NCBI RefSeq assembly: GCF_013041615.1
Contig: NZ_JABEPQ010000002.1
Span: 1 to 64,000 of the forward strand
Source: Knoellia koreensis
GTDB lineage: Bacteria > Actinomycetota > Actinomycetes > Actinomycetales > Dermatophilaceae
Direction of reading: 5' to 3'
Length of the DNA: 64,000 nucleotides
Numbering within the stretch: position 1 is the stretch's first letter; the number at the start of each line of letters is the position of its first letter. Under the pieces are notes generated by a model that saw only the letters and a list, made by a program, of their open reading frames with translations, was not told the DNA's origin and made no database searches. Positions 1 to 64,000 of this stretch are shown piece by piece. Position numbers and translations under genes: made by a program.

Positions 1-129
1 GCCCTCCGCATACTCCGCATCATCCGCCAACCCACCCCACGACCTAGCCATCGACCGGATCGTCACCGGATCACCCGGAGTCGGATCCGACCCCAGATCC
101 AACACCCACCAATCAGACGGACGCGCCAT
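1..129 (-). CDS. Putative T7SS-secreted polymorphic toxin, N-terminal fragment
   Basis: The gene reads leftwards out of the window; only the first 43 codons are present, starting MARPSDWWVLDLGSDPTPGD. This resembles the N-terminal putative type VII secretion signal domain that begins many actinobacterial polymorphic toxins (a W-x-P-L-G-L-x-x-D-P-x-P-G-D-P-like opening followed by a helical WXG100-like stretch). A GGGGGAG Shine-Dalgarno lies about eight bases before the ATG at 129. Codon use is unlike the neighbours: all six Asp codons are GAT, Leu includes TTG, Thr ACT and Ser TCT, whereas nearby genes use GAC, CTG/CTC, ACC. That suggests recent acquisition. The toxin domain would lie at the missing C-terminus, so its activity cannot be told. 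Family call is from the N-terminal motif only. Confidence 0.6.
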   Translation of the reverse strand, partial: MARPSDWWVLDLGSDPTPGDPVTIRSMARSWGGLADDAEYAEG

Positions 130-281
130 CACTCAACTCCCCCTCGAAACGTTCAACACCAACCCCAGCCCCAGACACCAGCCCAGTCCGCCCCGTGGAG
201 CACCGCACCCGGACCTCACGACAAGCCACCGTAGCGAAACGGCCCCCACGCGTCACCCCGCGGTCCACAGCCGGGGCGGGG

Positions 282-767
282 TCACGGCTCGATCGGGGTG
301 TCGATCCCCTCGTAGGGCCGGGCCCGGGCGCCCGCGCTGGCGGTCATCTGGCGTACGCCCACCATGCCGAGCAGCGTCGTGTTGATCTGGAGCCGCACCT
401 CGGTGACGACGACGAGCGGACGAGGATCGGTACCGGAGACCGGCTCGATTCCCACGAAGCTGCACTCGGTCACCGAGCCCAACGCCAACACGCGCCGGCA
501 GTAGGCGTCGACGCGGTCGCGGGCCAGCACCGGGTCGAGCTCCAGGTCGTCTGCGCTGATGTCGACCCCCTGCGCGCCCGCCCGTGCCGCCTCCTCCGCG
601 AAGGCGGTCGCCTCACCCCGGGCGTTGAGCTGCCGTGAGGCGTCGATCGTGAGACCCCCGAGGGCGAGAAGCGCAAAGGCGATGATCGGCACCGCGGGCG
701 CCAGCGAACCGCGTTCGCCCCGCGCGCGCACGGCGCGCACCAGAGGCTCCATCCAGCGCCCGTTCAC
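282..767 (-). CDS. TadG-like Flp pilus assembly protein
   Basis: Last gene of the Tad operon, about 161 residues. The N-terminus has the typical Tad entry sequence ERGSLAPAVPIIAFALLALG, a prepilin-like Glu followed by one membrane helix (about residues 14-36), then a soluble extracellular part. TadG-like proteins are pseudopilin-like membrane components of the Flp pilus. The chosen GTG at 767 overlaps the stop of the upstream tadE-like gene as GTGA; an ATG at 752 is an alternative that leaves only ten residues before the ERG motif. It is shorter than classical TadG, which carries a von Willebrand domain, so it is better described as a Tad-domain minor pilin-like protein. Function inferred from position and N-terminus. 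Confidence 0.75.
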   Translation of the reverse strand: MNGRWMEPLVRAVRARGERGSLAPAVPIIAFALLALGGLTIDASRQLNARGEATAFAEEAARAGAQGVDISADDLELDPVLARDRVDAYCRRVLALGSVTECSFVGIEPVSGTDPRPLVVVTEVRLQINTTLLGMVGVRQMTASAGARARPYEGIDTPIEP

Positions 768-1240
768 TGGATGCCCCGGTTCGGGTCGAGCATCGACGTG
801 AACGACGACGAGGGCGTGATCGACCCCGGCGCACCGGGCAGGCCGATGTCGGAGATCGAGTACGTGCACCGCGCGGTCACCGTGATCGGCTCGCCGGCGC
901 GGAAGTTGTCGGAAATGCTGACGGACAACGAGTTCCGGCAGGACGCCGGTGTCGCCTGGAGTGCGTCCGCCACGACCGCACGGGCCCGGTCCTGCGCCTC
1001 GGTGTAGCTGCGCGCCACCGTCGCCGTCCGCGCCGCGTCCCGGGTGCCGGACTCGAGCATCCCGTTGACCTGGGCTGCGCGCCCGTAGGCGAAGATCAGC
1101 CCGAAGATGAGCAGGATCGAGGGGATGATGATCGTCATCTCGACGGCGAGCGAGCCGCGCTCGCGCGACGCAGCGCGCCCGCCACCGGACCACGGCGACG
1201 GTATGCCGGGTGGTGCCCACGCGGCATACCTCACCCTCAT
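764..1240 (-). CDS. TadE-like pseudopilin (second copy)
   Basis: A 158-residue protein with a basic N-terminus, the motif ERGSLAVEMTIIIPSILLIF and one membrane helix (about residues 33-53), followed by an extracellular domain with two Cys (in ASCRNSL and ARCTYS). TadE-family minor pilins share the E-x-G-x-x-x-V-E entry and are needed for Flp pilus biogenesis. The ATG at 1240 overlaps the previous stop (ATGA), and its own stop overlaps the next start (GTGA), so the operon is translationally coupled. The first 17 codons contain the genome-wide octamer GTATGCCG twice, once forcing an ATA isoleucine codon. Confidence 0.8.
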   Translation of the reverse strand: MRVRYAAWAPPGIPSPWSGGGRAASRERGSLAVEMTIIIPSILLIFGLIFAYGRAAQVNGMLESGTRDAARTATVARSYTEAQDRARAVVADALQATPASCRNSLSVSISDNFRAGEPITVTARCTYSISDIGLPGAPGSITPSSSFTSMLDPNRGIQ

Positions 1241-1656
1241 GGCTGGTCCCCCTCGAACCGCTCCACCGGGCCGTGCGCCGTCTCGGTGATGTTCAGCTGG
1301 AGGAACGGCACCAAGGTGATGGCGTGGCCGCGCACGGTCATGCTGACCCGGCCGGCCTGCTCGTCGTAGGACGGCGTCGCGACCGGGTCGAGCAGGGCCT
1401 CGCGACCCACCGTGGTCGCAAAGCTCTCGGTGTTGTCCGCGACCCCGCCGGAGATGTTCTGGTAGACGGCGGCGTCCTGGGCCAGGCGCAGCTGCGAGAC
1501 GCCTTCGCGCGCAGCCTGGATCGCGACCGACTTCCCGTAGAAGAACAGCGCAGCCTGGACGCAGAAGAAGATGAGGAAGATGAAGCCCGGGGCCAGCATC
1601 GCCAGCTCCACGGCACTGACCCCGCGTTCGCCCCTGGGGCGCCGCGGTCGGGTCAG
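1237..1656 (-). CDS. TadE-like pseudopilin (first copy), probable CTG start
   Basis: A protein of about 139 residues with ERGVSAVELAMLAPGFIFLI and a membrane helix near residues 12-34, then an extracellular region ending ERFEGDQP. The ERG-AVE entry is typical of TadE minor pilins. No ATG, GTG or TTG exists in frame between the flp gene and this motif; the frame stays open upstream but only as a shadow of flp. The best start is the CTG at 1656, which overlaps the flp stop as CTGA, matching the ATGA and GTGA overlaps elsewhere in the operon. The start codon is therefore inferred from operon geometry, while the coding call rests on the family motif. Confidence 0.7.
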   Translation of the reverse strand: MTRPRRPRGERGVSAVELAMLAPGFIFLIFFCVQAALFFYGKSVAIQAAREGVSQLRLAQDAAVYQNISGGVADNTESFATTVGREALLDPVATPSYDEQAGRVSMTVRGHAITLVPFLQLNITETAHGPVERFEGDQP

Positions 1657-1871
1657 CAGGACGAGCCGGCGGGCTGGTTTGCGCAGTTCTCGAGCTGCGA
1701 GCTCTTGTTGCTCACGATGCGGTAGACGACGCCACCGATGATGGACGCCGCCACAACGACCACGGCTGCGATCAGCGCCCACTCCAACGCGCTCGCCCCC
1801 CGCTCGTCGCGGCGGGCCATCTGGGCCCGCAGCAGCGCCATGCGCATGAGTGTCAGTCCTACATCCAGCAT
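1653..1871 (-). CDS. flp: Flp/Fap-type major pilin
   Basis: A 72-residue protein with the Flp pilin signature: short basic leader (RRDERG), then ASALEWALIAAVVVVAASII, a single hydrophobic helix with the Glu five residues into the mature region, and a short tail with two Cys (ENCANQPAGSSC). In Tad systems the prepilin peptidase cleaves just before the hydrophobic segment, and the mature peptide polymerises into the pilus. It lies 52 bases after tadC with its own AGGGGA Shine-Dalgarno, so it is likely translated independently and abundantly. No prepilin peptidase gene is seen in the window. Confidence 0.85.
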   Translation of the reverse strand: MLDVGLTLMRMALLRAQMARRDERGASALEWALIAAVVVVAASIIGGVVYRIVSNKSSQLENCANQPAGSSC

Positions 1872-1923
1872 CGAACCGTGTCCCCTGTCTCGTGATGCTT
1901 GTCGACGTCGGCATGAGGATAAC

Positions 1924-2844
1924 TCACGCCTTGAGCAGCTGGGCCACGGCTGGGAAAGCCAGGAACACCAGGAAGGCCGTGCTGATGAGCATCTGCGCCA
2001 CCAGCATGGACTGTGACTTCTCGCCCTCGTCGCCCTCGGCCTGGGTCAGCTCCTTGCGCCGCATGGTGGCGGCCCGGGCGGACAAGGAGGCCTTGATCTT
2101 CGCGCCGTCGTCGGCTGCCAGCGACAGCGCCCCTGACAGGTCGGTCAGCTCCTCGACGCCGATCTCGCGACCCAGCTCGCCGAGCGCGACCCACGGCGTG
2201 GTGCCGAACAGGCGTGCGTTGGCGAGGGCCTGCCGAATGCGGATGAGGGACCAGTGGTCGGACACCGTGGAGGCCGCGAGCAGCGCCTCCGGGAGGCCAC
2301 GTCCGCCGGCGAGGTTCATTGCGACCAGGTCGAGGAAGATCCCCACGGTGCGGCGGAAGTCGCGACGCCGCGCCTCCGCCTCGCTGCGCACGGCCAGGTC
2401 CGGCAGGAAGAACCCGAGGACACCGAACGCCAGGGCCGCGAACGCCGGGATCGTCGCGGGCAGCGGGATCGCGAAGAGCCGCATGATCCCCCAGATGAAC
2501 GGCGCCAGGAGGAACAGCCCGAGCCCGGCCACGACCTTGGTCGCGAGGTGGGCACCGACCGTGCGACCCATGAGCGCCAGGTCGGTGCGGACCTTCCCCA
2601 GCTCCCAGCCGCGCTCGGTGGCCAGCACCTCGATCCGGTCGCCGAGCCGCGCCATGAACGACTGCGCCCGACCGGCCATCCCCCCGGACTCCAGCCCGGT
2701 CGTGGTGTGGGTCGACATCGAGCGCTGCCCGGTCTCGATCCTCGTCAGGACCGTCGCCAGACCGGGGCGAGGCGCGACGAAGACCCGCACCACGGCATAC
2801 ACACCCAGACCGGTGAGGGCCCCGAAGACCAGCGACGCGATCAT
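1924..2844 (-). CDS. tadC: TadC, type II secretion F domain pilus platform protein
   Basis: A 306-residue inner-membrane protein with a type II/IV secretion F (T2SF) domain. Hydrophobic segments lie near residues 1-22, 100-125 and 128-150, and at the C-terminus (LISTAFLVFLAFPAVAQLL); the cytoplasmic helical bundle sits between about 160 and 280. TadB and TadC together form the membrane platform that the CpaF motor acts on. The ATG at 2844 overlaps the tadB stop (ATGA). The stop is followed by the only sizeable gap within the operon before flp. Confidence 0.85.
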   Translation of the reverse strand: MIASLVFGALTGLGVYAVVRVFVAPRPGLATVLTRIETGQRSMSTHTTTGLESGGMAGRAQSFMARLGDRIEVLATERGWELGKVRTDLALMGRTVGAHLATKVVAGLGLFLLAPFIWGIMRLFAIPLPATIPAFAALAFGVLGFFLPDLAVRSEAEARRRDFRRTVGIFLDLVAMNLAGGRGLPEALLAASTVSDHWSLIRIRQALANARLFGTTPWVALGELGREIGVEELTDLSGALSLAADDGAKIKASLSARAATMRRKELTQAEGDEGEKSQSMLVAQMLISTAFLVFLAFPAVAQLLKA

Positions 2845-3728
2845 GACTGCGCCACCTCGTGTGCCACGGCAGCGGGCGCCTGCACGCCCTCGGTGACGAG
2901 GAAGCGGTCAGTCTTGGACGGGCTCGCCAACCGGCGCAACCACAGCAGCCCACCGAGGAACAGCAGCGCGACGACGCCGAGGACCAGCTGGCCGAGGACG
3001 CTGTTGTAGGGCTCGACGTACTGCCGGTTGAGCGTGCTCATCATGCCCATGATCCCGAGCACGATGACGAGGACGATCCGCACGCTGCGACGGATGCTGC
3101 GCCGGCCCGCCTCGATGCGTCGGCGCATGTCGAGCTCCTCACGCGTCGAGACGGCGAGCGCGGTCAGGACGTCGCGCAGGCCGGGGCCGCGCAGCCGCGC
3201 GTTGAGGACGAGCGAGGCGCAGATGACGTCTGCGCTGGGGTCGTCGAGGTCGTCGGCGAACGCCACCAGGGCACTCGGCAGCGGCTCGCGGATGCGCAGC
3301 CGGTCGACCAGCAGGTTGAGGCTGGGCCGGATCGCGGGACCTGCGTTGGCCGCTGTCGCCGGGATGGCCTGCTCGAGGCCGATCGCGCCGGCGATGGTGT
3401 CGCGCAACGACTCGGTCCACGTGGCGAGGGCCTCGAGGCGGGCGATGCCACGCTTCTCCGAGGCCGAGCTGCCGGCGATGCGGTCCCAGTATGCCGCGAG
3501 GAGGCCGAGCGCGATCGCAGCGACGACCCACCGGGTCGCCACGAGGACGAGGGCCCCGACCACGCCGCCGCGGATGAGCCGCTGGGTGCTGTCGGCGAAG
3601 CTCGCCCGCTGGCGTCGCGGCTTGCCCGCCACACGCTCGGGCACCCCCACCACCGCGAGGACGCCCACGAACAGGCCGACGCCGAGGACGGCACCGGCGA
3701 GGACCGCGAGGAGGGTGGACGAGTCCAT
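2841..3728 (-). CDS. tadB: TadB, type II secretion F domain pilus platform protein
   Basis: About 295 residues, with N-terminal membrane helices (MDSSTLLAVLAGAVLGVGLF and residues 60-85), a T2SF domain in the middle (region ATWTESLRDTIAGAIGLEQA onwards) and a C-terminal helix pair (VRIVLVIVLGIMGMM and LVLGVVALLFLGGLL). It is the partner of TadC in the pilus assembly platform. The ATG at 3728 sits in a TGATG overlap with the cpaF stop; a GTG three codons upstream (3737) is an alternative start inside cpaF. Confidence 0.85.
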   Translation of the reverse strand: MDSSTLLAVLAGAVLGVGLFVGVLAVVGVPERVAGKPRRQRASFADSTQRLIRGGVVGALVLVATRWVVAAIALGLLAAYWDRIAGSSASEKRGIARLEALATWTESLRDTIAGAIGLEQAIPATAANAGPAIRPSLNLLVDRLRIREPLPSALVAFADDLDDPSADVICASLVLNARLRGPGLRDVLTALAVSTREELDMRRRIEAGRRSIRRSVRIVLVIVLGIMGMMSTLNRQYVEPYNSVLGQLVLGVVALLFLGGLLWLRRLASPSKTDRFLVTEGVQAPAAVAHEVAQS

Positions 3729-5056
3729 CAGTCCCACCGGGTCATCGTGTTCGGCTGGTACCCCGCGGCGATGAGGTCGTCCAGGCAGGACAACGGTGCG
3801 TGGCTGACCGCCTCGCCCGTCGGGCCCATCGCGAACACCTCGCTGGACAGCACGCGGCCGTCGACGCCGGTGACCTCGCGGACGCTCTCGATGACCCGGT
3901 TGAGGCCACCGCCGGACTCGTAGTCGTTGCGCTTGCGCAGGAAGACCACGAAGTTGATCGAGCCGGAGATGAGCATGTGGGTGGCCTCGACCGGGAGGTT
4001 CTCCTCGGCCTGCAACGCGTAGGTGGCGATGCGGTTGAACACCTCGAGCGAGGAGTTGGCGTGGATCGTCGACAGCGAGCCGTCGTTGCCCTGCGACATG
4101 GCGTTGAGCATCGTCACGATCTCGTCACCGAGGACCTCACCGACGATGACGCGGCTGGGGTTCTGGCGCAACGAGCGCCGCACCAGCTCGGCCATGCTCA
4201 CCCCACCGAGACCCTCGGAGTTGGGCAGCCGCTCCTCGAAGGCGACCACGTTGGGGTGCAGGTCCTCGAACTTGTCCAGGCCCAGCTCGAGCGCCCGCTC
4301 GACGGTGATGAGCCGCTCGCTCGGCGGGATCTCGTTGGCGAGCGCCCGCAGCAACGTGGTCTTCCCGGAGTTGGTCGAGCCCGCGATCATGAGGTTCTTG
4401 CGGGCGCGGACTGCGGCCCGCAGGAACGATGCGACCTCGGTGCTCATCGTGCCGGTGGCGATGAGGTCCTCCAGCCCGACCTTGCCGAGGCGGGAGCGAC
4501 GCACCGAGATGCTCGGGCGCGCGGTGACCGCCATGACGGCCGACAGGCGCGAGCCGTCGGGCAGCCGCAGGTCGAGCTGGGGGTTGGCGGAGTCGAACGG
4601 GCGGGAGGTCAGACCGACGTTCGCGGCCAGGATCTGGATCAGCTCGACGAGCTCCTCGTCGCTGTCGGCGACGGGTTCGGCGAGCTCCTCACGACCGTCG
4701 GCGTAGCTGACGAAGACACGGTCGCAGCCGTTGATGTCGATGTTCTCGACGTCGGGGTTGTCCAGCAGTGGCTGGAGCCGGCCGACACCGAAGAGGGCGG
4801 CGTGGATCGCGGAGGCGACCACCTCCTCCTCGTCCGGGCTGAGCGGTGTGCGTCCCTCGGTGATCTCGCGCCGGGCGTGGTCCTCGAGGACCTGCACGAT
4901 CAGCGAGCGAGCGAACTGGCGCTCGTCCTCCGGCGTCATGGCGGCCCGACCGGCCACCTCGTCACTGCGGCGCTGCTGGTTGAGCCGCTCGGCCACCTGG
5001 CCGCGCAGGGCGCGGACGAGGACAGGGTCCGCCTGGACACGGGGCATGGTGGTCAT
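3728..5056 (-). CDS. cpaF: CpaF/TadA, Flp pilus assembly ATPase
   Basis: A 442-residue hexameric secretion ATPase that powers Flp pilus polymerisation at the cytoplasmic face. Visible elements: N-terminal helical domain, Walker A GSTNSGKT at residues 226-233, aspartate box (RLITVERALELGL region), Walker B-like VIVGEVLGDE, and the His box SLSTIHANS. Length is normal for actinobacterial CpaF. The ATG at 5056 overlaps the cpaE-like stop and is preceded by a strong GGAGGAG Shine-Dalgarno. In Micrococcus luteus a Tad system of this type is needed for natural transformation, so a competence role is possible but not shown here. Confidence 0.92.
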   Translation of the reverse strand: MTTMPRVQADPVLVRALRGQVAERLNQQRRSDEVAGRAAMTPEDERQFARSLIVQVLEDHARREITEGRTPLSPDEEEVVASAIHAALFGVGRLQPLLDNPDVENIDINGCDRVFVSYADGREELAEPVADSDEELVELIQILAANVGLTSRPFDSANPQLDLRLPDGSRLSAVMAVTARPSISVRRSRLGKVGLEDLIATGTMSTEVASFLRAAVRARKNLMIAGSTNSGKTTLLRALANEIPPSERLITVERALELGLDKFEDLHPNVVAFEERLPNSEGLGGVSMAELVRRSLRQNPSRVIVGEVLGDEIVTMLNAMSQGNDGSLSTIHANSSLEVFNRIATYALQAEENLPVEATHMLISGSINFVVFLRKRNDYESGGGLNRVIESVREVTGVDGRVLSSEVFAMGPTGEAVSHAPLSCLDDLIAAGYQPNTMTRWD

Positions 5057-6009
5057 GAGCTCCTCCTGGACCGGAGCAGGCCACGGCGGGCGCGGCGCTC
5101 GGCGCGGGTGACCTCCGCGTCACCGTCGCCCTCGGACGTCTTCGCATCGGGCTCGGCTTGCGAACCGCCTTGTGCCGCAGTGGGTTCCGCGGACGCGGTC
5201 GGGAGGGTGTCGTTGGTGTCGGCGGGGACGCCGTCTGCCTCCGCCAGGCTGAGCCGCGGCTTCACCCCACGGTCGAAGAGCAGCTGGGCGGCGGTACGGC
5301 CGCTGCGGGCCAGGAGCGTGCGCTCAGGCCGCAGCACGTCGACGCCGTCGAACATCGGCACCGCCTTGGGGTCCAACGCGACCGCACCGAAGTCGTGCAG
5401 CCAGTTCCAGTCCCCGCGCATGGCGCCGACGCTGCTCGTGAGGTCGGTGTCGCCCTTGGGTGGGGCCACCGCGAGGACCCCCGTGAGGCGGCCGGTCGAG
5501 GACAACGAGTCGGCCAGGCCCTCGAGGCGCTGGCGGGTGTGGACGACGCTGGGGGCGGTCGGGCGGTAGACGACCACCACGACGTCCGCACGGTCGACCA
5601 GCGCGCGGTGCGGCGAGCGGGCGCCCACGTGTCCGGCGTCGACGACCACGTCGGCGTCCGACACGGCAGCGAAGGCGTCGGCGAGCGTGGCCCACAACGG
5701 GCCCACCGCGTCGGCCTGCTCGGGGTTGGACAGACCGGCGACCACCGGCTGGCCGCCGAGCGCCACCTGCGAGTGCTGGGCGACCATGTCGGGCAGCAGG
5801 CCACGGCGGGCCACGGGCAGCAGCGACAGCAGCCCCCGGTCGCGGGACAGGGCGCGGCCGCCCGCGGCCGGCAGCCGCAGCGCCACGTCGCCACCCATGG
5901 GATCGGCGTCCACGACGATTGACGGGCGGGGCCACAGCGACGCGAGCAGCATCGCGGTCGTGGTGACACCAGGCGAGCCCTTGGCGGAGAAGAGCGTGAT
6001 CAGTGCCAT
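5053..6009 (-). CDS. CpaE/TadZ-like MinD-family protein with degenerate P-loop
   Basis: A 318-residue MinD/ParA-like protein, placed where cpaE/tadZ sits in Tad loci and likely to position the pilus machine. The deviant Walker A starts SAKGSPGVTTTAMLLA: the first lysine is present, but the GK(T/S) lysine is replaced by Val (GVTT), so nucleotide binding or hydrolysis may be altered. The switch region VVDADPMGGDVALRLP and a VVVDAGH segment are present. The last 75 residues are acidic, low-complexity, and end in a basic tail (RAERRARRGLLRSRRSS). The same GSPGVTT form occurs in other actinobacterial homologues to my knowledge, so it is probably not a sequencing error. Confidence 0.75.
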   Translation of the reverse strand: MALITLFSAKGSPGVTTTAMLLASLWPRPSIVVDADPMGGDVALRLPAAGGRALSRDRGLLSLLPVARRGLLPDMVAQHSQVALGGQPVVAGLSNPEQADAVGPLWATLADAFAAVSDADVVVDAGHVGARSPHRALVDRADVVVVVYRPTAPSVVHTRQRLEGLADSLSSTGRLTGVLAVAPPKGDTDLTSSVGAMRGDWNWLHDFGAVALDPKAVPMFDGVDVLRPERTLLARSGRTAAQLLFDRGVKPRLSLAEADGVPADTNDTLPTASAEPTAAQGGSQAEPDAKTSEGDGDAEVTRAERRARRGLLRSRRSS

Positions 6010-6012
6010 GGC

Positions 6013-6699
6013 TCAGTCGGCGAAGTCGACGGCCGGCCGGGTGTCCTGCGGTAGCACCGTGATCGCGACGTTGCCGGCGGCGCTCAGCTGCGCCAGCTGG
6101 CCGGCGTCCTCGTTCCTCACGAGCACCGTGACGCTGGAGGAGTCGGACCCCTGCCCGGCCCCCACCTGCACCACGCGCGCGGCGTCGACCACCGCGTCAC
6201 CGGGTGACAGGTCCCCGGTCGGCTGACCGTTCTTCCCACTCACGTAGTAGATGCGGACGACGTCGCCCTCCTTGGGCAGGTCCGTCGTGCGCCGGGTCAC
6301 GTCCACCACGACGCCGACGAGCTGGGCGCCGGAGGGCACCACGTCGGCGACGGTGAACATCGTGCGGTTGACCAGGGTGCCCTGGGGCACCCTGGTCGTG
6401 GCGTAGCTGCCGATGAACCGGGCGCGTGCGCTCGCGTCCACGACGTTGCCACCGTCCGCGGCGACCCGGGCCGTGCCGAGGTCGTCCGCGGTGATCTTCT
6501 TGCCGACCGGGATGTCCTGCCTGGCCACGAGCACGTCGACCCGCTCACCGCTGCGGTACGCCAGCAGGGCGCTGCCGAGCGCGCCGACGAGGACGAGCAG
6601 CAGCGCCAGCGCGGCCAGCGCCGGCCGGCGGTCACGGCGGGCGGCGGGTAGCCGGCCGCGCGCCTGGTTGGCCGTCGCGGTCGACGGATTCTTGGCCAT
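6013..6699 (-). CDS. cpaB: CpaB/RcpC-like Flp pilus assembly protein
   Basis: First gene of the Tad operon, 228 residues from the ATG at 6699, which has GAGGGGG upstream; the frame extends to 6744 but that start lacks support. One N-terminal helix (PALAALALLLVLVGALGSAL), then a SAF domain (VARQDIPVGKKITADDLGTA) and a RcpC-type region. CpaB/RcpC proteins sit in the envelope and help pilus assembly or stability. Three bases separate its stop from the next start. The operon promoter should lie in 6700-6900; I could not pick a clear -35/-10 pair there on the minus strand. Confidence 0.8.
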   Translation of the reverse strand: MAKNPSTATANQARGRLPAARRDRRPALAALALLLVLVGALGSALLAYRSGERVDVLVARQDIPVGKKITADDLGTARVAADGGNVVDASARARFIGSYATTRVPQGTLVNRTMFTVADVVPSGAQLVGVVVDVTRRTTDLPKEGDVVRIYYVSGKNGQPTGDLSPGDAVVDAARVVQVGAGQGSDSSSVTVLVRNEDAGQLAQLSAAGNVAITVLPQDTRPAVDFAD

Positions 6700-6886
6700 G
6701 GAGCGGGTCCCCCTCAGGTCGCAATGGTGGCACCGGACGCACATGCCGGCGGGCCGAGGATACCGGGCGCAACCGGGACGTGTTGCCCAGGTCGGAAACA
6801 GGCCAAGCCCGGCGTACGCCGCGTGCTCCCGTCTCAGATCACGGGAACACCCGGGTGCCCGGTGGCCGCACTCGGGCTCCGGCGGC

Positions 6887-6892
6887 TATCGT
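6887..6892 (+). promoter_or_regulatory. Candidate -10 box for the SAM-IV leader
   Basis: TATCGT lies nine bases before the first stem base of the riboswitch, so transcription would start at about 6899-6901. No convincing -35 hexamer is visible. The rest of 6700-6886 shows no gene and would carry the divergent Tad promoter. Confidence 0.35.
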
Positions 6893-6900
6893 CCTGCGCA

Positions 6901-7014
6901 GGTCATGAGTGCCAGCGCGAAGCCCCGGCTTGCTGGCCAGCAACCCTCCTCCGCGGTGGGGTGCTCCGGGTGACGACCGGGTCGGCTGCACCCGCAGTCG
7001 GCAAGCGCGGACTC
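6901..7014 (+). promoter_or_regulatory. SAM-IV riboswitch
   Basis: The stretch starting GGTCATGAGTGCCAGC, continuing with GCCCCGGCTTGCTGGCCAGC, AACCCTCC, CCGCGGTGGGGTGC and closing with GGGTGACGACC matches the SAM-IV aptamer family order by order. It also has the downstream hairpin and the terminal GGCAAGCGCGG that forms the SAM-IV pseudoknot. SAM-IV riboswitches occur in Actinobacteria and turn off sulfur-amino-acid genes when S-adenosylmethionine is plentiful. No terminator follows within the 47 bases before the ATG at 7062; the leader may act on translation, since GAGGAG lies right after the aptamer. Confidence 0.92.
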
Positions 7015-7061
7015 GCCGGCACCACGCCGAGGGTCCCACCGGACCCGAGGAGCCGACGCAC

Positions 7062-8516
7062 ATGTCGATCGCCAGCAGCCAGCCGCCCGTCGCCCACCGC
7101 ACCGCAAAGCCGGCCACGCGGCATACCGCACCGCTCGCCCATGCCCGGCACCACGCCCACCTGCGCCCCGTGCCCGACCACGCGGTCGAGCCCGCGCCGA
7201 GCCGGCGCATCGGTGAGGTCGGCACGGTGCCGGCCGTGGTGTCGGAGAACCTGCTCGTCCCCACGCTGACCGGGGCGGTCGACTACGCCAACTTCGACCA
7301 CGCCGCGTCAACCCCGGCCCTGGTGAGCGTGAAGGCGGCCGTCGACACGGCGCTGCGCACCTACTCCTCGGTGCACCGGGGCAACGGCTGGGCCAGCAAG
7401 GTGACGTCGGCCTGGTACGAGCAGGCGCGGGCCGAGGTGCGCAGCTTCGTCGGGGCGCGCGAGGGTGACGAGGTCGTCTTCACCCGCAACAGCACCGACT
7501 CGTTCAACCTGCTGGCACGCGCGCTGCCGCGTGACACCCAGGTGTTCGTCTTCGAGACCGAGCACCACGCGGCGCTGCTGCCGTGGGCGGCCCGGCGCAC
7601 CCACCGCCTGCCCGTGCCTGGCAGCGTCGCCGACGCCGAGACCCTGCTGCGGGCCGCACTCAAGGAGCACCACGGCCGCCACCGGCTCGTCGTCCTCGCC
7701 GGCGCCTCCAACGTCACCGGCGAGGTCTGGCCGGTGCGGCGGCTCGCGGCCATCGCACGGCGGGCGGGCGCGCGGGTCGTCCTCGATGCGGCGCAGTACG
7801 CGCCGCACCGGCCGGTGTCGCTGGACGACCTCGGCGTCGACTACGTCGTGCTGTCGGGGCACAAGCTCTACGCGCCGTTCGGCGCCGGCGTGCTCGCGGG
7901 CCGCGCCGACTGGCTCGACGCGGCTGCGCCCTACCTCGCGGGTGGCGGCGCGACGAAGGCCGTCACCGAGCGTGGTGTCGAGTGGCAGGCAGGTGCCGCC
8001 CGACACGAGGCCGGGAGCCCCAACGTGATCGGCACGATCGCGCTTGCGGCGGCGTGCAATGCGTTGCGCACCAACGGATCCGCGATCGAGGCGCACGAGA
8101 CCGAGCTGGGCGACCGGCTGCGCGAGGGGCTCAGCGCGATCGACGGGGTCGAGACCTACTCGATCTTCGGTCCGGACCACGAGCGGGTTGCCGTGGTGAC
8201 CTTCACGGTCGACGGGCTCGACTCCTCGCTCGTGTCGACGGTGCTCTCGGCCGAGCACGGGATCGGGGTGCGGGACGGGAAGTTCTGTGCGCACCTGTGC
8301 GTCGACGCACTGCTCGACGACCCGTATGCCGCGGGCCCGACGACCGCGGTCCGCGCCAGTGTCGGGCTGGCCACGACTGCCGAGCACGTCGAACGCCTCA
8401 TCGCCGCGGTGACGGAGCTGGCCGCACACGGCCCGCGGGCGGCATACGTCCACGGCCCCGGCGGCTGGGCGCCCCAGCACGACCCGCGCGCCCTGGACGT
8501 CGCCCGCCCCTGGTGA
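7062..8516 (+). CDS. Class V aminotransferase, cysteine-desulfurase-like
   Basis: A 484-residue PLP enzyme of fold type I. The PLP lysine is in LSGHKLYAPFGAGVL, the cofactor Asp in VLDAAQYAPH, and a Cys in GKFCAHLC lies where cysteine desulfurases carry the persulfide Cys. The first 70 residues are a low-complexity His/Pro/Ala-rich extension not typical of SufS/IscS. The ATG at 7062 has GAGGAG nine bases upstream. The SAM-IV leader ties it to sulfur or methionine metabolism; a plausible job is mobilising sulfur from Cys or a related amino acid, but the substrate is not deducible. It stands alone, without suf genes around it. Confidence 0.8.
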   Translation: MSIASSQPPVAHRTAKPATRHTAPLAHARHHAHLRPVPDHAVEPAPSRRIGEVGTVPAVVSENLLVPTLTGAVDYANFDHAASTPALVSVKAAVDTALRTYSSVHRGNGWASKVTSAWYEQARAEVRSFVGAREGDEVVFTRNSTDSFNLLARALPRDTQVFVFETEHHAALLPWAARRTHRLPVPGSVADAETLLRAALKEHHGRHRLVVLAGASNVTGEVWPVRRLAAIARRAGARVVLDAAQYAPHRPVSLDDLGVDYVVLSGHKLYAPFGAGVLAGRADWLDAAAPYLAGGGATKAVTERGVEWQAGAARHEAGSPNVIGTIALAAACNALRTNGSAIEAHETELGDRLREGLSAIDGVETYSIFGPDHERVAVVTFTVDGLDSSLVSTVLSAEHGIGVRDGKFCAHLCVDALLDDPYAAGPTTAVRASVGLATTAEHVERLIAAVTELAAHGPRAAYVHGPGGWAPQHDPRALDVARPW

Positions 8517-8518
8517 CC

Positions 8519-8580
8519 CAGCTTTTCCGCGTCATGCGGGAAGTTGAGGTTCGCATGCACTAGTAGCGCGAGTGAACCTC
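8519..8580. repeat. Palindromic intergenic repeat, family A, copy 1
   Basis: Just after the aminotransferase stop. It starts with CAGCTTTTCCGCGTCATGCG and continues into an inverted repeat GAGGTTC...GAACCTC (8546-8552 / 8574-8580). The same two modules recur at 9662-9723 in reverse order and at 55730-55817. It may act as a bidirectional terminator between the convergent genes, or be the end of a mobile element. Confidence 0.75.
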
Positions 8581-8613
8581 AAGGTTCGCGAGTGGAGTCT
8601 TCGTGGGGAGCGG

Positions 8614-9537
8614 TCAGGCCGCCGCGCGCTCCGCCGCGAGGGCGGCCCGAACCCGGGCCACGATCCGGCCCGGGACGTACAGGTCTGCCCAGGTGAACCT
8701 CACGACCACGTAACCGAGGCGCCGCAACTCGTCCTCGCGACGCTTCTCGGCGATGAGGGCCTCCGTGCCGTCCTCACCGCGGTACTTCTGCAGCCCGTCG
8801 AACTCCAGGAGCACCTTGCTCGCCTTGATGCGCAGGTCGACCCGCGCGACGAATCGCCCTCCCTCGTCGCTGATCTCGTACTGCGGCTCGACCTCGATGC
8901 CAGCCATGGCGAGCTCGACCCGAGTGCGAGACTCCCCGACTGACTCACTGCGCCCATCGGCATACGCGAGCATGGTCCGCACATGGCTCGACTTGGGCCA
9001 GCGCGTCACGAGCTCAGCCAGCTCCTCCACCTCGGCAATCTCGACCCGGGACTCGTGCAGCGCCTGGTCAAGAGCCACGATGCCGGCGATCGGCCCGTCC
9101 TCGAGGGCATGCAGCACCAGTGCCGCCGCGATGCCGGCGGCCCGCCCCGCCTCAGTGTCGACGGAGCCCAGCCAGTCGACCTTGGGGCGGGTTGTCCAGT
9201 GCTGAGCCACCCGTTCGGCCGTGACCGGCCGGGCGATGAGCGCCCGGCCGAGGTCGACGTCGAACACCGGCAACCCGTGCGCGACCACCGCCGAGCGGCA
9301 GATCAGCACCGCATCCGGGTGAAGCCGGGTGATGCCCGCCGTGAGGCGCCGATGAGCATCCTCCGCGCTGAGCGGCTCGGATGGGTGGAACGCGAAGAGG
9401 CTGCGCCCGAGGTGGTCGAGCACGGTCTCCCGCGCCAGCTCCACCAGCCTGAAGGAGCCGAGGCCGACCCGGCTTGCATCGCCAGTGGTGAACACGTCCC
9501 AGGGGCCGCGGTCGATGAGTTGCAGTTGCTTGTCCAT
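8614..9537 (-). CDS. DUF559 (Vsr-like nuclease fold) protein with AbiEi-like N-terminus
   Basis: 307 residues from the ATG at 9537 (the frame is open to 9570). The N-terminal two thirds resemble the winged-helix AbiEi-type regions seen in many actinobacterial DUF559 proteins. The C-terminal 110 residues are DUF559, related to very-short-patch-repair and restriction endonucleases: ARVDLRIKASKVLLEFDGLQ, then KRREDELRRLGYVVVRFTW. The VDLRI Asp, the LEFDG acidic pair and the KRRED Lys are candidate catalytic residues. It is flanked by inverted copies of repeat family A. Such genes are often multicopy and of unknown function in Micrococcales; this one could be a mobile or defence-associated nuclease, which is inference. 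Confidence 0.7.
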   Translation of the reverse strand: MDKQLQLIDRGPWDVFTTGDASRVGLGSFRLVELARETVLDHLGRSLFAFHPSEPLSAEDAHRRLTAGITRLHPDAVLICRSAVVAHGLPVFDVDLGRALIARPVTAERVAQHWTTRPKVDWLGSVDTEAGRAAGIAAALVLHALEDGPIAGIVALDQALHESRVEIAEVEELAELVTRWPKSSHVRTMLAYADGRSESVGESRTRVELAMAGIEVEPQYEISDEGGRFVARVDLRIKASKVLLEFDGLQKYRGEDGTEALIAEKRREDELRRLGYVVVRFTWADLYVPGRIVARVRAALAAERAAA

Positions 9538-9661
9538 GCGGCGCGACCCTGACAGGGCACCGGCGACCATGGAAGGGGGGCCGAGTGACCCTGTGGACGA
9601 GGTTCGCCCACGGGGCTGGCTGTGGACAGCCGGTGCGCGAGGAGCTTCGCTCGGGAACTGT

Positions 9662-9723
9662 GAGGTTCGCTCGGCTTAGTAGGCCGAGCGAACCTCGTTT
9701 TCCCGCTTGACGCGGAAAAGCTG
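9662..9723. repeat. Palindromic intergenic repeat, family A, copy 2
   Basis: A perfect 14-bp inverted repeat, GAGGTTCGCTCGGC (9662-9675) and its complement (9683-9696), with a 7-base loop, followed by GTTTTCCCGCTTGACGCGG and AAAAGCT. It is copy 1 in reverse orientation and ends nine bases before the RNase J stop, so it could also serve as that gene's terminator. Confidence 0.8.
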
Positions 9724-9731
9724 GGGCGGGG

Positions 9732-11417
9732 TCAGGCTTGGATGACGACGGGGATGATCATCGGGCGGCGGCGGATCTTGCCGCCGACCCAGCTGCCGAT
9801 TGCGCGACGCACGACCTGCTCGAGCTGGTGGGAGTCGGTGACCCCGTTGCCCGCCGCGTCGGCGAGCGCCTGCTCGATCTTGGGTCGCACCTGGTTGAAG
9901 ATCTCGTCGTCCTCGGCGAAGCCGCGGGCCTGGATCTCCGGCCCGGCGAGCACCTTCCCGGTCGCGGCGTCCATGACGACGATGACCGAGATGAAGCCCT
10001 CGTCGCGCAGGATGCGGCGGTCCTTGAGCAGCCCCTCGTCGAAGTCGCCGACCGCCGACCCGTCCACGTAGACGTACCCGGCGGGCACGGCACCGACGAT
10101 GCGGGCGCGGCCGTCGATGAGGTCGACGACGACGCCGTCCTCGGCGATGACGATGTGGTCGGCCGGCACGCCCGCGAGCTCGGCGAGCGCGGCGTTGGCG
10201 ACGAGGTGGCGCCACTCGCCGTGCACCGGCATGACGTTGCGGGGCTGGACGATGTTGTAGCAGTAGAGCAGCTCCCCGGCGCTGGCGTGACCACTCACGT
10301 GCACGCGGGCGTTGCCCTTGTGCACCACCGTCGCCCCGAGCCGCATGAGCCCGTTGATGACGCGGTAGACGGCGTTCTCGTTGCCGGGGATGAGCGAGGA
10401 GGCCATGAGGACCGTGTCGCCCTCGCCCACCTCGATGCGGTGGTCGCGGTTCGCCATCCGCGACAGCGCCGCCATCGGCTCCCCCTGGGAGCCGGTGCTG
10501 ATGAGGACCACTTCGTTGTCGGGCAGGTTGTCGAGCTTCTTGATGTCGACGAGCACGTTGTCGGGCACGTGCAGGTAACCGAGGTCGGCCGCGATGCCCA
10601 TGTTGCGCACCATCGACCGGCCGACGAAGGCGACCTTGCGCCCGGCCTTCTCGGCGGCGTCGAGCACCTGCTGCACCCGGTGCACGTGCGAGGAGAAGCA
10701 GGCGACGATGATGCGCCGCTTGGCCTCACGGAAGACCTTGTCGATCGCCGGCGCGATGTCCCGCTCGGGCGTGGTGAACCCCGGCACCTCGGCGTTGGTC
10801 GAGTCCGTCATGAACAGGTCGACGCCCTCCTCGCCCAGCCGGGCGAAGGCGCGCAGGTCGGTGAGCCGGCCGTCGAGCGGCAGCTGGTCCATCTTGAAGT
10901 CGCCGGTGTGCAGGATCGACCCACCGGGCGTGCGGACGAACACCGCGAGCGCGTCCGGGATCGAGTGGTTGACCGCGACGAACTCGCAGTCGAAGACGCC
11001 GAGCTTCTCGCGCATCCCCTCCTTCACGCCCAGCGTGTAGGGCGTGATGCGGTGCTCCTTGAGCTTGGCCTCGACCAGCGCCAGCGTCAGCATCGAGCCG
11101 ACCAGCGGGATGTCCGGCTTGAGCTTGAGCAGGTAGGGCACGGCGCCGATGTGGTCCTCGTGGCCGTGGGTGAGGACGACGGCCTGGATGTCGTCGAGCC
11201 GGTCCTCGAGGTACTCGAAGTCCGGCAGGATCAGGTCGACACCGGGCTGGTGGTCCTCGGGGAAGAGCACACCGCAGTCGATGACGAGCAGCTGCCCGCC
11301 GTACTCGATGACGGCCATGTTGCGGCCGACCTCGCCGAGGCCGCCGAGGGGGACGATGCGCACGCCGCCCTCGGGCAGCGGGCCGGGCAGGCTGAGCTCG
11401 GGGTGGGGGTGGCTCAC
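9732..11417 (-). CDS. rnj: Ribonuclease J
   Basis: A 561-residue metallo-beta-lactamase/beta-CASP ribonuclease that matures and degrades mRNA and rRNA in the cytoplasm. The zinc-binding HGHEDH is at residues 84-89, the beta-CASP region follows (SGHASAGELL, PRNVMPVHGEWRH), and the C-terminal domain is complete. The GTG at 11417 overlaps the dapA stop as GTGA and gives the usual actinobacterial length; the same frame is open far into dapA but only as a shadow. The dapA-rnj pairing is common in Actinobacteria. Confidence 0.95.
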   Translation of the reverse strand: MSHPHPELSLPGPLPEGGVRIVPLGGLGEVGRNMAVIEYGGQLLVIDCGVLFPEDHQPGVDLILPDFEYLEDRLDDIQAVVLTHGHEDHIGAVPYLLKLKPDIPLVGSMLTLALVEAKLKEHRITPYTLGVKEGMREKLGVFDCEFVAVNHSIPDALAVFVRTPGGSILHTGDFKMDQLPLDGRLTDLRAFARLGEEGVDLFMTDSTNAEVPGFTTPERDIAPAIDKVFREAKRRIIVACFSSHVHRVQQVLDAAEKAGRKVAFVGRSMVRNMGIAADLGYLHVPDNVLVDIKKLDNLPDNEVVLISTGSQGEPMAALSRMANRDHRIEVGEGDTVLMASSLIPGNENAVYRVINGLMRLGATVVHKGNARVHVSGHASAGELLYCYNIVQPRNVMPVHGEWRHLVANAALAELAGVPADHIVIAEDGVVVDLIDGRARIVGAVPAGYVYVDGSAVGDFDEGLLKDRRILRDEGFISVIVVMDAATGKVLAGPEIQARGFAEDDEIFNQVRPKIEQALADAAGNGVTDSHQLEQVVRRAIGSWVGGKIRRRPMIIPVVIQA

Positions 11418-12304
11418 AGCAGACCAGACTCCTTGAGCCCGGCGCGCAGCGCCTCCAGGTGCTCGGGCGGCGACTCGACCAGCGGCAGCCGCACCGTCGC
11501 GTTCTCCAGCACACCGGTCTCGACGAGCGCGGCCTTGGCCATGATCGCGCCCTGCGACGGCTTCATGATCGCGTCGACCGCGGGGATGAGGCGGGTGTGG
11601 ATCTCGCGCGCCCCCGCGAGGTCGCCGGCGTCCACGGCGGCCAGCATCGCGGCATACTCGCGGCCTGCGACGTGACCCACGACGCTGACGGTGCCCACGG
11701 CGCCCAGGGCGAGCCACGGGAGGGTGGTCGCGTCGTCGCCGGAGAAGTAGAGGAGGTCGGTGTCGGCGAGGACGTGGCTGGTGGCCCACGCGTCGCCCTT
11801 GGCATCCTTGACCGCCTTGACGGTGGGCAGCTGCGCCAGCTCGAGCAGCGTGGCCGTGTCGAAGGGGATGGCCGTGCGCCCGGGGATGTCGTAGAGCATC
11901 ACCGGCAGGTCGCTCACCTCGGCGACCGCGCGCACGTGCTGGATGAGTCCGGCCTGGGTGGGCTTGTTGTAGTAGGGCGAGACGAGCAGCAGCCCGGTGG
12001 CGCCGGCGTCGATCGCGCGCCGCGTCATCTCGACCGAGTGCGCGGTGGCGTTGGAGCCGACCCCCGCCACGACTGTGACGCGGTCGCCGACGGCATCGGC
12101 GACCAGACGCACCATCTCGATGCTCTCGTCGTCGGACAGGGTCGCGGACTCCCCCGTCGTGCCGTTGACGACGATGCCGTCGTGGCCGGTCTCGACAAGG
12201 TGCTCGGCCAGGCGCCTGGTGCCCTCGGGGTCGATGCTGCCGTCGGGTCGCATCGGGCTGACCATGGCGGTGAGAAGGCGCCCGAACGGGCTTGACGTGC
12301 TCAT
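11414..12304 (-). CDS. dapA: 4-hydroxy-tetrahydrodipicolinate synthase
   Basis: 296 residues, class I aldolase barrel. It condenses pyruvate with aspartate semialdehyde in the lysine/diaminopimelate pathway. The NGTTGES motif is at residues 47-53, Tyr138 in LYDIPGRT matches the catalytic Tyr, and Lys166 in [10 protein letters not shown] is the Schiff-base lysine. SPYYNKP is also present. It reads divergently from thyA and is translationally coupled to RNase J. dapB, the next enzyme, is at 16224-16973. Confidence 0.96.
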
Positions 12305-12445
12305 ACCTGCAGGCTAGCGCGCGGCGGGTGGGTGCCCACGTCGCCGCTCGCCCCACGACACGGATTTGGCGGTATGCCGTCGACGCGTGGCGGTCCTGCA
12401 CGTCACCTCCGGGCGTCGTCGCCGCCCGGTGTTAGCGTTCGGGAC

Positions 12446-13237
12446 GTGCAGCAGTACCTCGACCTCCTCGACCACGTCCTCACCACCGGCACCGAGAAGT
12501 CCGACCGCACGGGCACCGGCACGCGTTCGGTGTTCGGCTACCAGATGCGGTTCGACCTGTCCGAGGGGTTCCCGGTCCTCACGACCAAGAAGCTGCACCT
12601 CAAGTCGATCATCGGCGAGCTGATCTGGTTCCTGCGCGGCGACTCCAACGTGCGCTGGCTGCAGGAGCGCGGCATCACCATCTGGGACGAGTGGGCTGAC
12701 GAGAACGGTGACCTCGGCCCGGTCTACGGCTACCAGTGGCGCTCCTGGCCGACTCCCGACGGCGGGCACGTCGACCAGATCGCCAAGGTCATCGAGTCGA
12801 TCCGCACCAACCCCGACAGCCGCCGCCACATCGTGAGCGCCTGGAACGTCGCCGACGTCGACGACATGGCCCTCCCGCCGTGCCACACGATGTTCCAGTT
12901 CTACGTGGCTGACGGCAAGCTGTCCTGCCAGCTCTACCAGCGCTCGGCCGACATCTTCCTCGGCGTCCCGTTCAACATCGCGTCCTACGCGCTGCTGACG
13001 ATGATCGTCGCCCAGCTGACCGACCTCGAGCCGGGCGAGTTCGTCCACACCCTCGGTGACGCCCACCTCTACTCCAACCACCTCGACCAGGCGCGGCTCC
13101 AGCTGACCCGCGAGCCGTTGCCCCTGCCGACGATGAAGATCGCGCGCAAGGACGCCATCGACGACTTCGACCTCGAGGACTTCGAGCTCATCGGCTACGA
13201 GGCACATCCGTCGATCAAGGCGCCGATCGCGGTCTGA
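12446..13237 (+). CDS. thyA: Thymidylate synthase
   Basis: 263 residues, the standard ThyA length (264 in E. coli). It methylates dUMP to dTMP using methylene-tetrahydrofolate. The active-site Cys146 is in [14 protein letters not shown], with the folate/nucleotide-binding stretches [30 protein letters not shown] and [11 protein letters not shown]. The GTG at 12446 is chosen because it gives the family N-terminus [11 protein letters not shown]; the frame is open further upstream without homology. dfrA follows 45 bases later, a logical pairing because ThyA produces dihydrofolate. Confidence 0.96.
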
Positions 13238-13282
13238 TCCCGTCGCGCACCGGGCCCACCTCGCGGCATACCCTCGGTGACC

Positions 13283-13759
13283 ATGACCAACGTGACCCTC
13301 ATCGCGGCCGTGGGAAAGAACGGCGTCATCGGCGCCGACAACGACATGCCGTGGCACCTGCCGGAGGACTTCAAGTTCTTCAAGCGCACCACGATGGGGC
13401 ACCCGATGGTCATGGGACGCAAGACCTTCGACTCGATCGGGCGCGTGCTGCCGGGGCGGCGCACCATCGTCGTGACGCGGCAGGCGGACTGGCACCACCC
13501 GGACGTCGAGACGGCCCACTCGCTGTCCGACGCACTCGGGCTGGCCGGCCCGGCCGACGAGGTGTTCGTGTGCGGCGGCGGTGAGGTCTACCGCGCGGCG
13601 ATGCCGTGGGCGCAGCGGCTGCTCATCACCGAGGTCGACCAGTCGCCGGCCGGCGACGTGACGTTTCCCGAGATCGACCCGTCGCAGTGGACCGAGACCG
13701 AGCGCGACCAGCAGGACGGGTTCGCGTGGGTCACCTACGAGCGGAGCACCCGTGGCTGA
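13283..13759 (+). CDS. dfrA: Dihydrofolate reductase
   Basis: 158 residues. It regenerates tetrahydrofolate from the dihydrofolate produced by ThyA. Seen: LIAAVGKNGVIGADNDMPWH, the catalytic acid Asp29 in LPEDFKFF, the NADPH-binding MGRKTFDSIG and PGRRTIVVTR, and VFVCGGGEVYRAAM. The ATG at 13283 is preferred over an overlapping GTG at 13277. A copy of the CGGCATAC octamer lies 19 bases before the start. The last eight bases overlap the next gene. Confidence 0.95.
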   Translation: MTNVTLIAAVGKNGVIGADNDMPWHLPEDFKFFKRTTMGHPMVMGRKTFDSIGRVLPGRRTIVVTRQADWHHPDVETAHSLSDALGLAGPADEVFVCGGGEVYRAAMPWAQRLLITEVDQSPAGDVTFPEIDPSQWTETERDQQDGFAWVTYERSTRG

Positions 13760-14366
13760 GCACCAGCACGGCCACGCGCACGACCACGGCCACGCCCCCG
13801 GGCCGCTGGCCGACGCGAGCGTGCGGCTGGCGCGCGAGACCGACACCCCCGCGGTCGGCCTGGTCCAGGCGACGGTGTGGCGTGAGGCGTATGCCGCAGT
13901 GTTGCCGCAGGAGGTCCTCGACCAGTTCGAGCCCCAGGCCTTCGCGTCGGTGTGGCGGCGCTCCCTGGCAGCGCCCCCGGACGGCGTCTACCGGTTGCTC
14001 GTGGCGCTGGCCGGTGACCAGGTCGTGGGGTTCGCCTCGATCGGCCCGAGCCAGGACCCGGACGCCTCACCGGAGACCGGTGAGCTGACGGCGATCGCGG
14101 TGCACCCGCAGGCCCGGCGCGCCGGTCACGGGTCGCGGCTGCTCAACGCCGCCGTCGACACGTTGCGTGGTGCCGGTGCCGAGCTCGTCGCGACCTGGGT
14201 GCTGTCGACCGACGAGGACACGCGCGCTTTCCTTGCGGCGTCAGGGCTTTCGCCTGACGGCGCCTACCGCGACCGGGTCGTCTCGGAGGGCGGCGACACC
14301 GCCCGCGAGGTGCGGCTCCTGGCGAACATCACCCCTCCGGAGGACCCCGCGGCCGAGAGCCCGTGA
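13752..14366 (+). CDS. GNAT-family acetyltransferase with His-rich N-terminus
   Basis: 204 residues from a GTG that overlaps the dfrA end by eight bases. Residues 1-17 read MAEHQHGHAHDHGHAPG, an unusual HxH-rich segment that could bind metal ions. Then comes a GNAT fold with the acetyl-CoA loop in LTAIAVHPQARRAGHGSRLL (Q/R-x-x-G-x-G/S) and a typical C-terminal ending. The substrate is unknown. The position in a thyA-dfrA-GNAT-azlCD run gives no functional hint. Confidence 0.8.
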   Translation: MAEHQHGHAHDHGHAPGPLADASVRLARETDTPAVGLVQATVWREAYAAVLPQEVLDQFEPQAFASVWRRSLAAPPDGVYRLLVALAGDQVVGFASIGPSQDPDASPETGELTAIAVHPQARRAGHGSRLLNAAVDTLRGAGAELVATWVLSTDEDTRAFLAASGLSPDGAYRDRVVSEGGDTAREVRLLANITPPEDPAAESP

Positions 14367-15130
14367 CCGCCGCCGCCCTGGAGCCGCAACGCCGTCGACA
14401 GGTGTTGCGGCAGGCGGCGTCCGTGGCGGTTGCGACGGGCGCCTACGGCATCAGCTTCGGTGCCCTGTCGGTGGCGGCCGGGCTGGACATCTGGCAGACG
14501 CAGGTGCTGTCGCTGCTGCTGTTCTCCGGCGGCTCGCAGTTCGCGTTCGTCGGCATCATGGCCGGTGGCCCCACCGGTGCGGTCGCGGCGGTCGCGACGT
14601 CGACCCTCCTCGGTGTCCGCAACGGGCTCTACGGGCTGCAGGTCGCCCGGCTGCTCGAGGTGCGTGGACTGCGTCGTCTCCTCGCAGCGCAGCTGACGAT
14701 CGACGAGTCCACTGCGGTCGGCGTGGCCCAGCCCGAGGCGCGCGCGGGCCGGTTGGGCTTCTGGGCCACGGGTGGCGGGGTCTTCGTCTGCTGGAACGCC
14801 ATGACCCTGCTCGGTGCCGTCGTCGGCGACCAGCTCGGCGACCCGCGCACGTACGGCCTCGACGCGGCGGCGGCCGCCGCCTTCTGCGGCCTGCTCTGGC
14901 CGCGGCTGAAGTCGCGCGATGCGTTCGCCATCGCCGTCGTCGCCGGGGTGATCGCGGTCGTGATCGCACCGCATGCCCCCGCGGGGGTGCCGGTGCTGGT
15001 GGCCGCGTTCGCGGCGCTCATCGCGGCCTTCTGGGGCAACGCGCACCGCGACCCGGCGGCGCCGCACCACGGGGACGGCGAGGACGGCGCCGCGCCGGGG
15101 ACGACCGGCCCGCGAGAGGCCCGGCCATGA
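14363..15130 (+). CDS. azlC: AzlC-family branched-chain amino acid exporter subunit
   Basis: 255 residues, polytopic membrane protein of the AzlC family (VATGAYGISFGALSVAAGLD near the start; SGGSQFAFVGI motif). With the small AzlD partner it forms a branched-chain amino acid export system in the cell membrane. About five or six hydrophobic segments are visible before a soluble, acidic tail of some 25 residues. The GTG overlaps the previous stop (GTGA), and its stop overlaps azlD (ATGA). Confidence 0.88.
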   Translation: MTAAALEPQRRRQVLRQAASVAVATGAYGISFGALSVAAGLDIWQTQVLSLLLFSGGSQFAFVGIMAGGPTGAVAAVATSTLLGVRNGLYGLQVARLLEVRGLRRLLAAQLTIDESTAVGVAQPEARAGRLGFWATGGGVFVCWNAMTLLGAVVGDQLGDPRTYGLDAAAAAAFCGLLWPRLKSRDAFAIAVVAGVIAVVIAPHAPAGVPVLVAAFAALIAAFWGNAHRDPAAPHHGDGEDGAAPGTTGPREARP

Positions 15131-15441
15131 GCACCTGGACCGCCGTGCTGACTGCGAGCGTGCTCGCCTTCGTGCTCAAGTACCTCGGCTACGTCGTCCC
15201 GGCCCGCTGGCTCGACGGCGAGCGCACCACCCGCGTCACGTCGGCCCTGCCCATCGCCCTGCTCGCCGCGCTGGTGGCCGTCCAGACCTTCACCGGCACC
15301 GGCGGCGCCTTCGTGCTCGACGCGCGGGCGGCCGCGGTCGGGGTCGCGCTCGTCGCCCTGGCCCTGCGGGCCCCGTTCATAGTCGTGGTGGTGCTGGCCG
15401 CCGTGACCGCGGCCCTGTTGCGCCTCGCCGGGATGAGCTGA
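15127..15441 (+). CDS. azlD: AzlD-family small subunit of branched-chain amino acid exporter
   Basis: 104 residues with three or four membrane helices (starting MSTWTAVLTASVLAFVLKYL; VALRAP-like C-terminal helix FIVVVVLAAVTAALLRLAGM). AzlD proteins work with AzlC. Translationally coupled to azlC by an ATGA overlap; its stop lies only three bases from the stop of the convergent VOC gene. Confidence 0.88.
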   Translation: MSTWTAVLTASVLAFVLKYLGYVVPARWLDGERTTRVTSALPIALLAALVAVQTFTGTGGAFVLDARAAAVGVALVALALRAPFIVVVVLAAVTAALLRLAGMS

Positions 15442-15444
15442 GGT

Positions 15445-15819
15445 TCACTCCCACTCGCGGGCGTCCTCGACGAAGCTGTCCCCCGTCTGCACCGGCACCA
15501 CACAGAAGGGGACGCCGCCCGGGTCCGTCATCACGGCATACCCGTCGCGTCGCCGGACGAGGCTGGCGCCCAGGCCCTCGAGCCGCGCCACCTCGGCCTC
15601 GACGTCATCGGTCTCGATGTCGACGTGGATGCGCGGGCTGCCCTCGTCGAGCCGCTGCACCTCCAGGGCGAGGCTGCCCACCTCACCGACCGAGACGTAG
15701 CGTCCCTCCTTGTCGGGGATCGGCCGCACGCCCTGGACCCCGGCCCAGAAGGCGACCCCGGCCTCGAACGTGGCCGGGTCGTGGTCGATCAGGATGACTC
15801 CGATGCGCGAACGGTGCAT
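15445..15819 (-). CDS. VOC/glyoxalase-like domain protein
   Basis: 124 residues from the ATG at 15819 (the frame is open to 15888). A vicinal-oxygen-chelate fold: RIGVILIDHDPATFEAGVAF at the start, the repeated beta-alpha module with HVDIETDDVEAEVARLEGLG, and the ending YAVMTDPGGVPFCVVP typical of VOC/bleomycin-resistance-like proteins. Metal ligands and substrate cannot be assigned; these proteins are often of unknown role. Confidence 0.8.
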   Translation of the reverse strand: MHRSRIGVILIDHDPATFEAGVAFWAGVQGVRPIPDKEGRYVSVGEVGSLALEVQRLDEGSPRIHVDIETDDVEAEVARLEGLGASLVRRRDGYAVMTDPGGVPFCVVPVQTGDSFVEDAREWE

Positions 15820-15853
15820 GCGCTCACGGTATGCCGTGGGCCCGCCTCGCGCG

Positions 15854-16222
15854 TTACGTCCGGCTGGTCGTCGCGGCCCGGTCGGCACGCCACGCGCGCA
15901 CGGCAGCGCGGTAGTGACGCTGCTCGGCCGCCCGGTCCTTGGCGACGCGGCACGCCTCGGCCTGCTCGAGCTCGGTCACGACGGACGGTGGCACGGGTTC
16001 GCCGGCCTTGACCTCGGCCATCATGCGCGACCCGTCGCGGGCCATCCGGAACAGCGGCCACATCGCCAGCAAGGCCACGACGGGGATGAGGACGACGGCG
16101 ATGCCGAGCAGCACCGGCACCGGCCGGCCGTCGGCGATGAGCGCGAAACCCCGCCACCCGATGGTCGCCGAGTAGAAGACGAGGATGACGAGAAGGACTG
16201 TGGCAGTGAGCTTTTCGCGCAC
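15854..16222 (-). CDS. Hypothetical two-helix membrane protein
   Basis: 122 residues, not recognised. Two membrane helices (LTATVLLVILVFYSATIGW and VLLGIAVVLIPVVALLAMWP) are followed by a charged, helical cytoplasmic tail rich in Arg and Glu. The GTG at 16222 lies one base after the dapB stop, so it is probably co-transcribed with dapB. Confidence 0.7.
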   Translation of the reverse strand: MREKLTATVLLVILVFYSATIGWRGFALIADGRPVPVLLGIAVVLIPVVALLAMWPLFRMARDGSRMMAEVKAGEPVPPSVVTELEQAEACRVAKDRAAEQRHYRAAVRAWRADRAATTSRT

Positions 16223-16223
16223 G

Positions 16224-16973
16224 TCAGGCCAGCCCGAGGTAGTGCTCGAGACCCACGGTGAGACCCGGGTGGTCAGCGACCCCGCGGATGCCGGCGAGCA
16301 CCCCCGGCATGAACGACTCGCGGTCGAAGGAGTCGTGCCGGATGGTCAGCATCTCGCCGGGGTTGCCGAGCAGCACCTCCTGGTGGGCGACGAGACCACG
16401 CAGCCGCACCGAGTGGACGGGTATGCCGTCGACGCGCGCGCCGCGGGCACCGTCGGGGTCGTGCGCGGTGGCGTCGGGAACGTCCGCGAGGCCGGCCTCG
16501 CGGCGCGCCTCGCCGACCAGCCGGGCGGTGCGGGCAGCGGTGCCGGAGGGTGCGTCGACCTTCGCGGGGTGGTGCAGCTCGACGATCTCGACGGACTCGT
16601 AGAACCTCGCGGCCTGCGCAGCGAAGCGCATCATGAGGATGGCGCCGATGGCGAAGTTGGGGGCGATGAGGACACCGACGTCGGGGTGGTCGGCGAGGCG
16701 GGCACGCAGGTCATCGAGACGCGCGTCGTCCCAGCCGGTGGTGCCGACCACGACGCTGACGCCGCGGTCGACGCAGTGCGCCACGACCTCGGGTGAGGAG
16801 TCCGGCACCGTGAGGTCCACGGCGACCTGGGCTCCCCCGAGGTCGCCGAGGTCGTCGCCGCGGCCGTACCGGCCGACCAGCTCCAGGTCCTCGGCCGCCT
16901 CGACCGCCTGGCACGCCTGCGACCCCATCCGGCCGTTCGCACCGATCACCGCCACCCGCGTCGTCGTCGCCAC
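16224..16973 (-). CDS. dapB: 4-hydroxy-tetrahydrodipicolinate reductase
   Basis: 249 residues, NAD(P)H-dependent reductase of the lysine/DAP pathway, the step after DapA. The nucleotide-binding VAVIGANGRMG is at the N-terminus, the family signature ELHHPAKVDAPSGTA is central (His pair and Lys for catalysis), and VVVGTTGWDD is present. The GTG at 16973 gives the usual start just before the Rossmann motif; an in-frame upstream extension to 16997 is less likely. One GIP codon set uses ATA to keep the GTATGCCG octamer at 16421. Confidence 0.95.
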   Translation of the reverse strand: MATTTRVAVIGANGRMGSQACQAVEAAEDLELVGRYGRGDDLGDLGGAQVAVDLTVPDSSPEVVAHCVDRGVSVVVGTTGWDDARLDDLRARLADHPDVGVLIAPNFAIGAILMMRFAAQAARFYESVEIVELHHPAKVDAPSGTAARTARLVGEARREAGLADVPDATAHDPDGARGARVDGIPVHSVRLRGLVAHQEVLLGNPGEMLTIRHDSFDRESFMPGVLAGIRGVADHPGLTVGLEHYLGLA

Positions 16974-17002
16974 GCGCCCAGCGTAACCACGCGGCATACC
17001 GA

Positions 17003-17038
17003 GGCGGCCCCGCCCCCAAGGATGGGGACGGGGCCGCC
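17003..17038. terminator. Strong hairpin between dapB start and nuclease stop
   Basis: A 15-bp GC-rich stem with one mismatch (GGCGGCCCCGCCCCC / GGGGACGGGGCCGCC) starts 19 bases after the nuclease stop codon. There is no U-tract, as is common in high-G+C genomes. Confidence 0.6.
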
Positions 17039-17056
17039 GAGGTGTGGCGAACGCGG

Positions 17057-19621
17057 CTACTTGGCGAACGCCGTGAGGCCCAGCACGACCGGGTCGTGGT
17101 CGGACGAGGCGTACGGGTCCGGCCGGTAGAAGTTGGTCGCGTGGTAGTTGTAGCGGCTGTACTGCAGGGCCACCGACTCACCGGCGTTGATGTTCCAGTG
17201 CGCCGCACCCGTCGACATCGCCAGGGCGACGTCGTTGACGAGGATGTGGTCGAGCGAACCGGACAGGCCGCTGAACGAGTACGAGTAGCGGTTCGGGTCG
17301 AACCGGCTGCCGACGTCGGTGTAGCCCGCCTTGTAGAGCACGTCCAGCGGGTCCTCCTGGGTGTAGGAGTTGTAGTCGCCCGCCATGACCACGGCCTTGG
17401 TGCCGGTGTCACCGAGGACCGTCGGCACCCAGTCGCGCAGCGCCTGCGCCTGCAGGATGCGGCTGGTGACCGAGGCGCCCTGGCCGTCTCCGGTGTCCTC
17501 GTCACCGGGGAACGGACCGGCCGAGCCCTTGGACTTGAAGTGGTTGACGACGAAGAGGAACTTGTCACCCTTGCCGTACTTCTTCTTGAACACCTGGGCG
17601 ATCGGCTCACGCGCGTTGCCGAAGGCCTGCGTCTCGCCCGACTGGGTGCCGAGGGCGCGCGAGGCGTCGACGCGCATCACGTTGGCGGGCTTGTAGATGA
17701 TGCCGGAGGTGATGAAGTCCTGCTGGTCGACCGGCGGCAGCTCCGTGGACGACGGGACGAACGCCCACGTGCCCGCGCCGGCCTTGGCGTTGAGCGCCCC
17801 GACCAGGCTCGCGAGCGAGGTGTCGCGCGGCTTGCCGAACTTGGCCGAGTTCTCGACCTCCATGAGGCCGACGACATCGGCGCCCATGGCGTTGATGGCC
17901 GCGACCTCCTTGTCCTGCTGTCGCTTGAGGTCGGCCGCGTCCCACGCACCGCGCTGGCCACAGCCGGTGCGCACGGTGACGCCGTTGTCGTCGCGGTCGT
18001 AGTAGGCGAGGCAGTTCGGGTCCTGCTCACCGAGGTCGGTGAAGTAGTTGAGGACGTTGAACGACGCGACCTTGAGGTCGGCGGTGCCGCGCTGGTTGAT
18101 GGCCGCAGCGTCGGGCGCTGCCGTCCGGGTGTTCTCGAAGACGGCCGGCGACTCAGCGTTGTCCGGTCCGACGACCTGCTCGGTCGGCTGGAAGCGCCAC
18201 AGGTCGAAGCGGTAGTCGACGACGACCGGCTTGGTGAAGGTGACGGAGGCACCGACGCGGACCGGCTTGTCGTTCGAGACGTATGCCGGCGTGAGGTCGC
18301 CGTTGAGGACGCACGGCGTCGGGCGGGTGCCACAGGCACCGGCGCTGTAGCTGCTCGCCGTGAAGTTGCTCGAGGCGCCGTCATCGAGGGTCACCTTGCG
18401 CCTGGCGTTGTCGGCGACGACCGCGTCGGCCTCCGGGGTGCCGGGCTTGGCCACCTCGGTGTTCTGCATCAGCGGACGGTCGCCGAAGGCCAGGCCGACC
18501 TCGCCGTACTGGTTGGTCGAGTAGGTGTTGGTGACCGTGTAGGCGCCGGTGGGCTGCATGAGCATGCCCTCGATCGACTCGCGGGCGGAGTCGGTGCCGG
18601 GCCAGGCGATGGTGAGGGGCTGGACCGGGCTGAACTCGGTGCCCGCGTCGGTGATGTCGGCAGCGGCTGCGGTGATCTCGGTGAGACCGCCGTACTCGCT
18701 GACCTTGCCCGTCACCTCGACGTAGTTGCCGATGACGACGTCCTCGTCGAGCGGGCTGGAGCTGCCGCCGGACTGGAACACGAAGACGCCGTCCGAGGCG
18801 CCGCTGGGGTTGGGCTCGGGTCCGGTGCCCTGGGTCTGCAGGAAGAAGCCGTGGAAGCCGCCGGTTGGGTAGGCCGCGGTGACGACGCCCTTGACGGTGA
18901 CGTTCTGGCCCACGAGCGGCGAACTGGTGCCGGTGCCCTGGACCTCGGCGATGGTCTTCTCCGTGGGCTCGCCGGGCGGGGTGCCGCCGCCACCGGTGCC
19001 GGGCGTGGGCGCGCCGGCCTTGAAGTCGGCGGCGTTGTCGGCGGTGTTGGTGCTGCTGGTGTTGCGCGACACGGACGTGGTGTTGGACGCCGTCGGGGCG
19101 GCGGCCGTGCCGGCCCAGTCGTCGGCGGTGCCGTAGCCGACGAAGTCGACGACCTGGGGCAGGTCGGAGCAGTCGGTCGTGCAGGTGGTTCCCGGCAGGG
19201 ACGTCTGGGTGTTGACCAGTGCCACCTTGCCGTTGGTGCCGCTGAGGTTGATGCCGCCGCTGACGTCGACCGGGAAGCTGGCGCCGGTGGTGCCTGAGGC
19301 ACCGCCCACGACGAGCTTGCCACCGGCCGGGATCGAGCCGGTCAGGTTGGTCTTGTTGCTCCAGCTGGTGCCGGTGGCGGAGGCGTACTGCACCGACCAG
19401 GTGCTGACGTCGACCGCGCTCGTGCCCTTGTTGACGAGCTCGATGAAGTCACGGTTGTAGGGTGCGCCGCTGTTGCCGCCGCCCCCGTAGACCTCGTTGA
19501 TGACGACCTGCGCCGTCGGCGAGGGCGCCGCCTGCGCGCTCGCTGCCGTGATCGTCACGGCTCCCGCGGCCAGCGCTACCGCGCCCACCGCCCCTGTCCA
19601 TTGCTTGCGGTGTCCGCGCAC
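17057..19621 (-). CDS. Secreted ExeM/NucH-type extracellular nuclease
   Basis: 854 residues. A signal peptide (basic start, VALAAGAVTITAASAQAA) is followed by a lamin-tail domain (VVINEVYGGGGNSGAPYNRD, about residues 38-190), an OB-fold nucleic-acid-binding region (about 220-330) and a large C-terminal endonuclease/exonuclease/phosphatase domain. In the latter, LKVASFNVLNYF, MEVENSAK, VVMAGDYNSY and SSDHDPVVLGL carry the expected Asn, Glu, Asp, Asn and His. It probably degrades extracellular DNA for nutrition or biofilm turnover. The GTG at 19621 has GGAGG six bases upstream. It lacks a visible sortase anchor, so it is likely released. Confidence 0.88.
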   Translation of the reverse strand: MRGHRKQWTGAVGAVALAAGAVTITAASAQAAPSPTAQVVINEVYGGGGNSGAPYNRDFIELVNKGTSAVDVSTWSVQYASATGTSWSNKTNLTGSIPAGGKLVVGGASGTTGASFPVDVSGGINLSGTNGKVALVNTQTSLPGTTCTTDCSDLPQVVDFVGYGTADDWAGTAAAPTASNTTSVSRNTSSTNTADNAADFKAGAPTPGTGGGGTPPGEPTEKTIAEVQGTGTSSPLVGQNVTVKGVVTAAYPTGGFHGFFLQTQGTGPEPNPSGASDGVFVFQSGGSSSPLDEDVVIGNYVEVTGKVSEYGGLTEITAAAADITDAGTEFSPVQPLTIAWPGTDSARESIEGMLMQPTGAYTVTNTYSTNQYGEVGLAFGDRPLMQNTEVAKPGTPEADAVVADNARRKVTLDDGASSNFTASSYSAGACGTRPTPCVLNGDLTPAYVSNDKPVRVGASVTFTKPVVVDYRFDLWRFQPTEQVVGPDNAESPAVFENTRTAAPDAAAINQRGTADLKVASFNVLNYFTDLGEQDPNCLAYYDRDDNGVTVRTGCGQRGAWDAADLKRQQDKEVAAINAMGADVVGLMEVENSAKFGKPRDTSLASLVGALNAKAGAGTWAFVPSSTELPPVDQQDFITSGIIYKPANVMRVDASRALGTQSGETQAFGNAREPIAQVFKKKYGKGDKFLFVVNHFKSKGSAGPFPGDEDTGDGQGASVTSRILQAQALRDWVPTVLGDTGTKAVVMAGDYNSYTQEDPLDVLYKAGYTDVGSRFDPNRYSYSFSGLSGSLDHILVNDVALAMSTGAAHWNINAGESVALQYSRYNYHATNFYRPDPYASSDHDPVVLGLTAFAK

Positions 19622-19746
19622 AGCAGTCCTCCACGACCGGTACTCGATTGGGTGTGGCCGCCCGGGAACCGGCCCGGGGGCAGAGTGGCATCACACCACG
19701 CCGAGGAGGAATGCGGAACAGCCGGGAGACGACGTAAAGGTAAAGG

Positions 19747-20970
19747 TCAGGTCAGTTCTTCGAGCGGGACGCCGGGGTCGGCCAGCCGATCCGGGTCGAC
19801 CGCCTTGTCCGAGGCGATGAGAGCCTTGATCTGGTCGCCCACGTCCCACACGTTGACGTTCATCCCCGCGACCACCTTGCCGTCGTGCAGCCAGAACGCG
19901 ATGAACTCGCGCCCGCTGAGGTCGCCACGCACGACGACGTCGTCCTCGGGGTCCGCAAGGCCGAAGTACTCCATGCCCAGGTCGTACTGGTCGGTGAAGA
20001 AGTACGGCAGCTCGGGGTCCGGACCCTCCTGCTCGAGCATGCCCGCCACGACCACCTGCGGCTGGTTGAGGGCGTTGGCCCAGTGCTCCACCCGGACCCG
20101 GTGGCCCACGACGGGGTTCTCGACGTTGGCGACGTCGCCCGCGGCGAAGATGTCCGGGTCGCTGGTGCGGCCCTGGGCGTCGGCGGTGACACCGTTGTCG
20201 ACGTCCAGGCCGGCGTCCTTGGCCAGCTCCACGTTGGGGCTGGCGCCGACCCCGACGACCACCGTGTCGGCCGGGATGTCCGTGCCGTCGGCGAGACGCA
20301 CGCCGCTGACACCGTCCTCGGTGCCCAGGACCTCCTCGACCGTGACACCCGTGCGGATGTCGACGCCGTGCTCGCGGTGCAGATCGGCAAACACCTGGGC
20401 GATCTGCGGGCCCAGCACGCGGACCAGGGGCAGGTCGAGAGACTCGAGCACGGTGACGTCGGCGCCTGCGTCGGCAGCCGCGGAGGCCACCTCCAGCCCG
20501 ATCCAGCCGCCACCGATGAAGACGACCTTGCGGCCCGGTTGCAGGGCCTCACGGATGCGGTCGCTGTCCTCGATCGTGCGCAGGGTGAGCACTCCCGGTC
20601 GGTCGGCGCCGGGCAGGTCGAGGTGGCGCGGCGAGCTGCCGGTCGCGAGCAGGAGCCGGTCGTAGGGGATCCGCTCGCCACCCTGCAGCTCGACCTCCTT
20701 GGCGTCCCGGTCGATCGCCTCGACCCGGGTGCCGGTGCGCACCTCGACGTCGTGGTCGGCATACCACTGCGCGTCGTGGACGAACGCGTCGTCGAGCTTC
20801 TCCCCGGTCTTGAGGTAGTCCTTCGACAACGGTGGCCGTTCGTACGGCAGGTGCCGCTCGGCGCCGACGAGGACGATGTGTCCCTCGAACCCCTTGTCCC
20901 GCAATGCTTCAACGGCCTTGCCACCCGCCAAGCCGGCACCGACCACCACGAACGTCCTCTCGTCACTCAT
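19747..20970 (-). CDS. FAD-dependent ferredoxin-reductase-like oxidoreductase
   Basis: 407 residues, pyridine-nucleotide-disulfide oxidoreductase fold of the ferredoxin/rubredoxin reductase (BphA4/AlkT-like) type. FAD-binding VVVGAGLAGGKAVEALRDKG at the N-terminus, NAD-binding VFIGGGWIGLEVASAAADAG in the middle, FAD second motif DPDIFAAGDVANVEN, and a C-terminal reductase domain. It would pass electrons from NAD(P)H to a ferredoxin for an unknown oxygenase. No oxygenase or ferredoxin gene is adjacent. Confidence 0.88.
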   Translation of the reverse strand: MSDERTFVVVGAGLAGGKAVEALRDKGFEGHIVLVGAERHLPYERPPLSKDYLKTGEKLDDAFVHDAQWYADHDVEVRTGTRVEAIDRDAKEVELQGGERIPYDRLLLATGSSPRHLDLPGADRPGVLTLRTIEDSDRIREALQPGRKVVFIGGGWIGLEVASAAADAGADVTVLESLDLPLVRVLGPQIAQVFADLHREHGVDIRTGVTVEEVLGTEDGVSGVRLADGTDIPADTVVVGVGASPNVELAKDAGLDVDNGVTADAQGRTSDPDIFAAGDVANVENPVVGHRVRVEHWANALNQPQVVVAGMLEQEGPDPELPYFFTDQYDLGMEYFGLADPEDDVVVRGDLSGREFIAFWLHDGKVVAGMNVNVWDVGDQIKALIASDKAVDPDRLADPGVPLEELT

Positions 20971-21027
20971 GCGTCCATCCTTGACGGGACACCGGCGACT
21001 GGCAACGGGACCACGCGGCCCCCACGC

Positions 21028-21453
21028 TCACGCATGGCGGCCCGCGGCCAGGCGCCACAGGGCCACGGCGGCCCCGAGCAGTCCGAAGTCGCGCAGCGCC
21101 ACGTCCCAGTACTCCCCCAGCGTCACGAGGTTGACGATGATCCCGGCCAACCACAGGGCCACGACGGGTGCGCCCCACCGCGGGCGCACCGCGACGAGCA
21201 GGCCCGCGATGACCTCGACCACGCCCACGGCATACATCGCCTGTTGCGCAGTGCCCGGCACGAGGTCGTCGATCCACGGTGCGAGGTACTGCGTCCAGTC
21301 GGTCATGAGGTTGGTGAACTTGTCGAGGCCGAACACGACGGGTGCGACGGTGAATACGGTGCGCAGCAGCAGGAAGGCCTCGTGTGCGCCGCGGTCGGGT
21401 GCAGCTGTCGTCGCGGGGGCTGCCGCGGATGGTGAGGGCTGGGTTGCGGTCAT
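21028..21453 (-). CDS. DoxX-like membrane protein
   Basis: 141 residues with four membrane helices typical of DoxX family proteins (first around LLLRTVFTVAPVVFGLDKF; then YAVGVVEVIAGLLVAV; PVVALWLAGIIVNLVTLG; DFGLLGAAVALWRLA). It reads away from the regulator at 21536, sharing a symmetric operator region, so it is very likely that regulator's target. DoxX proteins have been linked to thiol/redox stress, which fits the Cys-bearing regulator, but the role here is inferred. Confidence 0.8.
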   Translation of the reverse strand: MTATQPSPSAAAPATTAAPDRGAHEAFLLLRTVFTVAPVVFGLDKFTNLMTDWTQYLAPWIDDLVPGTAQQAMYAVGVVEVIAGLLVAVRPRWGAPVVALWLAGIIVNLVTLGEYWDVALRDFGLLGAAVALWRLAAGRHA

Positions 21454-21468
21454 GGCACGCTCCGATCT

Positions 21469-21533
21469 CTAACGGATAGATATTTTGACTTTAGAAGTCC
21501 CGTCGGACAAACGTCAATGGATCTATCCTTTAG
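21469..21533. promoter_or_regulatory. Paired inverted operators in a divergent promoter
   Basis: CTAACGGATAGAT (21469-21481) and its inverted counterpart ATCTATCCTTTAG (21521-21533) share CTAAmGGATAGAT and overlap the predicted -10 boxes of each divergent gene: TATCCG on the minus side and TATCCT (21524-21529) on the plus side. The plus promoter would start transcription at the ATG at 21536, giving a leaderless mRNA. The divergent regulator is the obvious ligand-sensing repressor for both. Confidence 0.7.
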
Positions 21534-21535
21534 AA

Positions 21536-22216
21536 ATGACGACTCCCGATCCGCTGGCCGCCGTGGGCGCGCTCGCCGAACCCACCCGCCGCGCTCTCTA
21601 CGACGCCGTCGCGCAGGCCGACGCCCCGATCGGGCGTGAGCAGGCGGCCGAGCAGATCGGGGTGCCTGCCCACTCGGCGAAGTTCCACCTCGACCGGCTC
21701 GTCGACGAGGGGCTGCTCGAGGTGGAGTACCGCCGGCCGGAGGGCCGCTCGGGCCCGGGTGCCGGTCGGCCGACGAAGCTCTACCGACGGGCCGGTGCCG
21801 ACGTGACCGTGTCCCTGCCACCACGCCACTACGACGTGGCTGCGCAGGTGCTCGCCGATGCGGTCGAGCAGGCGACGACGGCAGGTATGCCGCTCCCGGA
21901 CGCCGTGCGTGAGGCGGCAGTCCGCGCCGGGCGGGCGTTGGCCGCCGAGCCGCCTGCCCCGCGGGCCCGACGGCCGCTGCGCCGGCTCGCCGAGCTGCTG
22001 CGGCGGCGCGGGTACGAGCCGCGCGTCGACGACCGCGACGAGGAGCTGATGCTCGCCAACTGCCCGTTCGACCGGCTCGCCCGCCACCACACCGAGCTGG
22101 TCTGCGGCCTCAACCTCGCGCTGGTCGAGGGTGCCGTGGAGGGGCTGGGCGGTGGCGTGGAGCCCAGACTCGACCCCGCGCCCGGCTACTGCTGCGTCCG
22201 GGCCACCGCCACCTGA
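21536..22216 (+). CDS. ArsR/SufR-type winged-helix regulator with C-terminal Cys cluster
   Basis: 226 residues. A winged helix-turn-helix (EPTRRALYDAVAQA, AEQIGVPAHSAKFHLDRLVD, wing GAGRPTKLYRRAG) is followed by an effector domain ending with four cysteines, C176 (LANCPF), C190 (ELVCGLN) and C219/C220 (GYCCV). This pattern is like the iron-sulfur-binding regulators of the SufR group, so it may sense redox or iron-sulfur status. The ATG abuts the right-hand operator, and the mRNA is probably leaderless. It likely represses itself and the DoxX gene. Confidence 0.75.
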   Translation: MTTPDPLAAVGALAEPTRRALYDAVAQADAPIGREQAAEQIGVPAHSAKFHLDRLVDEGLLEVEYRRPEGRSGPGAGRPTKLYRRAGADVTVSLPPRHYDVAAQVLADAVEQATTAGMPLPDAVREAAVRAGRALAAEPPAPRARRPLRRLAELLRRRGYEPRVDDRDEELMLANCPFDRLARHHTELVCGLNLALVEGAVEGLGGGVEPRLDPAPGYCCVRATAT

Positions 22217-22252
22217 CCACTCGAGCGACTTCGGTCCGTCGCGTCAACGACA

Positions 22253-22286
22253 ACGGGCCGGCACACCGTGTGGTGTGCCGGCCCGT
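22253..22286. terminator. Bidirectional terminator hairpin
   Basis: A perfect 15-bp stem, ACGGGCCGGCACACC (22253-22267) and its complement (22272-22286), with a GTGT loop, lies between the convergent ends of the regulator gene and pnp. Confidence 0.85.
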
Positions 22287-22301
22287 GGCCTGTGACGAAC
22301 G

Positions 22302-24752
22302 TCAGGCGTTCGCGTCCTCCGCGGCGGGGGCCTCGGACTGACCGCCCTCACCGTTACCCGAGTCACCGTTGCCGGAGTCACTGCGGTCACCGCGGCCACG
22401 ACGGCGGCGGTTGCGCGAGCGACCGCCCTCACGACGCTCACCGCGCTCCTCGCGGTCACCCTGGGCGTTGCCCTCGGCCTGGTCGGCCTCGGCAGCACCG
22501 GCAGAGTCGCCAGCCGGTGCGGCGGCGGCGGCGGGGGCGTCGCCGCCCTCACCCTCGGGCAGCACCGCGGCAAGCGAGAGCTTGCCGCGCGGGTCGATCT
22601 CCTTGAGCTCGACCTGGACCTTCTGGCCGACAGACAGGACGTCCTCGACGGCGTCGATCCGCTTGCCGCCGACCAGCTTGCGCACCTCGGAGATGTGCAG
22701 CAGGCCGTCCTTGCCGGGCAGCAGCGAAATGAACGCACCGAACGTGGTGGTCTTCACGACGGTGCCGAGGAACCGCTCGCCCACCTCGGGCATCTGCGGG
22801 TTGGCGATCGCGTTGACCATCGCCCGCGCAGCCTCGGCCGAGGGGCCGTCGGTGGCGCCGATGTAGACGGTGCCGTCGTCCTCGATCGAGATGTCGGCGC
22901 CGGTCTCGTCCTGGATCTGGTTGATCATCTTGCCCTTCGGCCCGATGACCTCACCGATCTTGTCGACCGGGACCTGCACACTGATCACGCGCGGGGCGAA
23001 CGGGCTCATCTCGTCGGGAACGTCGATGGCCTCGTTCATCACATCAAGGATGTGCAGCCGGGCGTCACGGGCCTGGGTCAGCGCGCCGGCCAGCACCGAG
23101 GCGGGGATGCCGTCGAGCTTGGTGTCGAGCTGGATGGCCGTGACGAAGTCCTTCGTACCGGCGACCTTGAAGTCCATGTCACCGAACGCGTCCTCGGCGC
23201 CGAGGATGTCGGTCAGCGCGGCATACTCCGTCTTGCCGTCGACCTCGTCGGAGACGAGGCCCATCGCGATGCCGGCGACCGGGGCGCGCAGCGGCACACC
23301 GGCGTTGAGCAGCGACAGGGTCGAGGCGCAGACCGAGCCCATCGAGGTGGACCCGTTGGAGCCCATCGCCTCGGAGACCTGGCGGATCGCGTACGGGAAC
23401 TCCTCGCGCGTCGGCAGCACCGGCATGAGCGCCCGCTCGGCGAGCGCGCCGTGGCCGATCTCGCGGCGCTTGGGCGAACCCACGCGACCGGTCTCACCGG
23501 TGGAGAACGGCGGGAAGTTGTAGTTGTGCATGTAGCGCTTGCGCGTCACCGGCGACAACGTGTCGAGCTGCTGCTCCATGCGGAGCATGTTCAGCGTGGT
23601 GACACCCAGGATCTGGGTCTCGCCGCGCTCGAACAGCGCCGAGCCGTGCACCCGCGGGAGCACCTCGACCTCGGCGGACAGCTGGCGGATGTCGGCGAGC
23701 CCACGACCGTCGATGCGCACCTTGTCCTTGAGGATGCGCTGGCGGACGAGCTTCTTCTGCAGGGCCCGGTATGCCGCGGACAGCTCGCTCTCGCGACCCG
23801 TGAACTCCTTGGGGTCGTCCTCGGTGAACGCCAGGGCGGCCTTCATGCCGTCCTTGATCTCGTCGATCCGGGCCTCGCGCTCCTGCTTGTCGGCGATGGT
23901 GAGCGCCTGGGCCAGGTCCGCCGACGTGGCGGCCTCGACCGCGGCGAACGCGTCGGGCTCGTAGTCGATGAAGAGCGGGAACTCCTCGACCGGCTTGGCG
24001 GCCTTGGACGCGAGCTCGGCCTGGGCCTCGCACAGCACGCGGATGAACTTCTTCGCGGCCTCGAGACCCTCGGCGACGACCTCCTCGGTCGGAGCCTGCT
24101 TGCCCTCGTTCTTGACGAGGTTCCAGGTCGACTCGGTCGACTCGGCCTCGACCATCATGATGGCGACGTCGTCGCCCACGATGCGGCCGGCCACGACCAT
24201 GTCGAACGCCGAGCGCTCGATGTCGCTGAAGTTCGGGAACGCGACCCACTGGCCGTCGATCAGGCTGACCCGGACGCCACCGATCGGGCCGGAGAACGGC
24301 AGACCGGAGATCTGGGTGGAGGCGCTCGCGGCGTTGATCGCGAGCACGTCGTACTGGTGGTCGGGGTTGAGCGCCAGGACCGTGATGACGACCTGGACCT
24401 CGTTGCGCAGACCCTTGACGAAGGACGGGCGCAGCGGCCGGTCGATCAGGCGGCAGGTGAGGATGGCGTCGGTCGACGGGCGGCCCTCACGACGGAAGAA
24501 CGAACCGGGGATCTTGCCCGCGGCATACATCCGCTCCTCGACGTCCACGGTCAGGGGGAAGAAGTCGAAACCCTCGCGCGGGTGCTTCCCGGCGGTGGTG
24601 GTGGACAGCAACATCGTGTCGTCGTCCAGGTATGCGGCGACGGAGCCGCCGGCCTGCTTGGCCAGTCGTCCAGTCTCGAACCGGACCTTGCGGGTGCCGA
24701 AGCTGCCGTTGTCGATGACGGCTTCGGCGAAGGTGATCTCTGGACCCTCCAT
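22302..24752 (-). CDS. pnp: Polyribonucleotide nucleotidyltransferase (PNPase)
   Basis: 816 residues from the ATG at 24752, which has GGAGGG about five bases upstream; ATGs at 24764 and 24797 are in frame but poorly supported. Phosphorolytic 3'-5' exoribonuclease. Two RNase PH domains (first starting [20 protein letters not shown]; second with [11 protein letters not shown] and catalytic [19 protein letters not shown]), a KH domain with GPKG, and an S1 domain ([20 protein letters not shown]). The C-terminal tail of about 110 residues is Ala/Glu/Gly-rich and ends in an Arg-rich RNA-binding-like patch ([14 protein letters not shown]). The purine-rich leader may mediate autoregulation, as known for pnp elsewhere. 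Confidence 0.96.
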
Positions 24753-24880
24753 TGGGCCCTCCATTTCTTTTGTCTCTCGGGCGATCTCGCGCATCATCGT
24801 TGTGCGCTCGATTTCTTCTTTGGTCTTTCCCGTATGCAGTTGTGGTGCCTCGCTCGGGGCGAGACCGTTCTCATGCGAAA

Positions 24881-24910
24881 GGGACGGCCCTCGATGGTGA
24901 GGACCGTCCC
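24881..24910 (-). terminator. Intrinsic terminator downstream of rpsO
   Basis: On the minus strand, GGGACGGTCCTC...GAGGGCCGTCCC forms a nearly perfect hairpin, followed by TTTCGC, 11 bases after the rpsO stop. pnp probably also has its own promoter in 24753-24880. Confidence 0.7.
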
Positions 24911-24920
24911 TCTCGGATGC

Positions 24921-25190
24921 TTATCGGCGCAGACCGAGGCGCTTGATTAGCGAGCGGTAACGCTCGATGTCGACGCTCTCCAGGTAACGCAGGAGGCGGC
25001 GGCGACGGCCAACCAGGAGCAGGAGGCCGCGACGGCTGTGGTGGTCGTGCTTGTGCTGCCGCGAGTGCTCGGTGAGGTCCTTGATGCGCTGCGTGAGCAG
25101 GGCGATCTGCACCTCCGGCGAGCCGGTGTCGCCCTCGGCGGTGGCGTACTCGGCCATGATCTTCTTCTTGACGTCAGCGTCCAACGACAT
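24921..25190 (-). CDS. rpsO: 30S ribosomal protein S15
   Basis: 89 residues, full length. S15 binds the central domain of 16S rRNA early in 30S assembly. The family signature is intact: [56 protein letters not shown]. The usual rpsO-pnp order is kept. The start has an AGAAGGAGA Shine-Dalgarno on the minus strand. Confidence 0.97.
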
Positions 25191-25363
25191 GGAGCGACAC
25201 TCTCCTTCTCAGGGTTGTTGCGCGGTGCCTCAGGGCTTGTCCACCTGGGCGCTCTGGATCCGCGGCCGGTCTACGGCAGGGTTCAGGCTACCAGCGGGCA
25301 GGTATGCCGCCCTAATCGGCGACGGGCCCCACCCGGGAGCCGACTCCCCTACAGTCTGCCCCT

Positions 25364-26821
25364 GTGGAACGCACAGAGGTCGACGGCGTCACGACGTGGT
25401 GGGAGCAGGGGCCGGAGCCGTTCACGGCGGCGCTGATGTTCCGGGCCGGCACCCGGGACGAGACGTTCCGGACGCTGCAGGTGTCGCACCTCCTCGAGCA
25501 CCTCGTCATGGGTTCGCTGCCGAAGTCGCACTTGGACCGGAATGCGCACGTCACGGCGGACACCACGACGTTCGTGGCCACCGGTCGCCCCGAGCAGGTG
25601 CGCGAGTTCCTCGAGCAGGTATGCCGCGGGCTCACCGACCCGCCCGCCGACCGGCTCGCGAACGAGCAGGGAGTCCTGCGCGCCGAGGAGGCAGGCGGGG
25701 CCCACCCGGCCCTGTGCTGGGCGGCGGGCCTGCAGTACGGCCACACGGCGGTCGGGCTCCTCAACGCCGAGGGACCAGGCGCGGACCAGCTGTCGATGGA
25801 GCAGGTGCGTGACTTCGCCGCCACCTACTTCGTCCGCGAGAACGCCGTGCTCGTGCTGACCGGTCCACCACCAGAAGGGCTGCGTCTGCCGTTGCCGTCC
25901 GGACCCAGGCCCGACCGCGTGGCACCCGTGGCGACCGGCCTGCCCACCCCTGCACTCATGCGAGTGCCACCCCACGCCGTCATCTCCTTCCTCTTGCCGC
26001 GCGACGAGTGGGCCAGCACGGTGCCGCGGATCCTCGTGGACCGGGTCACCGACGACGTGCGGCACGGCCGCGGCCTGGCCTACGAGATCGACTTCGACGC
26101 GCTGCGGGTCGACGACGACCAGTCGCTGGTCGCAGTCTTCACCGACGGCGACGAGGAGAACGCCGACACGATCGCCGAGGCGCTCTGGGACGCCCTGTCA
26201 TCCCTCGCGGCGGACGGGCCCACACCGGAGGAGCTGGCGCACCATCTCGCCGGCTTCACGGCATACATCGAGGACCCGCGGGCCGAGGCGGACTGGATGG
26301 AGGGAGTCGGCGCGCGCGAGCTCTTCGGCGAGCCCGTGCTCGACCGCGAGGCGGCCCGCGCCGCCCTGGCGGCCGTCACGGCGGACGACGTGAGGCGCTG
26401 GGCGGCGGCCGCGCTGCCGACCGCGGTGCTCGGTGCGCCACCGGGACCCGACGAACCCATTGCCGGGCTGGAGGACCGCACCGAGTGGTTGCCGAACCCG
26501 CCTGCCACGTTGTCCGAGGGCCAGCGGTTCGGGCGCAGGCTGATGTCCTTCGCACCCCGCGACCTGTCGGTGACGGTCGGGCCGAACGGCCTGTCGCAGA
26601 CGGTGCAGGGTGACACCATCGCCGGCACGTGGGACGACGTGGTCGGCGTCGCGCGGGCAGCGGCCCTGCGCGTGGTGCACCTGCGCTCGGGCAACGCGAT
26701 CCTGTTGCACGGCAGGGACCTCAAGAACTCCGATCGGTTGTTCGCGCTGGTGGACGAGCGCACCGAGCACATGGCGTACGAGACCACCGAGGACGAGATC
26801 CTCGGTGGTCTCGACGGGTGA
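25364..26821 (+). CDS. M16-peptidase-like protein (divergent)
   Basis: 485 residues from a GTG. An inverted zinc motif HxxEH occurs as HLLEH at residues 42-46 (VSHLLEHLVMGS), as in M16 (insulinase/pitrilysin) peptidases, with Glu101, Glu108 or Glu109 in LANEQGVLRAEEAGG as possible third ligand. A second, non-catalytic M16-like half (HAVISFLLPRDEW onward) follows, then an extra 110-residue C-terminal region I do not recognise. In many Actinobacteria an M16 peptidase follows pnp; here a diverged relative reads away from rpsO. The closer than usual spacing of the third ligand makes the peptidase activity uncertain. Confidence 0.65.
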   Translation: MERTEVDGVTTWWEQGPEPFTAALMFRAGTRDETFRTLQVSHLLEHLVMGSLPKSHLDRNAHVTADTTTFVATGRPEQVREFLEQVCRGLTDPPADRLANEQGVLRAEEAGGAHPALCWAAGLQYGHTAVGLLNAEGPGADQLSMEQVRDFAATYFVRENAVLVLTGPPPEGLRLPLPSGPRPDRVAPVATGLPTPALMRVPPHAVISFLLPRDEWASTVPRILVDRVTDDVRHGRGLAYEIDFDALRVDDDQSLVAVFTDGDEENADTIAEALWDALSSLAADGPTPEELAHHLAGFTAYIEDPRAEADWMEGVGARELFGEPVLDREAARAALAAVTADDVRRWAAAALPTAVLGAPPGPDEPIAGLEDRTEWLPNPPATLSEGQRFGRRLMSFAPRDLSVTVGPNGLSQTVQGDTIAGTWDDVVGVARAAALRVVHLRSGNAILLHGRDLKNSDRLFALVDERTEHMAYETTEDEILGGLDG

Positions 26822-26861
26822 CCCGGCACCGAGCTCTCAACCACCGGGATGTCCATGGCCG

Positions 26862-26940
26862 GAACTTTCGGCCACTCGCCCGATTCTTCGGTCCTGTCAC
26901 GGGCCGAACCGCCGAACTTTCGGCCACTCGCCCGAAAGTT
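26862..26940. repeat. Direct/inverted repeat, family B
   Basis: GAACTTTCGGCCACTCGCCC (+GA) occurs at 26862-26883 and again 52 bases later at 26914-26935. The second copy also forms a 9-bp hairpin AACTTTCGG / CCGAAAGTT (26915-26923 / 26932-26940). It follows the M16-like gene's stop. Sequence differs from family A. Confidence 0.7.
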
Positions 26941-26982
26941 GCCCAGCCGCAGCAGTTGTCGGCCGCCGCGCGGTGCAGTGTG

Positions 26983-27336
26983 ATGAGCCCCATGGACATG
27001 CCCAAGCACACCGACGAGGCCAAGGAACACTTTCGCTCCCTCATCACCGAGGCACCCGGGGTCGAGGTGAAGCCGATGTTCGGGAGCCTCGGCGCGTTCG
27101 TCAACGGCAACATGTTCGCCGGGCTCTTCGGCGAGGAGGTCGGGGTCAAGCCTGGTGAGGAGGCGTTGGCCGAGCTGCGCGAGGTGCCGGGGACGGGTCC
27201 GTTCGGTCCGGCCCAGCGGCCCATGAACGGCTGGCTGTCGCTGCCGGCGGACATGGCGGACGAGGACAAGACCGCATGGACCGACCGCGCCCGGGACCAC
27301 ATCGCCACCCTGCCACCCAAGGTGAAGAAGAAGTAG
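26983..27336 (+). CDS. TfoX N-terminal domain protein
   Basis: 117 residues (start 26983; ATGs at 26992 and 26998 are alternatives). The TfoX/Sxy N-terminal domain is recognisable from VEVKPMFGSLGAFVNGNMFA and the ending PFGPAQRPMNGWLSLPADMA. TfoX/Sxy is a competence regulator in gamma-proteobacteria, but stand-alone TfoX-N proteins are widespread and mostly uncharacterised. The C-terminal Lys run (KVKKK) is basic. No competence gene is adjacent, though a Tad pilus operon is in the same window. Confidence 0.75.
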   Translation: MSPMDMPKHTDEAKEHFRSLITEAPGVEVKPMFGSLGAFVNGNMFAGLFGEEVGVKPGEEALAELREVPGTGPFGPAQRPMNGWLSLPADMADEDKTAWTDRARDHIATLPPKVKKK

Positions 27337-27343
27337 CAGCCCG

Positions 27344-27411
27344 ACTCGTTGCCGGTGACTCGGCGTCCGCGGCTCGAACCGCCCCACCATGCCGACCACC
27401 CGGCAACGAGT
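27344..27411. repeat. Long-loop palindrome, family C
   Basis: ACTCGTTGCCGG (27344-27355) and its exact complement (27400-27411) bracket 44 bases, exactly filling the space between the convergent stops at 27336 and 27414. It may act as a bidirectional terminator; the sequence is unlike families A, B and D. Confidence 0.7.
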
Positions 27412-27413
27412 GG

Positions 27414-28379
27414 TCAGCAGGTGGGTCCGGGCGCAGTGAGGGTGGCGTGCAGGTCGGCGGGCAGGTCGACGCCGAGACTGCGCGCCGCCAGCCAGGCCGC
27501 TCCCCCGACGCCGGAACCGGTGTGCGTGACCTGTGACCCCGGCCAGCCGTCCTCGATCCGCTCCGTCACCAACCCGTTCAACAGAGGCGTGCCGAGCAGC
27601 CCACCACCCAGCACCACGACGGTCGTCTCGCCGGCGTCACGTACCTGCGCCAGCGTGGCCACCAGCTCGTCGGCCGCAGCCGACAGGATCGCCTCGGCAA
27701 CAGCAGAACCAGCGTCGGCGGCCGCAACCACGACCCCGGCCAGCTCGGACAGCCGCACCGGCTCCGCGGCGTACGCGGCGGCGATGAAGGTGGACCGGTC
27801 GACCTCGCTGCGTCCCGTGAGCCGCACCGCAACCTGCTCGAACAACGGGTCGGCCAGGTCCGCCCGCGGGGACAACGCCCGCCGGACCGCCTCGCGCCCC
27901 ACCCAGAAGCCCGACCCGTGGTCACCGAGCAACCACCCGAGACCATCAGCCACCGCCCCGGGCCGGCCCCCGGCAATCGACCCGGCCACCGCACCGGTGC
28001 CTCCGATGAGGACCGAGCCGTCGAGAGCGTCCGTTCCCGACGCGAACGCCACCTCGATGTCACCCGCGACGACCGGCTCACCCGGCATACCGAGCTCGCG
28101 CCAGACCTGCGCCAACGCCTCGTGCGCCGTTCCCGCGCCAAAGCCGGCGGCGCCGATCACGTTGCCCTGCACCGCATTCCGGTCCACGGCGACCCCGTCG
28201 ACTCCCGCGAGCGCCTGCTCCAACGCGTCACGGATCGCCGCCATCGCCGGCCCGATGCCCCGCGAGATGGGGTTGCCGCCGCCACCGACACCACGCCCCA
28301 TCACACGACCCGTCAGGTCGGTCACGACGGCCCGGCTGCTCGTGCCGCCGACGTCCATGCCGAGGACGAGCGTCGTCAC
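27414..28379 (-). CDS. BadF/N-acetylglucosamine-kinase-type sugar kinase
   Basis: 321 residues from the GTG at 28379, which has GAGG upstream (frame open to 28418). ASKHA-fold ATPase of the BadF/BadG/BcrA/BcrD group that includes N-acetylglucosamine kinases. Phosphate-1 loop LVLGMDVGGTSSRAVVTD, phosphate-2 region VLIGGTGAVAGSIAG, GWLLGDHGSGFWVGREAV (typical of GlcNAc kinase), and adenosine loop VVVLGGGLLG. Third gene in a GNAT-SIS-kinase operon; together with the SIS protein it suggests amino-sugar recycling or uptake. Substrate not proven. Confidence 0.82.
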   Translation of the reverse strand: MTTLVLGMDVGGTSSRAVVTDLTGRVMGRGVGGGGNPISRGIGPAMAAIRDALEQALAGVDGVAVDRNAVQGNVIGAAGFGAGTAHEALAQVWRELGMPGEPVVAGDIEVAFASGTDALDGSVLIGGTGAVAGSIAGGRPGAVADGLGWLLGDHGSGFWVGREAVRRALSPRADLADPLFEQVAVRLTGRSEVDRSTFIAAAYAAEPVRLSELAGVVVAAADAGSAVAEAILSAAADELVATLAQVRDAGETTVVVLGGGLLGTPLLNGLVTERIEDGWPGSQVTHTGSGVGGAAWLAARSLGVDLPADLHATLTAPGPTC

Positions 28380-28389
28380 CGGGGCGTCC

Positions 28390-29199
28390 TCACAGCCCCC
28401 GCCGCAAGCGGCCGGCATACCGAGCCTCGAGTGCGTTGTTGTGGGCGTCGCCCTCGGGGATGTTCGCCGACAGGTAGACCGGGGGCCGCTGCCCCGCAGC
28501 CAGCAGCCGCACGAGCGTCTCGGCGACCATCATCTGCGCGAGCAGCGCAGCGGTGATCGACGACAGACCGCAGGCCGCACCGCCACCGGGCAACGGCAGC
28601 ACCGCATCCCCATAAGGGGCACCGTTGTCGAGCACGATGTCGGCCACCTCGAAGAGCCGCAGCCCACTCGGGTGCCGCGACGTCACCTTGGTCGTGTGCG
28701 CGAGCGAGGTCACGGCGATGAGCGGGTGCCCCTTCTCCTTCACCAGCCGCGCGAACTCGACGATGCTGCCGTTGCCGCCCGAGTTCGACGCGATGAGGAA
28801 GACGTCGCTGGGCTGCACGTCCGGCACGAGGTCGTAGATGAACTGCGCGAACGCCGGGTCGCGCTCGAGCTCGGCGAACTGGTCGGGGTCGGTGTCCGCC
28901 CGCGCCGCCTCGGCCGCCGCCACCGCGTCGCGCAGGGCGAGCCGGTTGGTCGGGATGAAGCCGCCCGCACGCCCCGCGATCTCCATCGCAAACGCCTCCG
29001 AGTGCCCCGTGCCGAACGCCTGGAGCACTCCCCCGTCACCGATGCAGGTCGCCATGAGATCGGCGGCCGCCGCGACCGCCTCGGCCTGTGACGTCGCGAC
29101 CGCACTGATCGCCTCGCGGGCGACGTCGGCGTATGCCGCGGCGCTGAGCTCGGTGGCGCCCGGCACCTCTGCGGGGACGGGCGTTGGGGTGGGGGCCAC
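28390..29199 (-). CDS. SIS-domain sugar isomerase-like protein
   Basis: 269 residues from the GTG at 29199, with a GAGAGGAA Shine-Dalgarno; the frame is open further up but overlaps the GNAT gene. An SIS (phosphosugar isomerase) domain: VLQAFGTGHSEAFAMEIAGR, then VFLIASNSGGNGSIVEFARL and LIAVTSLAHT. It resembles the UPF0309/SIS group (homologues of MurQ-type sugar-phosphate enzymes). Paired with a GlcNAc-kinase-like gene eleven bases downstream. The likely substrate is a phosphorylated amino sugar. Confidence 0.8.
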   Translation of the reverse strand: MAPTPTPVPAEVPGATELSAAAYADVAREAISAVATSQAEAVAAAADLMATCIGDGGVLQAFGTGHSEAFAMEIAGRAGGFIPTNRLALRDAVAAAEAARADTDPDQFAELERDPAFAQFIYDLVPDVQPSDVFLIASNSGGNGSIVEFARLVKEKGHPLIAVTSLAHTTKVTSRHPSGLRLFEVADIVLDNGAPYGDAVLPLPGGGAACGLSSITAALLAQMMVAETLVRLLAAGQRPPVYLSANIPEGDAHNNALEARYAGRLRRGL

Positions 29200-29213
29200 G
29201 GGTGTTCCTCTCG

Positions 29214-29801
29214 TCAGGCGGGTGTTGGCGCAGTGGGTGAGCCGTTCGTGCGCCACTGGTCGGCGCGGATCGCGTAGATGGCCAGGTCGGTCCACTCGTC
29301 CTTGAACCATGAGCCCTGGACGAACAGTGCCTCGCGCTGCATGCCGATCCGCTCGCAGAGCCGGGCCGATGCGTCGTTGCGGCCGTCGAGCTGGGCCCAG
29401 ACCCGGTGCAGCCCGAGCTCGTCGAAGGCCACCTTCATCAGGGCAACCGCGGCCTCGGTGGCATAGCCCTGACCCGCCACGTCCGGAGCGAACACCCAGC
29501 CGATCTCGGCCTGCTTGTCGTCCGGACCGTCGGGACCGGACAGGTGCAGTAGCACGTCGCCGACGACCCGGCCGTCGTGCTCGACCGCCAGCGTCATGTC
29601 CGACTTCCTCAGGTCGAGCAGCCCGGCTGTCCCGCTGTGCGCCACCATGTCGCCGACCTGCTCGAGCGTCTTCGGGTCACCCGGGATGTAGCGCACGACT
29701 TCGGGGACCGACCGGTAGGCGAGCACGTCCCGTTCGTCCCCCGGCCGCAGGCTGCGCAGCACGAGACGCTCAGTCGTGATGGGAAGCCGCACCCGCGGCA
29801 T
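29214..29801 (-). CDS. GNAT acetyltransferase (RimJ/RimL-like)
   Basis: 195 residues. It has the typical RimJ/RimL-type opening LPITTERLVLRSLRPGDERD and the acetyl-CoA motif IGWVFAPDVAGQGYATEAAV, then LGLHRVWAQLDGRNDASARL and the ending GSWFKDEWTDLAIYAIRADQ. It could modify a protein N-terminus or a small amine; unknown. First gene of the operon with the SIS protein and kinase. Confidence 0.85.
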   Translation of the reverse strand: MPRVRLPITTERLVLRSLRPGDERDVLAYRSVPEVVRYIPGDPKTLEQVGDMVAHSGTAGLLDLRKSDMTLAVEHDGRVVGDVLLHLSGPDGPDDKQAEIGWVFAPDVAGQGYATEAAVALMKVAFDELGLHRVWAQLDGRNDASARLCERIGMQREALFVQGSWFKDEWTDLAIYAIRADQWRTNGSPTAPTPA

Positions 29802-29838
29802 ACTCGGCTCTCCTCGCTCGCCCGGGACGGAAGGCGAC

Positions 29839-31236
<1,398 letters not shown>

Positions 31237-31326
31237 GTGGGCAGCCTAACGACTCAGGTATGCCGCGTGGTCACCGAGGCGTGCGCCCTCGGCGAACGCT
31301 CCGGGCCGGGCCGGTTGCCGTGTGGT

Positions 31327-33429
31327 TCAGGGCAGCGTGCGCAGCACGTCGTGGATGGCCCGGGCGGCCGGTGCCGCCGTCGACCCGCCGAGCCCGCCGT
31401 GCGCGACGACGACCGCCACGGCATACCGCGGGGCGGCCGCCGGCGCGTAGGAGAGGAACCACGCCGTGTCGCCTGCCCCGAACGACTCGGCCGTGCCCGT
31501 CTTGCCGGCAATCGGCCACTGCCGCAACGGGAAACCGCGGAAGGCGCCCTCGGCCGAGCCGTTGGTCACGACCCCTTGGAGCGCCGAACGCAGGTAGGAG
31601 AGCGTCTTCGGCGGGATCGTCACCGTTCCGGCCGCCTTGGGCGCGACCTTGGTCACCGAGCCGTCCGCGGACCGGATCTCGCGCACCACCTGCGGCGTCC
31701 ACACGGTCCCGCCGTTCGCGATCGCGGCATACGCCCGCGCCATCTGCAGCGGTGTCGTGGCGACGTCGCCCTGGCCGATCGCGAGGTTGGCGGCGTCGCC
31801 GCCGCGGAACTGGAAACCGGTGCGGCAGTTCTCGACGGCGAGCGCCTTGAGGTATGCCGCGCGGCCGGGGTCGGTGCCCGCGACCTCCGGGTAGCCCGTG
31901 CGGGCGCGGTTGCAGGTGTCGGTCCGGGTGCCCTCCCAGGTCTTCAGCTTCTGGTCGCGGCTGGGGATGCGGCCCGCCACCTCTCCTGGGAGGTCGATGC
32001 CCGTGCGGGTCCCGAGCCCGAAGGCGTTGGCCATGGCGACGAAGGGGTCCTTGGCGTCGGTGGCCGCCTTGAGCCCTCCCTGCGCGAGCCACGAGCGGTA
32101 GGCGAAGTCGTAGAAGATCGTGTCGCAGGAGACCTCGATCGCCCGCTTGAGCGTGATTGGGCCGTACGCCCGCGACTCGAAGTTGGCGAACGAGCGGTCG
32201 CCGATGCGGTAGCTGGACGTGCAGTCGTACTTCTTGTCCAGCGAGTTGCCCGCCCCAATGGCCGCCGGGAGGCTGATCGCCTTGAACGTCGACGCGGGCG
32301 GGTAGGTCGCACCGGTCACGCGGGACACGAGCGGGTTGCCGGAGCCCTTGCCGGTGAGCTGCTCGAGCTGGGCCGCGGTGACGCCTCCGGTCCAGATGCC
32401 CGGGTCGTAGGTCGGGTAGCTCGCGGCGGCGACCACCCCACCGGTGCGCACGTCTAGCACGACCGCAGCCCCACCGTCGGCCTCCTGGCCGCGCGCCCGC
32501 GCGTCGCGCACGGCCGTGGCGAGTGCCTTCTCGGCTGCGGCCTGCACGCGGGAGTCGATCGTCGTGACCAGGTCGCTGCCCGGCACCGGGTCACGCCGGT
32601 CGACCTCGTCGGTGACAGCGCCGCGCGGGTCGACCGTGACCGTGGTCTCGCCCGGGCGACCGCGCAGCTGCTCGTCGTACTGCTGCTCGAGGCCGCCACG
32701 GCCCACGAGGTCGAGGTCGCCGATCTTCCCCTTGGACTTCGTGACCTCCTCGGCGGTGGGTCGCCCGAGGTAGCCGAGCAGCTGCGCCGCGTTGACCGTC
32801 GCGTCCTGCGGGAAGTCGCGGACGGGCTCGGCGACGACGTCCACGCCCGGGTAGAGGTCTGGTCGCTCGAGCAACCCCAAGGCCTTCGCCGGGTCGACGC
32901 CGATCGCGAGCGGCACTGGCACGTAAGGCGATCCGCCCCAACAGGTCGGCGCCGGCGGCGCACCCCGCGTGCCGCACAGGAAGGTGCGACCCCACACCTG
33001 CTGGGCAGGGAGGCCGAGCGCGTCCGCGACCCGGTCGACGACGGCTCGTCCGCCATCGGGCGCATCGAGCAGCTGGGTGCGCGAGATGGTGACGGTCGTG
33101 CGGGTCGTGTTGTCCACCAACGGTTTTCCGGCGCTGTCGAGGATGCGTCCGCGCACGGCGGGTTGCGTGACCGTGCGCGTGTCGGCGGTCTGCGCAAGCT
33201 GTTGGTATGCCGCGTGGTCGAGCACCTGCACCTGTCCCAGCCGGGTGACGAGGACACCGACGAGGGTGAGCGCCAGCAGCCCGAAGGCCCACACCCGGGT
33301 GGAGTGGTCTCGCGGGCGCCGGTCACGGCTGGCAGGACGACGCGGACGGGCCGAGCGCAGTCGCAGCAGCGGACGACGTCGGACGGGGCGACGTCGCAGC
33401 GGATGACGTCGGAGCGGACGACGCCTCAT
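31327..33429 (-). CDS. mrdA: Penicillin-binding protein 2 (rod-shape transpeptidase)
   Basis: 700 residues from the ATG at 33429, which overlaps the mreD stop (ATGA). A class B PBP that crosslinks peptidoglycan at the lateral wall. The N-terminal cytoplasmic tail is very Arg-rich (residues 1-40, with RRRP/LRRH repeats), a membrane helix is at 46-63, then a PBP dimer domain and the transpeptidase: STFK at 380-383, SCD at 434-436 (SxN-type motif with Asp), KTGT at 643-646. The Arg-rich tail is encoded by short GACGACGTCGG-type DNA repeats and may vary between strains. Confidence 0.93.
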   Translation of the reverse strand: MRRRPLRRHPLRRRPVRRRPLLRLRSARPRRPASRDRRPRDHSTRVWAFGLLALTLVGVLVTRLGQVQVLDHAAYQQLAQTADTRTVTQPAVRGRILDSAGKPLVDNTTRTTVTISRTQLLDAPDGGRAVVDRVADALGLPAQQVWGRTFLCGTRGAPPAPTCWGGSPYVPVPLAIGVDPAKALGLLERPDLYPGVDVVAEPVRDFPQDATVNAAQLLGYLGRPTAEEVTKSKGKIGDLDLVGRGGLEQQYDEQLRGRPGETTVTVDPRGAVTDEVDRRDPVPGSDLVTTIDSRVQAAAEKALATAVRDARARGQEADGGAAVVLDVRTGGVVAAASYPTYDPGIWTGGVTAAQLEQLTGKGSGNPLVSRVTGATYPPASTFKAISLPAAIGAGNSLDKKYDCTSSYRIGDRSFANFESRAYGPITLKRAIEVSCDTIFYDFAYRSWLAQGGLKAATDAKDPFVAMANAFGLGTRTGIDLPGEVAGRIPSRDQKLKTWEGTRTDTCNRARTGYPEVAGTDPGRAAYLKALAVENCRTGFQFRGGDAANLAIGQGDVATTPLQMARAYAAIANGGTVWTPQVVREIRSADGSVTKVAPKAAGTVTIPPKTLSYLRSALQGVVTNGSAEGAFRGFPLRQWPIAGKTGTAESFGAGDTAWFLSYAPAAAPRYAVAVVVAHGGLGGSTAAPAARAIHDVLRTLP

Positions 33430-33917
33430 GCGGTCCTCCGCCGCCACCACTGCTCCCCCGCCACGAGCAACGGCACCATGAGCGCACACCACAGGGCCGA
33501 GAGCGCGACGCCCTGGGCCCGCGCGAGGGGGTCGAACGGCTCACCGCCCACCATTCCCACGACCAGTCGTCCTACTCCGGCCGTGACGGCGGCACCGACC
33601 CCGACCACGGCCACCCAGCCCCACGGCGTCGACCCCTCGCGACGTCCCGCCCCGGCGAGGAGGCCGCACGCGGCATACACCAGGGCACTTGTGCCGAGCA
33701 CCGGCGAGCCGGGCGGCACGATGTCGACCACCCACCCGGCCGCCAGGCCCCAGGTCGCACCGCGGACCGGGCCGGCCACGAGGCCGGCCGCGGCCACGAG
33801 CGGCAGCACGAGGTCGGGCAGCGAGGCCGACGTGCGGTGACCGAGCAGCACCGCGGTCACGGCGGCGAGGACCACCAGGGCCGCACGGGCCACGCCGGTC
33901 AGCGACTGAGTCGTCAT
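33426..33917 (-). CDS. mreD: Rod shape-determining protein MreD
   Basis: 163 residues, about five membrane helices (VLVLAAVTAVLLGHRTSASL... to the C-terminal ALWCALMVPLLVAGEQWW). MreD belongs to the elongasome with MreB, MreC and PBP2. Overlaps of four bases with both neighbours (mreC stop, mrdA start) show translational coupling. Confidence 0.9.
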   Translation of the reverse strand: MTTQSLTGVARAALVVLAAVTAVLLGHRTSASLPDLVLPLVAAAGLVAGPVRGATWGLAAGWVVDIVPPGSPVLGTSALVYAACGLLAGAGRREGSTPWGWVAVVGVGAAVTAGVGRLVVGMVGGEPFDPLARAQGVALSALWCALMVPLLVAGEQWWRRRTA

Positions 33918-34813
33918 CCGGCGCCCCCGGTGACGGCCGGCCTGGGCGCGGTGCGTCGGGTGGGGAGCAGCACGCCGACCACGTCGAGGGTGGTGCGGTC
34001 GACCGTCGGGGTGACGGTGCCGGTGGCGGTGAGCGATCCCGGCGACGTCTCGATCCGGCCGACGGTGCCGACGCGCAGGCCTTCGGGCAGCGCCCCTACG
34101 GCCGTGCCGCCCAAGGTGGTGACCGCGTCACCGGGCGCGGCCCGGCCGCGCTCCACGAGCTTGAGCGCGAGCGGGGCGCTGGCTCCAGGCACTGCGGTGG
34201 GGCCGGCCGAGACCGAGCCGAGGGTGCCGTCGCGGCCGACGCGGACGGCCGCAACGAGCTCGGGCGAGCCGACGAGCACGACGTCGCTCGTCCACGGCGC
34301 CACCGCCGTGACCCGGCCGACCACTCCGTCGGCGGCGACCACGGCGAAGCCCTCGCCAACCCCGTCCCGCGAGCCGACGTCGATGGTCACCCGGTCTGCT
34401 GTCGTCCCGGCCCGGGCGGCGACGACCCGCGCGGGGACGAAGGACCGCCCCTTGGTCTCCGGGGCGGCGAGCAGCTGCGCCACGCGGGTCGCCCGGGCGT
34501 CGACCGCCGCCTTTCGGTCGCCGGCGAGCGCATCGTCGAGCCTGCGGCTGGCTGGATCGGACGCGGGGGCGCCGGCACCACCGGCAACCCGTTCGAGCGG
34601 CCCGAAGACCGTCGCACCGGCGGCGCGCAGGGCGCCCGGCCCGGGACCACCGGCCACGTCGAGACCGGCCAGCACGACGGTCACGAGGGCCGCGACGGCC
34701 AGCACCTGCCGGGGCCGACCGGATGGCCTGCGACCGGGCACCCACCGACCGGGCTGGTCCGGCGAGAGCGGGCGTCCGGAGTCCGGTCGCGGGGAGCGGC
34801 GCCGTGCTGGCAT
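33914..34813 (-). CDS. mreC: Rod shape-determining protein MreC
   Basis: 299 residues from the ATG at 34813 (MPARRRSPRP); the frame is open to 34981 inside mreB but that is a shadow. One membrane helix after a basic N-terminus (QVLAVAALVTVVLAGLDVAG), a short coiled region (about 90-130), then the extracytoplasmic beta-barrel domains with VTIDVGSRDGVGEGFAVVAA. MreC links MreB to the PBPs. Four bases separate it from mreB. Confidence 0.92.
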   Translation of the reverse strand: MPARRRSPRPDSGRPLSPDQPGRWVPGRRPSGRPRQVLAVAALVTVVLAGLDVAGGPGPGALRAAGATVFGPLERVAGGAGAPASDPASRRLDDALAGDRKAAVDARATRVAQLLAAPETKGRSFVPARVVAARAGTTADRVTIDVGSRDGVGEGFAVVAADGVVGRVTAVAPWTSDVVLVGSPELVAAVRVGRDGTLGSVSAGPTAVPGASAPLALKLVERGRAAPGDAVTTLGGTAVGALPEGLRVGTVGRIETSPGSLTATGTVTPTVDRTTLDVVGVLLPTRRTAPRPAVTGGAG

Positions 34814-34817
34814 GGCG

Positions 34818-35852
<1,035 letters not shown>

Positions 35853-35963
35853 GCCGCGATGCTAGGTCGCGGGCGTGGGCAGCCGGTGGAGGCACACCCG
35901 CGCGTCCCCCGATCTGGGGCTGGTGTGACTGGTGTGACAGCCCGGGTATGCCGGGTGGTCGCC

Positions 35964-37232
35964 TCAGGCGGCCAGCGCAGCGTCCTCGCGGGTCGCCTCG
36001 GTGACCGGCACCTGGCGGCGCACGGCGGCACGCAGCCGCCACGCGGCATACACGGCCATGAGGCTGATGCCCACGTGGATGGCGATGAACGCGTCACCCA
36101 GCCCGGCACCCAGGATGACCCCGGCCACGAGCGGTCCGACCGCCGAGAAACCGGTCTGGAGCGCGGTGAACATGCCGAGGGTGGTGCCGACGAGGCCGCT
36201 CGGGGCGAGGCTCGCGGTGAGCGGGTTGAGGACGGGCGCATACATCGTCTCGCCGACCGCGAAGATGCCGTAGGTCGTCACGAAGATGACCGCGGCGAGC
36301 TCGGGGGCGTGCGCGGCGCTGGCCAGAACCACCCACGACAGCACCCAGATGCCCGCGACACCCATGAGCAGGGTCGGTGCCGACGTGCCCTTGGTGAGTC
36401 GGACCACGACCATCTGCAGGACGATGATGACGACGCAGTTGACCGCCGCCGCCAGACCGATCGTGGTCTCCTCGACGTGGAGGATGGTGAGCGCGTAGGC
36501 GGGCAGGCCGGACTCGAACTGGGCGTAGAACCCGAGGGCGAGGGTGACCGTGACGAGCGCGGTCCAGCGCAGGGCCGGGACGGCCCAGACGGCGCGCAGC
36601 GCCTCGCGCGGGCTGACGCGGGGGCCGGCGTGGTCCACGGCGACCGTGTCGTCGGCTGGCTCGAGGTCGTGGTCCGTGGCCCACCGCGGCAGCCCGGCCA
36701 GGGCGATGAGACCGGCGGACACGAGGAAGCCGCCCGCGGCGGTCGCGAAGGCCGGCCACATGCCGGTGGTGACGTCGAGGTCGACGACGTACCCCGCGAC
36801 GAAGGCGCCGACAGCCATGCCGAGCGCCTGGCCGGTGAACTGCCACGCGAACACGCGGCGGCGGTCGGTGCCACCCACCCAGCGCAACACGAGAACGGAC
36901 TGGGCGGGATTGGCGCCGGTGATGCCGATGCCGAAGAGCAACATGGCCCCGAGGAAGGCGGCCGGGGTGCCGGCCCAGATGAGGGCGAATGCCGCGATGG
37001 CGGCGACGAGCTTGGCCGTCACCGCGACGTGCACCGGGTTGAAGCGGTCGGCGAGGCGGCCGCCCACCGGGGCAGCCAGGAGCGCGCCGACCGAGAAGAG
37101 GCTGGCCGCACCGGCCGCCACGAGGGAGCCCCAGTCACGGGTGGTGGCGGCGTAGGCGTACTGGTAGGGCAGCACAGTGCCCCAGCCGAGCATGGCTATG
37201 GCCGAGGCGAGGATGAGGAGACGTGCGCGCAT
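35964..37232 (-). CDS. Major facilitator superfamily transporter (drug-efflux type)
   Basis: 422 residues from the ATG at 37232 (GGAGGG upstream); extension to 37301 would run through the operator. About twelve membrane helices. The loop between helices 2 and 3 carries the MFS motif as GALLAAPVGGRLADRF (G-x-L-A-D-R-x-x). The central loop is acidic (DHDLEPADDTVAVDHAGPR). Divergently arranged with a MarR regulator over a clear operator, as for MarR-controlled efflux pumps; the substrate is unknown. Confidence 0.85.
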   Translation of the reverse strand: MRARLLILASAIAMLGWGTVLPYQYAYAATTRDWGSLVAAGAASLFSVGALLAAPVGGRLADRFNPVHVAVTAKLVAAIAAFALIWAGTPAAFLGAMLLFGIGITGANPAQSVLVLRWVGGTDRRRVFAWQFTGQALGMAVGAFVAGYVVDLDVTTGMWPAFATAAGGFLVSAGLIALAGLPRWATDHDLEPADDTVAVDHAGPRVSPREALRAVWAVPALRWTALVTVTLALGFYAQFESGLPAYALTILHVEETTIGLAAAVNCVVIIVLQMVVVRLTKGTSAPTLLMGVAGIWVLSWVVLASAAHAPELAAVIFVTTYGIFAVGETMYAPVLNPLTASLAPSGLVGTTLGMFTALQTGFSAVGPLVAGVILGAGLGDAFIAIHVGISLMAVYAAWRLRAAVRRQVPVTEATREDAALAA

Positions 37233-37259
37233 GATGGGGTCAACCCTCCTTCGATGGTG

Positions 37260-37296
37260 AATATTTCGATAACGCAGATTTCGATATCGAAATATT
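37260..37296. promoter_or_regulatory. MarR operator with three TTTCGATA half-sites
   Basis: AATATTTCGATA (37260-37271) and its exact complement (37285-37296) form a 12-bp inverted repeat. The right half is also part of the perfect 16-bp palindrome ATTTCGATATCGAAAT (37278-37293). The site lies between the MFS and MarR starts, in AT-rich DNA that stands out from the rest of the window. Confidence 0.85.
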
Positions 37297-37315
37297 AGCA
37301 TGCGAAGATGGCCAC

Positions 37316-37834
37316 ATGCCCACGACCCGGCGCCGCCCGCGCAGTGCCCAGCAGCGCTACCAGGAGGCCGTTGCGACCTATGTCGCGGCCGGCGGCGACG
37401 AGTCGGTCCAGCGGGTCATCACCGCGGTGAACTCGTTGGCCCGCAAGCTCGACCAGTGGTACGCGCGGCAGCTGGTGGACCTCGACCTGACGCAGGGCGA
37501 GTGGGCGGTCATCGCCGAACTTGCCACCGCCGACGGCACGCCGGTGACGCCGAGCCGGCTGGCCGATGCGGGCAACGTCGCCGCGTCGTCGATGACGCAC
37601 CGGCTCGACAAGATGACCGAGCGGGGCCTCGTGCGCCGCTCCCCCGACCCCGACAACCGCACCCGCGTCCTGGTCGAGCTGACCGACGACGGGTGGGGGG
37701 TCTTCGAGGCGGCCGTCCGTGAGGCCAACGTGGTGGAGTCAGACGTGCTCGCCGGGCTGGGTAAGAAGCAGCGAGCCGAGCTCGCCGACCTGCTCGAGGT
37801 CGTGATCGCCGACCTCGACGCCCTGGAGACCTGA
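37316..37834 (+). CDS. MarR-family transcriptional regulator
   Basis: 172 residues. Basic N-terminus, then a MarR fold: helix LDLTQGEWAVIAELATADGT, recognition region TPSRLADAGNVAASSMTHRL and wing ERGLVRRSPDPDNRTRVLVE (the D-x-R wing motif). It most likely represses the divergent MFS pump and itself through the 37260-37296 operator, with release upon binding a small aromatic or toxic ligand. Confidence 0.9.
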   Translation: MPTTRRRPRSAQQRYQEAVATYVAAGGDESVQRVITAVNSLARKLDQWYARQLVDLDLTQGEWAVIAELATADGTPVTPSRLADAGNVAASSMTHRLDKMTERGLVRRSPDPDNRTRVLVELTDDGWGVFEAAVREANVVESDVLAGLGKKQRAELADLLEVVIADLDALET

Positions 37835-37921
37835 GGTCGGTCAGCGCGCTGGCTGCGGTGTCATTCGAGCGTCGAGAGATGGCAGCAAGCACTGTCAGTG
37901 GTCGATGGTTGGGTTGTTCCC

Positions 37922-39532
37922 ATGAGCAGCGTTGCCGTGATCGAACCCTCCCCGGTGGAGGTGGTCCGCGGTGCGCTGGCTCGGATGGACGCGGCCGTCG
38001 ACGACGCACTGGCGGGGTTGTCGGCGATGGCTGCGTCCAGGTCCGGGGTGTCGGAGCGCGAGTGGCGCGAGACGCTGGGGACTGTCGAACGGCTCGGCCG
38101 GCGCGTGGACGCTGCGCGGTTGCGGACAATCGCTGGTGCGGAGGCGGCGGGGGCGCCCGGACAGATGGGTTTTGTCGACACCGGTTCCTGGGTGTCGAGG
38201 CACACACGGGCCAACCGGCCCGCCGCCGCGAGCGACGCCCTGGTTGCTGGTGCGCTCGGCGATGGCGACCCGGCTCTGGTGCTCGTCGGCACCTACGGTC
38301 AGACTCCTGAACCGGGTCGAGGCGGCTCGGACGGAGGGATGGGCGCCGGAGGCGAGAGGGTTGCCGAGGGGACCGCCCGTATGGCCGGCCGCACCGCGAC
38401 CGGAATGGCGCTCGACGCCGGAGACATCTCGGCCGACCATGCGCGAGTCATCGTGCACGCCTTGGCCGGCCTGCCAGCCGCGGTCAAGGAGGGCGAGCGC
38501 GCGAAATGTGAACGGGAGCTGGTGCGGCTCGCGGCGAACCGCACCCCGGCACAGCTGCGCAAGGCCGCCCGGCGGGTGCTCGAGGTCGTCGAGGCGGACG
38601 CCGCGGCCGTCGATGCTCACGAGGAGCAGGTCGTCGCCGAGGCCGAGACCCGGGCACGGGAGCGGTCGGCATTCTGGATCAAGGACAACCACGACGGCAC
38701 GATGACCGGCCAGTTCACCGTGCCCTGGTACTCCGGCGCCGCTCTCAAGAAGATCATCGACGCCATGACGGCACCCCGACGCTCGAGCCGGCTGGCAACG
38801 GTCACGGGGTCCGGCAGCGCAGCAGATCCGGCCGCAGGCGGGGCACCAAGCACTACCGGGGCCGGCAGCCCAGCCGACCCGGTCGCAGGCGGGGCACCAA
38901 GCACTACCGGGGCCGGCAGCCCAGCCGACCCGCTCGCAGGCGGGGCATCCGGCACTACGGGGGCAGGGGGCGCCGGAGACGACGACGCCACCTGGCGGGC
39001 CGAGGAGCTCAGCTGGCAACAGCGGCGCGGGCTGGCCTTCGCGGACCTGCTCCAGCGGGTGCCGACGGACCATCTGCACCCGAAGACGGCAGCGACGGTG
39101 CTCGTGACGGTGGGTCTGGAGACGCTCACCGGCGCGGCGGCGCGGGTGGCGGGCACCGACGTCGGCGACGACATCTCGGCCGGGTACGCGCGGCGGCTCG
39201 CCTGCGAGGCGGGCATCATCCCGGCGGTGCTGGGTGGAACCTCTGTTCCGCTCGACCTCGGCCGCCAGCGACGGCTTCACTCCGAGGCCCAACGGGTCGC
39301 CCTGGCGCTGCTCTACGACGAGTGCGCGGCCGACGGGTGCGACCGCCCACTGGCTTGGACCGAGACCCACCACCTCATCGCCTGGCGTGACGGTGGCAAC
39401 ACCCGGGTCGACGAGGCGATACCGCTGTGCGGATCACACCACCACTTGATCGACCGGGACGACACCGAACACACCGTCGAGCGACATGCCGATGGTCGGG
39501 TCACTATCCATTTCCGACGAGCCGAGGGCTGA
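37922..39532 (+). CDS. DUF222/HNH endonuclease (13E12-type)
   Basis: 536 residues from the ATG at 37922 (GTG at 37898 possible). DUF222 domain over about residues 20-280, then a low-complexity linker of three 17-residue repeats (GSPADPVAGGAPSTTGA-like, about 297-347), and a C-terminal HNH nuclease: CDRPLAWTETHHLIAWRDGG, NTRVDEAIPLCGSHHHLID with paired Cys and His. This architecture is that of the REP13E12 group, multicopy in many Actinobacteria and linked with mobile DNA; the biochemical role is not settled. A single gene between marR and ndk. Confidence 0.88.
   Translation: MSSVAVIEPSPVEVVRGALARMDAAVDDALAGLSAMAASRSGVSEREWRETLGTVERLGRRVDAARLRTIAGAEAAGAPGQMGFVDTGSWVSRHTRANRPAAASDALVAGALGDGDPALVLVGTYGQTPEPGRGGSDGGMGAGGERVAEGTARMAGRTATGMALDAGDISADHARVIVHALAGLPAAVKEGERAKCERELVRLAANRTPAQLRKAARRVLEVVEADAAAVDAHEEQVVAEAETRARERSAFWIKDNHDGTMTGQFTVPWYSGAALKKIIDAMTAPRRSSRLATVTGSGSAADPAAGGAPSTTGAGSPADPVAGGAPSTTGAGSPADPLAGGASGTTGAGGAGDDDATWRAEELSWQQRRGLAFADLLQRVPTDHLHPKTAATVLVTVGLETLTGAAARVAGTDVGDDISAGYARRLACEAGIIPAVLGGTSVPLDLGRQRRLHSEAQRVALALLYDECAADGCDRPLAWTETHHLIAWRDGGNTRVDEAIPLCGSHHHLIDRDDTEHTVERHADGRVTIHFRRAEG
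38810..38962 (+). repeat. In-frame 51-bp tandem repeat (three units) in the DUF222-HNH gene
   Basis: Units start at 38810, 38861 and 38912 with (G/T)CCGGCAGC; units 2 and 3 are almost identical, the first is degenerate. Each unit encodes 17 residues in frame, so unit-number change would keep the reading frame. Confidence 0.85.
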
Positions 39533-39683
39533 CCGCCCGCCCCGAACTCGTTCCTGCCTCACGAGCCTGACCCCTGCCACAGCGCGGTCGGTGTGTAGTG
39601 GCCGGCCACAACTCGGGTTTGACCGCGGGGACTCACGACCCGCCAGGCGGTCACGCCAGCGGCGACACGGCATACCTCGCGTC

Positions 39684-39801
39684 GAGGTGACGGGCGCGGA
39701 GGCGCCCGTCAGGGCCGCGGGAATCAGTGAGCGACGCGGAGGCACCGGTCAGCGCTGCGGGAACCCAAGTGACGCACAGACGGCGGTCAGAGCTCGGGGA
39801 A
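39684..39801 (-). repeat. Three degenerate ~40-bp tandem units at the 3' end of ndk
   Basis: Read on the minus strand, units start TTCCCC at 39801, TTCCCG at 39763 and TTCCCG at 39723 and run through similar (C/G)CTGAC(C/G)G...CGTC stretches. The first unit contains the last codons and stop of ndk, so the array looks like duplications of the gene's tail. The rest of 39533-39680 holds no gene I can support. Confidence 0.55.
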
Positions 39802-40215
39802 CCAGATGCCGATCTCGCGCGCGGCCGACTCCGGCGAGTCGGAGCCGTGGACGATGTTCTTCTGCACCTTCTCGCCCCAGTCGCGGCCGAGGTCGCCACG
39901 GATCGAGCCGGGCGCGGCCTCGGTGGGGTTGGTGGCGCCGGCGAGCGACCGGAAGCCCGGGATGCACCCCTCGCCCTCGATGACGGCGGCGGTGACGGGG
40001 CCGGACGACATGAAGTCGACCAGCGGCTCGTAGAACGGCTTGCCCTCGTGCTCGGCGTAGTGCTCGGCGAGCTTCTCGCGGGTGGGGGTCGTGACGGCGA
40101 GCGCGACGAGGGTGTAGCCCTTCGCCTCGATGCGGCGCAGCACCTCCCCGGTGAGACCACGGGCGAACCCGTCGGGCTTGACCAGGACCAGCGAGCGTTC
40201 CTTCTGCGTCGTCAC
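39787..40215 (-). CDS. ndk: Nucleoside diphosphate kinase
   Basis: 142 residues. Transfers phosphate between nucleoside tri- and diphosphates through a phospho-His. Seen: LVLVKPDGFARGLTGEVLRR, the HYAEHEGKPFYEPLV region, and the catalytic His in QKNIVHGSDSPESAAREIG. The GTG at 40215 has AGGGTGAG upstream; a GTG at 40224 is an alternative. Its tail is duplicated downstream (see the repeat). Confidence 0.95.
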   Translation of the reverse strand: MTTQKERSLVLVKPDGFARGLTGEVLRRIEAKGYTLVALAVTTPTREKLAEHYAEHEGKPFYEPLVDFMSSGPVTAAVIEGEGCIPGFRSLAGATNPTEAAPGSIRGDLGRDWGEKVQKNIVHGSDSPESAAREIGIWFPEL

Positions 40216-40225
40216 GGCGCTCACC

Positions 40226-40642
40226 CTACCCAGCCGGCGGGTGGCCGGCCGACGTGCCCCGTTCGCGCGCGGCGACCTGCTGCTCGACACGGTGGCACAG
40301 GACCAGCGAGCCGACCCACAGGACGAGGAAGATGAACGCGACCGCCAGCATCGCCGGCACCACGACGGCGCTGGCGAAGGTCGCCACCTGGATCAGCCAG
40401 CCCAGCGTGACGCCCCACGGGTGACGCATGAGCCCGGCCGCGAGGAAGCACAGCACCGCGAGCCCGACCCCGACCCAGAGCCACGCCTGGGCGTTTTCGT
40501 CGTCCTGCGCCTGCCCGATGCCACGCGCCACGAGCGCGCCGAGGAAGACCACGACTCCCTGGGCACCCAGCACCGTCGCCAGCATGCGCCACGTGAACTT
40601 GCCGAGGGTCCCGTAGAAGACGATGCCCTTGAGGTTGTTCAT
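40226..40642 (-). CDS. DUF4233 membrane protein
   Basis: 138 residues with four membrane helices (about residues 18-38, 52-68, 74-92, 95-115). DUF4233 proteins usually lie just after folC and before ndk in Actinobacteria; here folC has been separated from it by a plus-strand nuclease gene. Function unknown. The ATG at 40642 overlaps the stop of the tiny upstream gene (ATGA). Confidence 0.82.
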   Translation of the reverse strand: MNNLKGIVFYGTLGKFTWRMLATVLGAQGVVVFLGALVARGIGQAQDDENAQAWLWVGVGLAVLCFLAAGLMRHPWGVTLGWLIQVATFASAVVVPAMLAVAFIFLVLWVGSLVLCHRVEQQVAARERGTSAGHPPAG

Positions 40643-40728
40643 CGGCCGCCGCGGTTGCTGTCACGGAACTTCGTGACCAGCCAGAAGAGGACCGCCACGA
40701 CGACGATGATGACCAGGATCTTGCCCAT
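40639..40728 (-). CDS. 29-residue single-helix membrane peptide
   Basis: The peptide begins MGKILVIIVVVAVLFWLVTK and ends FRDSNRGGR: one membrane helix and a basic cytoplasmic end. Its stop overlaps the ATG of the DUF4233 gene as ATGA, so the two are translationally coupled. I found no family name for it. The coupling and the clean hydrophobic helix make it a plausible real gene, possibly a small partner of the DUF4233 protein. Confidence 0.6.
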   Translation of the reverse strand: MGKILVIIVVVAVLFWLVTKFRDSNRGGR

Positions 40729-40893
40729 GGCTCCAGCGTATGCCGTGTGCGTGCGACGCACCGGTCGCGGGCCGGCGCGCGCAGCCCAGCCCTGCGCCAG
40801 TCGGCGCCGTCCGGGTGAACAGCGCGCGGCCAGCAGCCGTCGGCTGGCTGCCGGCGGTGGCACCACCGGCAGCAGCTGTGCTGGTGTGGAGCG

Positions 40894-41997
40894 ATGGCAG
40901 ACCTCGACCGCTTCAGCGTTGCGACGTTCAACCTCTACAACCTCCAGCTGGCCGGCAAGAAGATGAACCCCGGGCAGAAGCCGTGGACGGCCAAGGAGTA
41001 TGCCGCGAAGGTGCGGTGGACTGCCGACATCCTGCGCGACCAGGACGCCGACATCGTCGGGCTCCAGGAGCTGTGGCACGCCGGGGCGCTGGAGGACGTG
41101 CTCGACAAGGGGCGGATCAAGAGCCGGTACGACGTGCTGGCCGCCCCGGCGGACGGGTCGCGGATCGTGTGTGCAGCGTTGGTGCGCAAGGGGTTGCTGA
41201 CCGGCGAACCGAAGTGGGTCGAGGCGTTTCCCGACGACGTGCACCTGGAGTCCACAGGGGTGGACGACCCGCAGGCGCCCGACATCTCGGTCAAGGTCAA
41301 GGGCTTCTCCCGGCCGGTCCTCACCTTCTCGGTGGCCCTGCGGGAGGGGGCACCTGACGTGGCCTTCTTCGTCGCGCACCTGAAGTCCAAGCGCCCGCAC
41401 GAGGTCACGGACGAGAAGTGGTACCGCAAGGCACGGCACGGCGACCACCGGACGGCGCTGGGCTACGCCCTCGCCACGATCCGCCGGACGTCCGAGGCGG
41501 CGGCGCTGCGGGTCCTCCTGACCGCGGTGATGAAACGCACCGACACCCCGGTGATCGTCCTGGGCGACCTCAACGACGACAAGCTGTCGGACACCGTCAA
41601 CCTGCTCACCGAGCAACCGCGCTACCTCGTCGGCGACAGCGTCGGCGGCGGCGACAACGCGCTCTACACGGGCCAGACCCTGCAGGAGTACCGCGACTCC
41701 CGCGACGTCTACTACACGCACGTCTTCCAGGACCAGCGCAGCTCGCTGGACCAGGTCCTGGTGAGCGAGCAGTTCTACGACAACAGCCGCCGGCGGCTGT
41801 GGTTGTTCGACGGGCTGACCATCGACAACGACCACCTCAACGGCCACCCGGGCGCGCAGGACGCGGAGGCCTCGGAGGCCGCCGACCACCGCGCCCGTGG
41901 CACCGGGGACCACGGGATCGTGCGGATGGGCTTTCGGTGGGCGCCGATGGACGCAGGCCTGGCGCCGTCGCCGTCCACGACGGACACCACCGGCTGA
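40894..41997 (+). CDS. Endonuclease/exonuclease/phosphatase family protein
   Basis: 367 residues, EEP fold, no signal peptide. Motifs: FSVATFNLYNLQLAGKK, VGLQELWHAG (catalytic Glu), PVIVLGDLNDDK (Asp-x-Asn) and the C-terminal GTGDHGIVRMGFRW (Asp-His). It is probably a Mg-dependent phosphodiesterase acting on nucleic acid or another phosphodiester. It lies on the opposite strand within the usual folC-DUF4233-ndk order, so it looks inserted there. Confidence 0.82.
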   Translation: MADLDRFSVATFNLYNLQLAGKKMNPGQKPWTAKEYAAKVRWTADILRDQDADIVGLQELWHAGALEDVLDKGRIKSRYDVLAAPADGSRIVCAALVRKGLLTGEPKWVEAFPDDVHLESTGVDDPQAPDISVKVKGFSRPVLTFSVALREGAPDVAFFVAHLKSKRPHEVTDEKWYRKARHGDHRTALGYALATIRRTSEAAALRVLLTAVMKRTDTPVIVLGDLNDDKLSDTVNLLTEQPRYLVGDSVGGGDNALYTGQTLQEYRDSRDVYYTHVFQDQRSSLDQVLVSEQFYDNSRRRLWLFDGLTIDNDHLNGHPGAQDAEASEAADHRARGTGDHGIVRMGFRWAPMDAGLAPSPSTTDTTG

Positions 41998-42046
41998 GGC
42001 CTACGGTGTCGACCGTGGGCCAAGCCGTCGAGCGAAGCCGTCGGGC

Positions 42047-43444
42047 TCAGACGTCGGTCGTGCCGAGCAGCATGCGCACCTCGGCGGCGGTGGTGACCGA
42101 GCCGGTGGCGAGCACAGCTCCGGCGACGCCGCCCTCGTCGGCGAGGCCGGCCGCGATGTCGAGCGCGTCGGGCAGGTCCTCGACCACGCTGACGCGGTCC
42201 TCGCCGAAGATGTCGGTCGCGATCTCGCCCAGCTCCGCCGGTCGGGTGGCCCGGGGTGAGGTGGTGCGCGTGACGACGACGTGGTCGAGCACCGGCTCGA
42301 GGACCTCGAGGATCTCGGTGGCGCTCTTGTCCTTGAGGATGGCCACGACGCCGACGAGGCGGGTGAAGTTGAACGACTCCTCGATCGCGCGCCGCAGCGC
42401 CATGGCGCCGGCCGGGTTGTGCGCGGCGTCGACCACGACGGTGGGCGAACGGCGCACGATCTCGAGGCGGCCCGGCGACTTTGCCGAGGCCAGCCCGGCC
42501 CGCAGGACCTCGGGGTCGAGCCGCTGCTCTCCCCCGCCGACGAACGCCTCGACGGCAGCCACTGCCGTGACGGCGTTCTGGAGCTGGTGCGCGCCGAACA
42601 GCGGCAGGAACAGCTCGTCGTACTCGCCCGCGAGCCCCTGCATCGAGAACTGCTGCCCACCGACGGCGAGCTCGCTGCTGCGGATGCCGAAGTCGAACCC
42701 CTCGACCGCCAGCCGGGCACCGACCTCGACCGACCGCTCGCGCAGGATCTCCAGGACGTCCTCGTAGGGCTGCACCGAACTGACGGCCAGCGCGCCCTCC
42801 TTGATGATCCCGGACTTCTCGGTCGCGATCTCTTCGACGGTGTCGCCGAGCAGGTGCATGTGGTCGAGGTCCACCGGCGTCACGACCGCCACCTGGCCGT
42901 CGGCGACGTTGGTCGCGTCCCACGCACCCCCGAGCCCGACCTCGACGATGGCGACGTCGACCGGGGCATCCGCGAACGCGGCATACGCCACGGCCACGAG
43001 CGTCTGGAAGTAGTTCATCCGCGGCAGTCCCTGCTCGGCGGACTGCGCGTCGACGATCTCGACGAACGGGATGACGTCGTCGTATGCCGCGACGAACTTG
43101 TCCTCGCTGATCGGCTTGCCGGACAACACGATTCGCTCACGCATCGAGTGCAGGTGGGGCGAGGTGAAGCGGCCGGTGCGCAGCCCCATCTCGAGCAGGA
43201 TCGACTCGATGATGCGGCTCGTCGACGTCTTGCCGTTCGTGCCGGTGACGTGGATGACCGGGAAGGTGCGCTGCGGGTCACCGAGCAGCTCCATTACCGC
43301 GCGGATCTGGTCGAGCGAGGGTTCTACGTCGCTCTCGGGCGCGCGCGCGTCGATCGCCTGCTCGACCTCACGCATCCGCTTGGTCAGCTCGAGGTTGCGG
43401 GCGGCTTCGCGCTGGGCTGCGTCGGGGCGTCCGGAGCCGGCCAT
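42047..43444 (-). CDS. folC: Folylpolyglutamate synthase/dihydrofolate synthase
   Basis: 465 residues, Mur-ligase-like. Adds glutamate to folates, and often also makes dihydrofolate. P-loop VTGTNGKTSTSRI with GTNGKT at 68-73, omega loop region SPHLHSMRERI, and VVVDAAHNPAGAMALRRAIE. The ATG at 43444 sits in a TGATG overlap with the ileS stop, the common tRNA synthetase-folC pairing (usually valS in other bacteria). Confidence 0.95.
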   Translation of the reverse strand: MAGSGRPDAAQREAARNLELTKRMREVEQAIDARAPESDVEPSLDQIRAVMELLGDPQRTFPVIHVTGTNGKTSTSRIIESILLEMGLRTGRFTSPHLHSMRERIVLSGKPISEDKFVAAYDDVIPFVEIVDAQSAEQGLPRMNYFQTLVAVAYAAFADAPVDVAIVEVGLGGAWDATNVADGQVAVVTPVDLDHMHLLGDTVEEIATEKSGIIKEGALAVSSVQPYEDVLEILRERSVEVGARLAVEGFDFGIRSSELAVGGQQFSMQGLAGEYDELFLPLFGAHQLQNAVTAVAAVEAFVGGGEQRLDPEVLRAGLASAKSPGRLEIVRRSPTVVVDAAHNPAGAMALRRAIEESFNFTRLVGVVAILKDKSATEILEVLEPVLDHVVVTRTTSPRATRPAELGEIATDIFGEDRVSVVEDLPDALDIAAGLADEGGVAGAVLATGSVTTAAEVRMLLGTTDV

Positions 43445-46400
43445 CAGAGCTTCATCACCTTGATGCGCACGGGCTCATTGTCGCCCACGGTCGCCTCCGT
43501 CACATCGTCACGGGCCGGCAGGGCGTCGAGCTGCGGCGCCGAGCCGAACTGCTCGGCCAGGGTCTCCTCGACGATGAGGCCCTGGTGGGTCACCGTTGCC
43601 TGCCAGACCGCCTCGGAACCGGTGACGGTCAGCGAGATGCGGTCCGACACGTCGAGCCCGGCGTCGCGCCGCGCCTGCTGCACCGCCCGCACCAGGTCAC
43701 GCGCCAGGCCCTCCTGGGCCAGCTCCGGCGTCACCTCGGTGTCGAGCACGATGAAGCCACCGCTGGGTAGCATCGCCGTCGCGCTCGAGCCGCCCGCGGC
43801 GTCGTCCACCACGGTCTCGAGCGTGTACTCGCCTTCGACCAGCGCGAGGCCGCCCGCCGTGACGGTGCCGTCCTCGGCCACCGACCAGTCACCGGACTTG
43901 CTGCCCTTGATCGCCTGCTGGACGTCCTTGCCCAGCCGCGGACCAGCCGCGCGCGCGTTGACGGTGAGCTTCTGCGAGATGCCGAAGTCGGCCTCGCTGG
44001 CTTCGCTGATGTCGCGCAGGGTGACCTGTCGGACGTTGACCTCATCGGCGATGATCGCGCCAAAGTCCTTGAGCGCCAACGCATCCGGAACGACGACGGT
44101 GAGGTCGGCCAGCGGCAGCCGGACGCGCAGCCCCGCCGCCTTGCGCAGCGACGACGCCACCGAGCAGATCTCGCGGGCGCGGTCCATGCCGGCCACGAGG
44201 GCCTCGTCCGACGGCAGGTCGGTCGCGTCGGGCCAGTCCGTGAGGTGCACCGACCGGCCACCGGTGAGGCCGCGCCAGATCTCCTCGGTCAGCAGCGGCA
44301 GCAACGGCGCGGTCACGCGCGACGCCATCTCGAGGGCGGTGTAGAGCGTGTCGAACGCCTGCTCCGCGGAGCCATTGCCGCCGTTGCCCGAACCTTCCGC
44401 GCCGGAACCGGTGTCCCAGAAGCGTTCCCGCGACCGGCGCACGTACCAGTTGGTGAGCACGTCGATGAAACCGCGCGTCGTCTCGCACGCGCTGGCCACC
44501 TCGTAGGAGTCCAGCTGCTCGGTCATGGTCTCGACGTACTGGCGCAGCTTGGCCAGCAGGTAGCGGTCGAGCGGGTCGGCCGACGCCGTCGACCACTTCG
44601 CCGAGTAGCCCTCTCCCCCACGGAATGCGTTGGCGTACAACGAGAAGAAGTACCACGTGTTCCACAGCGGGATGATCACCTGGCGGACACCGTCACGGAT
44701 GCCCTGCTCGGTGACAATGAGGTTGCCGCCGCGCAGGATCGGGCTGCTCATGAGGAACCAGCGCATCGCGTCGGCACCGTCGCGGTCGAACACCTCGCGC
44801 ACGTCGGGGTAGTTGCGCAGCGACTTGCTCATCTTCTGCCCGTCCGAGCCGAGCACGATGCCGTGGCAGATCACCGACTTGAACGCCGGCCGGTCGAACA
44901 GCGCGGTCGCGAGGATGTGCAGGGTGTAGAACCAGCCCCGCGTCTGCCCGATGTACTCGACGATGAAGTCGGCCGGGAAGTGGTGCTCGAACCACGCGGC
45001 GTTCTCGAACGGGTAGTGCACCTGCGCGTAGCTCATCGACCCCGAGTCGAACCACACGTCGAGCACGTCCGGCACCCGCCGCATGACCGACTTCCCGCTC
45101 GGGTCATCGGGATTCGGCCGGGTCAGCTCGTCGATGAACGGCCGGTGCAGGTCGACCTCGCCCTCACTGTTGCGTGGCAGCCGGCCGAAGTCGCGCTCGA
45201 GCTCCTCGAACGAGCCGTAGACGTCGATCCGCGGGTAGGCCGGGTCGTCCGAGCGCCACACCGGAACCGGGCTGCCCCAGAACCGGTTGCGGGTGATCGA
45301 CCAGTCACGCGCGTTCTCGAGCCACTTGCCGAACTGCCCGTGCTTGGTGTGCTCCGGCGTCCAGTCGATCTCCTCGTTGAGCGCGAGCATGCGCTCCTTG
45401 AACTTCGTGACCTCGACGAACCAGCTCGACACCGCCATGTAGATCAGCGGCTGCCGGCAGCGCCAGCAGTGCGGGTAGGAGTGGGCGTAGGTCTCGCGCC
45501 GCAGCAGGATCGTGCCCTCGGTGGTCGACTGCACGTCGGCGTCGCCCGTGGCTGTGCCCGCGTCGTGGCGGGTGCGCGCCTTGAGCGCGTCGATGATGAG
45601 GGTGTTGGCGTCGAAGACGAGCAGCCCTGCGTACTCGTCGACCGGGTGGGTGAACGCGCCGTCCGCGCCCACCGGGACGACGGGCGCGATGTCCTCGCGG
45701 TCGGTCGTCGTCTTGTCCTCCTCACCGAAGGCGCCGGCGTTGTGGACCAGTCCGGTGCCGTCGGTGGTGGTGACGTAGTCGTCGGCGACGACGCGGTGTG
45801 CGTTCTCGTGCCCGAGGAAGTACTTGAACGGCGGCACGTAGTGGCGACCGACCAGCTCACTTCCCTTGAGGCGCTTGGTGATCCGCGCGGCATACTCACC
45901 CTCGTCGGTGGTGCCGAAGAGGTCCTTGGCGTATGCCGGGAGGCGGGCCTCCGCGAGCAGGTAGCGCTCCGTGCGCCCGCTGGCGTCGGACTCGACCACG
46001 ACATAGTCGATGTCCTCGCCGATGACGACGAGCAGGTTCGACGGGAGGGTCCACGGCGTCGTCGTCCAGATGAGCGCGTGCACGCCGGTCAAGTCGTCCT
46101 CGGTGCCGTCGGCGGCCTCGGTGAGCCGGTACCCGACGGTCACGGCCGGGTCCTGGCGCACCTGGTAGACGTCGTCGTCCATCCGCAGCTCGTGGTTCGA
46201 CAGCGGCGTCTGGTCGTTCCAGCAGTAGGGCAGCACGCGGAAGCCCTCGTACACCAAACCCTTGTCGTACAACGACTTGAACGCCCAGATCACCGACTCC
46301 ATGTAGTCGGGGTTGAGCGTCTTGTAGTCGTGGTCGAAGTCGACCCAGCGCGCCTGCCGGGTGACGTAGTCGCGCCACTCGTCGGTGTACTTGAGCACCG

Positions 46401-46827
46401 ACGACCGGCAGGCGGCGTTGAACTTCTCGATGCCGAGGTCGAGGATCTCGTCCTTGGTCTTGATCCCGAGCTGGTCCATCGCCTCGAGCTCGGCCGGCAG
46501 GCCGTGGGTGTCCCACCCGAACCGGCGCTCGACCCGCCGCCCGCGCATCGTCTGGTAGCGCGGGATGAGGTCCTTGACATAGCCCGTCAGCAGGTGGCCG
46601 TAGTGCGGCAGGCCGTTGGCGAACGGCGGCCCGTCGTAGAAGACGAACTCGTTGTCGCCGTCCTTGCCCTCGGGCCGCTGCTCGATCGACGCACGGAAGG
46701 TGTCGTCCTTCTCCCAGTAGGCGAGGATGCGCTCCTCGATCTCCGGGAAGCGCGGGGAGGCGGGCACCCCGCGCGCGCCCGTGGTGGCGTCGGGAGTGTT
46801 CTCGCTGGAGACCTTGGGGTAGGCCAC
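43444..46827 (-). CDS. ileS: Isoleucyl-tRNA synthetase
   Basis: 1127 residues from the GTG at 46827 (AAGGA upstream). Charges tRNA-Ile. HIGH motif as HYGH at 75-78 within [17 protein letters not shown], editing domain with [11 protein letters not shown] and the conserved Asp, KMSKS within [15 protein letters not shown], then an anticodon-binding domain and a long C-terminal extension. This layout is the eukaryote-like IleS type common in Actinobacteria and linked to mupirocin resistance. The open frame continues to 46968, but that would cover the T-box and is rejected. Confidence 0.96.
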
Positions 46828-46831
46828 GTCT

Positions 46832-47085
46832 GTCGTTCCTTCGTCGCTCGTGCAGTCCTGCCACGAGGACGACGTCGCCGGGATCGCCCAGCGGCACCGC
46901 GGTACCACCTCGCTTGCCGCACCCGCGCGCACGAGGTGCGCACGCGGCATACGGCCGCTCTTGCCCAAGGCCGTGACGTGGCCCAGACGTTCGGGTCTAG
47001 TGAGCGGGAGCCCGTATGCCGCGTGGGCGCCCGCCGTTCTTCCGAAGGCTCACCGGTGATGGCCGGGTCGATGCCTGTGCGCCCG
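46832..47085 (-). promoter_or_regulatory. Translational T-box riboswitch of ileS
   Basis: The T-box sequence GGTGGTACCGCGGTGCC lies at 46909-46893 on the minus strand. Upstream is a compact stem I with GGCCATCACCGGTGAGCC, in which ATC (47060-47058) is a good isoleucine specifier, then CTTCGGAAGAAC. Downstream, CTCGTG/CACGAG can fold over the region before the AAGGA Shine-Dalgarno, and there is no U-tract, so it acts on translation. A TAGACT -10 box is at 47091-47086. It matches the known short-stem-I ileS T-boxes of Actinobacteria. Confidence 0.88.
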
Positions 47086-47142
47086 AGTCTACCGGGCCCG
47101 CGGCGGCCGTCGCGCCCCGGTTTGATGTGGGAGGCTCGGCGC

Positions 47143-47745
47143 ATGGGGTGGTGGAAAGGGTGGGGCAAGCCCAAGGACGGCGAGGTCGCGACGGGTGCCG
47201 TTGAAGGCGACGTGAGCCCGTGGGTCGCGGGTGCTGTGCGGATGGGCTGGGAGGTCCGCGCGGCCGACCCCGAGGCGTGCACGGTGAGCGTCAGCTACAC
47301 CGAACCCTTCGCGTTCCCCGTGTTCCTTGGCGTGGTGCTCCGCGGGGCGGTGGCGGTCAAGTCCCCGGACTGGGAGTACACCGCGACCGAGACGTTCGAG
47401 GAGGCCGATGAGAGCCTGCGCACGACCCATGGGCACTTCCTGCTGGCGACGAGCCGCACGCTGCTCTCCGTGGGCGACCGGCACACGGCCACGGTGCCCG
47501 TGCCGGCTGACGACGTGGTCGGCGGGCTGTTCATGTCCCGCACCAACCGCGCGTGGGTCCGTCACGCCGCCGGGGTGCTCGTGCTGCTCGACCACGACCG
47601 CCCGCCGCATCTGTTCGACCTCGGCTTCCGCGACATCCCCCGCGACGAGCTTCCCGTGCACGAGTACGACCTGGTCGTCGACGGTGAGCCACGTCTCGTG
47701 CGCCGGCCGCCTGCGACGGGCGAAGGAGGGACGCCCCCGGTGTAG
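47143..47745 (+). CDS. Hypothetical protein upstream of the cobalamin riboswitch
   Basis: 200 residues from the ATG at 47143, with GGGAGG eight bases upstream. Not recognised. It starts MGWWKGWGKPKDGEVATGAV and is a mixed alpha/beta soluble-looking sequence with no signal peptide or membrane helix and no evident catalytic motif. It is divergent from ileS. Its stop is two bases before the B12 leader, so the leader may be reached by read-through or from a promoter inside this gene. Confidence 0.7.
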   Translation: MGWWKGWGKPKDGEVATGAVEGDVSPWVAGAVRMGWEVRAADPEACTVSVSYTEPFAFPVFLGVVLRGAVAVKSPDWEYTATETFEEADESLRTTHGHFLLATSRTLLSVGDRHTATVPVPADDVVGGLFMSRTNRAWVRHAAGVLVLLDHDRPPHLFDLGFRDIPRDELPVHEYDLVVDGEPRLVRRPPATGEGGTPPV

Positions 47746-47746
47746 G

Positions 47747-47880
47747 GTGAGGCGGTCGCCTCCGGGCGACACCCACGACGCACTCCAGGGGAAGCCGGTC
47801 GAATTCCGGCGCTGACCCGCAACCGTAGGCCACCGCGAGGTGGCGAGCCGGACTGCCTGGGGTGCGGAGCGGCTCCATTT
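47747..47880 (+). promoter_or_regulatory. Cobalamin riboswitch
   Basis: GGGGAAGCCGGTCGAATTCC, then GGCGCTGACCCGCAACCGTA (47791-47827 region) and the closing GAGCCGGACTGCCTGG (47845-47860) are the conserved core of the AdoCbl/cobalamin aptamer in order. It precedes the surface-protein/ECF cluster and should switch it off when B12 is abundant. The outer stem limits are approximate. Confidence 0.92.
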
Positions 47881-47894
47881 CCGTCGAGGTACGC

Positions 47895-47956
47895 GGGGCG
47901 GAGCCCGGACCAGGTCCGAGCCGCCCCCGATGTCGCGCGAGCGACGCCGGGGGTTT
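47895..47956 (+). terminator. Attenuator: antiterminator and terminator hairpins
   Basis: Antiterminator: GGGGCGG (47895-47901) with CCGCCCC (47921-47927), enclosing GGACC/GGTCC. Terminator: CCCCCGATGTCGC (47924-47936), loop GCGA, GCGACGCCGGGGG (47941-47953), followed by TTTCGTCGTTTC. The two share 47924-47927, so they are mutually exclusive, as expected for transcriptional control by the upstream aptamer. Confidence 0.75.
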
Positions 47957-48009
47957 CGTCGTTTCTGGTGCCGGTGCCCGTCGCGACACCGCTCGTTTGA
48001 AGAGGCACC

Positions 48010-49731
48010 ATGCACCGCACATCGCGCACGACCCTGCGCAGCGCTCGCCCCGCTGCCGTCGCCGCCCTGGCCGTCGGCCTGGCCCTGCTCGTCCCGGGCA
48101 GCGCCCTGGCCGGCACAACCGCCCCGACTCCGGTCACCACCACGACCGCGCCGGCTCCCACCGAGACGACGTCGCCGACCACCGGCACGGGCAGCACCGG
48201 CAGCACCACGACCGCCACGGGCGGCACGGGCACGGGCACGGGCTCGGGCAGCACCACGACCACCTCCGACTCGTCGACCACGGGGACCCCCAGCAGCTCC
48301 CCGAAGTCGACCAGCTCGCCCAGCTCGCCCAGCTCGTCCAGCTCGTCCACGAGCGCTCCCTCACCGCGGCTGGTGCCCGGCGGCAACGCCCAGCGGTACG
48401 GGATGGCCGCCGCGGCCGGCCCGGCCACGTCGACCGACCCCACCCTGGTCGCCGCCCACTACCTCGTGCAGGAGCTCGTCAGGGGCGAGCACCACTTCTC
48501 CACGGTCGTCGACGGGGTCGGCACCTTCGCCGACTACGGCGTGACGGCCGATGCAGTGCTCGCGCTCGACGCCGCCGGCGCCGGCCAGACCGAGGCCACG
48601 GCCACCACCTCCTACCTGGCCGAGCACGCCGTCGACTACATCGGCTTCGGTGACAAGACCGAGGTGGCCGCCGGCCCGGTGGCCAAGCTCCTCCTCGTCG
48701 CGTCCGCCCAGGGCGTCGACCCGCGAGCCTTCGGCGGCTACGACCTCGTCGCCACGCTCGAGTCCCTGGCCAAGCCCAACGGCAAGTACGCCGACCAGTC
48801 GAAGTACGGCGACTACTCGAACCTGTTCAGCCAGTCGCTGGCGATCATGGCCCTCGACCGCGCAGGTCGGCCGGTCCCGGCCCAGGCGGTCTCCTTCCTG
48901 CGCGCACAGCAGTGCCCCGGCGGCGGTTTCCGCCTCTTCTACCCGGCAACGGGTGACCAGGGGGCCCCGTGCACGGACGCGACGGCGGCCGACCCGGACG
49001 CCACCGCTATGGCCGTGCAGGCGCTGATCGCGGTCGCGAGCACGAGCGACAGCGGTGCGGCCGCGGGCCTGGACTACCTCGCCTCCCGCCAGGGTGCCGA
49101 CGGGGGCATCGGCGGCGGTGGTCCCCAGACCCAGCGCAACGCCAACACGACCGGCCTCGCCGGCCAGGCGTTCCTCGCCGGCGGCCGCAAGGCCCAGGCC
49201 CGGCTGGCCGCCGAGTTCCTCGGCAACCTCCAGTACGACTGCTCGTTCCCCAGCACCCTGCGCGGCGGGATCGCCTACGACCAGACCGCTTTCGGCGCCC
49301 AGAAGGCGGCCGGCTCGAAGGCCGAGCCGGCTGACCAGGACCGCCGCTCGACGACGCAGGCCATCCTCGCGCTGGCAGGCACGCCGCTGTATGCGGTGTC
49401 CGCAACTGGTGCCGACGCGAACGCACCGGCCCTGACCTGTGCGGCACCCACGACCTCGACCAGCGGCACGCCGAGCACCTCGTCGAGCTCCAGCTCCAGC
49501 ACCAGTTCGAGCACCGACGGCACCAGCACGACGGCCGCGCCGGGTGAGCCGGGTGAGCCGGGTGCGGGCGGTTCGGGTGATGCCGGGAACCAGCCCGTCG
49601 CCTCCTCCACCCCAGCCGGTCTCGCCTTCACCGGCGCCAACCTGGCAGTCACGCTGGCCCTGGCCGTGCTGCTCCTCGCAGCCGGCGCCGCCGCCATCGC
49701 CGTGGCTCGACGCAAGGGATCCCACGCGTGA
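48010..49731 (+). CDS. LAFTG-anchored surface protein with prenyltransferase/squalene-cyclase-like repeats
   Basis: 573 residues. Signal peptide (1-36, VGLALLVPGSALAG), a Thr/Ser-rich stalk (37-125), an alpha/alpha-barrel-type region (about 135-470) with the repeat signatures LRAQQCPGGGFRLFYPATGD, LDYLASRQGADGGIGGGGPQ and LQYDCSFPSTLRGGIAYDQT, a second Ser/Thr/Gly-rich linker, then the sorting signal LAFTG (538-542), helix and ARRKGSHA tail, a class E sortase substrate. This fold is also that of the B12-binding N-terminal domain of transcobalamin and intrinsic factor. Under a cobalamin riboswitch and next to a DUF4430 gene, it is best read as a surface B12-binding protein (inference). Confidence 0.75.
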   Translation: MHRTSRTTLRSARPAAVAALAVGLALLVPGSALAGTTAPTPVTTTTAPAPTETTSPTTGTGSTGSTTTATGGTGTGTGSGSTTTTSDSSTTGTPSSSPKSTSSPSSPSSSSSSTSAPSPRLVPGGNAQRYGMAAAAGPATSTDPTLVAAHYLVQELVRGEHHFSTVVDGVGTFADYGVTADAVLALDAAGAGQTEATATTSYLAEHAVDYIGFGDKTEVAAGPVAKLLLVASAQGVDPRAFGGYDLVATLESLAKPNGKYADQSKYGDYSNLFSQSLAIMALDRAGRPVPAQAVSFLRAQQCPGGGFRLFYPATGDQGAPCTDATAADPDATAMAVQALIAVASTSDSGAAAGLDYLASRQGADGGIGGGGPQTQRNANTTGLAGQAFLAGGRKAQARLAAEFLGNLQYDCSFPSTLRGGIAYDQTAFGAQKAAGSKAEPADQDRRSTTQAILALAGTPLYAVSATGADANAPALTCAAPTTSTSGTPSTSSSSSSSTSSSTDGTSTTAAPGEPGEPGAGGSGDAGNQPVASSTPAGLAFTGANLAVTLALAVLLLAAGAAAIAVARRKGSHA

Positions 49732-50636
49732 GTCGTTGGTTGGCGCGTGTCGTTCCGGCCATCCTGCTCGCCGGGGCAGGCGGCTTCGCGGTGCCGGTGG
49801 GCAGCGCGGACGCGGCCGCCTGCTCCGGTACGAGCGGGGTCAACGTCGTCATCGACTACGGGTCCAGCACCACGGTGTCGTGTGCGCCGGGTGACCCCAG
49901 CTCGGCGATGGCCGCGCTGAAGTCGGTGGCCTCGGTCGTGAGCCCGCAGCGTTACCCCGGTACCGTCGTGTGCCGCATCAACGGAATCCCGGCCAGCGAC
50001 CCCTGCGTGCAGATGCCCCCGGCGAACGCCTACTGGGCCTTCTACCACGCACCCGCAGGGGGAAGCTGGACGTACAGCAACGTCGGAGTCGCCGGCTACA
50101 ACCCGGCCCCGGGCAGCTCGATCGGCTTCGCGTTCGGCGCCGGTGCGCGTCCCTCCGTGGCGCCACCGGCCTCCGCGCCGAAGCCGTCGCCCAAGCCGAA
50201 CCCGTCCTCGAGCCGGCCCAAGCCTCCGGCACCGCCTGCGCCCAAGGGGACCGCGTCCTCGCCCAAGCCCAAGGCAAGCTCCACCGCCGGCACGCCGGGC
50301 GCCCCGCGCGGCTCGGCGTCGGCGGGCAGCGGCGCCGGCTCGACACCCAAGGTCACGGTCCTGCCGAACGGCAAGACCAGCACGCTCGCGCCCACGTCGT
50401 CGACGACGTCGTCCACGACGACCTCGGCCACCACGACCAGCGGCACCAGCACCACGACGACCGACGGTGCCACCACCCAGGGCAGCGGGGACGGCGGGGG
50501 CCAGGCCATGGCGCCGACGTCACAGCCGGCCGACGGCTCGGGAAGCAACGCACCGTTCTGGGCCGGGGTCGGCCTGGTCGTGCTCATCGGCGCAGCCGCG
50601 GCATACCTCGCGCGCCGGCGCCGCGCCCAGCACTGA
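49728..50636 (+). CDS. Membrane-anchored DUF4430 (transcobalamin C-terminal-like) protein
   Basis: 302 residues from a GTG overlapping the previous stop. Signal peptide (MSRWLARVVPAILLAGAGGF to about residue 30), then a DUF4430-like domain (about 38-145): VNVVIDYGSSTTVSCAPGDP, SSAMAALKSV, VCRINGIPASDPC, and YWAFYHAPAGGSWTYSNVGV. DUF4430 has the fold of the C-terminal domain of transcobalamin. A Pro/Ser/Thr-rich stalk (146-275), one helix (FWAGVGLVVLIGAAAAYLA) and RRRRAQH follow; no LPxTG-like motif. Probably acts with the preceding protein to hold cobalamin, as the two halves of transcobalamin do. Confidence 0.75.
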   Translation: MSRWLARVVPAILLAGAGGFAVPVGSADAAACSGTSGVNVVIDYGSSTTVSCAPGDPSSAMAALKSVASVVSPQRYPGTVVCRINGIPASDPCVQMPPANAYWAFYHAPAGGSWTYSNVGVAGYNPAPGSSIGFAFGAGARPSVAPPASAPKPSPKPNPSSSRPKPPAPPAPKGTASSPKPKASSTAGTPGAPRGSASAGSGAGSTPKVTVLPNGKTSTLAPTSSTTSSTTTSATTTSGTSTTTTDGATTQGSGDGGGQAMAPTSQPADGSGSNAPFWAGVGLVVLIGAAAAYLARRRRAQH

Positions 50637-50657
50637 GCCCGGGCAGCACGACGCACG

Positions 50658-51749
50658 ATGGCCGGTCGCATCACCCCACTGCCCCGTCACCTCCACCCGG
50701 TGGCGTGGTGGGTGTGGGCGATCGGCCTGGCCGTCGCGGTGTCACGCACGACGAACCCGCTGCTGCTGGGCCTGGGGATCGGGGTCGCGGCCCTGGTCGT
50801 CAGCGCCAAGCGCGGCAGCTCTCCGTGGGCGCGGGCGTTCGGCCTGTACCTGTGGCTGGGCGTCTTCATCGTCGCCGTGCGCGTCGTGCTGCACGTGCTG
50901 GTGGGCTACAAGTTCGGCACCCACCGGTTGTGGACCCTGCCCAGCGTGGACCTTCCCGGGATCACGCTGCTGGGGCCGGTCCACCTCGAAGGTTTGCTGG
51001 CCGCCGCAGTGGAGGGGCTGCGGCTGGCCAGCATCATCGTCTGCATCGGCGCGGCGAACGCCCTCGCCAACCCCAAGCGGCTCCTGCGGGCGCTGCCGGG
51101 GGCGTTGCACGAGGTCGGCACCGCCGTCGTCATCGCGGTGACGGTGGCACCGCAGCTGGCCGAGAGCGTGCAGCGGGTCCGTCGGGCCCGGGTGCTGCGC
51201 GGTGACGGCGGCACGGGGCTTCGTTCGGTGGGCCGCGTCGCGCTGCCCGTGCTCCAGGACACCCTCGACCGGTCACTGCTGCTCGCCTCCGCGATGGACT
51301 CGCGCGGTTACGGCCGCCGGGTCGAGCAGCCCCCAGCCGCGCGCCGACTCACCGGAGCCCTGACGCTCGTCGGGCTCGCGGGTGCGGCCGTCGGCACCTA
51401 CGGGTTGCTCGACGGCACCGCCCCGGCGGCCACCGGCGCGCCGATGCTCGTCGGCGGGCTGGCCCTGTGTGCGCTCGGGCTGTGGGTCGGCGGTCGCAGC
51501 GTGCGGCGCACCGTCTACCGCCGCGACCGGTGGGGTGGGCCCGAGTGGCTGGTCGCCGCCAGTGGCGTGGTTGCGGCCGTCGCGATGTTCGCCCAGCAGC
51601 ACCGTGACCCGATGGCGCTGGTCCTGCCCGTGGACCCGATCGGACTCCCTGCCCTGCCGTTGCTCGTGGTCGGTGGGCTCCTCGTCGCCGCCCTGCCGGC
51701 GTTCCTCGCGCCCGACCCGCCACGACCGCGCCGCGAGGTGCGCGGATGA
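50658..51749 (+). CDS. ECF transporter T component (CbiQ-like)
   Basis: 363 residues. Energy-coupling factor transmembrane protein; membrane helices near the start (VAWWVWAIGLAVAVSRT...), then the two coupling-helix motifs that dock the ATPases: VQRVRRARVLRG and LASAMDSRGYGRR. The C-terminal third has extra membrane helices (LTGALTLVGLAGAAVGTYGL, LVAASGVVAAVAMFAQQ, and LLVVGGLLVAALPAFLA), longer than the minimal T component. Twenty-one bases follow the DUF4430 gene; its stop overlaps the ATPase start (ATGA). Confidence 0.9.
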   Translation: MAGRITPLPRHLHPVAWWVWAIGLAVAVSRTTNPLLLGLGIGVAALVVSAKRGSSPWARAFGLYLWLGVFIVAVRVVLHVLVGYKFGTHRLWTLPSVDLPGITLLGPVHLEGLLAAAVEGLRLASIIVCIGAANALANPKRLLRALPGALHEVGTAVVIAVTVAPQLAESVQRVRRARVLRGDGGTGLRSVGRVALPVLQDTLDRSLLLASAMDSRGYGRRVEQPPAARRLTGALTLVGLAGAAVGTYGLLDGTAPAATGAPMLVGGLALCALGLWVGGRSVRRTVYRRDRWGGPEWLVAASGVVAAVAMFAQQHRDPMALVLPVDPIGLPALPLLVVGGLLVAALPAFLAPDPPRPRREVRG

Positions 51750-53524
51750 GCCCCGTCGTCGTGCTCGACGACGTGACGATCCGGTATGCCGCGTCGCCGC
51801 GTCCCGCGCTGCGCTCGGCGTCCGTGGTGGTCGAGGAGGGCGAGCTGGCCCTGCTGGTCGGGCGGACGGGCTCGGGCAAGTCGACGCTGTTGGGCACGAT
51901 CTCGGGCCGGGTGCCGCACTTCACGGGGGGCCACCTGTCCGGGCGGGTGACGGTCGCGGGGCTCGACACCCGCACCCACCGGCCTCGCGACCTGGCCGGC
52001 ATCGTCGGGGTGGTGGCGCAGGACCCCATGGCCGGGTTCGTGACCGACACGGTCGAGGAGGAGCTCGCCTACACCCTCGAACAGCTGGCGGTCGACCCGC
52101 CGACGATGCGTCGCCGGGTCGAGGAGGTGCTCGACCTCATGGGCATCGCCGAGCTACGCGACGCCCCGCTGCGCGACCTGTCCGGCGGTGAGCAGCAGCG
52201 GGTCGCCATCGGTGCCGTCCTCACCGCGGGACCGCGGCTGCTCGTCCTCGACGAACCGACCTCCGCACTCGACCCCGTCGGCGCGCAGGACGTGCTCGCC
52301 ACCGTCACCCGGCTGGTCCACGACCTCGGCCTCACCGTGGTCATGTCCGAGCACCGCCTCGAACGCGTGGCGGGGCTGGCTGACACCGTGCTCGCGGTCG
52401 CCGAGGACGGCACGGTGCGCCAAGGCGAGCCACGGTCGGTCTTCGCCGACCTCGCCCTGGCGCCGCCGGTGGTCGAGCTCGGCCGGGTCGCCGGGTGGCA
52501 ACCCCTGCCGCTGACTGTGCGCGAGGCTCGTCGCGCCGCCACGGACTTGCGAGACCAGCTCGTCACCACGGTCACTCTTTCACCTGAAACTGCTACTCCG
52601 CCAACGCATTTGGCGGACGGCACAGACCAAGGCGCCCACCCGACCGCAGGCCTCACCGCTACGGCGAGCGCGCACGCGCCGACCACGGCGCTGCAGGCCA
52701 CGGGGGTCACCGTCCGCCACGGCGAGGTGGACGCGGTCCGCGGCATCGACCTGAGCCTGGCCGGCGGCGAGGTCGTCGCCCTCATGGGCCGCAACGGCTC
52801 CGGCAAGTCCTCGCTGCTGTGGGCACTGCACGGCAGCGGGCCCCGCACCGGCGGCGAGGTCCTCGTGACCACCCCCGACGGCAGCCACACCGACCCCGCC
52901 GACGCCGCACCCCGGACCCGCCGTCGCCTCGTCGGGCTCGTCCCGCAGAGCGCACCCGACCTGCTCTACCTCGACACCGTCGCCGCCGAGTGCGCCCAGT
53001 CCGACCACGAGTCGGCGGCGACCACGGGCACCACGCGAGCGCTCCTCGACCGGCTCGCACCCGGCATACCCGGCGCGCAGCATCCGCGTGACCTCTCCGA
53101 GGGGCAGCAGCTCGCACTCGTCCTCGCGATCCAGCTGGCGACCACCCCGCCGGTGCTGCTGCTCGACGAGCCCACCCGCGGCCTCGACCACCCCGGCAAG
53201 GAGGCCCTCGCGACGCTCCTCGCCCACCTCACCACCGACGGGCACGCCGTCGCCCTCGCCACCCATGACGTCGAGTTCGCCGCCACCGTGGCGGACCGCG
53301 TGGTCGTCCTCTCCCGGGGCCACGTCGTCACCGACGGACCCGCCCGCGAGGTGCTGACCGAATCGCCGGAGTTCGCGCCGCAGGTCGCCGCCGTCCTCGC
53401 GCCCGTGCCGTTGCTGACCGTGGCCGAGGTCGCCGCCTGCCTGACCACGCCTCCGGTCGAGGTGAGCGACGACCCTGCCGCGGTATCCGATTACCTCGAA
53501 CCGGACGGACGGGGTGCACGATGA
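51746..53524 (+). CDS. ECF transporter fused A-A' ATPase
   Basis: 592 residues with two ABC ATPase domains in one chain. Domain 1: Walker A GRTGSGKSTLLG, Q-loop VVAQDPMAGFVTDTVEEELA, signature DLSGGEQQRVAIGAVL, Walker B LLVLDEPTSALDP. Domain 2: GRNGSGKSSLLWALHG, VPQSAPDLLYLDTV, signature DLSEGQQLALVLAIQL, VLLLDEPTRGLDH. The second signature has E for G (LSEGQ), as in several ECF A subunits. Energises import by the T and S proteins encoded on either side; coupled by four-base overlaps. Confidence 0.93.
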   Translation: MSPVVVLDDVTIRYAASPRPALRSASVVVEEGELALLVGRTGSGKSTLLGTISGRVPHFTGGHLSGRVTVAGLDTRTHRPRDLAGIVGVVAQDPMAGFVTDTVEEELAYTLEQLAVDPPTMRRRVEEVLDLMGIAELRDAPLRDLSGGEQQRVAIGAVLTAGPRLLVLDEPTSALDPVGAQDVLATVTRLVHDLGLTVVMSEHRLERVAGLADTVLAVAEDGTVRQGEPRSVFADLALAPPVVELGRVAGWQPLPLTVREARRAATDLRDQLVTTVTLSPETATPPTHLADGTDQGAHPTAGLTATASAHAPTTALQATGVTVRHGEVDAVRGIDLSLAGGEVVALMGRNGSGKSSLLWALHGSGPRTGGEVLVTTPDGSHTDPADAAPRTRRRLVGLVPQSAPDLLYLDTVAAECAQSDHESAATTGTTRALLDRLAPGIPGAQHPRDLSEGQQLALVLAIQLATTPPVLLLDEPTRGLDHPGKEALATLLAHLTTDGHAVALATHDVEFAATVADRVVVLSRGHVVTDGPAREVLTESPEFAPQVAAVLAPVPLLTVAEVAACLTTPPVEVSDDPAAVSDYLEPDGRGAR

Positions 53525-54339
53525 GCAACGTCATCGCCCTGCGCCCGCGGTCGACCATCGCCCTGGCCATCGTGTCGGTCGCCGGGCTCCTGATCTTCCT
53601 GTGGCCGCTGTTCGCGACGCCGGACGCCCGGCTCGGCCAGAACGCCGACGCCCCGCTCGTCTTCGCGCTGCTCATCCCGCTGCTCATGGCGGTGGTGCTG
53701 TTCGAGATCAGCGAGGGCGGGCTGGACGTCAAGGCCGTCGCGATGCTCGGTGTGCTCTCCGCCGTCGGCGCCGCGCTGCGCCCGCTCGGCGCCGGGACAG
53801 CCGGGCTGGAGACGGTGTTCTTCCTGCTGGTGCTGGGCGGCCGGGTCTTCGGCCCCGGGTTCGGGTTCGTGCTCGGCTCGACGACGCTGTTCGCGTCGGC
53901 CCTGGTGACCGGAGGCGTCGGCCCGTGGCTGCCCTACCAGATGCTCGGCGCCGCCTGGGTCGGCCTCGGCGCGGGCCTGCTCCCCCGCGTGCCAGGCCGG
54001 TGGGAGGTGCCGCTGCTCGCGGCATACGGCGCCGTGGCGGGACTGCTCTACGGCTGGCTGCTCAACTTCTCGTTCTGGCCGTTCGCGGTCGGGCTCGGCG
54101 GCGACCTGTCGTTCGTGGCGGGCGCACCACCGTGGGAGAACCTGCGCCGCTTCGGCACGTTCTCGGTCGCCACGAGCCTGTGGTGGGACCTCGGCCGCGC
54201 CCTCACCAACGTCGTCCTCATCTCCATCACCGGGAAGGCCGTCCTCGCGACGCTGCGCCGCGCCAGCCGTCGGGCTGCGTTCGACGACGAGGTGACCTTC
54301 GACGAACCGGTGAGCACGCGGCATACGCTGGCGGGATGA
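53521..54339 (+). CDS. ECF transporter S component, probably cobalamin-specific
   Basis: 272 residues, about six membrane helices (residues 13-30, 44-60, 70-90, 98-130, 142-160 and 175-200) and a soluble, charged C-terminus. ECF S components bind the vitamin. Its position in a cobalamin-riboswitch operon with a complete EcfT and A-A' pair points to cobalamin or a cobalamin precursor such as cobinamide. Substrate assignment is by regulation and context, not by a motif. Confidence 0.8.
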   Translation: MSNVIALRPRSTIALAIVSVAGLLIFLWPLFATPDARLGQNADAPLVFALLIPLLMAVVLFEISEGGLDVKAVAMLGVLSAVGAALRPLGAGTAGLETVFFLLVLGGRVFGPGFGFVLGSTTLFASALVTGGVGPWLPYQMLGAAWVGLGAGLLPRVPGRWEVPLLAAYGAVAGLLYGWLLNFSFWPFAVGLGGDLSFVAGAPPWENLRRFGTFSVATSLWWDLGRALTNVVLISITGKAVLATLRRASRRAAFDDEVTFDEPVSTRHTLAG

Positions 54340-55694
54340 CGCCACCACCCACCGTCCTCGCCGTCGCCACGGTCAGCGACCCTGACGTCAAGGCGGGGTA
54401 TGCGACGGATGAGTCGGTCGGGGCGCAGGCGCCGGAGCACTTCGAGGTCGTGCGGGCGCGCAGCCTCGACGACGTGGTCGAGGTGATGCGCTGGGCCGAC
54501 GCGACGGGCACGCCGGTCGTGCCGCAGGGCGCGCACAGCAGCCTCACCGGCGCCTCGGTCGCGATCGAGGGCGGCGTCGTCCTCAACACCGAGGGCATGG
54601 ACTCGATCACGACGATCGACCCGCTCGAGGGGTATGCCGTCGCGGGGCCGGGTGTGCTCAACAAGGCACTCAAGGACGCGGTCGCCGCCGAGGGCATGTT
54701 CTACCCGCCGGACCCGGCCAGCTCGGCGTTCTGCACGATCGGCGGCAACGTCGCCACCAACGCCGGTGGGCTGTGCTGCGTGAAGTATGGCGTCACCGGC
54801 GACTACGTGCGCGCGCTCCAGGTGGTGCTGCCCGGCGGCGAGGTGATCCGCACCGGCCACCGCACCGCCAAGGGCGTCGCCGGGCTCGACCTCACCGGGC
54901 TGTTCGTCGGGTCGGAGGGCACGCTCGGGGTCGTCACCGAGGTGACCACGCGGCTCATCCCGGCGCCCGACCCAGCGCTCACCGTGCTCGCGACCTTCGA
55001 CTCGCTCGACGCGGCGAGCGCCGCCATCGTCGCGCTGCGCCGCGAACGCCACCTGCCCAGCCTCGTCGAGCTGCTCGACCGTGCCGCGATCGCCGCGGTG
55101 CAGGCCCTGGCCGACTACGGCTTCCCCGACGACTGCGAGGCCGTGCTGCTCGTGCAGTCCGACCGGCCCGGGCACACGAGCGAGGACGTGCAGCGGTATG
55201 CCGGCCTGCTCACCGACGCGGGCGCGGTCGACGTCGCGGTGGCCGACGACCCGGCCGAGGCCGACCTGCTGCTCGCGGGACGGCGGGCGCTCAGCCCGGC
55301 CCTGGAGGCGGAGGGGCCGCGCTACCTCGAGGACGTGTGCGTCCCGGTCGGGCGGCTCGTCGACCTGATCCGCGAGGGGCAGCGCATTGCCGCCGAGCGC
55401 GGGCTCGAGATCGTCATGGCCGGGCACGCCGGCGACGGCAACCTGCACCCGAGCATCTTCTTCGACGCCGCCGACCCCGCGAGCCGCGAGCGCGCCCACG
55501 CGGCATTCACGCTCATCGTCGACGCGGCACTCGGCATGGGCGGCACCATCACCGGGGAGCACGGCGTCGGCTCGCTCAAGGCGCCCTGGCTGCCGCGCGA
55601 GCTCGGCGACCCCATGATCGAGCGGCAGCGCGCCATCAAGGCGCTGTTCGACCCGCGCGGCATCCTCAACCCCGGCCGCGTCTACTGGTCCTGA
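54336..55694 (+). CDS. FAD-linked oxidase (glycolate/D-lactate oxidase GlcD-like)
   Basis: 452 residues. FAD_binding_4 domain (VVPQGAHSSLTGASVAIEGG; IGGNVATNAGGLCCVKYGVT; GLFVGSEGTLGVVTEVTTRL) and a C-terminal FAD-oxidase domain ending in the family signature AGHAGDGNLHPSIFFD, GTITGEHGVGSLK and PRGILNPGRVYW. Oxidises a 2-hydroxy acid such as D-lactate or glycolate. The ATG overlaps the S-component stop (ATGA), so it is probably transcribed with the B12 uptake genes, although a direct link to B12 is not evident. Confidence 0.88.
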   Translation: MTPPPTVLAVATVSDPDVKAGYATDESVGAQAPEHFEVVRARSLDDVVEVMRWADATGTPVVPQGAHSSLTGASVAIEGGVVLNTEGMDSITTIDPLEGYAVAGPGVLNKALKDAVAAEGMFYPPDPASSAFCTIGGNVATNAGGLCCVKYGVTGDYVRALQVVLPGGEVIRTGHRTAKGVAGLDLTGLFVGSEGTLGVVTEVTTRLIPAPDPALTVLATFDSLDAASAAIVALRRERHLPSLVELLDRAAIAAVQALADYGFPDDCEAVLLVQSDRPGHTSEDVQRYAGLLTDAGAVDVAVADDPAEADLLLAGRRALSPALEAEGPRYLEDVCVPVGRLVDLIREGQRIAAERGLEIVMAGHAGDGNLHPSIFFDAADPASRERAHAAFTLIVDAALGMGGTITGEHGVGSLKAPWLPRELGDPMIERQRAIKALFDPRGILNPGRVYWS

Positions 55695-55701
55695 CCGCAG
55701 T

Positions 55702-55817
55702 CACAGCTTTTCCGCGTCCCACCAGTCACAGCTTTTCCGCGTGACGCGGGAAAGCTGGCTTCGCTCGCCTTACTGGACCGAGCGAACCTCACACTTCCCG
55801 CGGGACGCGTAAAAGCT
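55702..55817. repeat. Palindromic intergenic repeat, family A, copy 3 (complete)
   Basis: The core at 55730-55817 is symmetric: AGCTTTTCCGCGTGACGCGG, TTCGCTCG, spacer, CGAGCGAACCTC, CTTCCCGCGGGACGCGTAAA, AGCT. A partial copy of the left arm (CAGCTTTTCCGCGTCCC) precedes it at 55704-55720. It lies just after the FAD oxidase stop. Confidence 0.8.
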
Positions 55818-55866
55818 GAAGCGTGCCGGGCTGGTAGAAACAAGGCATGATTCGCAAGGACGCCCT

Positions 55867-56403
55867 ATGAGCTCGCTCGAGGTCGAACCGTCCGGCGCGT
55901 GGCTGTCTCGAGAGGATCTCGACGCAGCGCGCGAGCGGCTCCCGATCCTCTACGTCGACGCTGTCCCCGTGCGCGTCGACGACAAGGGCTCGGTCACCGC
56001 GGTCGGCCTGCTGCTGCGCGCCTCCGACGGCGAGGTGCGGCGCGAGCTCGTGTCCGGTCGCGTGCTCTACCACGAGCGGGTCCGCGACGCCCTGCTCCGG
56101 CACATCGAGAAGGATCTCGGCCCGATGGCGCTGCCCCAGGTGCCGCCGAGCCCGCAGCCGTTCACCGTCGCCGAGTACTTCCCCATCCCCGGCGTCACGC
56201 CGTTCCACGACCCGCGCCAGCACGCCGTGTCGCTGGCGTTCGTCGTGCCGGTCGCCGGCGATGCCCACCCGCAGCAGGACGCGCTCGACCTCACCTGGCT
56301 CACCCCGCGGGAGGCGCTGGCGCCCAGCGTCCTCGACGAGATGGACGGCGGCCACGGCGTCCTCCTGCGCCAGGCGCTCGCCCACCTCGGCCACCCCGTC
56401 TGA
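55867..56403 (+). CDS. NUDIX-like DUF4916 protein
   Basis: 178 residues. Resembles the DUF4916 (NUDIX-superfamily) proteins of Actinobacteria: WLSREDLDAARERLPILYVD near the start, RELVSGRVLYHERVRDALLR (in place of the classical NUDIX box, in part degenerate), PFTVAEYFPIPGVTPFHDPR and LDLTWLTPREALAPSVLDEM. A metal-dependent pyrophosphohydrolase role is doubtful because the GX5EX7REUXEEXGU box is not intact. Single gene between repeat A3 and the convergent acyltransferase. Confidence 0.7.
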   Translation: MSSLEVEPSGAWLSREDLDAARERLPILYVDAVPVRVDDKGSVTAVGLLLRASDGEVRRELVSGRVLYHERVRDALLRHIEKDLGPMALPQVPPSPQPFTVAEYFPIPGVTPFHDPRQHAVSLAFVVPVAGDAHPQQDALDLTWLTPREALAPSVLDEMDGGHGVLLRQALAHLGHPV

Positions 56404-56427
56404 CGGGCGACCGACCGGACGGACCGG

Positions 56428-57195
56428 TCAGCCGCGCGAATCGCCTTGCGGCGCCTGGCGTTGCCGGCGCTCGCGGTCGGCGGCGTCGAGGGCGTCGGCC
56501 TCCTCCAGCGTGGGCGCGCTGCCGCCGAGCCGGGTCGGCAGGAGGTGCGCCTCGGCGTCCGGCCAGGCCGGGTATGCCGCCTGGTCGGCTTCGAGCTGCG
56601 CGGCCATCGCCGCCTTGACGGTCGCCGTCGCTGCCGCGGGGTCGTCGGCCGCAGCCACCTCGAGGGGGGCGCCGACCGTGATGAACAGCGGTATGCCGTG
56701 CCGGCCCATCCTGCGCGGGTGCCCCTTGGTCCACACTCGCTGCGAGCCCCAGATGGTGACCGGCAGCACCGGCACCCCGGCCTGCTGGGCGAGCCGAACC
56801 GCGCCGCTCTTGAACTCCTTGAGCTCGAACGACCGGCTGATCGTCGCCTCCGGGAAGACACCCACGATCTCGCCGTCCTTGAGGGCCCGCAGTGCCCGCT
56901 CGAACGACTCCTGACCGGCCTCGCGGTCGACCGGGATGTGGTGCATGCCGTTCATCAGCGGCCCGGCCACCGGGTTCGCCCAGATCGACTTCTTTGCCAT
57001 GAACCGCACGAGGCGACCGACCTCGACGCCGGCCAACCCGGCATACGTGAAGTCGAAGTAGCCCGTGTGGTTGATGCACATCACCGCGCCACCGGTGCGG
57101 GGCACGTGGTCGAGCCCGCGGAGGCGGATCTTCAACCCCTGGAAGGCGAACAGCGTGCGCGCGACGCCGATGACGCCCTGGTAGACCGGCTCCAT
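56428..57195 (-). CDS. 1-acyl-sn-glycerol-3-phosphate acyltransferase (PlsC-like)
   Basis: 255 residues from the ATG at 57195. PlsC/LPLAT family: catalytic NHTGYFD (NHx4D) after VMCINHTGYFDFTYAGLAGV, substrate-binding FPEATISR, and the P-V-x-x-V-T/I region VPVLPVTIWGSQRV. The C-terminal 60 residues are Ala/Glu-rich. Acts at the membrane in phospholipid or related lipid acylation. Divergent from valS. Confidence 0.87.
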   Translation of the reverse strand: MEPVYQGVIGVARTLFAFQGLKIRLRGLDHVPRTGGAVMCINHTGYFDFTYAGLAGVEVGRLVRFMAKKSIWANPVAGPLMNGMHHIPVDREAGQESFERALRALKDGEIVGVFPEATISRSFELKEFKSGAVRLAQQAGVPVLPVTIWGSQRVWTKGHPRRMGRHGIPLFITVGAPLEVAAADDPAAATATVKAAMAAQLEADQAAYPAWPDAEAHLLPTRLGGSAPTLEEADALDAADRERRQRQAPQGDSRG

Positions 57196-57292
57196 GGCCA
57201 CACCCTAGGCGCTCCGGCTGTGACCCGCCCTCGTGTCTGCCACCGGCATACCGATTGGAGTCGCCGCGGCCGCCAATGGGAAGATTCCCCCC

Positions 57293-59944
57293 ATGACCGA
57301 CGCTCCGTCCACGCCTGCTGCCACTCGCATCCCCGACCGCCCGAGCATCGACGGGCTCGAGGACAAGTGGGCGCAGGTATGGCGTGAGCAGGGCACGTAC
57401 ACCTTCGACCGCGAGGCGGCGGCCGCGGCCGGGCGCGACAAGGTCTTCTCGATCGACACCCCGCCGCCGACCGCGAGCGGCAGCCTGCACATGGGTCACG
57501 TGTTCAGCTACACGCACACCGACTGCATGGCGCGCTACAAGCGGATGACCGGCCACCACGTCTTCTACCCCATCGGCTGGGACGACAACGGCCTGCCGAC
57601 CGAGAAGCGGGTGCAGAACTACTACGGCGTGCGTGGTGACGCGTCGCTGCCGTTCGACCCCGGGTTCGAGCCGCCGCACCGCGGGGATGCCAAGAGCCTC
57701 AAGGCTGCCGACGCGACGCCGATCTCGCGGCAGAACTTCATCGACCTGTGCGACGAGCTGACGGTCGAGGACGAGAAGGCGTTCGAGAGCCTGTTCCGCC
57801 GCATGGGGTTCAGCCTCGACTGGGACATCAGCTACCGCACCATCGACGACCACTCGCGCGCGACGGCGCAGCAGGCGTTCCTGCGCAACCTCGCCCGCGG
57901 CGAGGCCTACCAGGCGGAGGCGCCGGGGCTGTGGGACGTCACCTTCCAGACCGCGGTCGCCCAGGCCGAGCTCGAGGCCAAGGACTACCCGGGCGCGTTC
58001 CACCGGGTCGCGTTCCACCGCCCCGACGGGGAGCCGGTCTACATCGAGACGACGCGCCCCGAGCTGATCCCCGCGTGCGTCGCGCTCGTGGCCAACCCCG
58101 ACGACGAGCGGTATGCCGCGTTGTTCGGCACCACGGTCACCTCACCGTTGTTCGGGGTCGAGGTGCCGGTGCTGCCGCACCGGCTGGTCGAGCAGGACAA
58201 GGGTGCGGGCATCGCGATGTGCTGCACCTTCGGTGACCTCACCGACGTCATCTGGTGGCGCGAGCTCCAGCTGCCGACGCGGTCGGTCATCACCCGCTCC
58301 GGTCGCATCCAGGCCGAGACGCCGGAGTGGATTGCGGGCGGTCCGGGTGCTGGCCTCTTCGCCGACGGTCTCGCGGGCAAGACGACGTTCTCGGCGCGCG
58401 AGGCGGTCGTGGCCGCGCTGCGCGAGTCCGGCGACCTCGACGGCGAGCCGGTGCCGACCCAGCGCAAGGCCAACTTCTACGAGCGCGGCGAGAAGCCGCT
58501 CGAGATCGTCACGTCGCGCCAGTGGTACATCCGCAACGGTGGCCGCGACGCCGAGCTCAACGAGCAGCTGCGCGCCCGCGGTCGCGAGATCGACTTCCAC
58601 CCGGCGTTCATGCGCAGCCGCTACGAGAACTGGGTGGCCGGCCTCAACGGCGACTGGCTCATCTCGCGGCAGCGGTTCTTCGGCGTGCCGATCCCGGTCT
58701 GGTACCCCGTCGACGACTCCGGCGACCCCGTGTGGGACAAGCCGCTGGTGCCCACCGAGGACCAGCTGCCGATCGACCCGCGCGCGCAGGCGCCCGACGG
58801 CTACGACGAGTCGCAGCGCGACCAGCCGGGCGGGTTCACCGGCGACCCCGACATCATGGACACGTGGGCGACGTCGTCGCTCACCCCCCAGATCGCCGGG
58901 CGCTGGCGCGACGACAAGGCGCTGTTCGACCTCGTCTTCCCGATGGACGTCCGCCCGCAGGGTCACGACATCATCCGCACCTGGCTGTTCGCCACGGTCG
59001 TCCGCTCGCACTTCGAGTTCGATTCGGTGCCGTGGACGAACGCCGCCATCAGCGGCTGGATCCTCGACCCCGACCGCAAGAAGATGAGCAAGTCCAAGGG
59101 CAACGTCGTCACCCCAGAGGACGTCGTCAAGGAGCACTCCACCGATGCCGTGCGCTACTGGGCGGCCAGCGGTCGCCTGGGCGCCGACGCGGCATACGAC
59201 ACCGGTCAGATGAAGGTCGGGCGACGGCTCGCGATCAAGATCCTCAACGCGAGCAAGTTCGCTCTTTCCTTTGGCGGAGCCGAAGCCAATCAGCTCAGCG
59301 GTGAGGTCGACGGCGACCTGTCGGCCGCGGTGACCGACCCGCTCGACAAGGCCATGCTCGCCCGCCTGGGCGAGGTCGTCGACGCCGCCACCGCGGGCTT
59401 CGAGGCGTGGGACTACACCCGCTCGCTCGAGCTGACCGAGACCTTCTTCTGGGCGTTCTGCGACGACTACCTCGAGCTCGTCAAGGACCGCGCGTACGGC
59501 AGCCGGGGTGAGGAGGGCGCGGCGTCCGCGCGGGCCGCGCTGCGGATCGCGCTCGACGTGCTACTGCGGCTGTTCGCGCCGATCCTGCCCTACGCCACCG
59601 AGGAGGTCTGGTCGTGGTCGCACGACGGCTCGGTGCACCACGCGACCTGGCCCACGCGCGCCGAGGTGGCGGCCGGTGAGGGCGGCGACCCGGCGCTCCT
59701 GGGCGCGGTCGGCGAGGCTCTCGCGGGGGTCCGCAAGACCAAGTCCGAGGCCAAGGTGGGCATGCGCGCCGAGGTCGCCAAGGTGACGCTGGCCGGTCCC
59801 GCCGGTTGGGCCGACCTCGTGCGCGTCGGTGAGGACGACCTGCGCGCGGCGGGCCGCATCACCGGCTCGATCGACTACGCCGAGGCCGAGACCCCGGTCG
59901 CGCGTGACGCCGAGCTGATCCCGGTGGAGAAGCCGAAGGCCTGA
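57293..59944 (+). CDS. valS: Valyl-tRNA synthetase
   Basis: 883 residues. Charges tRNA-Val. HIGH motif as HMGH at 66-69 (PTASGSLHMGHVFSYTHTD), editing domain (VYIETTRPELIPACVALVAN), KMSKS in PDRKKMSKSKGNVVTPEDVV, anticodon-binding domain. No long C-terminal coiled coil is seen, so it is the shorter, archaeal-like form found in many Actinobacteria. The ATG at 57293 is chosen; the frame is open back to 57233. The 3' end overlaps the convergent papain-like gene by 70 bases. Confidence 0.95.
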   Translation: MTDAPSTPAATRIPDRPSIDGLEDKWAQVWREQGTYTFDREAAAAAGRDKVFSIDTPPPTASGSLHMGHVFSYTHTDCMARYKRMTGHHVFYPIGWDDNGLPTEKRVQNYYGVRGDASLPFDPGFEPPHRGDAKSLKAADATPISRQNFIDLCDELTVEDEKAFESLFRRMGFSLDWDISYRTIDDHSRATAQQAFLRNLARGEAYQAEAPGLWDVTFQTAVAQAELEAKDYPGAFHRVAFHRPDGEPVYIETTRPELIPACVALVANPDDERYAALFGTTVTSPLFGVEVPVLPHRLVEQDKGAGIAMCCTFGDLTDVIWWRELQLPTRSVITRSGRIQAETPEWIAGGPGAGLFADGLAGKTTFSAREAVVAALRESGDLDGEPVPTQRKANFYERGEKPLEIVTSRQWYIRNGGRDAELNEQLRARGREIDFHPAFMRSRYENWVAGLNGDWLISRQRFFGVPIPVWYPVDDSGDPVWDKPLVPTEDQLPIDPRAQAPDGYDESQRDQPGGFTGDPDIMDTWATSSLTPQIAGRWRDDKALFDLVFPMDVRPQGHDIIRTWLFATVVRSHFEFDSVPWTNAAISGWILDPDRKKMSKSKGNVVTPEDVVKEHSTDAVRYWAASGRLGADAAYDTGQMKVGRRLAIKILNASKFALSFGGAEANQLSGEVDGDLSAAVTDPLDKAMLARLGEVVDAATAGFEAWDYTRSLELTETFFWAFCDDYLELVKDRAYGSRGEEGAASARAALRIALDVLLRLFAPILPYATEEVWSWSHDGSVHHATWPTRAEVAAGEGGDPALLGAVGEALAGVRKTKSEAKVGMRAEVAKVTLAGPAGWADLVRVGEDDLRAAGRITGSIDYAEAETPVARDAELIPVEKPKA

Positions 59945-60576
59945 ACGGTGCGGGCTCCCGTGGGTTGCACCGCGACCCACGGGACGTCCCAGCCCGCGAT
60001 GCCGAGTTTCCGTGCGGCAAAACAGTTTTCGTCGAGCAACGTGACCTGCCCGGTGGCCGGGTCGTAGACGTCGAGGATGCGGTCGCCGTCGCCCGGCAGG
60101 ACGAGCGTGACGTGGCGCGGCAGGAGGCCGTTGCCGATGTAGAGCAGCGCCGGCTCGCCCTCGGCGACGACGTCGACGAGCCGTGAGTGCGCGGCGCGGA
60201 GCCGACCGCGGTCGAGGGGGCGCAGCCACCGCTGGTGGTACTGCGTGCCACGCCTCGAGGCGCCGAACTCCAGCTCCTTGCCCGCTCCCCACGGCGGGGT
60301 GCCGAGGGCGTGCGGCCACGGCACGTTGAGTCGCCTCCCTGCTCCCAGCAGCCCGTTCGTGCGGCGCATGACGACGCGTTCGTATGCCGCGAACCGCGCC
60401 TGCTCGTCACGGCCGGGGGGCGCGTCGGCGCGCGGCCCCTCCCCCGTGGTGATCCAGCGCGCGAACTCGGGGTTCACCAGCATGCGGGCGACGGTGAGGC
60501 AGGCCGAGCCACACGTGACCGGGCTCTGCTGCACCGGTCCGATGTCGCCCTGCCGCAACCGGTAACCCGAGGTCAT
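59875..60576 (-). CDS. Papain-like (C39-type) cysteine peptidase-fold protein
   Basis: 233 residues from the ATG at 60576. N-terminal QQSPVTCGSACLTVARMLVN resembles the Gln-x-x-x-x-x-Cys-Gly catalytic start of C39-like papain folds. The C-terminal PRHVTLVLPGDGDRILDVYD with DPATG supplies the expected His and Asp/Asn. It is cytosolic by appearance (no signal peptide). Role unknown; it might process peptides. Its last 70 bases lie inside valS on the other strand, and downstream in-frame residues are low quality, so the true end may be nearer. Confidence 0.65.
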   Translation of the reverse strand: MTSGYRLRQGDIGPVQQSPVTCGSACLTVARMLVNPEFARWITTGEGPRADAPPGRDEQARFAAYERVVMRRTNGLLGAGRRLNVPWPHALGTPPWGAGKELEFGASRRGTQYHQRWLRPLDRGRLRAAHSRLVDVVAEGEPALLYIGNGLLPRHVTLVLPGDGDRILDVYDPATGQVTLLDENCFAARKLGIAGWDVPWVAVQPTGARTVQAFGFSTGISSASRATGVSASA

Positions 60577-60602
60577 GCCCACATCCTCACCCGCCGCGCC
60601 GT

Positions 60603-60668
60603 CACTTGCGAGTCTTCGGAAGAATTCCGACGTTCCAGCGTGGAAATTGTTCCGAAGACTCGCAAGTG
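60603..60668. repeat. Long near-perfect hairpin, family D
   Basis: CACTTGCGAGTCTTCGGAA (60603-60621) and its exact complement (60650-60668) form a 19-bp inverted repeat. The inner arms AATTCCGACG / CGTGGAAATT pair imperfectly around a TTCCAG loop, so almost all 66 bases fold. It lies 24 bases after the stop at 60692, on the minus strand. Confidence 0.85.
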
Positions 60669-60691
60669 CCGGGGCGCGTGAGGCGCAAGGG

Positions 60692-61282
60692 TCAGCGGCG
60701 GCCGGTGTGGGCGAGCAGGCGGGTCTGGGGGGATGCCGTGTCGGGGACGTCGACCTCTGCGCCGAACCGCGCGGGTCGGTCGAGGTCGGTGACGTGGTCG
60801 CGCGCCACCGGCCACAGGTCCATCGCGAGGGCCGGAGGGATGGGTCGCCGCGAGCCGGTGGCCTGCGCGACGTCCCACCCGTGCAGCGTGATCTCCAGCG
60901 CCCCGACGGCCCCGAGCAGCTCACGCGGCAGTGCGAGGTCGCCGAGCCCGACCGAGCCGACGGGCTCCGGGTGCCAGTGGCCGAGCAGGGTGCAGGCGCG
61001 CCACCGGATCCGGTCGACCACGGCCATTCCCTCCAGGCCCGACGGGGAGGGCGCGAGCGACAGGGCGGGCGCCGACGCGGCCGCCGCGAACGCGTCGAGG
61101 GAGTCGTCCATGTGCCGCAGCAGCGCGAGCAGGTCCCACTGTGCGCACGGTGTCGCGCGGTCGAGGTGCTCGGCGCGCACCTCGGCCAGGACCCCGCCGG
61201 TGTAGGCGATGGAGCGTTCCAACAGCTCGACGGCTCCCGGTGGTCGCGCCGGACCGGTCGCCATGGACATCACGGCGCTCAC
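60692..61282 (-). CDS. TIGR03086-like (maleylpyruvate isomerase N-terminal) protein
   Basis: 196 residues from the GTG at 61282, which overlaps the sigma factor's stop (GTGA); ATG at 61270 is an alternative. DinB/mycothiol-dependent isomerase-type helical bundle: VELLERSIAYTGGVLAEVRA, TPCAQWDLLALLRHMDDSLD with His of the metal site, and LHGWDVAQATG with the second His. These proteins often accompany ECF sigma factors. Mycothiol- or thiol-linked function is possible; the partner sigma factor is encoded upstream in the same operon. Confidence 0.78.
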   Translation of the reverse strand: MSAVMSMATGPARPPGAVELLERSIAYTGGVLAEVRAEHLDRATPCAQWDLLALLRHMDDSLDAFAAAASAPALSLAPSPSGLEGMAVVDRIRWRACTLLGHWHPEPVGSVGLGDLALPRELLGAVGALEITLHGWDVAQATGSRRPIPPALAMDLWPVARDHVTDLDRPARFGAEVDVPDTASPQTRLLAHTGRR

Positions 61283-62328
61283 CCGAAGCTGACGGGGTGG
61301 TCCGCCGGCAGCCGCGCCGGCAGACCGAACTTCTCGAAGAGCTTCTCGTCGAAGAAGGCCGCCACGTGGCTGACCTTGCCGCCCTCGATCGTCAGCACCT
61401 GCAGGTGGAACGGCGTGAACGTGCCGTCGTCCTGGCGCATGTAGAGGCCGAACGCCGGCTGCCCGTTCGCGGTCGTCGCGACCATCGGCATGTCGTGCAC
61501 GCCGCCGGGGCACTGGGAGTCGATGAGGCGCCCGATCGCGTCGGCGCCGGAGTACCAGCCGGTGAACGGCGGCATCTCCCAGATGGCGTCGGCCTTGAGC
61601 ATGCTCACGATGGCGTTGATGTCCTTGTCCCAGAACGCCTGGACGTAGCGGTCGAGCAGCTCGCGCCGGTCCTCGGCCAGGTCGTCCTCGACGGTGTCGG
61701 CCGTGACGTGGGCCTTGGCGATCTGGGCGTGCGCCCGCTGGAGCGCGGAGTTGACCGCCGCCTCGGTCGTGTCGAGCGCCTCGGCCACCTCGGCGGCGCG
61801 CCACCGCAGCACGTCGCGCAGGATCAGCACCGCGCGCTGACGGGCCGGCAGGTGCTGGAGGGCCGCCACGAACGCCAGCCGGATCGTGTCACGCTGCGCG
61901 ACGATCGCCGCCGGGTCGGACTCGTCGGTGCCGACCAACGGGTCGGGCGCGGGCTCGAGCCACGAGATCTCGTTCGACGCCACGACCTGCTCCCCCGGCT
62001 CGCTCGCCGGCGCACCCAGCCCGGTCGGCAACGGCCGCCGGTCCTTGCCCTCGAGGGAGGTGAGGCACACGTTCGTGGCGATCCGGTAGAGCCAGGTGCG
62101 CACCGACGATCGCCCCTCGAACGCGGCATACGCCCGCCACGCCCGGATGTAGGTCTCCTGGACGAGGTCCTCGGCGTCGTGGATCGACCCGGTCATGCGG
62201 TAGCAGTGCGCGGTGAGCTCGCGACGGTAGGTGTCGGTGAGCGACGGGAAGTCCTCGGTGCGCCGTTCGCGCGTCTCCGGCTCTCGCAACTCCGTGTCGC
62301 GCAGCTCCGTCTCGCGTACCTCGGTCAT
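61279..62328 (-). CDS. sigG: SigG-like ECF sigma factor with C-terminal SnoaL-like domain
   Basis: 349 residues. The N-terminus has an Arg/Glu repeat (VRETELRDTELREPETRERR). Sigma2: LTAHCYRMTGSIHDAEDLVQ, ETYIRAWRAYAAFEGRSSVR and TWLYRIATNVCLTSLEGK. Sigma4: ALQHLPARQRAVLILRDVLR with WRAAEVAEALDTTEAAVNSA. A C-terminal SnoaL-like domain (about 215-340) contains FWDKDINAIVSMLKADAIWE. This layout and sequence match the SigG group known from mycobacteria, whose C-terminal domain controls activity in place of a classic anti-sigma factor. Confidence 0.85.
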   Translation of the reverse strand: MTEVRETELRDTELREPETRERRTEDFPSLTDTYRRELTAHCYRMTGSIHDAEDLVQETYIRAWRAYAAFEGRSSVRTWLYRIATNVCLTSLEGKDRRPLPTGLGAPASEPGEQVVASNEISWLEPAPDPLVGTDESDPAAIVAQRDTIRLAFVAALQHLPARQRAVLILRDVLRWRAAEVAEALDTTEAAVNSALQRAHAQIAKAHVTADTVEDDLAEDRRELLDRYVQAFWDKDINAIVSMLKADAIWEMPPFTGWYSGADAIGRLIDSQCPGGVHDMPMVATTANGQPAFGLYMRQDDGTFTPFHLQVLTIEGGKVSHVAAFFDEKLFEKFGLPARLPADHPVSFG

Positions 62329-62512
62329 GGGTCTCCTCGCGTGGTCCCGGCGTGTCCGTGCGAACTCAGGTCAGCCTCGCACACCCCTACCGACCGGCGC
62401 CGCCACGAAAACTCATCGCTCGCGGCACGACTTCCGTGAATTGGTAACGAACCGGACGCAGCGGCCGCAAGGGACTACCGCCGACCTGCGCAGATGCCTA
62501 GGGTCGAGGACC

Positions 62513-63256
62513 GTGACGAGGCGCGGGTGGACCCTGGGGGTGGCGACGGCGGCGACGCTGCTGCTGTCCGCGTGGGTGGCCGCGGCCGGGCCGGTCGGCA
62601 TCTTCGCCGCGCAGAGCATCTCCGGCAAGGAGTCCAGCGCGCCCGGCGAGGAGTACGCCAGCGGCGCCATCCGGAGCGGAGCGGCGGTCAAGACCCGGGC
62701 CGGCACGACGCACACCGACAGCCTGATGACCGCGATCGTGTCGTGGGTGCTCACCATCGTGCTCGTGGCTGTGGTGGTGTTCGTCCTCGTCGCGGTCGTG
62801 CGCTCCATCCGCGACACGCTCGCCCGGCACCGGGTCGACCCGACCGAGGAAGGCGCGGGCAGCGAGCTCACCCCCGAGCGCCTGCGCGCCGCCGCGCAGG
62901 AGAGCGAGGAGCTGCTCGCCCGCGGCACCCCGAGCAACGGCGTCATCGCCGCCTGGGTCTCGCTCGAGGACGCCATCACCTCCGCGGGCATCCACCAGAA
63001 CGAGGCACGCACGCCCGCCGAGATCGTGACCGCCGTCATGCGTTCGTATGCCGTGGACGCGGGTGCGCTCGACCGGCTCGCCTCCCTCTACCGCGAGGCC
63101 CGTTTCTCGCGGCACGAGGTGGGCGAGGACATGCGCGACCAGGCGCGCACGGCCCTGCGGCAGGTCACGGCCGACCTCGCTCGGGCCGAGGCGCCCAAGG
63201 CTGCCCGGCCTGCGCGCGCCGGCGCGGGCGGACCCTCGGCGGGAGGCGTCCGGTGA
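62513..63256 (+). CDS. DUF4129 membrane protein
   Basis: 247 residues from a GTG. An N-terminal signal/anchor helix (GVATAATLLLSAWVAAAG), a second helix (IVSWVLTIVLVAVVVFVLVA, about 76-105) and a cytoplasmic C-terminal DUF4129 domain (SNGVIAAWVSLEDAITSAGI; SYAVDAGALDRLASLYREAR; RFSRHEVGEDM). DUF4129 proteins occur in MoxR-DUF58-DUF4129 operons, thought to act as chaperone-like modules at the envelope. First gene of that operon here. Confidence 0.8.
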   Translation: MTRRGWTLGVATAATLLLSAWVAAAGPVGIFAAQSISGKESSAPGEEYASGAIRSGAAVKTRAGTTHTDSLMTAIVSWVLTIVLVAVVVFVLVAVVRSIRDTLARHRVDPTEEGAGSELTPERLRAAAQESEELLARGTPSNGVIAAWVSLEDAITSAGIHQNEARTPAEIVTAVMRSYAVDAGALDRLASLYREARFSRHEVGEDMRDQARTALRQVTADLARAEAPKAARPARAGAGGPSAGGVR

Positions 63257-63762
63257 TCGCCCGGATCAGGGGCCTGGCACCCACGAGCCAGCTCGTCCTG
63301 GCCCTCGGCGTCGCCGTCGTCATCGGCGCCGTCGTGACGCTCGCACCCGGGACCCTCAACGTCGCCACGCTGCTGGCCTGCCTGGCCGTGCTCGCGGCCG
63401 TCGCCGTCCTCACCCAGTGGCTGTGGCAGAACCACCGCGGCACCGACTGGTCCAACGCCTTCACCGACCCCCATCCGCCGCGGGGCACCGACCCCCGCGT
63501 GAACCGCCTGGCCGCCCGCGTCGACGCCGCCGTCGCCGGTGATGCCGTCGCCCAGACCGAGCTGCACGACCAGCTCCGCACGCTCGCCGAGGACCGCCTG
63601 CGCAGCCGCCACGGCATCGTCCTCGACGGCGGCCCCGACCACACCGAGCGCGCCAGGGCCGCCCTGGGCGCCGACCTCACGGCATACCTCACCAATCCCC
63701 CGACCACCCGGCTCGACCACGCCCGCGTCGCCGGGTACCTCACCACCCTGGAGGAGCTCTAG
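63253..63762 (+). CDS. Hypothetical two-helix membrane protein of the MoxR operon
   Basis: 169 residues from a GTG that overlaps the previous stop. Two adjacent membrane helices (SQLVLALGVAVVIGAVVTLA and VATLLACLAVLAAVAVLTQW), followed by a soluble helical part (DPRVNRLAARVDAAVAGDAV and later). Not assigned to a named family. Genes like this sit between DUF4129 and MoxR in many actinobacterial operons. Confidence 0.72.
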   Translation: MIARIRGLAPTSQLVLALGVAVVIGAVVTLAPGTLNVATLLACLAVLAAVAVLTQWLWQNHRGTDWSNAFTDPHPPRGTDPRVNRLAARVDAAVAGDAVAQTELHDQLRTLAEDRLRSRHGIVLDGGPDHTERARAALGADLTAYLTNPPTTRLDHARVAGYLTTLEEL

Positions 63763-64000
63763 TGAACGACACCCTCGCCCTGAGCGGCGTCTCCGAACGC
63801 GCCAACGCGATCCTCACCGAGGTCGAGCGCGCGGTCGTCGGCAAGCGCCGCAGCCTCGAGCTCGTGCTGTCGGGCATCCTCGCCGGTGGGCACGTGCTGA
63901 TGGAGGACTTCCCGGGGCTCGGGAAGACGCTCGCGGCGCGGTCCTTCGCGCAGGCGCTCGGGCTCGACTTCGCGCGGGCGCAGTTCACGCCCGACCTGCT
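63762..64000 (+). CDS. MoxR-family AAA+ ATPase, N-terminal part
   Basis: The first 79 codons are present, up to the window end. Starts from a GTG overlapping the upstream TAG by one base. VERAVVGKRRSLELVLSGIL is the typical MoxR opening, and the Walker A reads PGLGKTLAARSFAQAL after GGHVLMEDF; FARAQFTPDLL follows as in the family (F-x-R-I-Q-F-T-P-D-L-L). MoxR ATPases act as chaperones together with DUF58/DUF4129 partners. Confidence 0.92.
   Translation, partial: MNDTLALSGVSERANAILTEVERAVVGKRRSLELVLSGILAGGHVLMEDFPGLGKTLAARSFAQALGLDFARAQFTPDL

What the first reader, a model, noticed from the sequence alone, without database searches (positions are those of the whole stretch)
1201..63687. A dense genome-wide octamer, GTATGCCG/CGGCATAC
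GTATGCCG starts at 1201, 3489, 8324, 12372, 13889, 15829, 16421, 18281, 21885, 23769, 25302, 25619, 29131, 31258, 31852, 33205, 35946, 40738, 40998, 43082, 45931, 47014, 51784, 54632, 55196, 56572, 56691, 58111, 60382, 63046. CGGCATAC starts at 1222, 2793, 7119, 8440, 8958, 11650, 13264, 15534, 16992, 20757, 21228, 23219, 24521, 26259, 28083, 28413, 29796, 31419, 31725, 33671, 36044, 39668, 42979, 45888, 46945, 50599, 53062, 54019, 54319, 57039, 57244, 59190, 62124, 63680. At about 72% G+C one expects about two. Several reading frames are used (Tyr-Ala, Ala-Tyr, Gly-Ile-Pro, Gly-Met-Pro, Val-Cys-Arg), and the motif brings in rare ATA, TAT, GCA and GTA codons, so selection seems to act on DNA. 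Density near one per kb and balanced orientation are like the uptake sequences of Haemophilus and Neisseria; no such sequence is known to me in Actinobacteria. A Tad pilus locus (needed for transformation in Micrococcus luteus) and a TfoX-N gene are in the window. A modification, repair or nucleoid-protein site is an alternative.
Basis: partly seen in the sequence, partly recalled or inferred. Interest (0 to 1): 0.88.

Follow-up and report, generated by a model that had tools for sequence, protein, structure and literature searches.

The report
Family-wide DNA tag with dialects
One family of actinobacteria carries up to thousands of copies of the same eight-letter DNA word, spaced as if each DNA strand needs its own set, and some relatives use a one-letter variant; it looks like a self-recognition tag for DNA exchange, a kind so far described in two other bacterial families.

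Summary
In detail: 64 copies of GTATGCCG in the window (1 expected), 3986 in the 4.28-Mb genome, 1983 on one strand and 2003 on the other (reversed-word control 114). It is a family trait: of 163 family genomes at least 90% complete, 90 carry it, 6 carry the one-base variant GGATGCCG, 9 are intermediate, 58 lack both. By eye none of 273 genomes of other families of the order is enriched. Carriers and non-carriers interleave on trees; two genomes carry both words. One mobile element lacks it. Copies in the same orientation avoid each other within about 1.25 kb (219 seen, 394 expected); copies in opposite orientation do not (452). A second genus repeats this; Neisseria uptake sequences show it weakly. 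So each strand seems to be read separately. Best explanation: a self-recognition sequence of natural transformation, read strand by strand (confidence 0.5). RecBCD Chi is ruled out as a general explanation; another Chi-like or repair site is not. No recognising protein was found. The Tad locus in the window is accessory and is no evidence.

The parts
1201..1208 (+). octamer; with 1222 forms an inverted pair
1222..1229 (-). octamer; with 1201 forms an inverted pair
2793..2800 (-). octamer
3489..3496 (+). octamer
7119..7126 (-). octamer
8324..8331 (+). octamer
8440..8447 (-). octamer
8958..8965 (-). octamer
11650..11657 (-). octamer
12372..12379 (+). octamer
13264..13271 (-). octamer
13889..13896 (+). 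octamer
15534..15541 (-). octamer
15829..15836 (+). octamer
16421..16428 (+). octamer
16992..16999 (-). octamer
18281..18288 (+). octamer
20757..20764 (-). octamer
21228..21235 (-). octamer
21885..21892 (+). octamer
23219..23226 (-). octamer
23769..23776 (+). octamer
24521..24528 (-). octamer
25302..25309 (+). octamer
25619..25626 (+). octamer
26259..26266 (-). octamer
28083..28090 (-). octamer
28413..28420 (-). octamer
29131..29138 (+). octamer
29796..29803 (-). octamer
31258..31265 (+). octamer
31419..31426 (-). octamer
31725..31732 (-). octamer
31852..31859 (+). octamer
33205..33212 (+). octamer
33671..33678 (-). octamer
35946..35953 (+). octamer
36044..36051 (-). octamer
39668..39675 (-). 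octamer
40738..40745 (+). octamer
40998..41005 (+). octamer
42979..42986 (-). octamer
43082..43089 (+). octamer
45888..45895 (-). octamer; close inverted pair with 45931
45931..45938 (+). octamer; close inverted pair with 45888
46945..46952 (-). octamer
47014..47021 (+). octamer
50599..50606 (-). octamer
51784..51791 (+). octamer
53062..53069 (-). octamer
54020..54027 (-). octamer (reader wrote 54019)
54319..54326 (-). octamer
54632..54639 (+). octamer
55196..55203 (+). octamer
56572..56579 (+). octamer
56691..56698 (+). octamer
57039..57046 (-). octamer
57244..57251 (-). octamer
58111..58118 (+). octamer
59190..59197 (-). octamer
60382..60389 (+). octamer
62124..62131 (-). octamer
63046..63053 (+). 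octamer
63680..63687 (-). octamer

Best explanation
GTATGCCG, with a weak 3' tail (about C9 G10 T11 G12 G13), is a self-recognition sequence used in natural transformation and homologous DNA exchange in this actinobacterial family, working like the uptake sequences of Neisseria and Haemophilus. A recognising protein favours DNA carrying the word, so fragments with a copy replace fragments without, and copies build up to about one per kb. Lineages lose the word when recognition is lost, or switch to GGATGCCG when its specificity changes. The spacing suggests that each strand is tested separately over about 1 to 1.5 kb: a second copy on the same strand adds nothing, a copy on the other strand does. 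That fits recognition of single-stranded DNA (donor DNA that is single-stranded, or the strand passed in by ComEC). Shown here: the enrichment, the family spread, the dialect, the interleaved presence and absence, absence from one mobile element, the strand-specific spacing, and ComEA, ComEC and TadA-type genes in the genome. Inferred: competence, uptake bias, the recogniser, the direction of change, and the single-stranded stage.
For: Abundance and balance: 3986 copies, 1983/2003; largest split among 13 stretches of up to 50 kb is 22 to 32. Family trait: (186 genomes); none of 273 other genomes of the order by eye. Dialect GGATGCCG in 7 of 186 genomes, 3 genera (G026, G071, G083, G084, G202; with GTATGCCG in G085 and G086), like two DUS words in one genome of Simonsiella (PMC3630211, passages). 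At least 8 forced label changes on each tree. Relics: 3 of 3 aligned sites read GTACGCCG in one octamer-free sister. Conservation: in ten of ten comparisons among carriers kept sites exceed control, e.g. 10 of 16 against 3.9, 8 of 17 against 3.4. A 10.9-kb element with a serine recombinase (named by eye) has none. Strand-specific spacing: same-strand pairs under 1250 bp 219 against 394 (p 4e-22), opposite 452; second genus 0.57 and 1.03 of expectation; in this genome only control words overlapping the octamer show it. ComEA lies beside ComEC in 40 of 40 loci, which had been picked by their ComEC. Carriers and dialect genomes at least 90% complete have two or more TadA-type loci (96 of 96); 9 of 58 non-carriers do not.
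Against: ComEC is in 180 of 186 genomes, octamer or not, so the known uptake genes do not separate carriers from non-carriers. The Flp/Tad locus at L191 is missing from several carriers. No recogniser was found. The accessory Tad locus of the window, absent from congeners, still holds four octamers, so acquired DNA is not always free of them. Neisseria DUS in 300 kb shows weak avoidance that is not limited to one orientation, and orientation did not affect uptake in Haemophilus (PMC1939737, passages). ComEC constraint in carriers against non-carriers is inconclusive (odds ratio 2.2, permutation 0.065). The dialect genome G083 shows the spacing weakly (0.92 and 1.21), and 4 of 21 genomes had more same-strand than opposite neighbours, one a tie. 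In a second carrier/non-carrier pair only 1 of 7 aligned sites reads GTACGCCG. Dialect sites are mostly not at octamer positions of relatives. Two octamer-free genomes, G011 and G180, have a mild excess of GGATGCCG (1336 and 1210) that I cannot place. The trees do not say whether changes were gains or losses. Competence of any member was not tested.
Confidence: 0.5

Rival explanations
1. A Chi-like site: a helicase-nuclease that processes double-strand ends (AdnAB or another, not RecBCD) recognises the word in one orientation only and switches from degradation to recombination.
For: Orientation-dependent recognition predicts the same-strand avoidance seen. Absence from a mobile element fits.
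Against: RecC is absent from all 10 congeners, which carry the octamer, and present in many octamer-free genomes. Candidate Chi words are called by polarisation, consecutive copies on the same strand more often than chance (PMC8022716, passages); here consecutive copies are mostly on opposite strands (203 same, 406 opposite). Enrichment of order 100-fold (657 against 4.6) is above Chi (recalled). AdnAB is thought not to respond to Chi (recalled, not tested); its distribution was not searched.
Confidence: 0.2
2. A strand mark for repair or modification: a one-strand methylation or nicking site needed within about a kilobase on each strand, for example to tell old from new strand.
For: A separate need on each strand over about 1 kb fits the spacing; a modification enzyme could drift in specificity and give dialects.
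Against: No such gene was looked for and no methylation data are at hand. Actinobacteria lack MutSL repair (recalled). Many lineages do without the word.
Confidence: 0.12
3. A binding site of a chromosome-organising or segregation protein.
For: Same-strand spacing is more regular than random (CV 0.72 and 0.79).
Against: No marked orientation bias in the stretches examined, unlike KOPS; overall spacing is close to random (CV 1.04); many relatives lack the word.
Confidence: 0.08
4. A mutational or repair bias that creates the word, or a dispersed repeat family.
For: None positive.
Against: No one-mismatch neighbour with a sizeable expectation is strongly depleted (lowest GTATGACG 2 against 5.2, GTCTGCCG 38 against 49.8); their sum is 454 against 340. 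No shared flank beyond a weak 3' tail. Orthologous sites are conserved.
Confidence: 0.03

Closest known systems
DNA uptake sequence (DUS) of Neisseriaceae
   Same: Non-palindromic word near one per kb, strand-balanced, in genes and between them, some inverted pairs, single-base dialects across a family, two dialects in one genome.
   Different: Other word and phylum; no PilM-type pilus gene in this genome; same-strand avoidance strict here, weak in the DUS sample; function and receptor unproven.
Uptake signal sequence (USS) of Pasteurellaceae
   Same: Short core; a one-sided extension (intergenic sites); similar density (recalled, and counts in PMC1939737 passages); word variants across the family (PMC3630211 passages).
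   Different: Sequence unrelated; uptake there does not depend on orientation (PMC1939737, passages).
Chi sites
   Same: Orientation-dependent recognition would explain the spacing.
   Different: Chi is polarised and, in Proteobacteria, tied to RecBCD (PMC8022716, passages); both tested and not met here.
HIP1 octamer of cyanobacteria (recalled)
   Same: Very abundant octamer shared by related genomes.
   Different: HIP1 is palindromic; this word is not, so strand effects can exist.

Membership tests
DNA uptake sequence (DUS/USS) | Short non-palindromic word at about one per kb, far above chance | tested here: met
DNA uptake sequence (DUS/USS) | Both orientations equally common, no chromosome-scale bias | tested here: met
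   1983/2003 in the genome; largest split 22 to 32 in 13 stretches of up to 50 kb
DNA uptake sequence (DUS/USS) | Scarce in recently acquired DNA | tested here: inconclusive
   none in one 10.9-kb mobile element and in two small contigs of lower G+C that were not annotated; but four in the accessory Tad locus of the window
DNA uptake sequence (DUS/USS) | Host has DNA uptake genes (ComEA, ComEC, pilus) | tested here: met
   octamer-free relatives have them too
DNA uptake sequence (DUS/USS) | DNA with the word is taken up preferentially | not testable with these tools
   needs a transformation or uptake assay
DNA uptake sequence (DUS/USS) | Cognate receptor such as ComP | tested here: inconclusive
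   no discriminating gene among ComEC, ComEA, PilM and two TadA queries; other genes not examined
Chi site | Consecutive copies on the same strand (polarised) | tested here: not met
   203 same, 406 opposite
Chi site | Presence of RecBCD | tested here: not met
   RecC in 1 of 11 genomes of the genus, all with the octamer; the window's own genome does have it
KOPS (FtsK-orienting sequences) | Strong orientation bias along each replichore | tested here: not met
   near-balanced in 13 stretches; replication origin not located
HIP1 | Palindromic octamer | tested here: not met
   the sequence itself

The most novel reading that the evidence does not exclude
The first self-DNA recognition code in a Gram-positive phylum, read on single strands: a dialect-bearing word that must be present on each DNA strand within about 1 to 1.5 kb, so recognition acts at a single-stranded stage of transformation and not at the cell surface on duplex DNA as in Neisseria and Haemophilus.
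Probability: 0.3. Interest if true: 0.95.

Novelty: new variant of a known kind. Interest (0 to 1): 0.9.

Why it matters
[quoted passage not shown] A third, in Actinomycetota, would show that self-recognition of DNA evolved in cells with no outer membrane, and would give a tool to transform strains that are hard to manipulate.

Tried and rejected
Rejected: the window's Tad locus as the relevant machinery. A PilM-type pilus: 7 of 186 genomes, not this one. A RecBCD Chi site. A single conserved Flp/Tad locus as the requirement. GTACGCCG as a dialect in octamer-free genomes: better read as decayed octamers with the Tyr codon TAC, though only 1 of 7 sites in a second pair reads so. Instability of direct repeats as the cause of same-strand avoidance: longer Neisseria words show it less. 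Compositional artefact: 144 control octamers in this genome and 96 in G190 were compared; in G000 only three words, all overlapping the octamer, fall below a same/opposite ratio of 0.83 (octamer 0.48); in G190 two non-overlapping words reach 0.58 and 0.69 (octamer 0.55).

Inconclusive: residue association of ComEC and ComEA with the octamer, ComEC constraint. Thresholds for carrier, intermediate and non-carrier (390 and 140 copies) were chosen after seeing the counts and the table was copied by hand. On the trees G202 was still labelled negative and G083 intermediate, before the dialect was known; on the LeuS tree the label is no more clustered than in shuffles (126 of 500 as low), on the ComEC tree it is (18 of 500). 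Ten literature searches listed no paper whose title or abstract start deals with this word in Actinobacteria; one search found 643 papers holding the letters, of which I saw only the 20 listed.
Full report
Observation. The window holds 64 copies of GTATGCCG (30 on +, 34 on -), where 100 dinucleotide shuffles give a mean of 1.02 and an order-2 Markov model 1.33. The genome of the window (4,282,418 bases, 15 contigs) holds 1983 + 2003 = 3986 copies, 0.93 per kb; the reversed word gives 114. In 684 kb of that genome there are 657 copies against 4.6 from an order-3 Markov model with sites masked; the 24 one-mismatch words sum to 454 against 340.

Anatomy. The core is eight bases. In 79 fully intergenic sites, free of codon constraint, the 3' side keeps C at +9 (53 of 79), G at +10 (60), and preferences at +11 to +18; on the 5' side only -1 stands out (G, 45 of 79). 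Of 616 sites in 624 kb, 473 lie in called genes, 131 between genes (about 110 expected) and 12 at edges; 358 of the 473 read Tyr-Ala or Ala-Tyr, the rest Gly-Ile-Pro, Met-Pro, Val-Cys-Arg or Arg-His-Thr; 259 are on the sense and 214 on the antisense strand (a crude gene caller of my own). Close pairs up to 60 bp in 684 kb are 19 convergent, 8 divergent and none in the same orientation.

Spread. In the family of the window 186 genomes were counted. By completeness of at least 90% and thresholds chosen afterwards, 163 remain: 90 carry the word, 6 carry the dialect below, 9 are intermediate and 58 lack both. Counts in the genus of the window run from 625 to 3986 in 11 of 11 genomes. A sample of 297 genomes of the order includes 273 of other families; by eye none is enriched, the highest total being 177 with a control of 135. 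In 11 of 11 carriers sampled with 40 kb or more the word is the top octamer; in 20-kb samples of ten others it is top in 8, not in G006 and G025.

Dialects and absences. G083 has GGATGCCG 32 times in 20 kb against 1.7 expected, and G202 18 against 1.5. Across 186 genomes GGATGCCG reaches 3619 to 4480 copies, strand-balanced, in G026, G071, G083, G084 and G202; G085 and G086 have 2195 and 2099 of it and 1217 and 1189 of GTATGCCG. Elsewhere it runs from about 240 to 1240, except for G011 (1336) and G180 (1210), two octamer-free genomes whose congeners have fewer. On LeuS (34 rows) and ComEC (40 rows) trees carriers and non-carriers interleave on both sides of the deepest split, with at least 8 forced changes each. 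The trees do not give the direction; an old origin with repeated loss is my reading. One octamer-free sister, G127, reads GTACGCCG at all 3 aligned carrier sites (8 in the locus), but another, G131, at 1 of 7; GTACGCCG is in excess in several non-carriers. Among carriers of the genus and two neighbouring genera, aligned sites in one 20-kb region are kept more than control octamers in ten of ten comparisons: from 10 of 12 against 2.9 and 8 of 10 against 2.0 down to 4 of 14 against 2.6. Dialect sites of G083 and G202 are not kept above control in relatives as a rule; a few aligned positions hold GTATGCCG there, for example 2 of 11 in G190.

Acquired DNA. A 10.9-kb gap in contig C1 holds an element with what reads by eye as a serine recombinase. 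Contigs C2 and C3 (22 kb together, G+C 0.66, not annotated) have no copy where about 20 are expected. Against this, the accessory Tad locus of the window (764-6744) holds four copies.

Strand-specific spacing. Neighbouring copies are usually in opposite orientation: 203 same and 406 opposite at 100 bp or more (p 1e-16). Same-orientation pairs closer than 1250 bp number 219 where 394 are expected (20 against 79 below 250 bp); opposite pairs number 452; from 1250 to 5000 bp both are at 1.03 of expectation. G190, of another genus, gives 0.57 and 1.03. Over 20 other carriers the neighbours are 206 same and 307 opposite (p 9e-6), but 4 of 21 genomes go the other way and one ties, on small numbers. 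The dialect in G083 shows it weakly (0.92 and 1.21). Control octamers do not show it in G000 apart from words overlapping the octamer; in G190 two unrelated words reach ratios of 0.58 and 0.69. In 300 kb of Neisseria gonorrhoeae the 10-base uptake word gives 0.84 for same pairs, opposite pairs are also thinned at 250 to 500 bp (26 against 39), and neighbours are 109 same and 125 opposite. So in this genome, and in at least one other genus, each strand behaves as a separate target over about 1 to 1.5 kb.

Mechanism. Surface recognition of duplex DNA predicts avoidance regardless of orientation. A reader that sees one strand only predicts what is observed: a second copy on the same strand is redundant, a copy on the other strand is not. 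Two processes fit: recognition of single-stranded DNA in transformation, and a translocating enzyme that reads one orientation, as RecBCD reads Chi. RecBCD itself is excluded as the general reader (RecC in 1 of 11 genomes of the genus, 89 of 186 in the family), and Chi polarisation is the reverse of what is seen. The dialect, the patchy presence and the density favour the uptake kind. ComEC is in 180 of 186 genomes; ComEA lies beside it in 40 of 40 loci, fetched by their ComEC. These permit but do not prove competence. Micrococcus luteus, an actinobacterium, needs two tad loci for transformation (PMC4322843, passages). Here 96 of 96 carriers or dialect genomes at least 90% complete have two or more TadA-type loci at E 1e-20, while 9 of 58 non-carriers, from 5 of 16 genera, have one or none; four carriers of lower completeness show one. 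No single Tad locus tracks the word. ComEC is not clearly more constrained in carriers.

Known context. Passages of PMC12616744 state that only Neisseriaceae and Pasteurellaceae are known to discriminate in this way. PMC2346458 (first of three parts read), PMC1939737 (passages) and PMC3630211 (passages) describe uptake words; what I saw of them does not mention strand-specific spacing. Ten literature searches listed nothing on this word (see Tried and rejected for what was seen).

Noticed in passing
window 764-6744: Accessory Tad locus (TadE, weak Flp, two T2SSF, T2SSE, SAF by Pfam); TadA 86% identical to one in Nocardioides sp. CER19, no close relative in congeners.
   Followed up: partly
window 17057-19621: Large protein, exported-looking by eye, with a lamin tail domain and a weak endonuclease/exonuclease/phosphatase match, perhaps a secreted nuclease.
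   Followed up: no
window (four places, not located): Four copies of a 12-mer, GCGGAAAAGCTG, far above chance.
   Followed up: no
L016 and L017 (G065): 10-mers such as GCGGATTCAC, 8 copies each in 40 kb of a genome that lacks the octamer.
   Followed up: no
genera g50, g16, g5, g12: The reversed control word GCCGTATG is itself raised there; in G062 two octamers overlap at a 7-base step (C1:15914 and 15921), hinting at longer local dialects.
   Followed up: no
L044 and L045 (G014): Besides GTATGCCG, the words GTATGACG and GTATGGCG are enriched, perhaps a relaxed dialect.
   Followed up: partly
L149 (G134): Long C runs: CCCCCCCCCC counted 22 times against 0.1 expected in 20 kb.
   Followed up: no
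NZ_CP119140.1 and others in the plasmid collection: Records of chromosome size labelled as plasmids.
   Followed up: no
G011 and G180, genus code g2: Mild excess of GGATGCCG (1336 and 1210 copies) in two octamer-free genomes, above their congeners.
   Followed up: no
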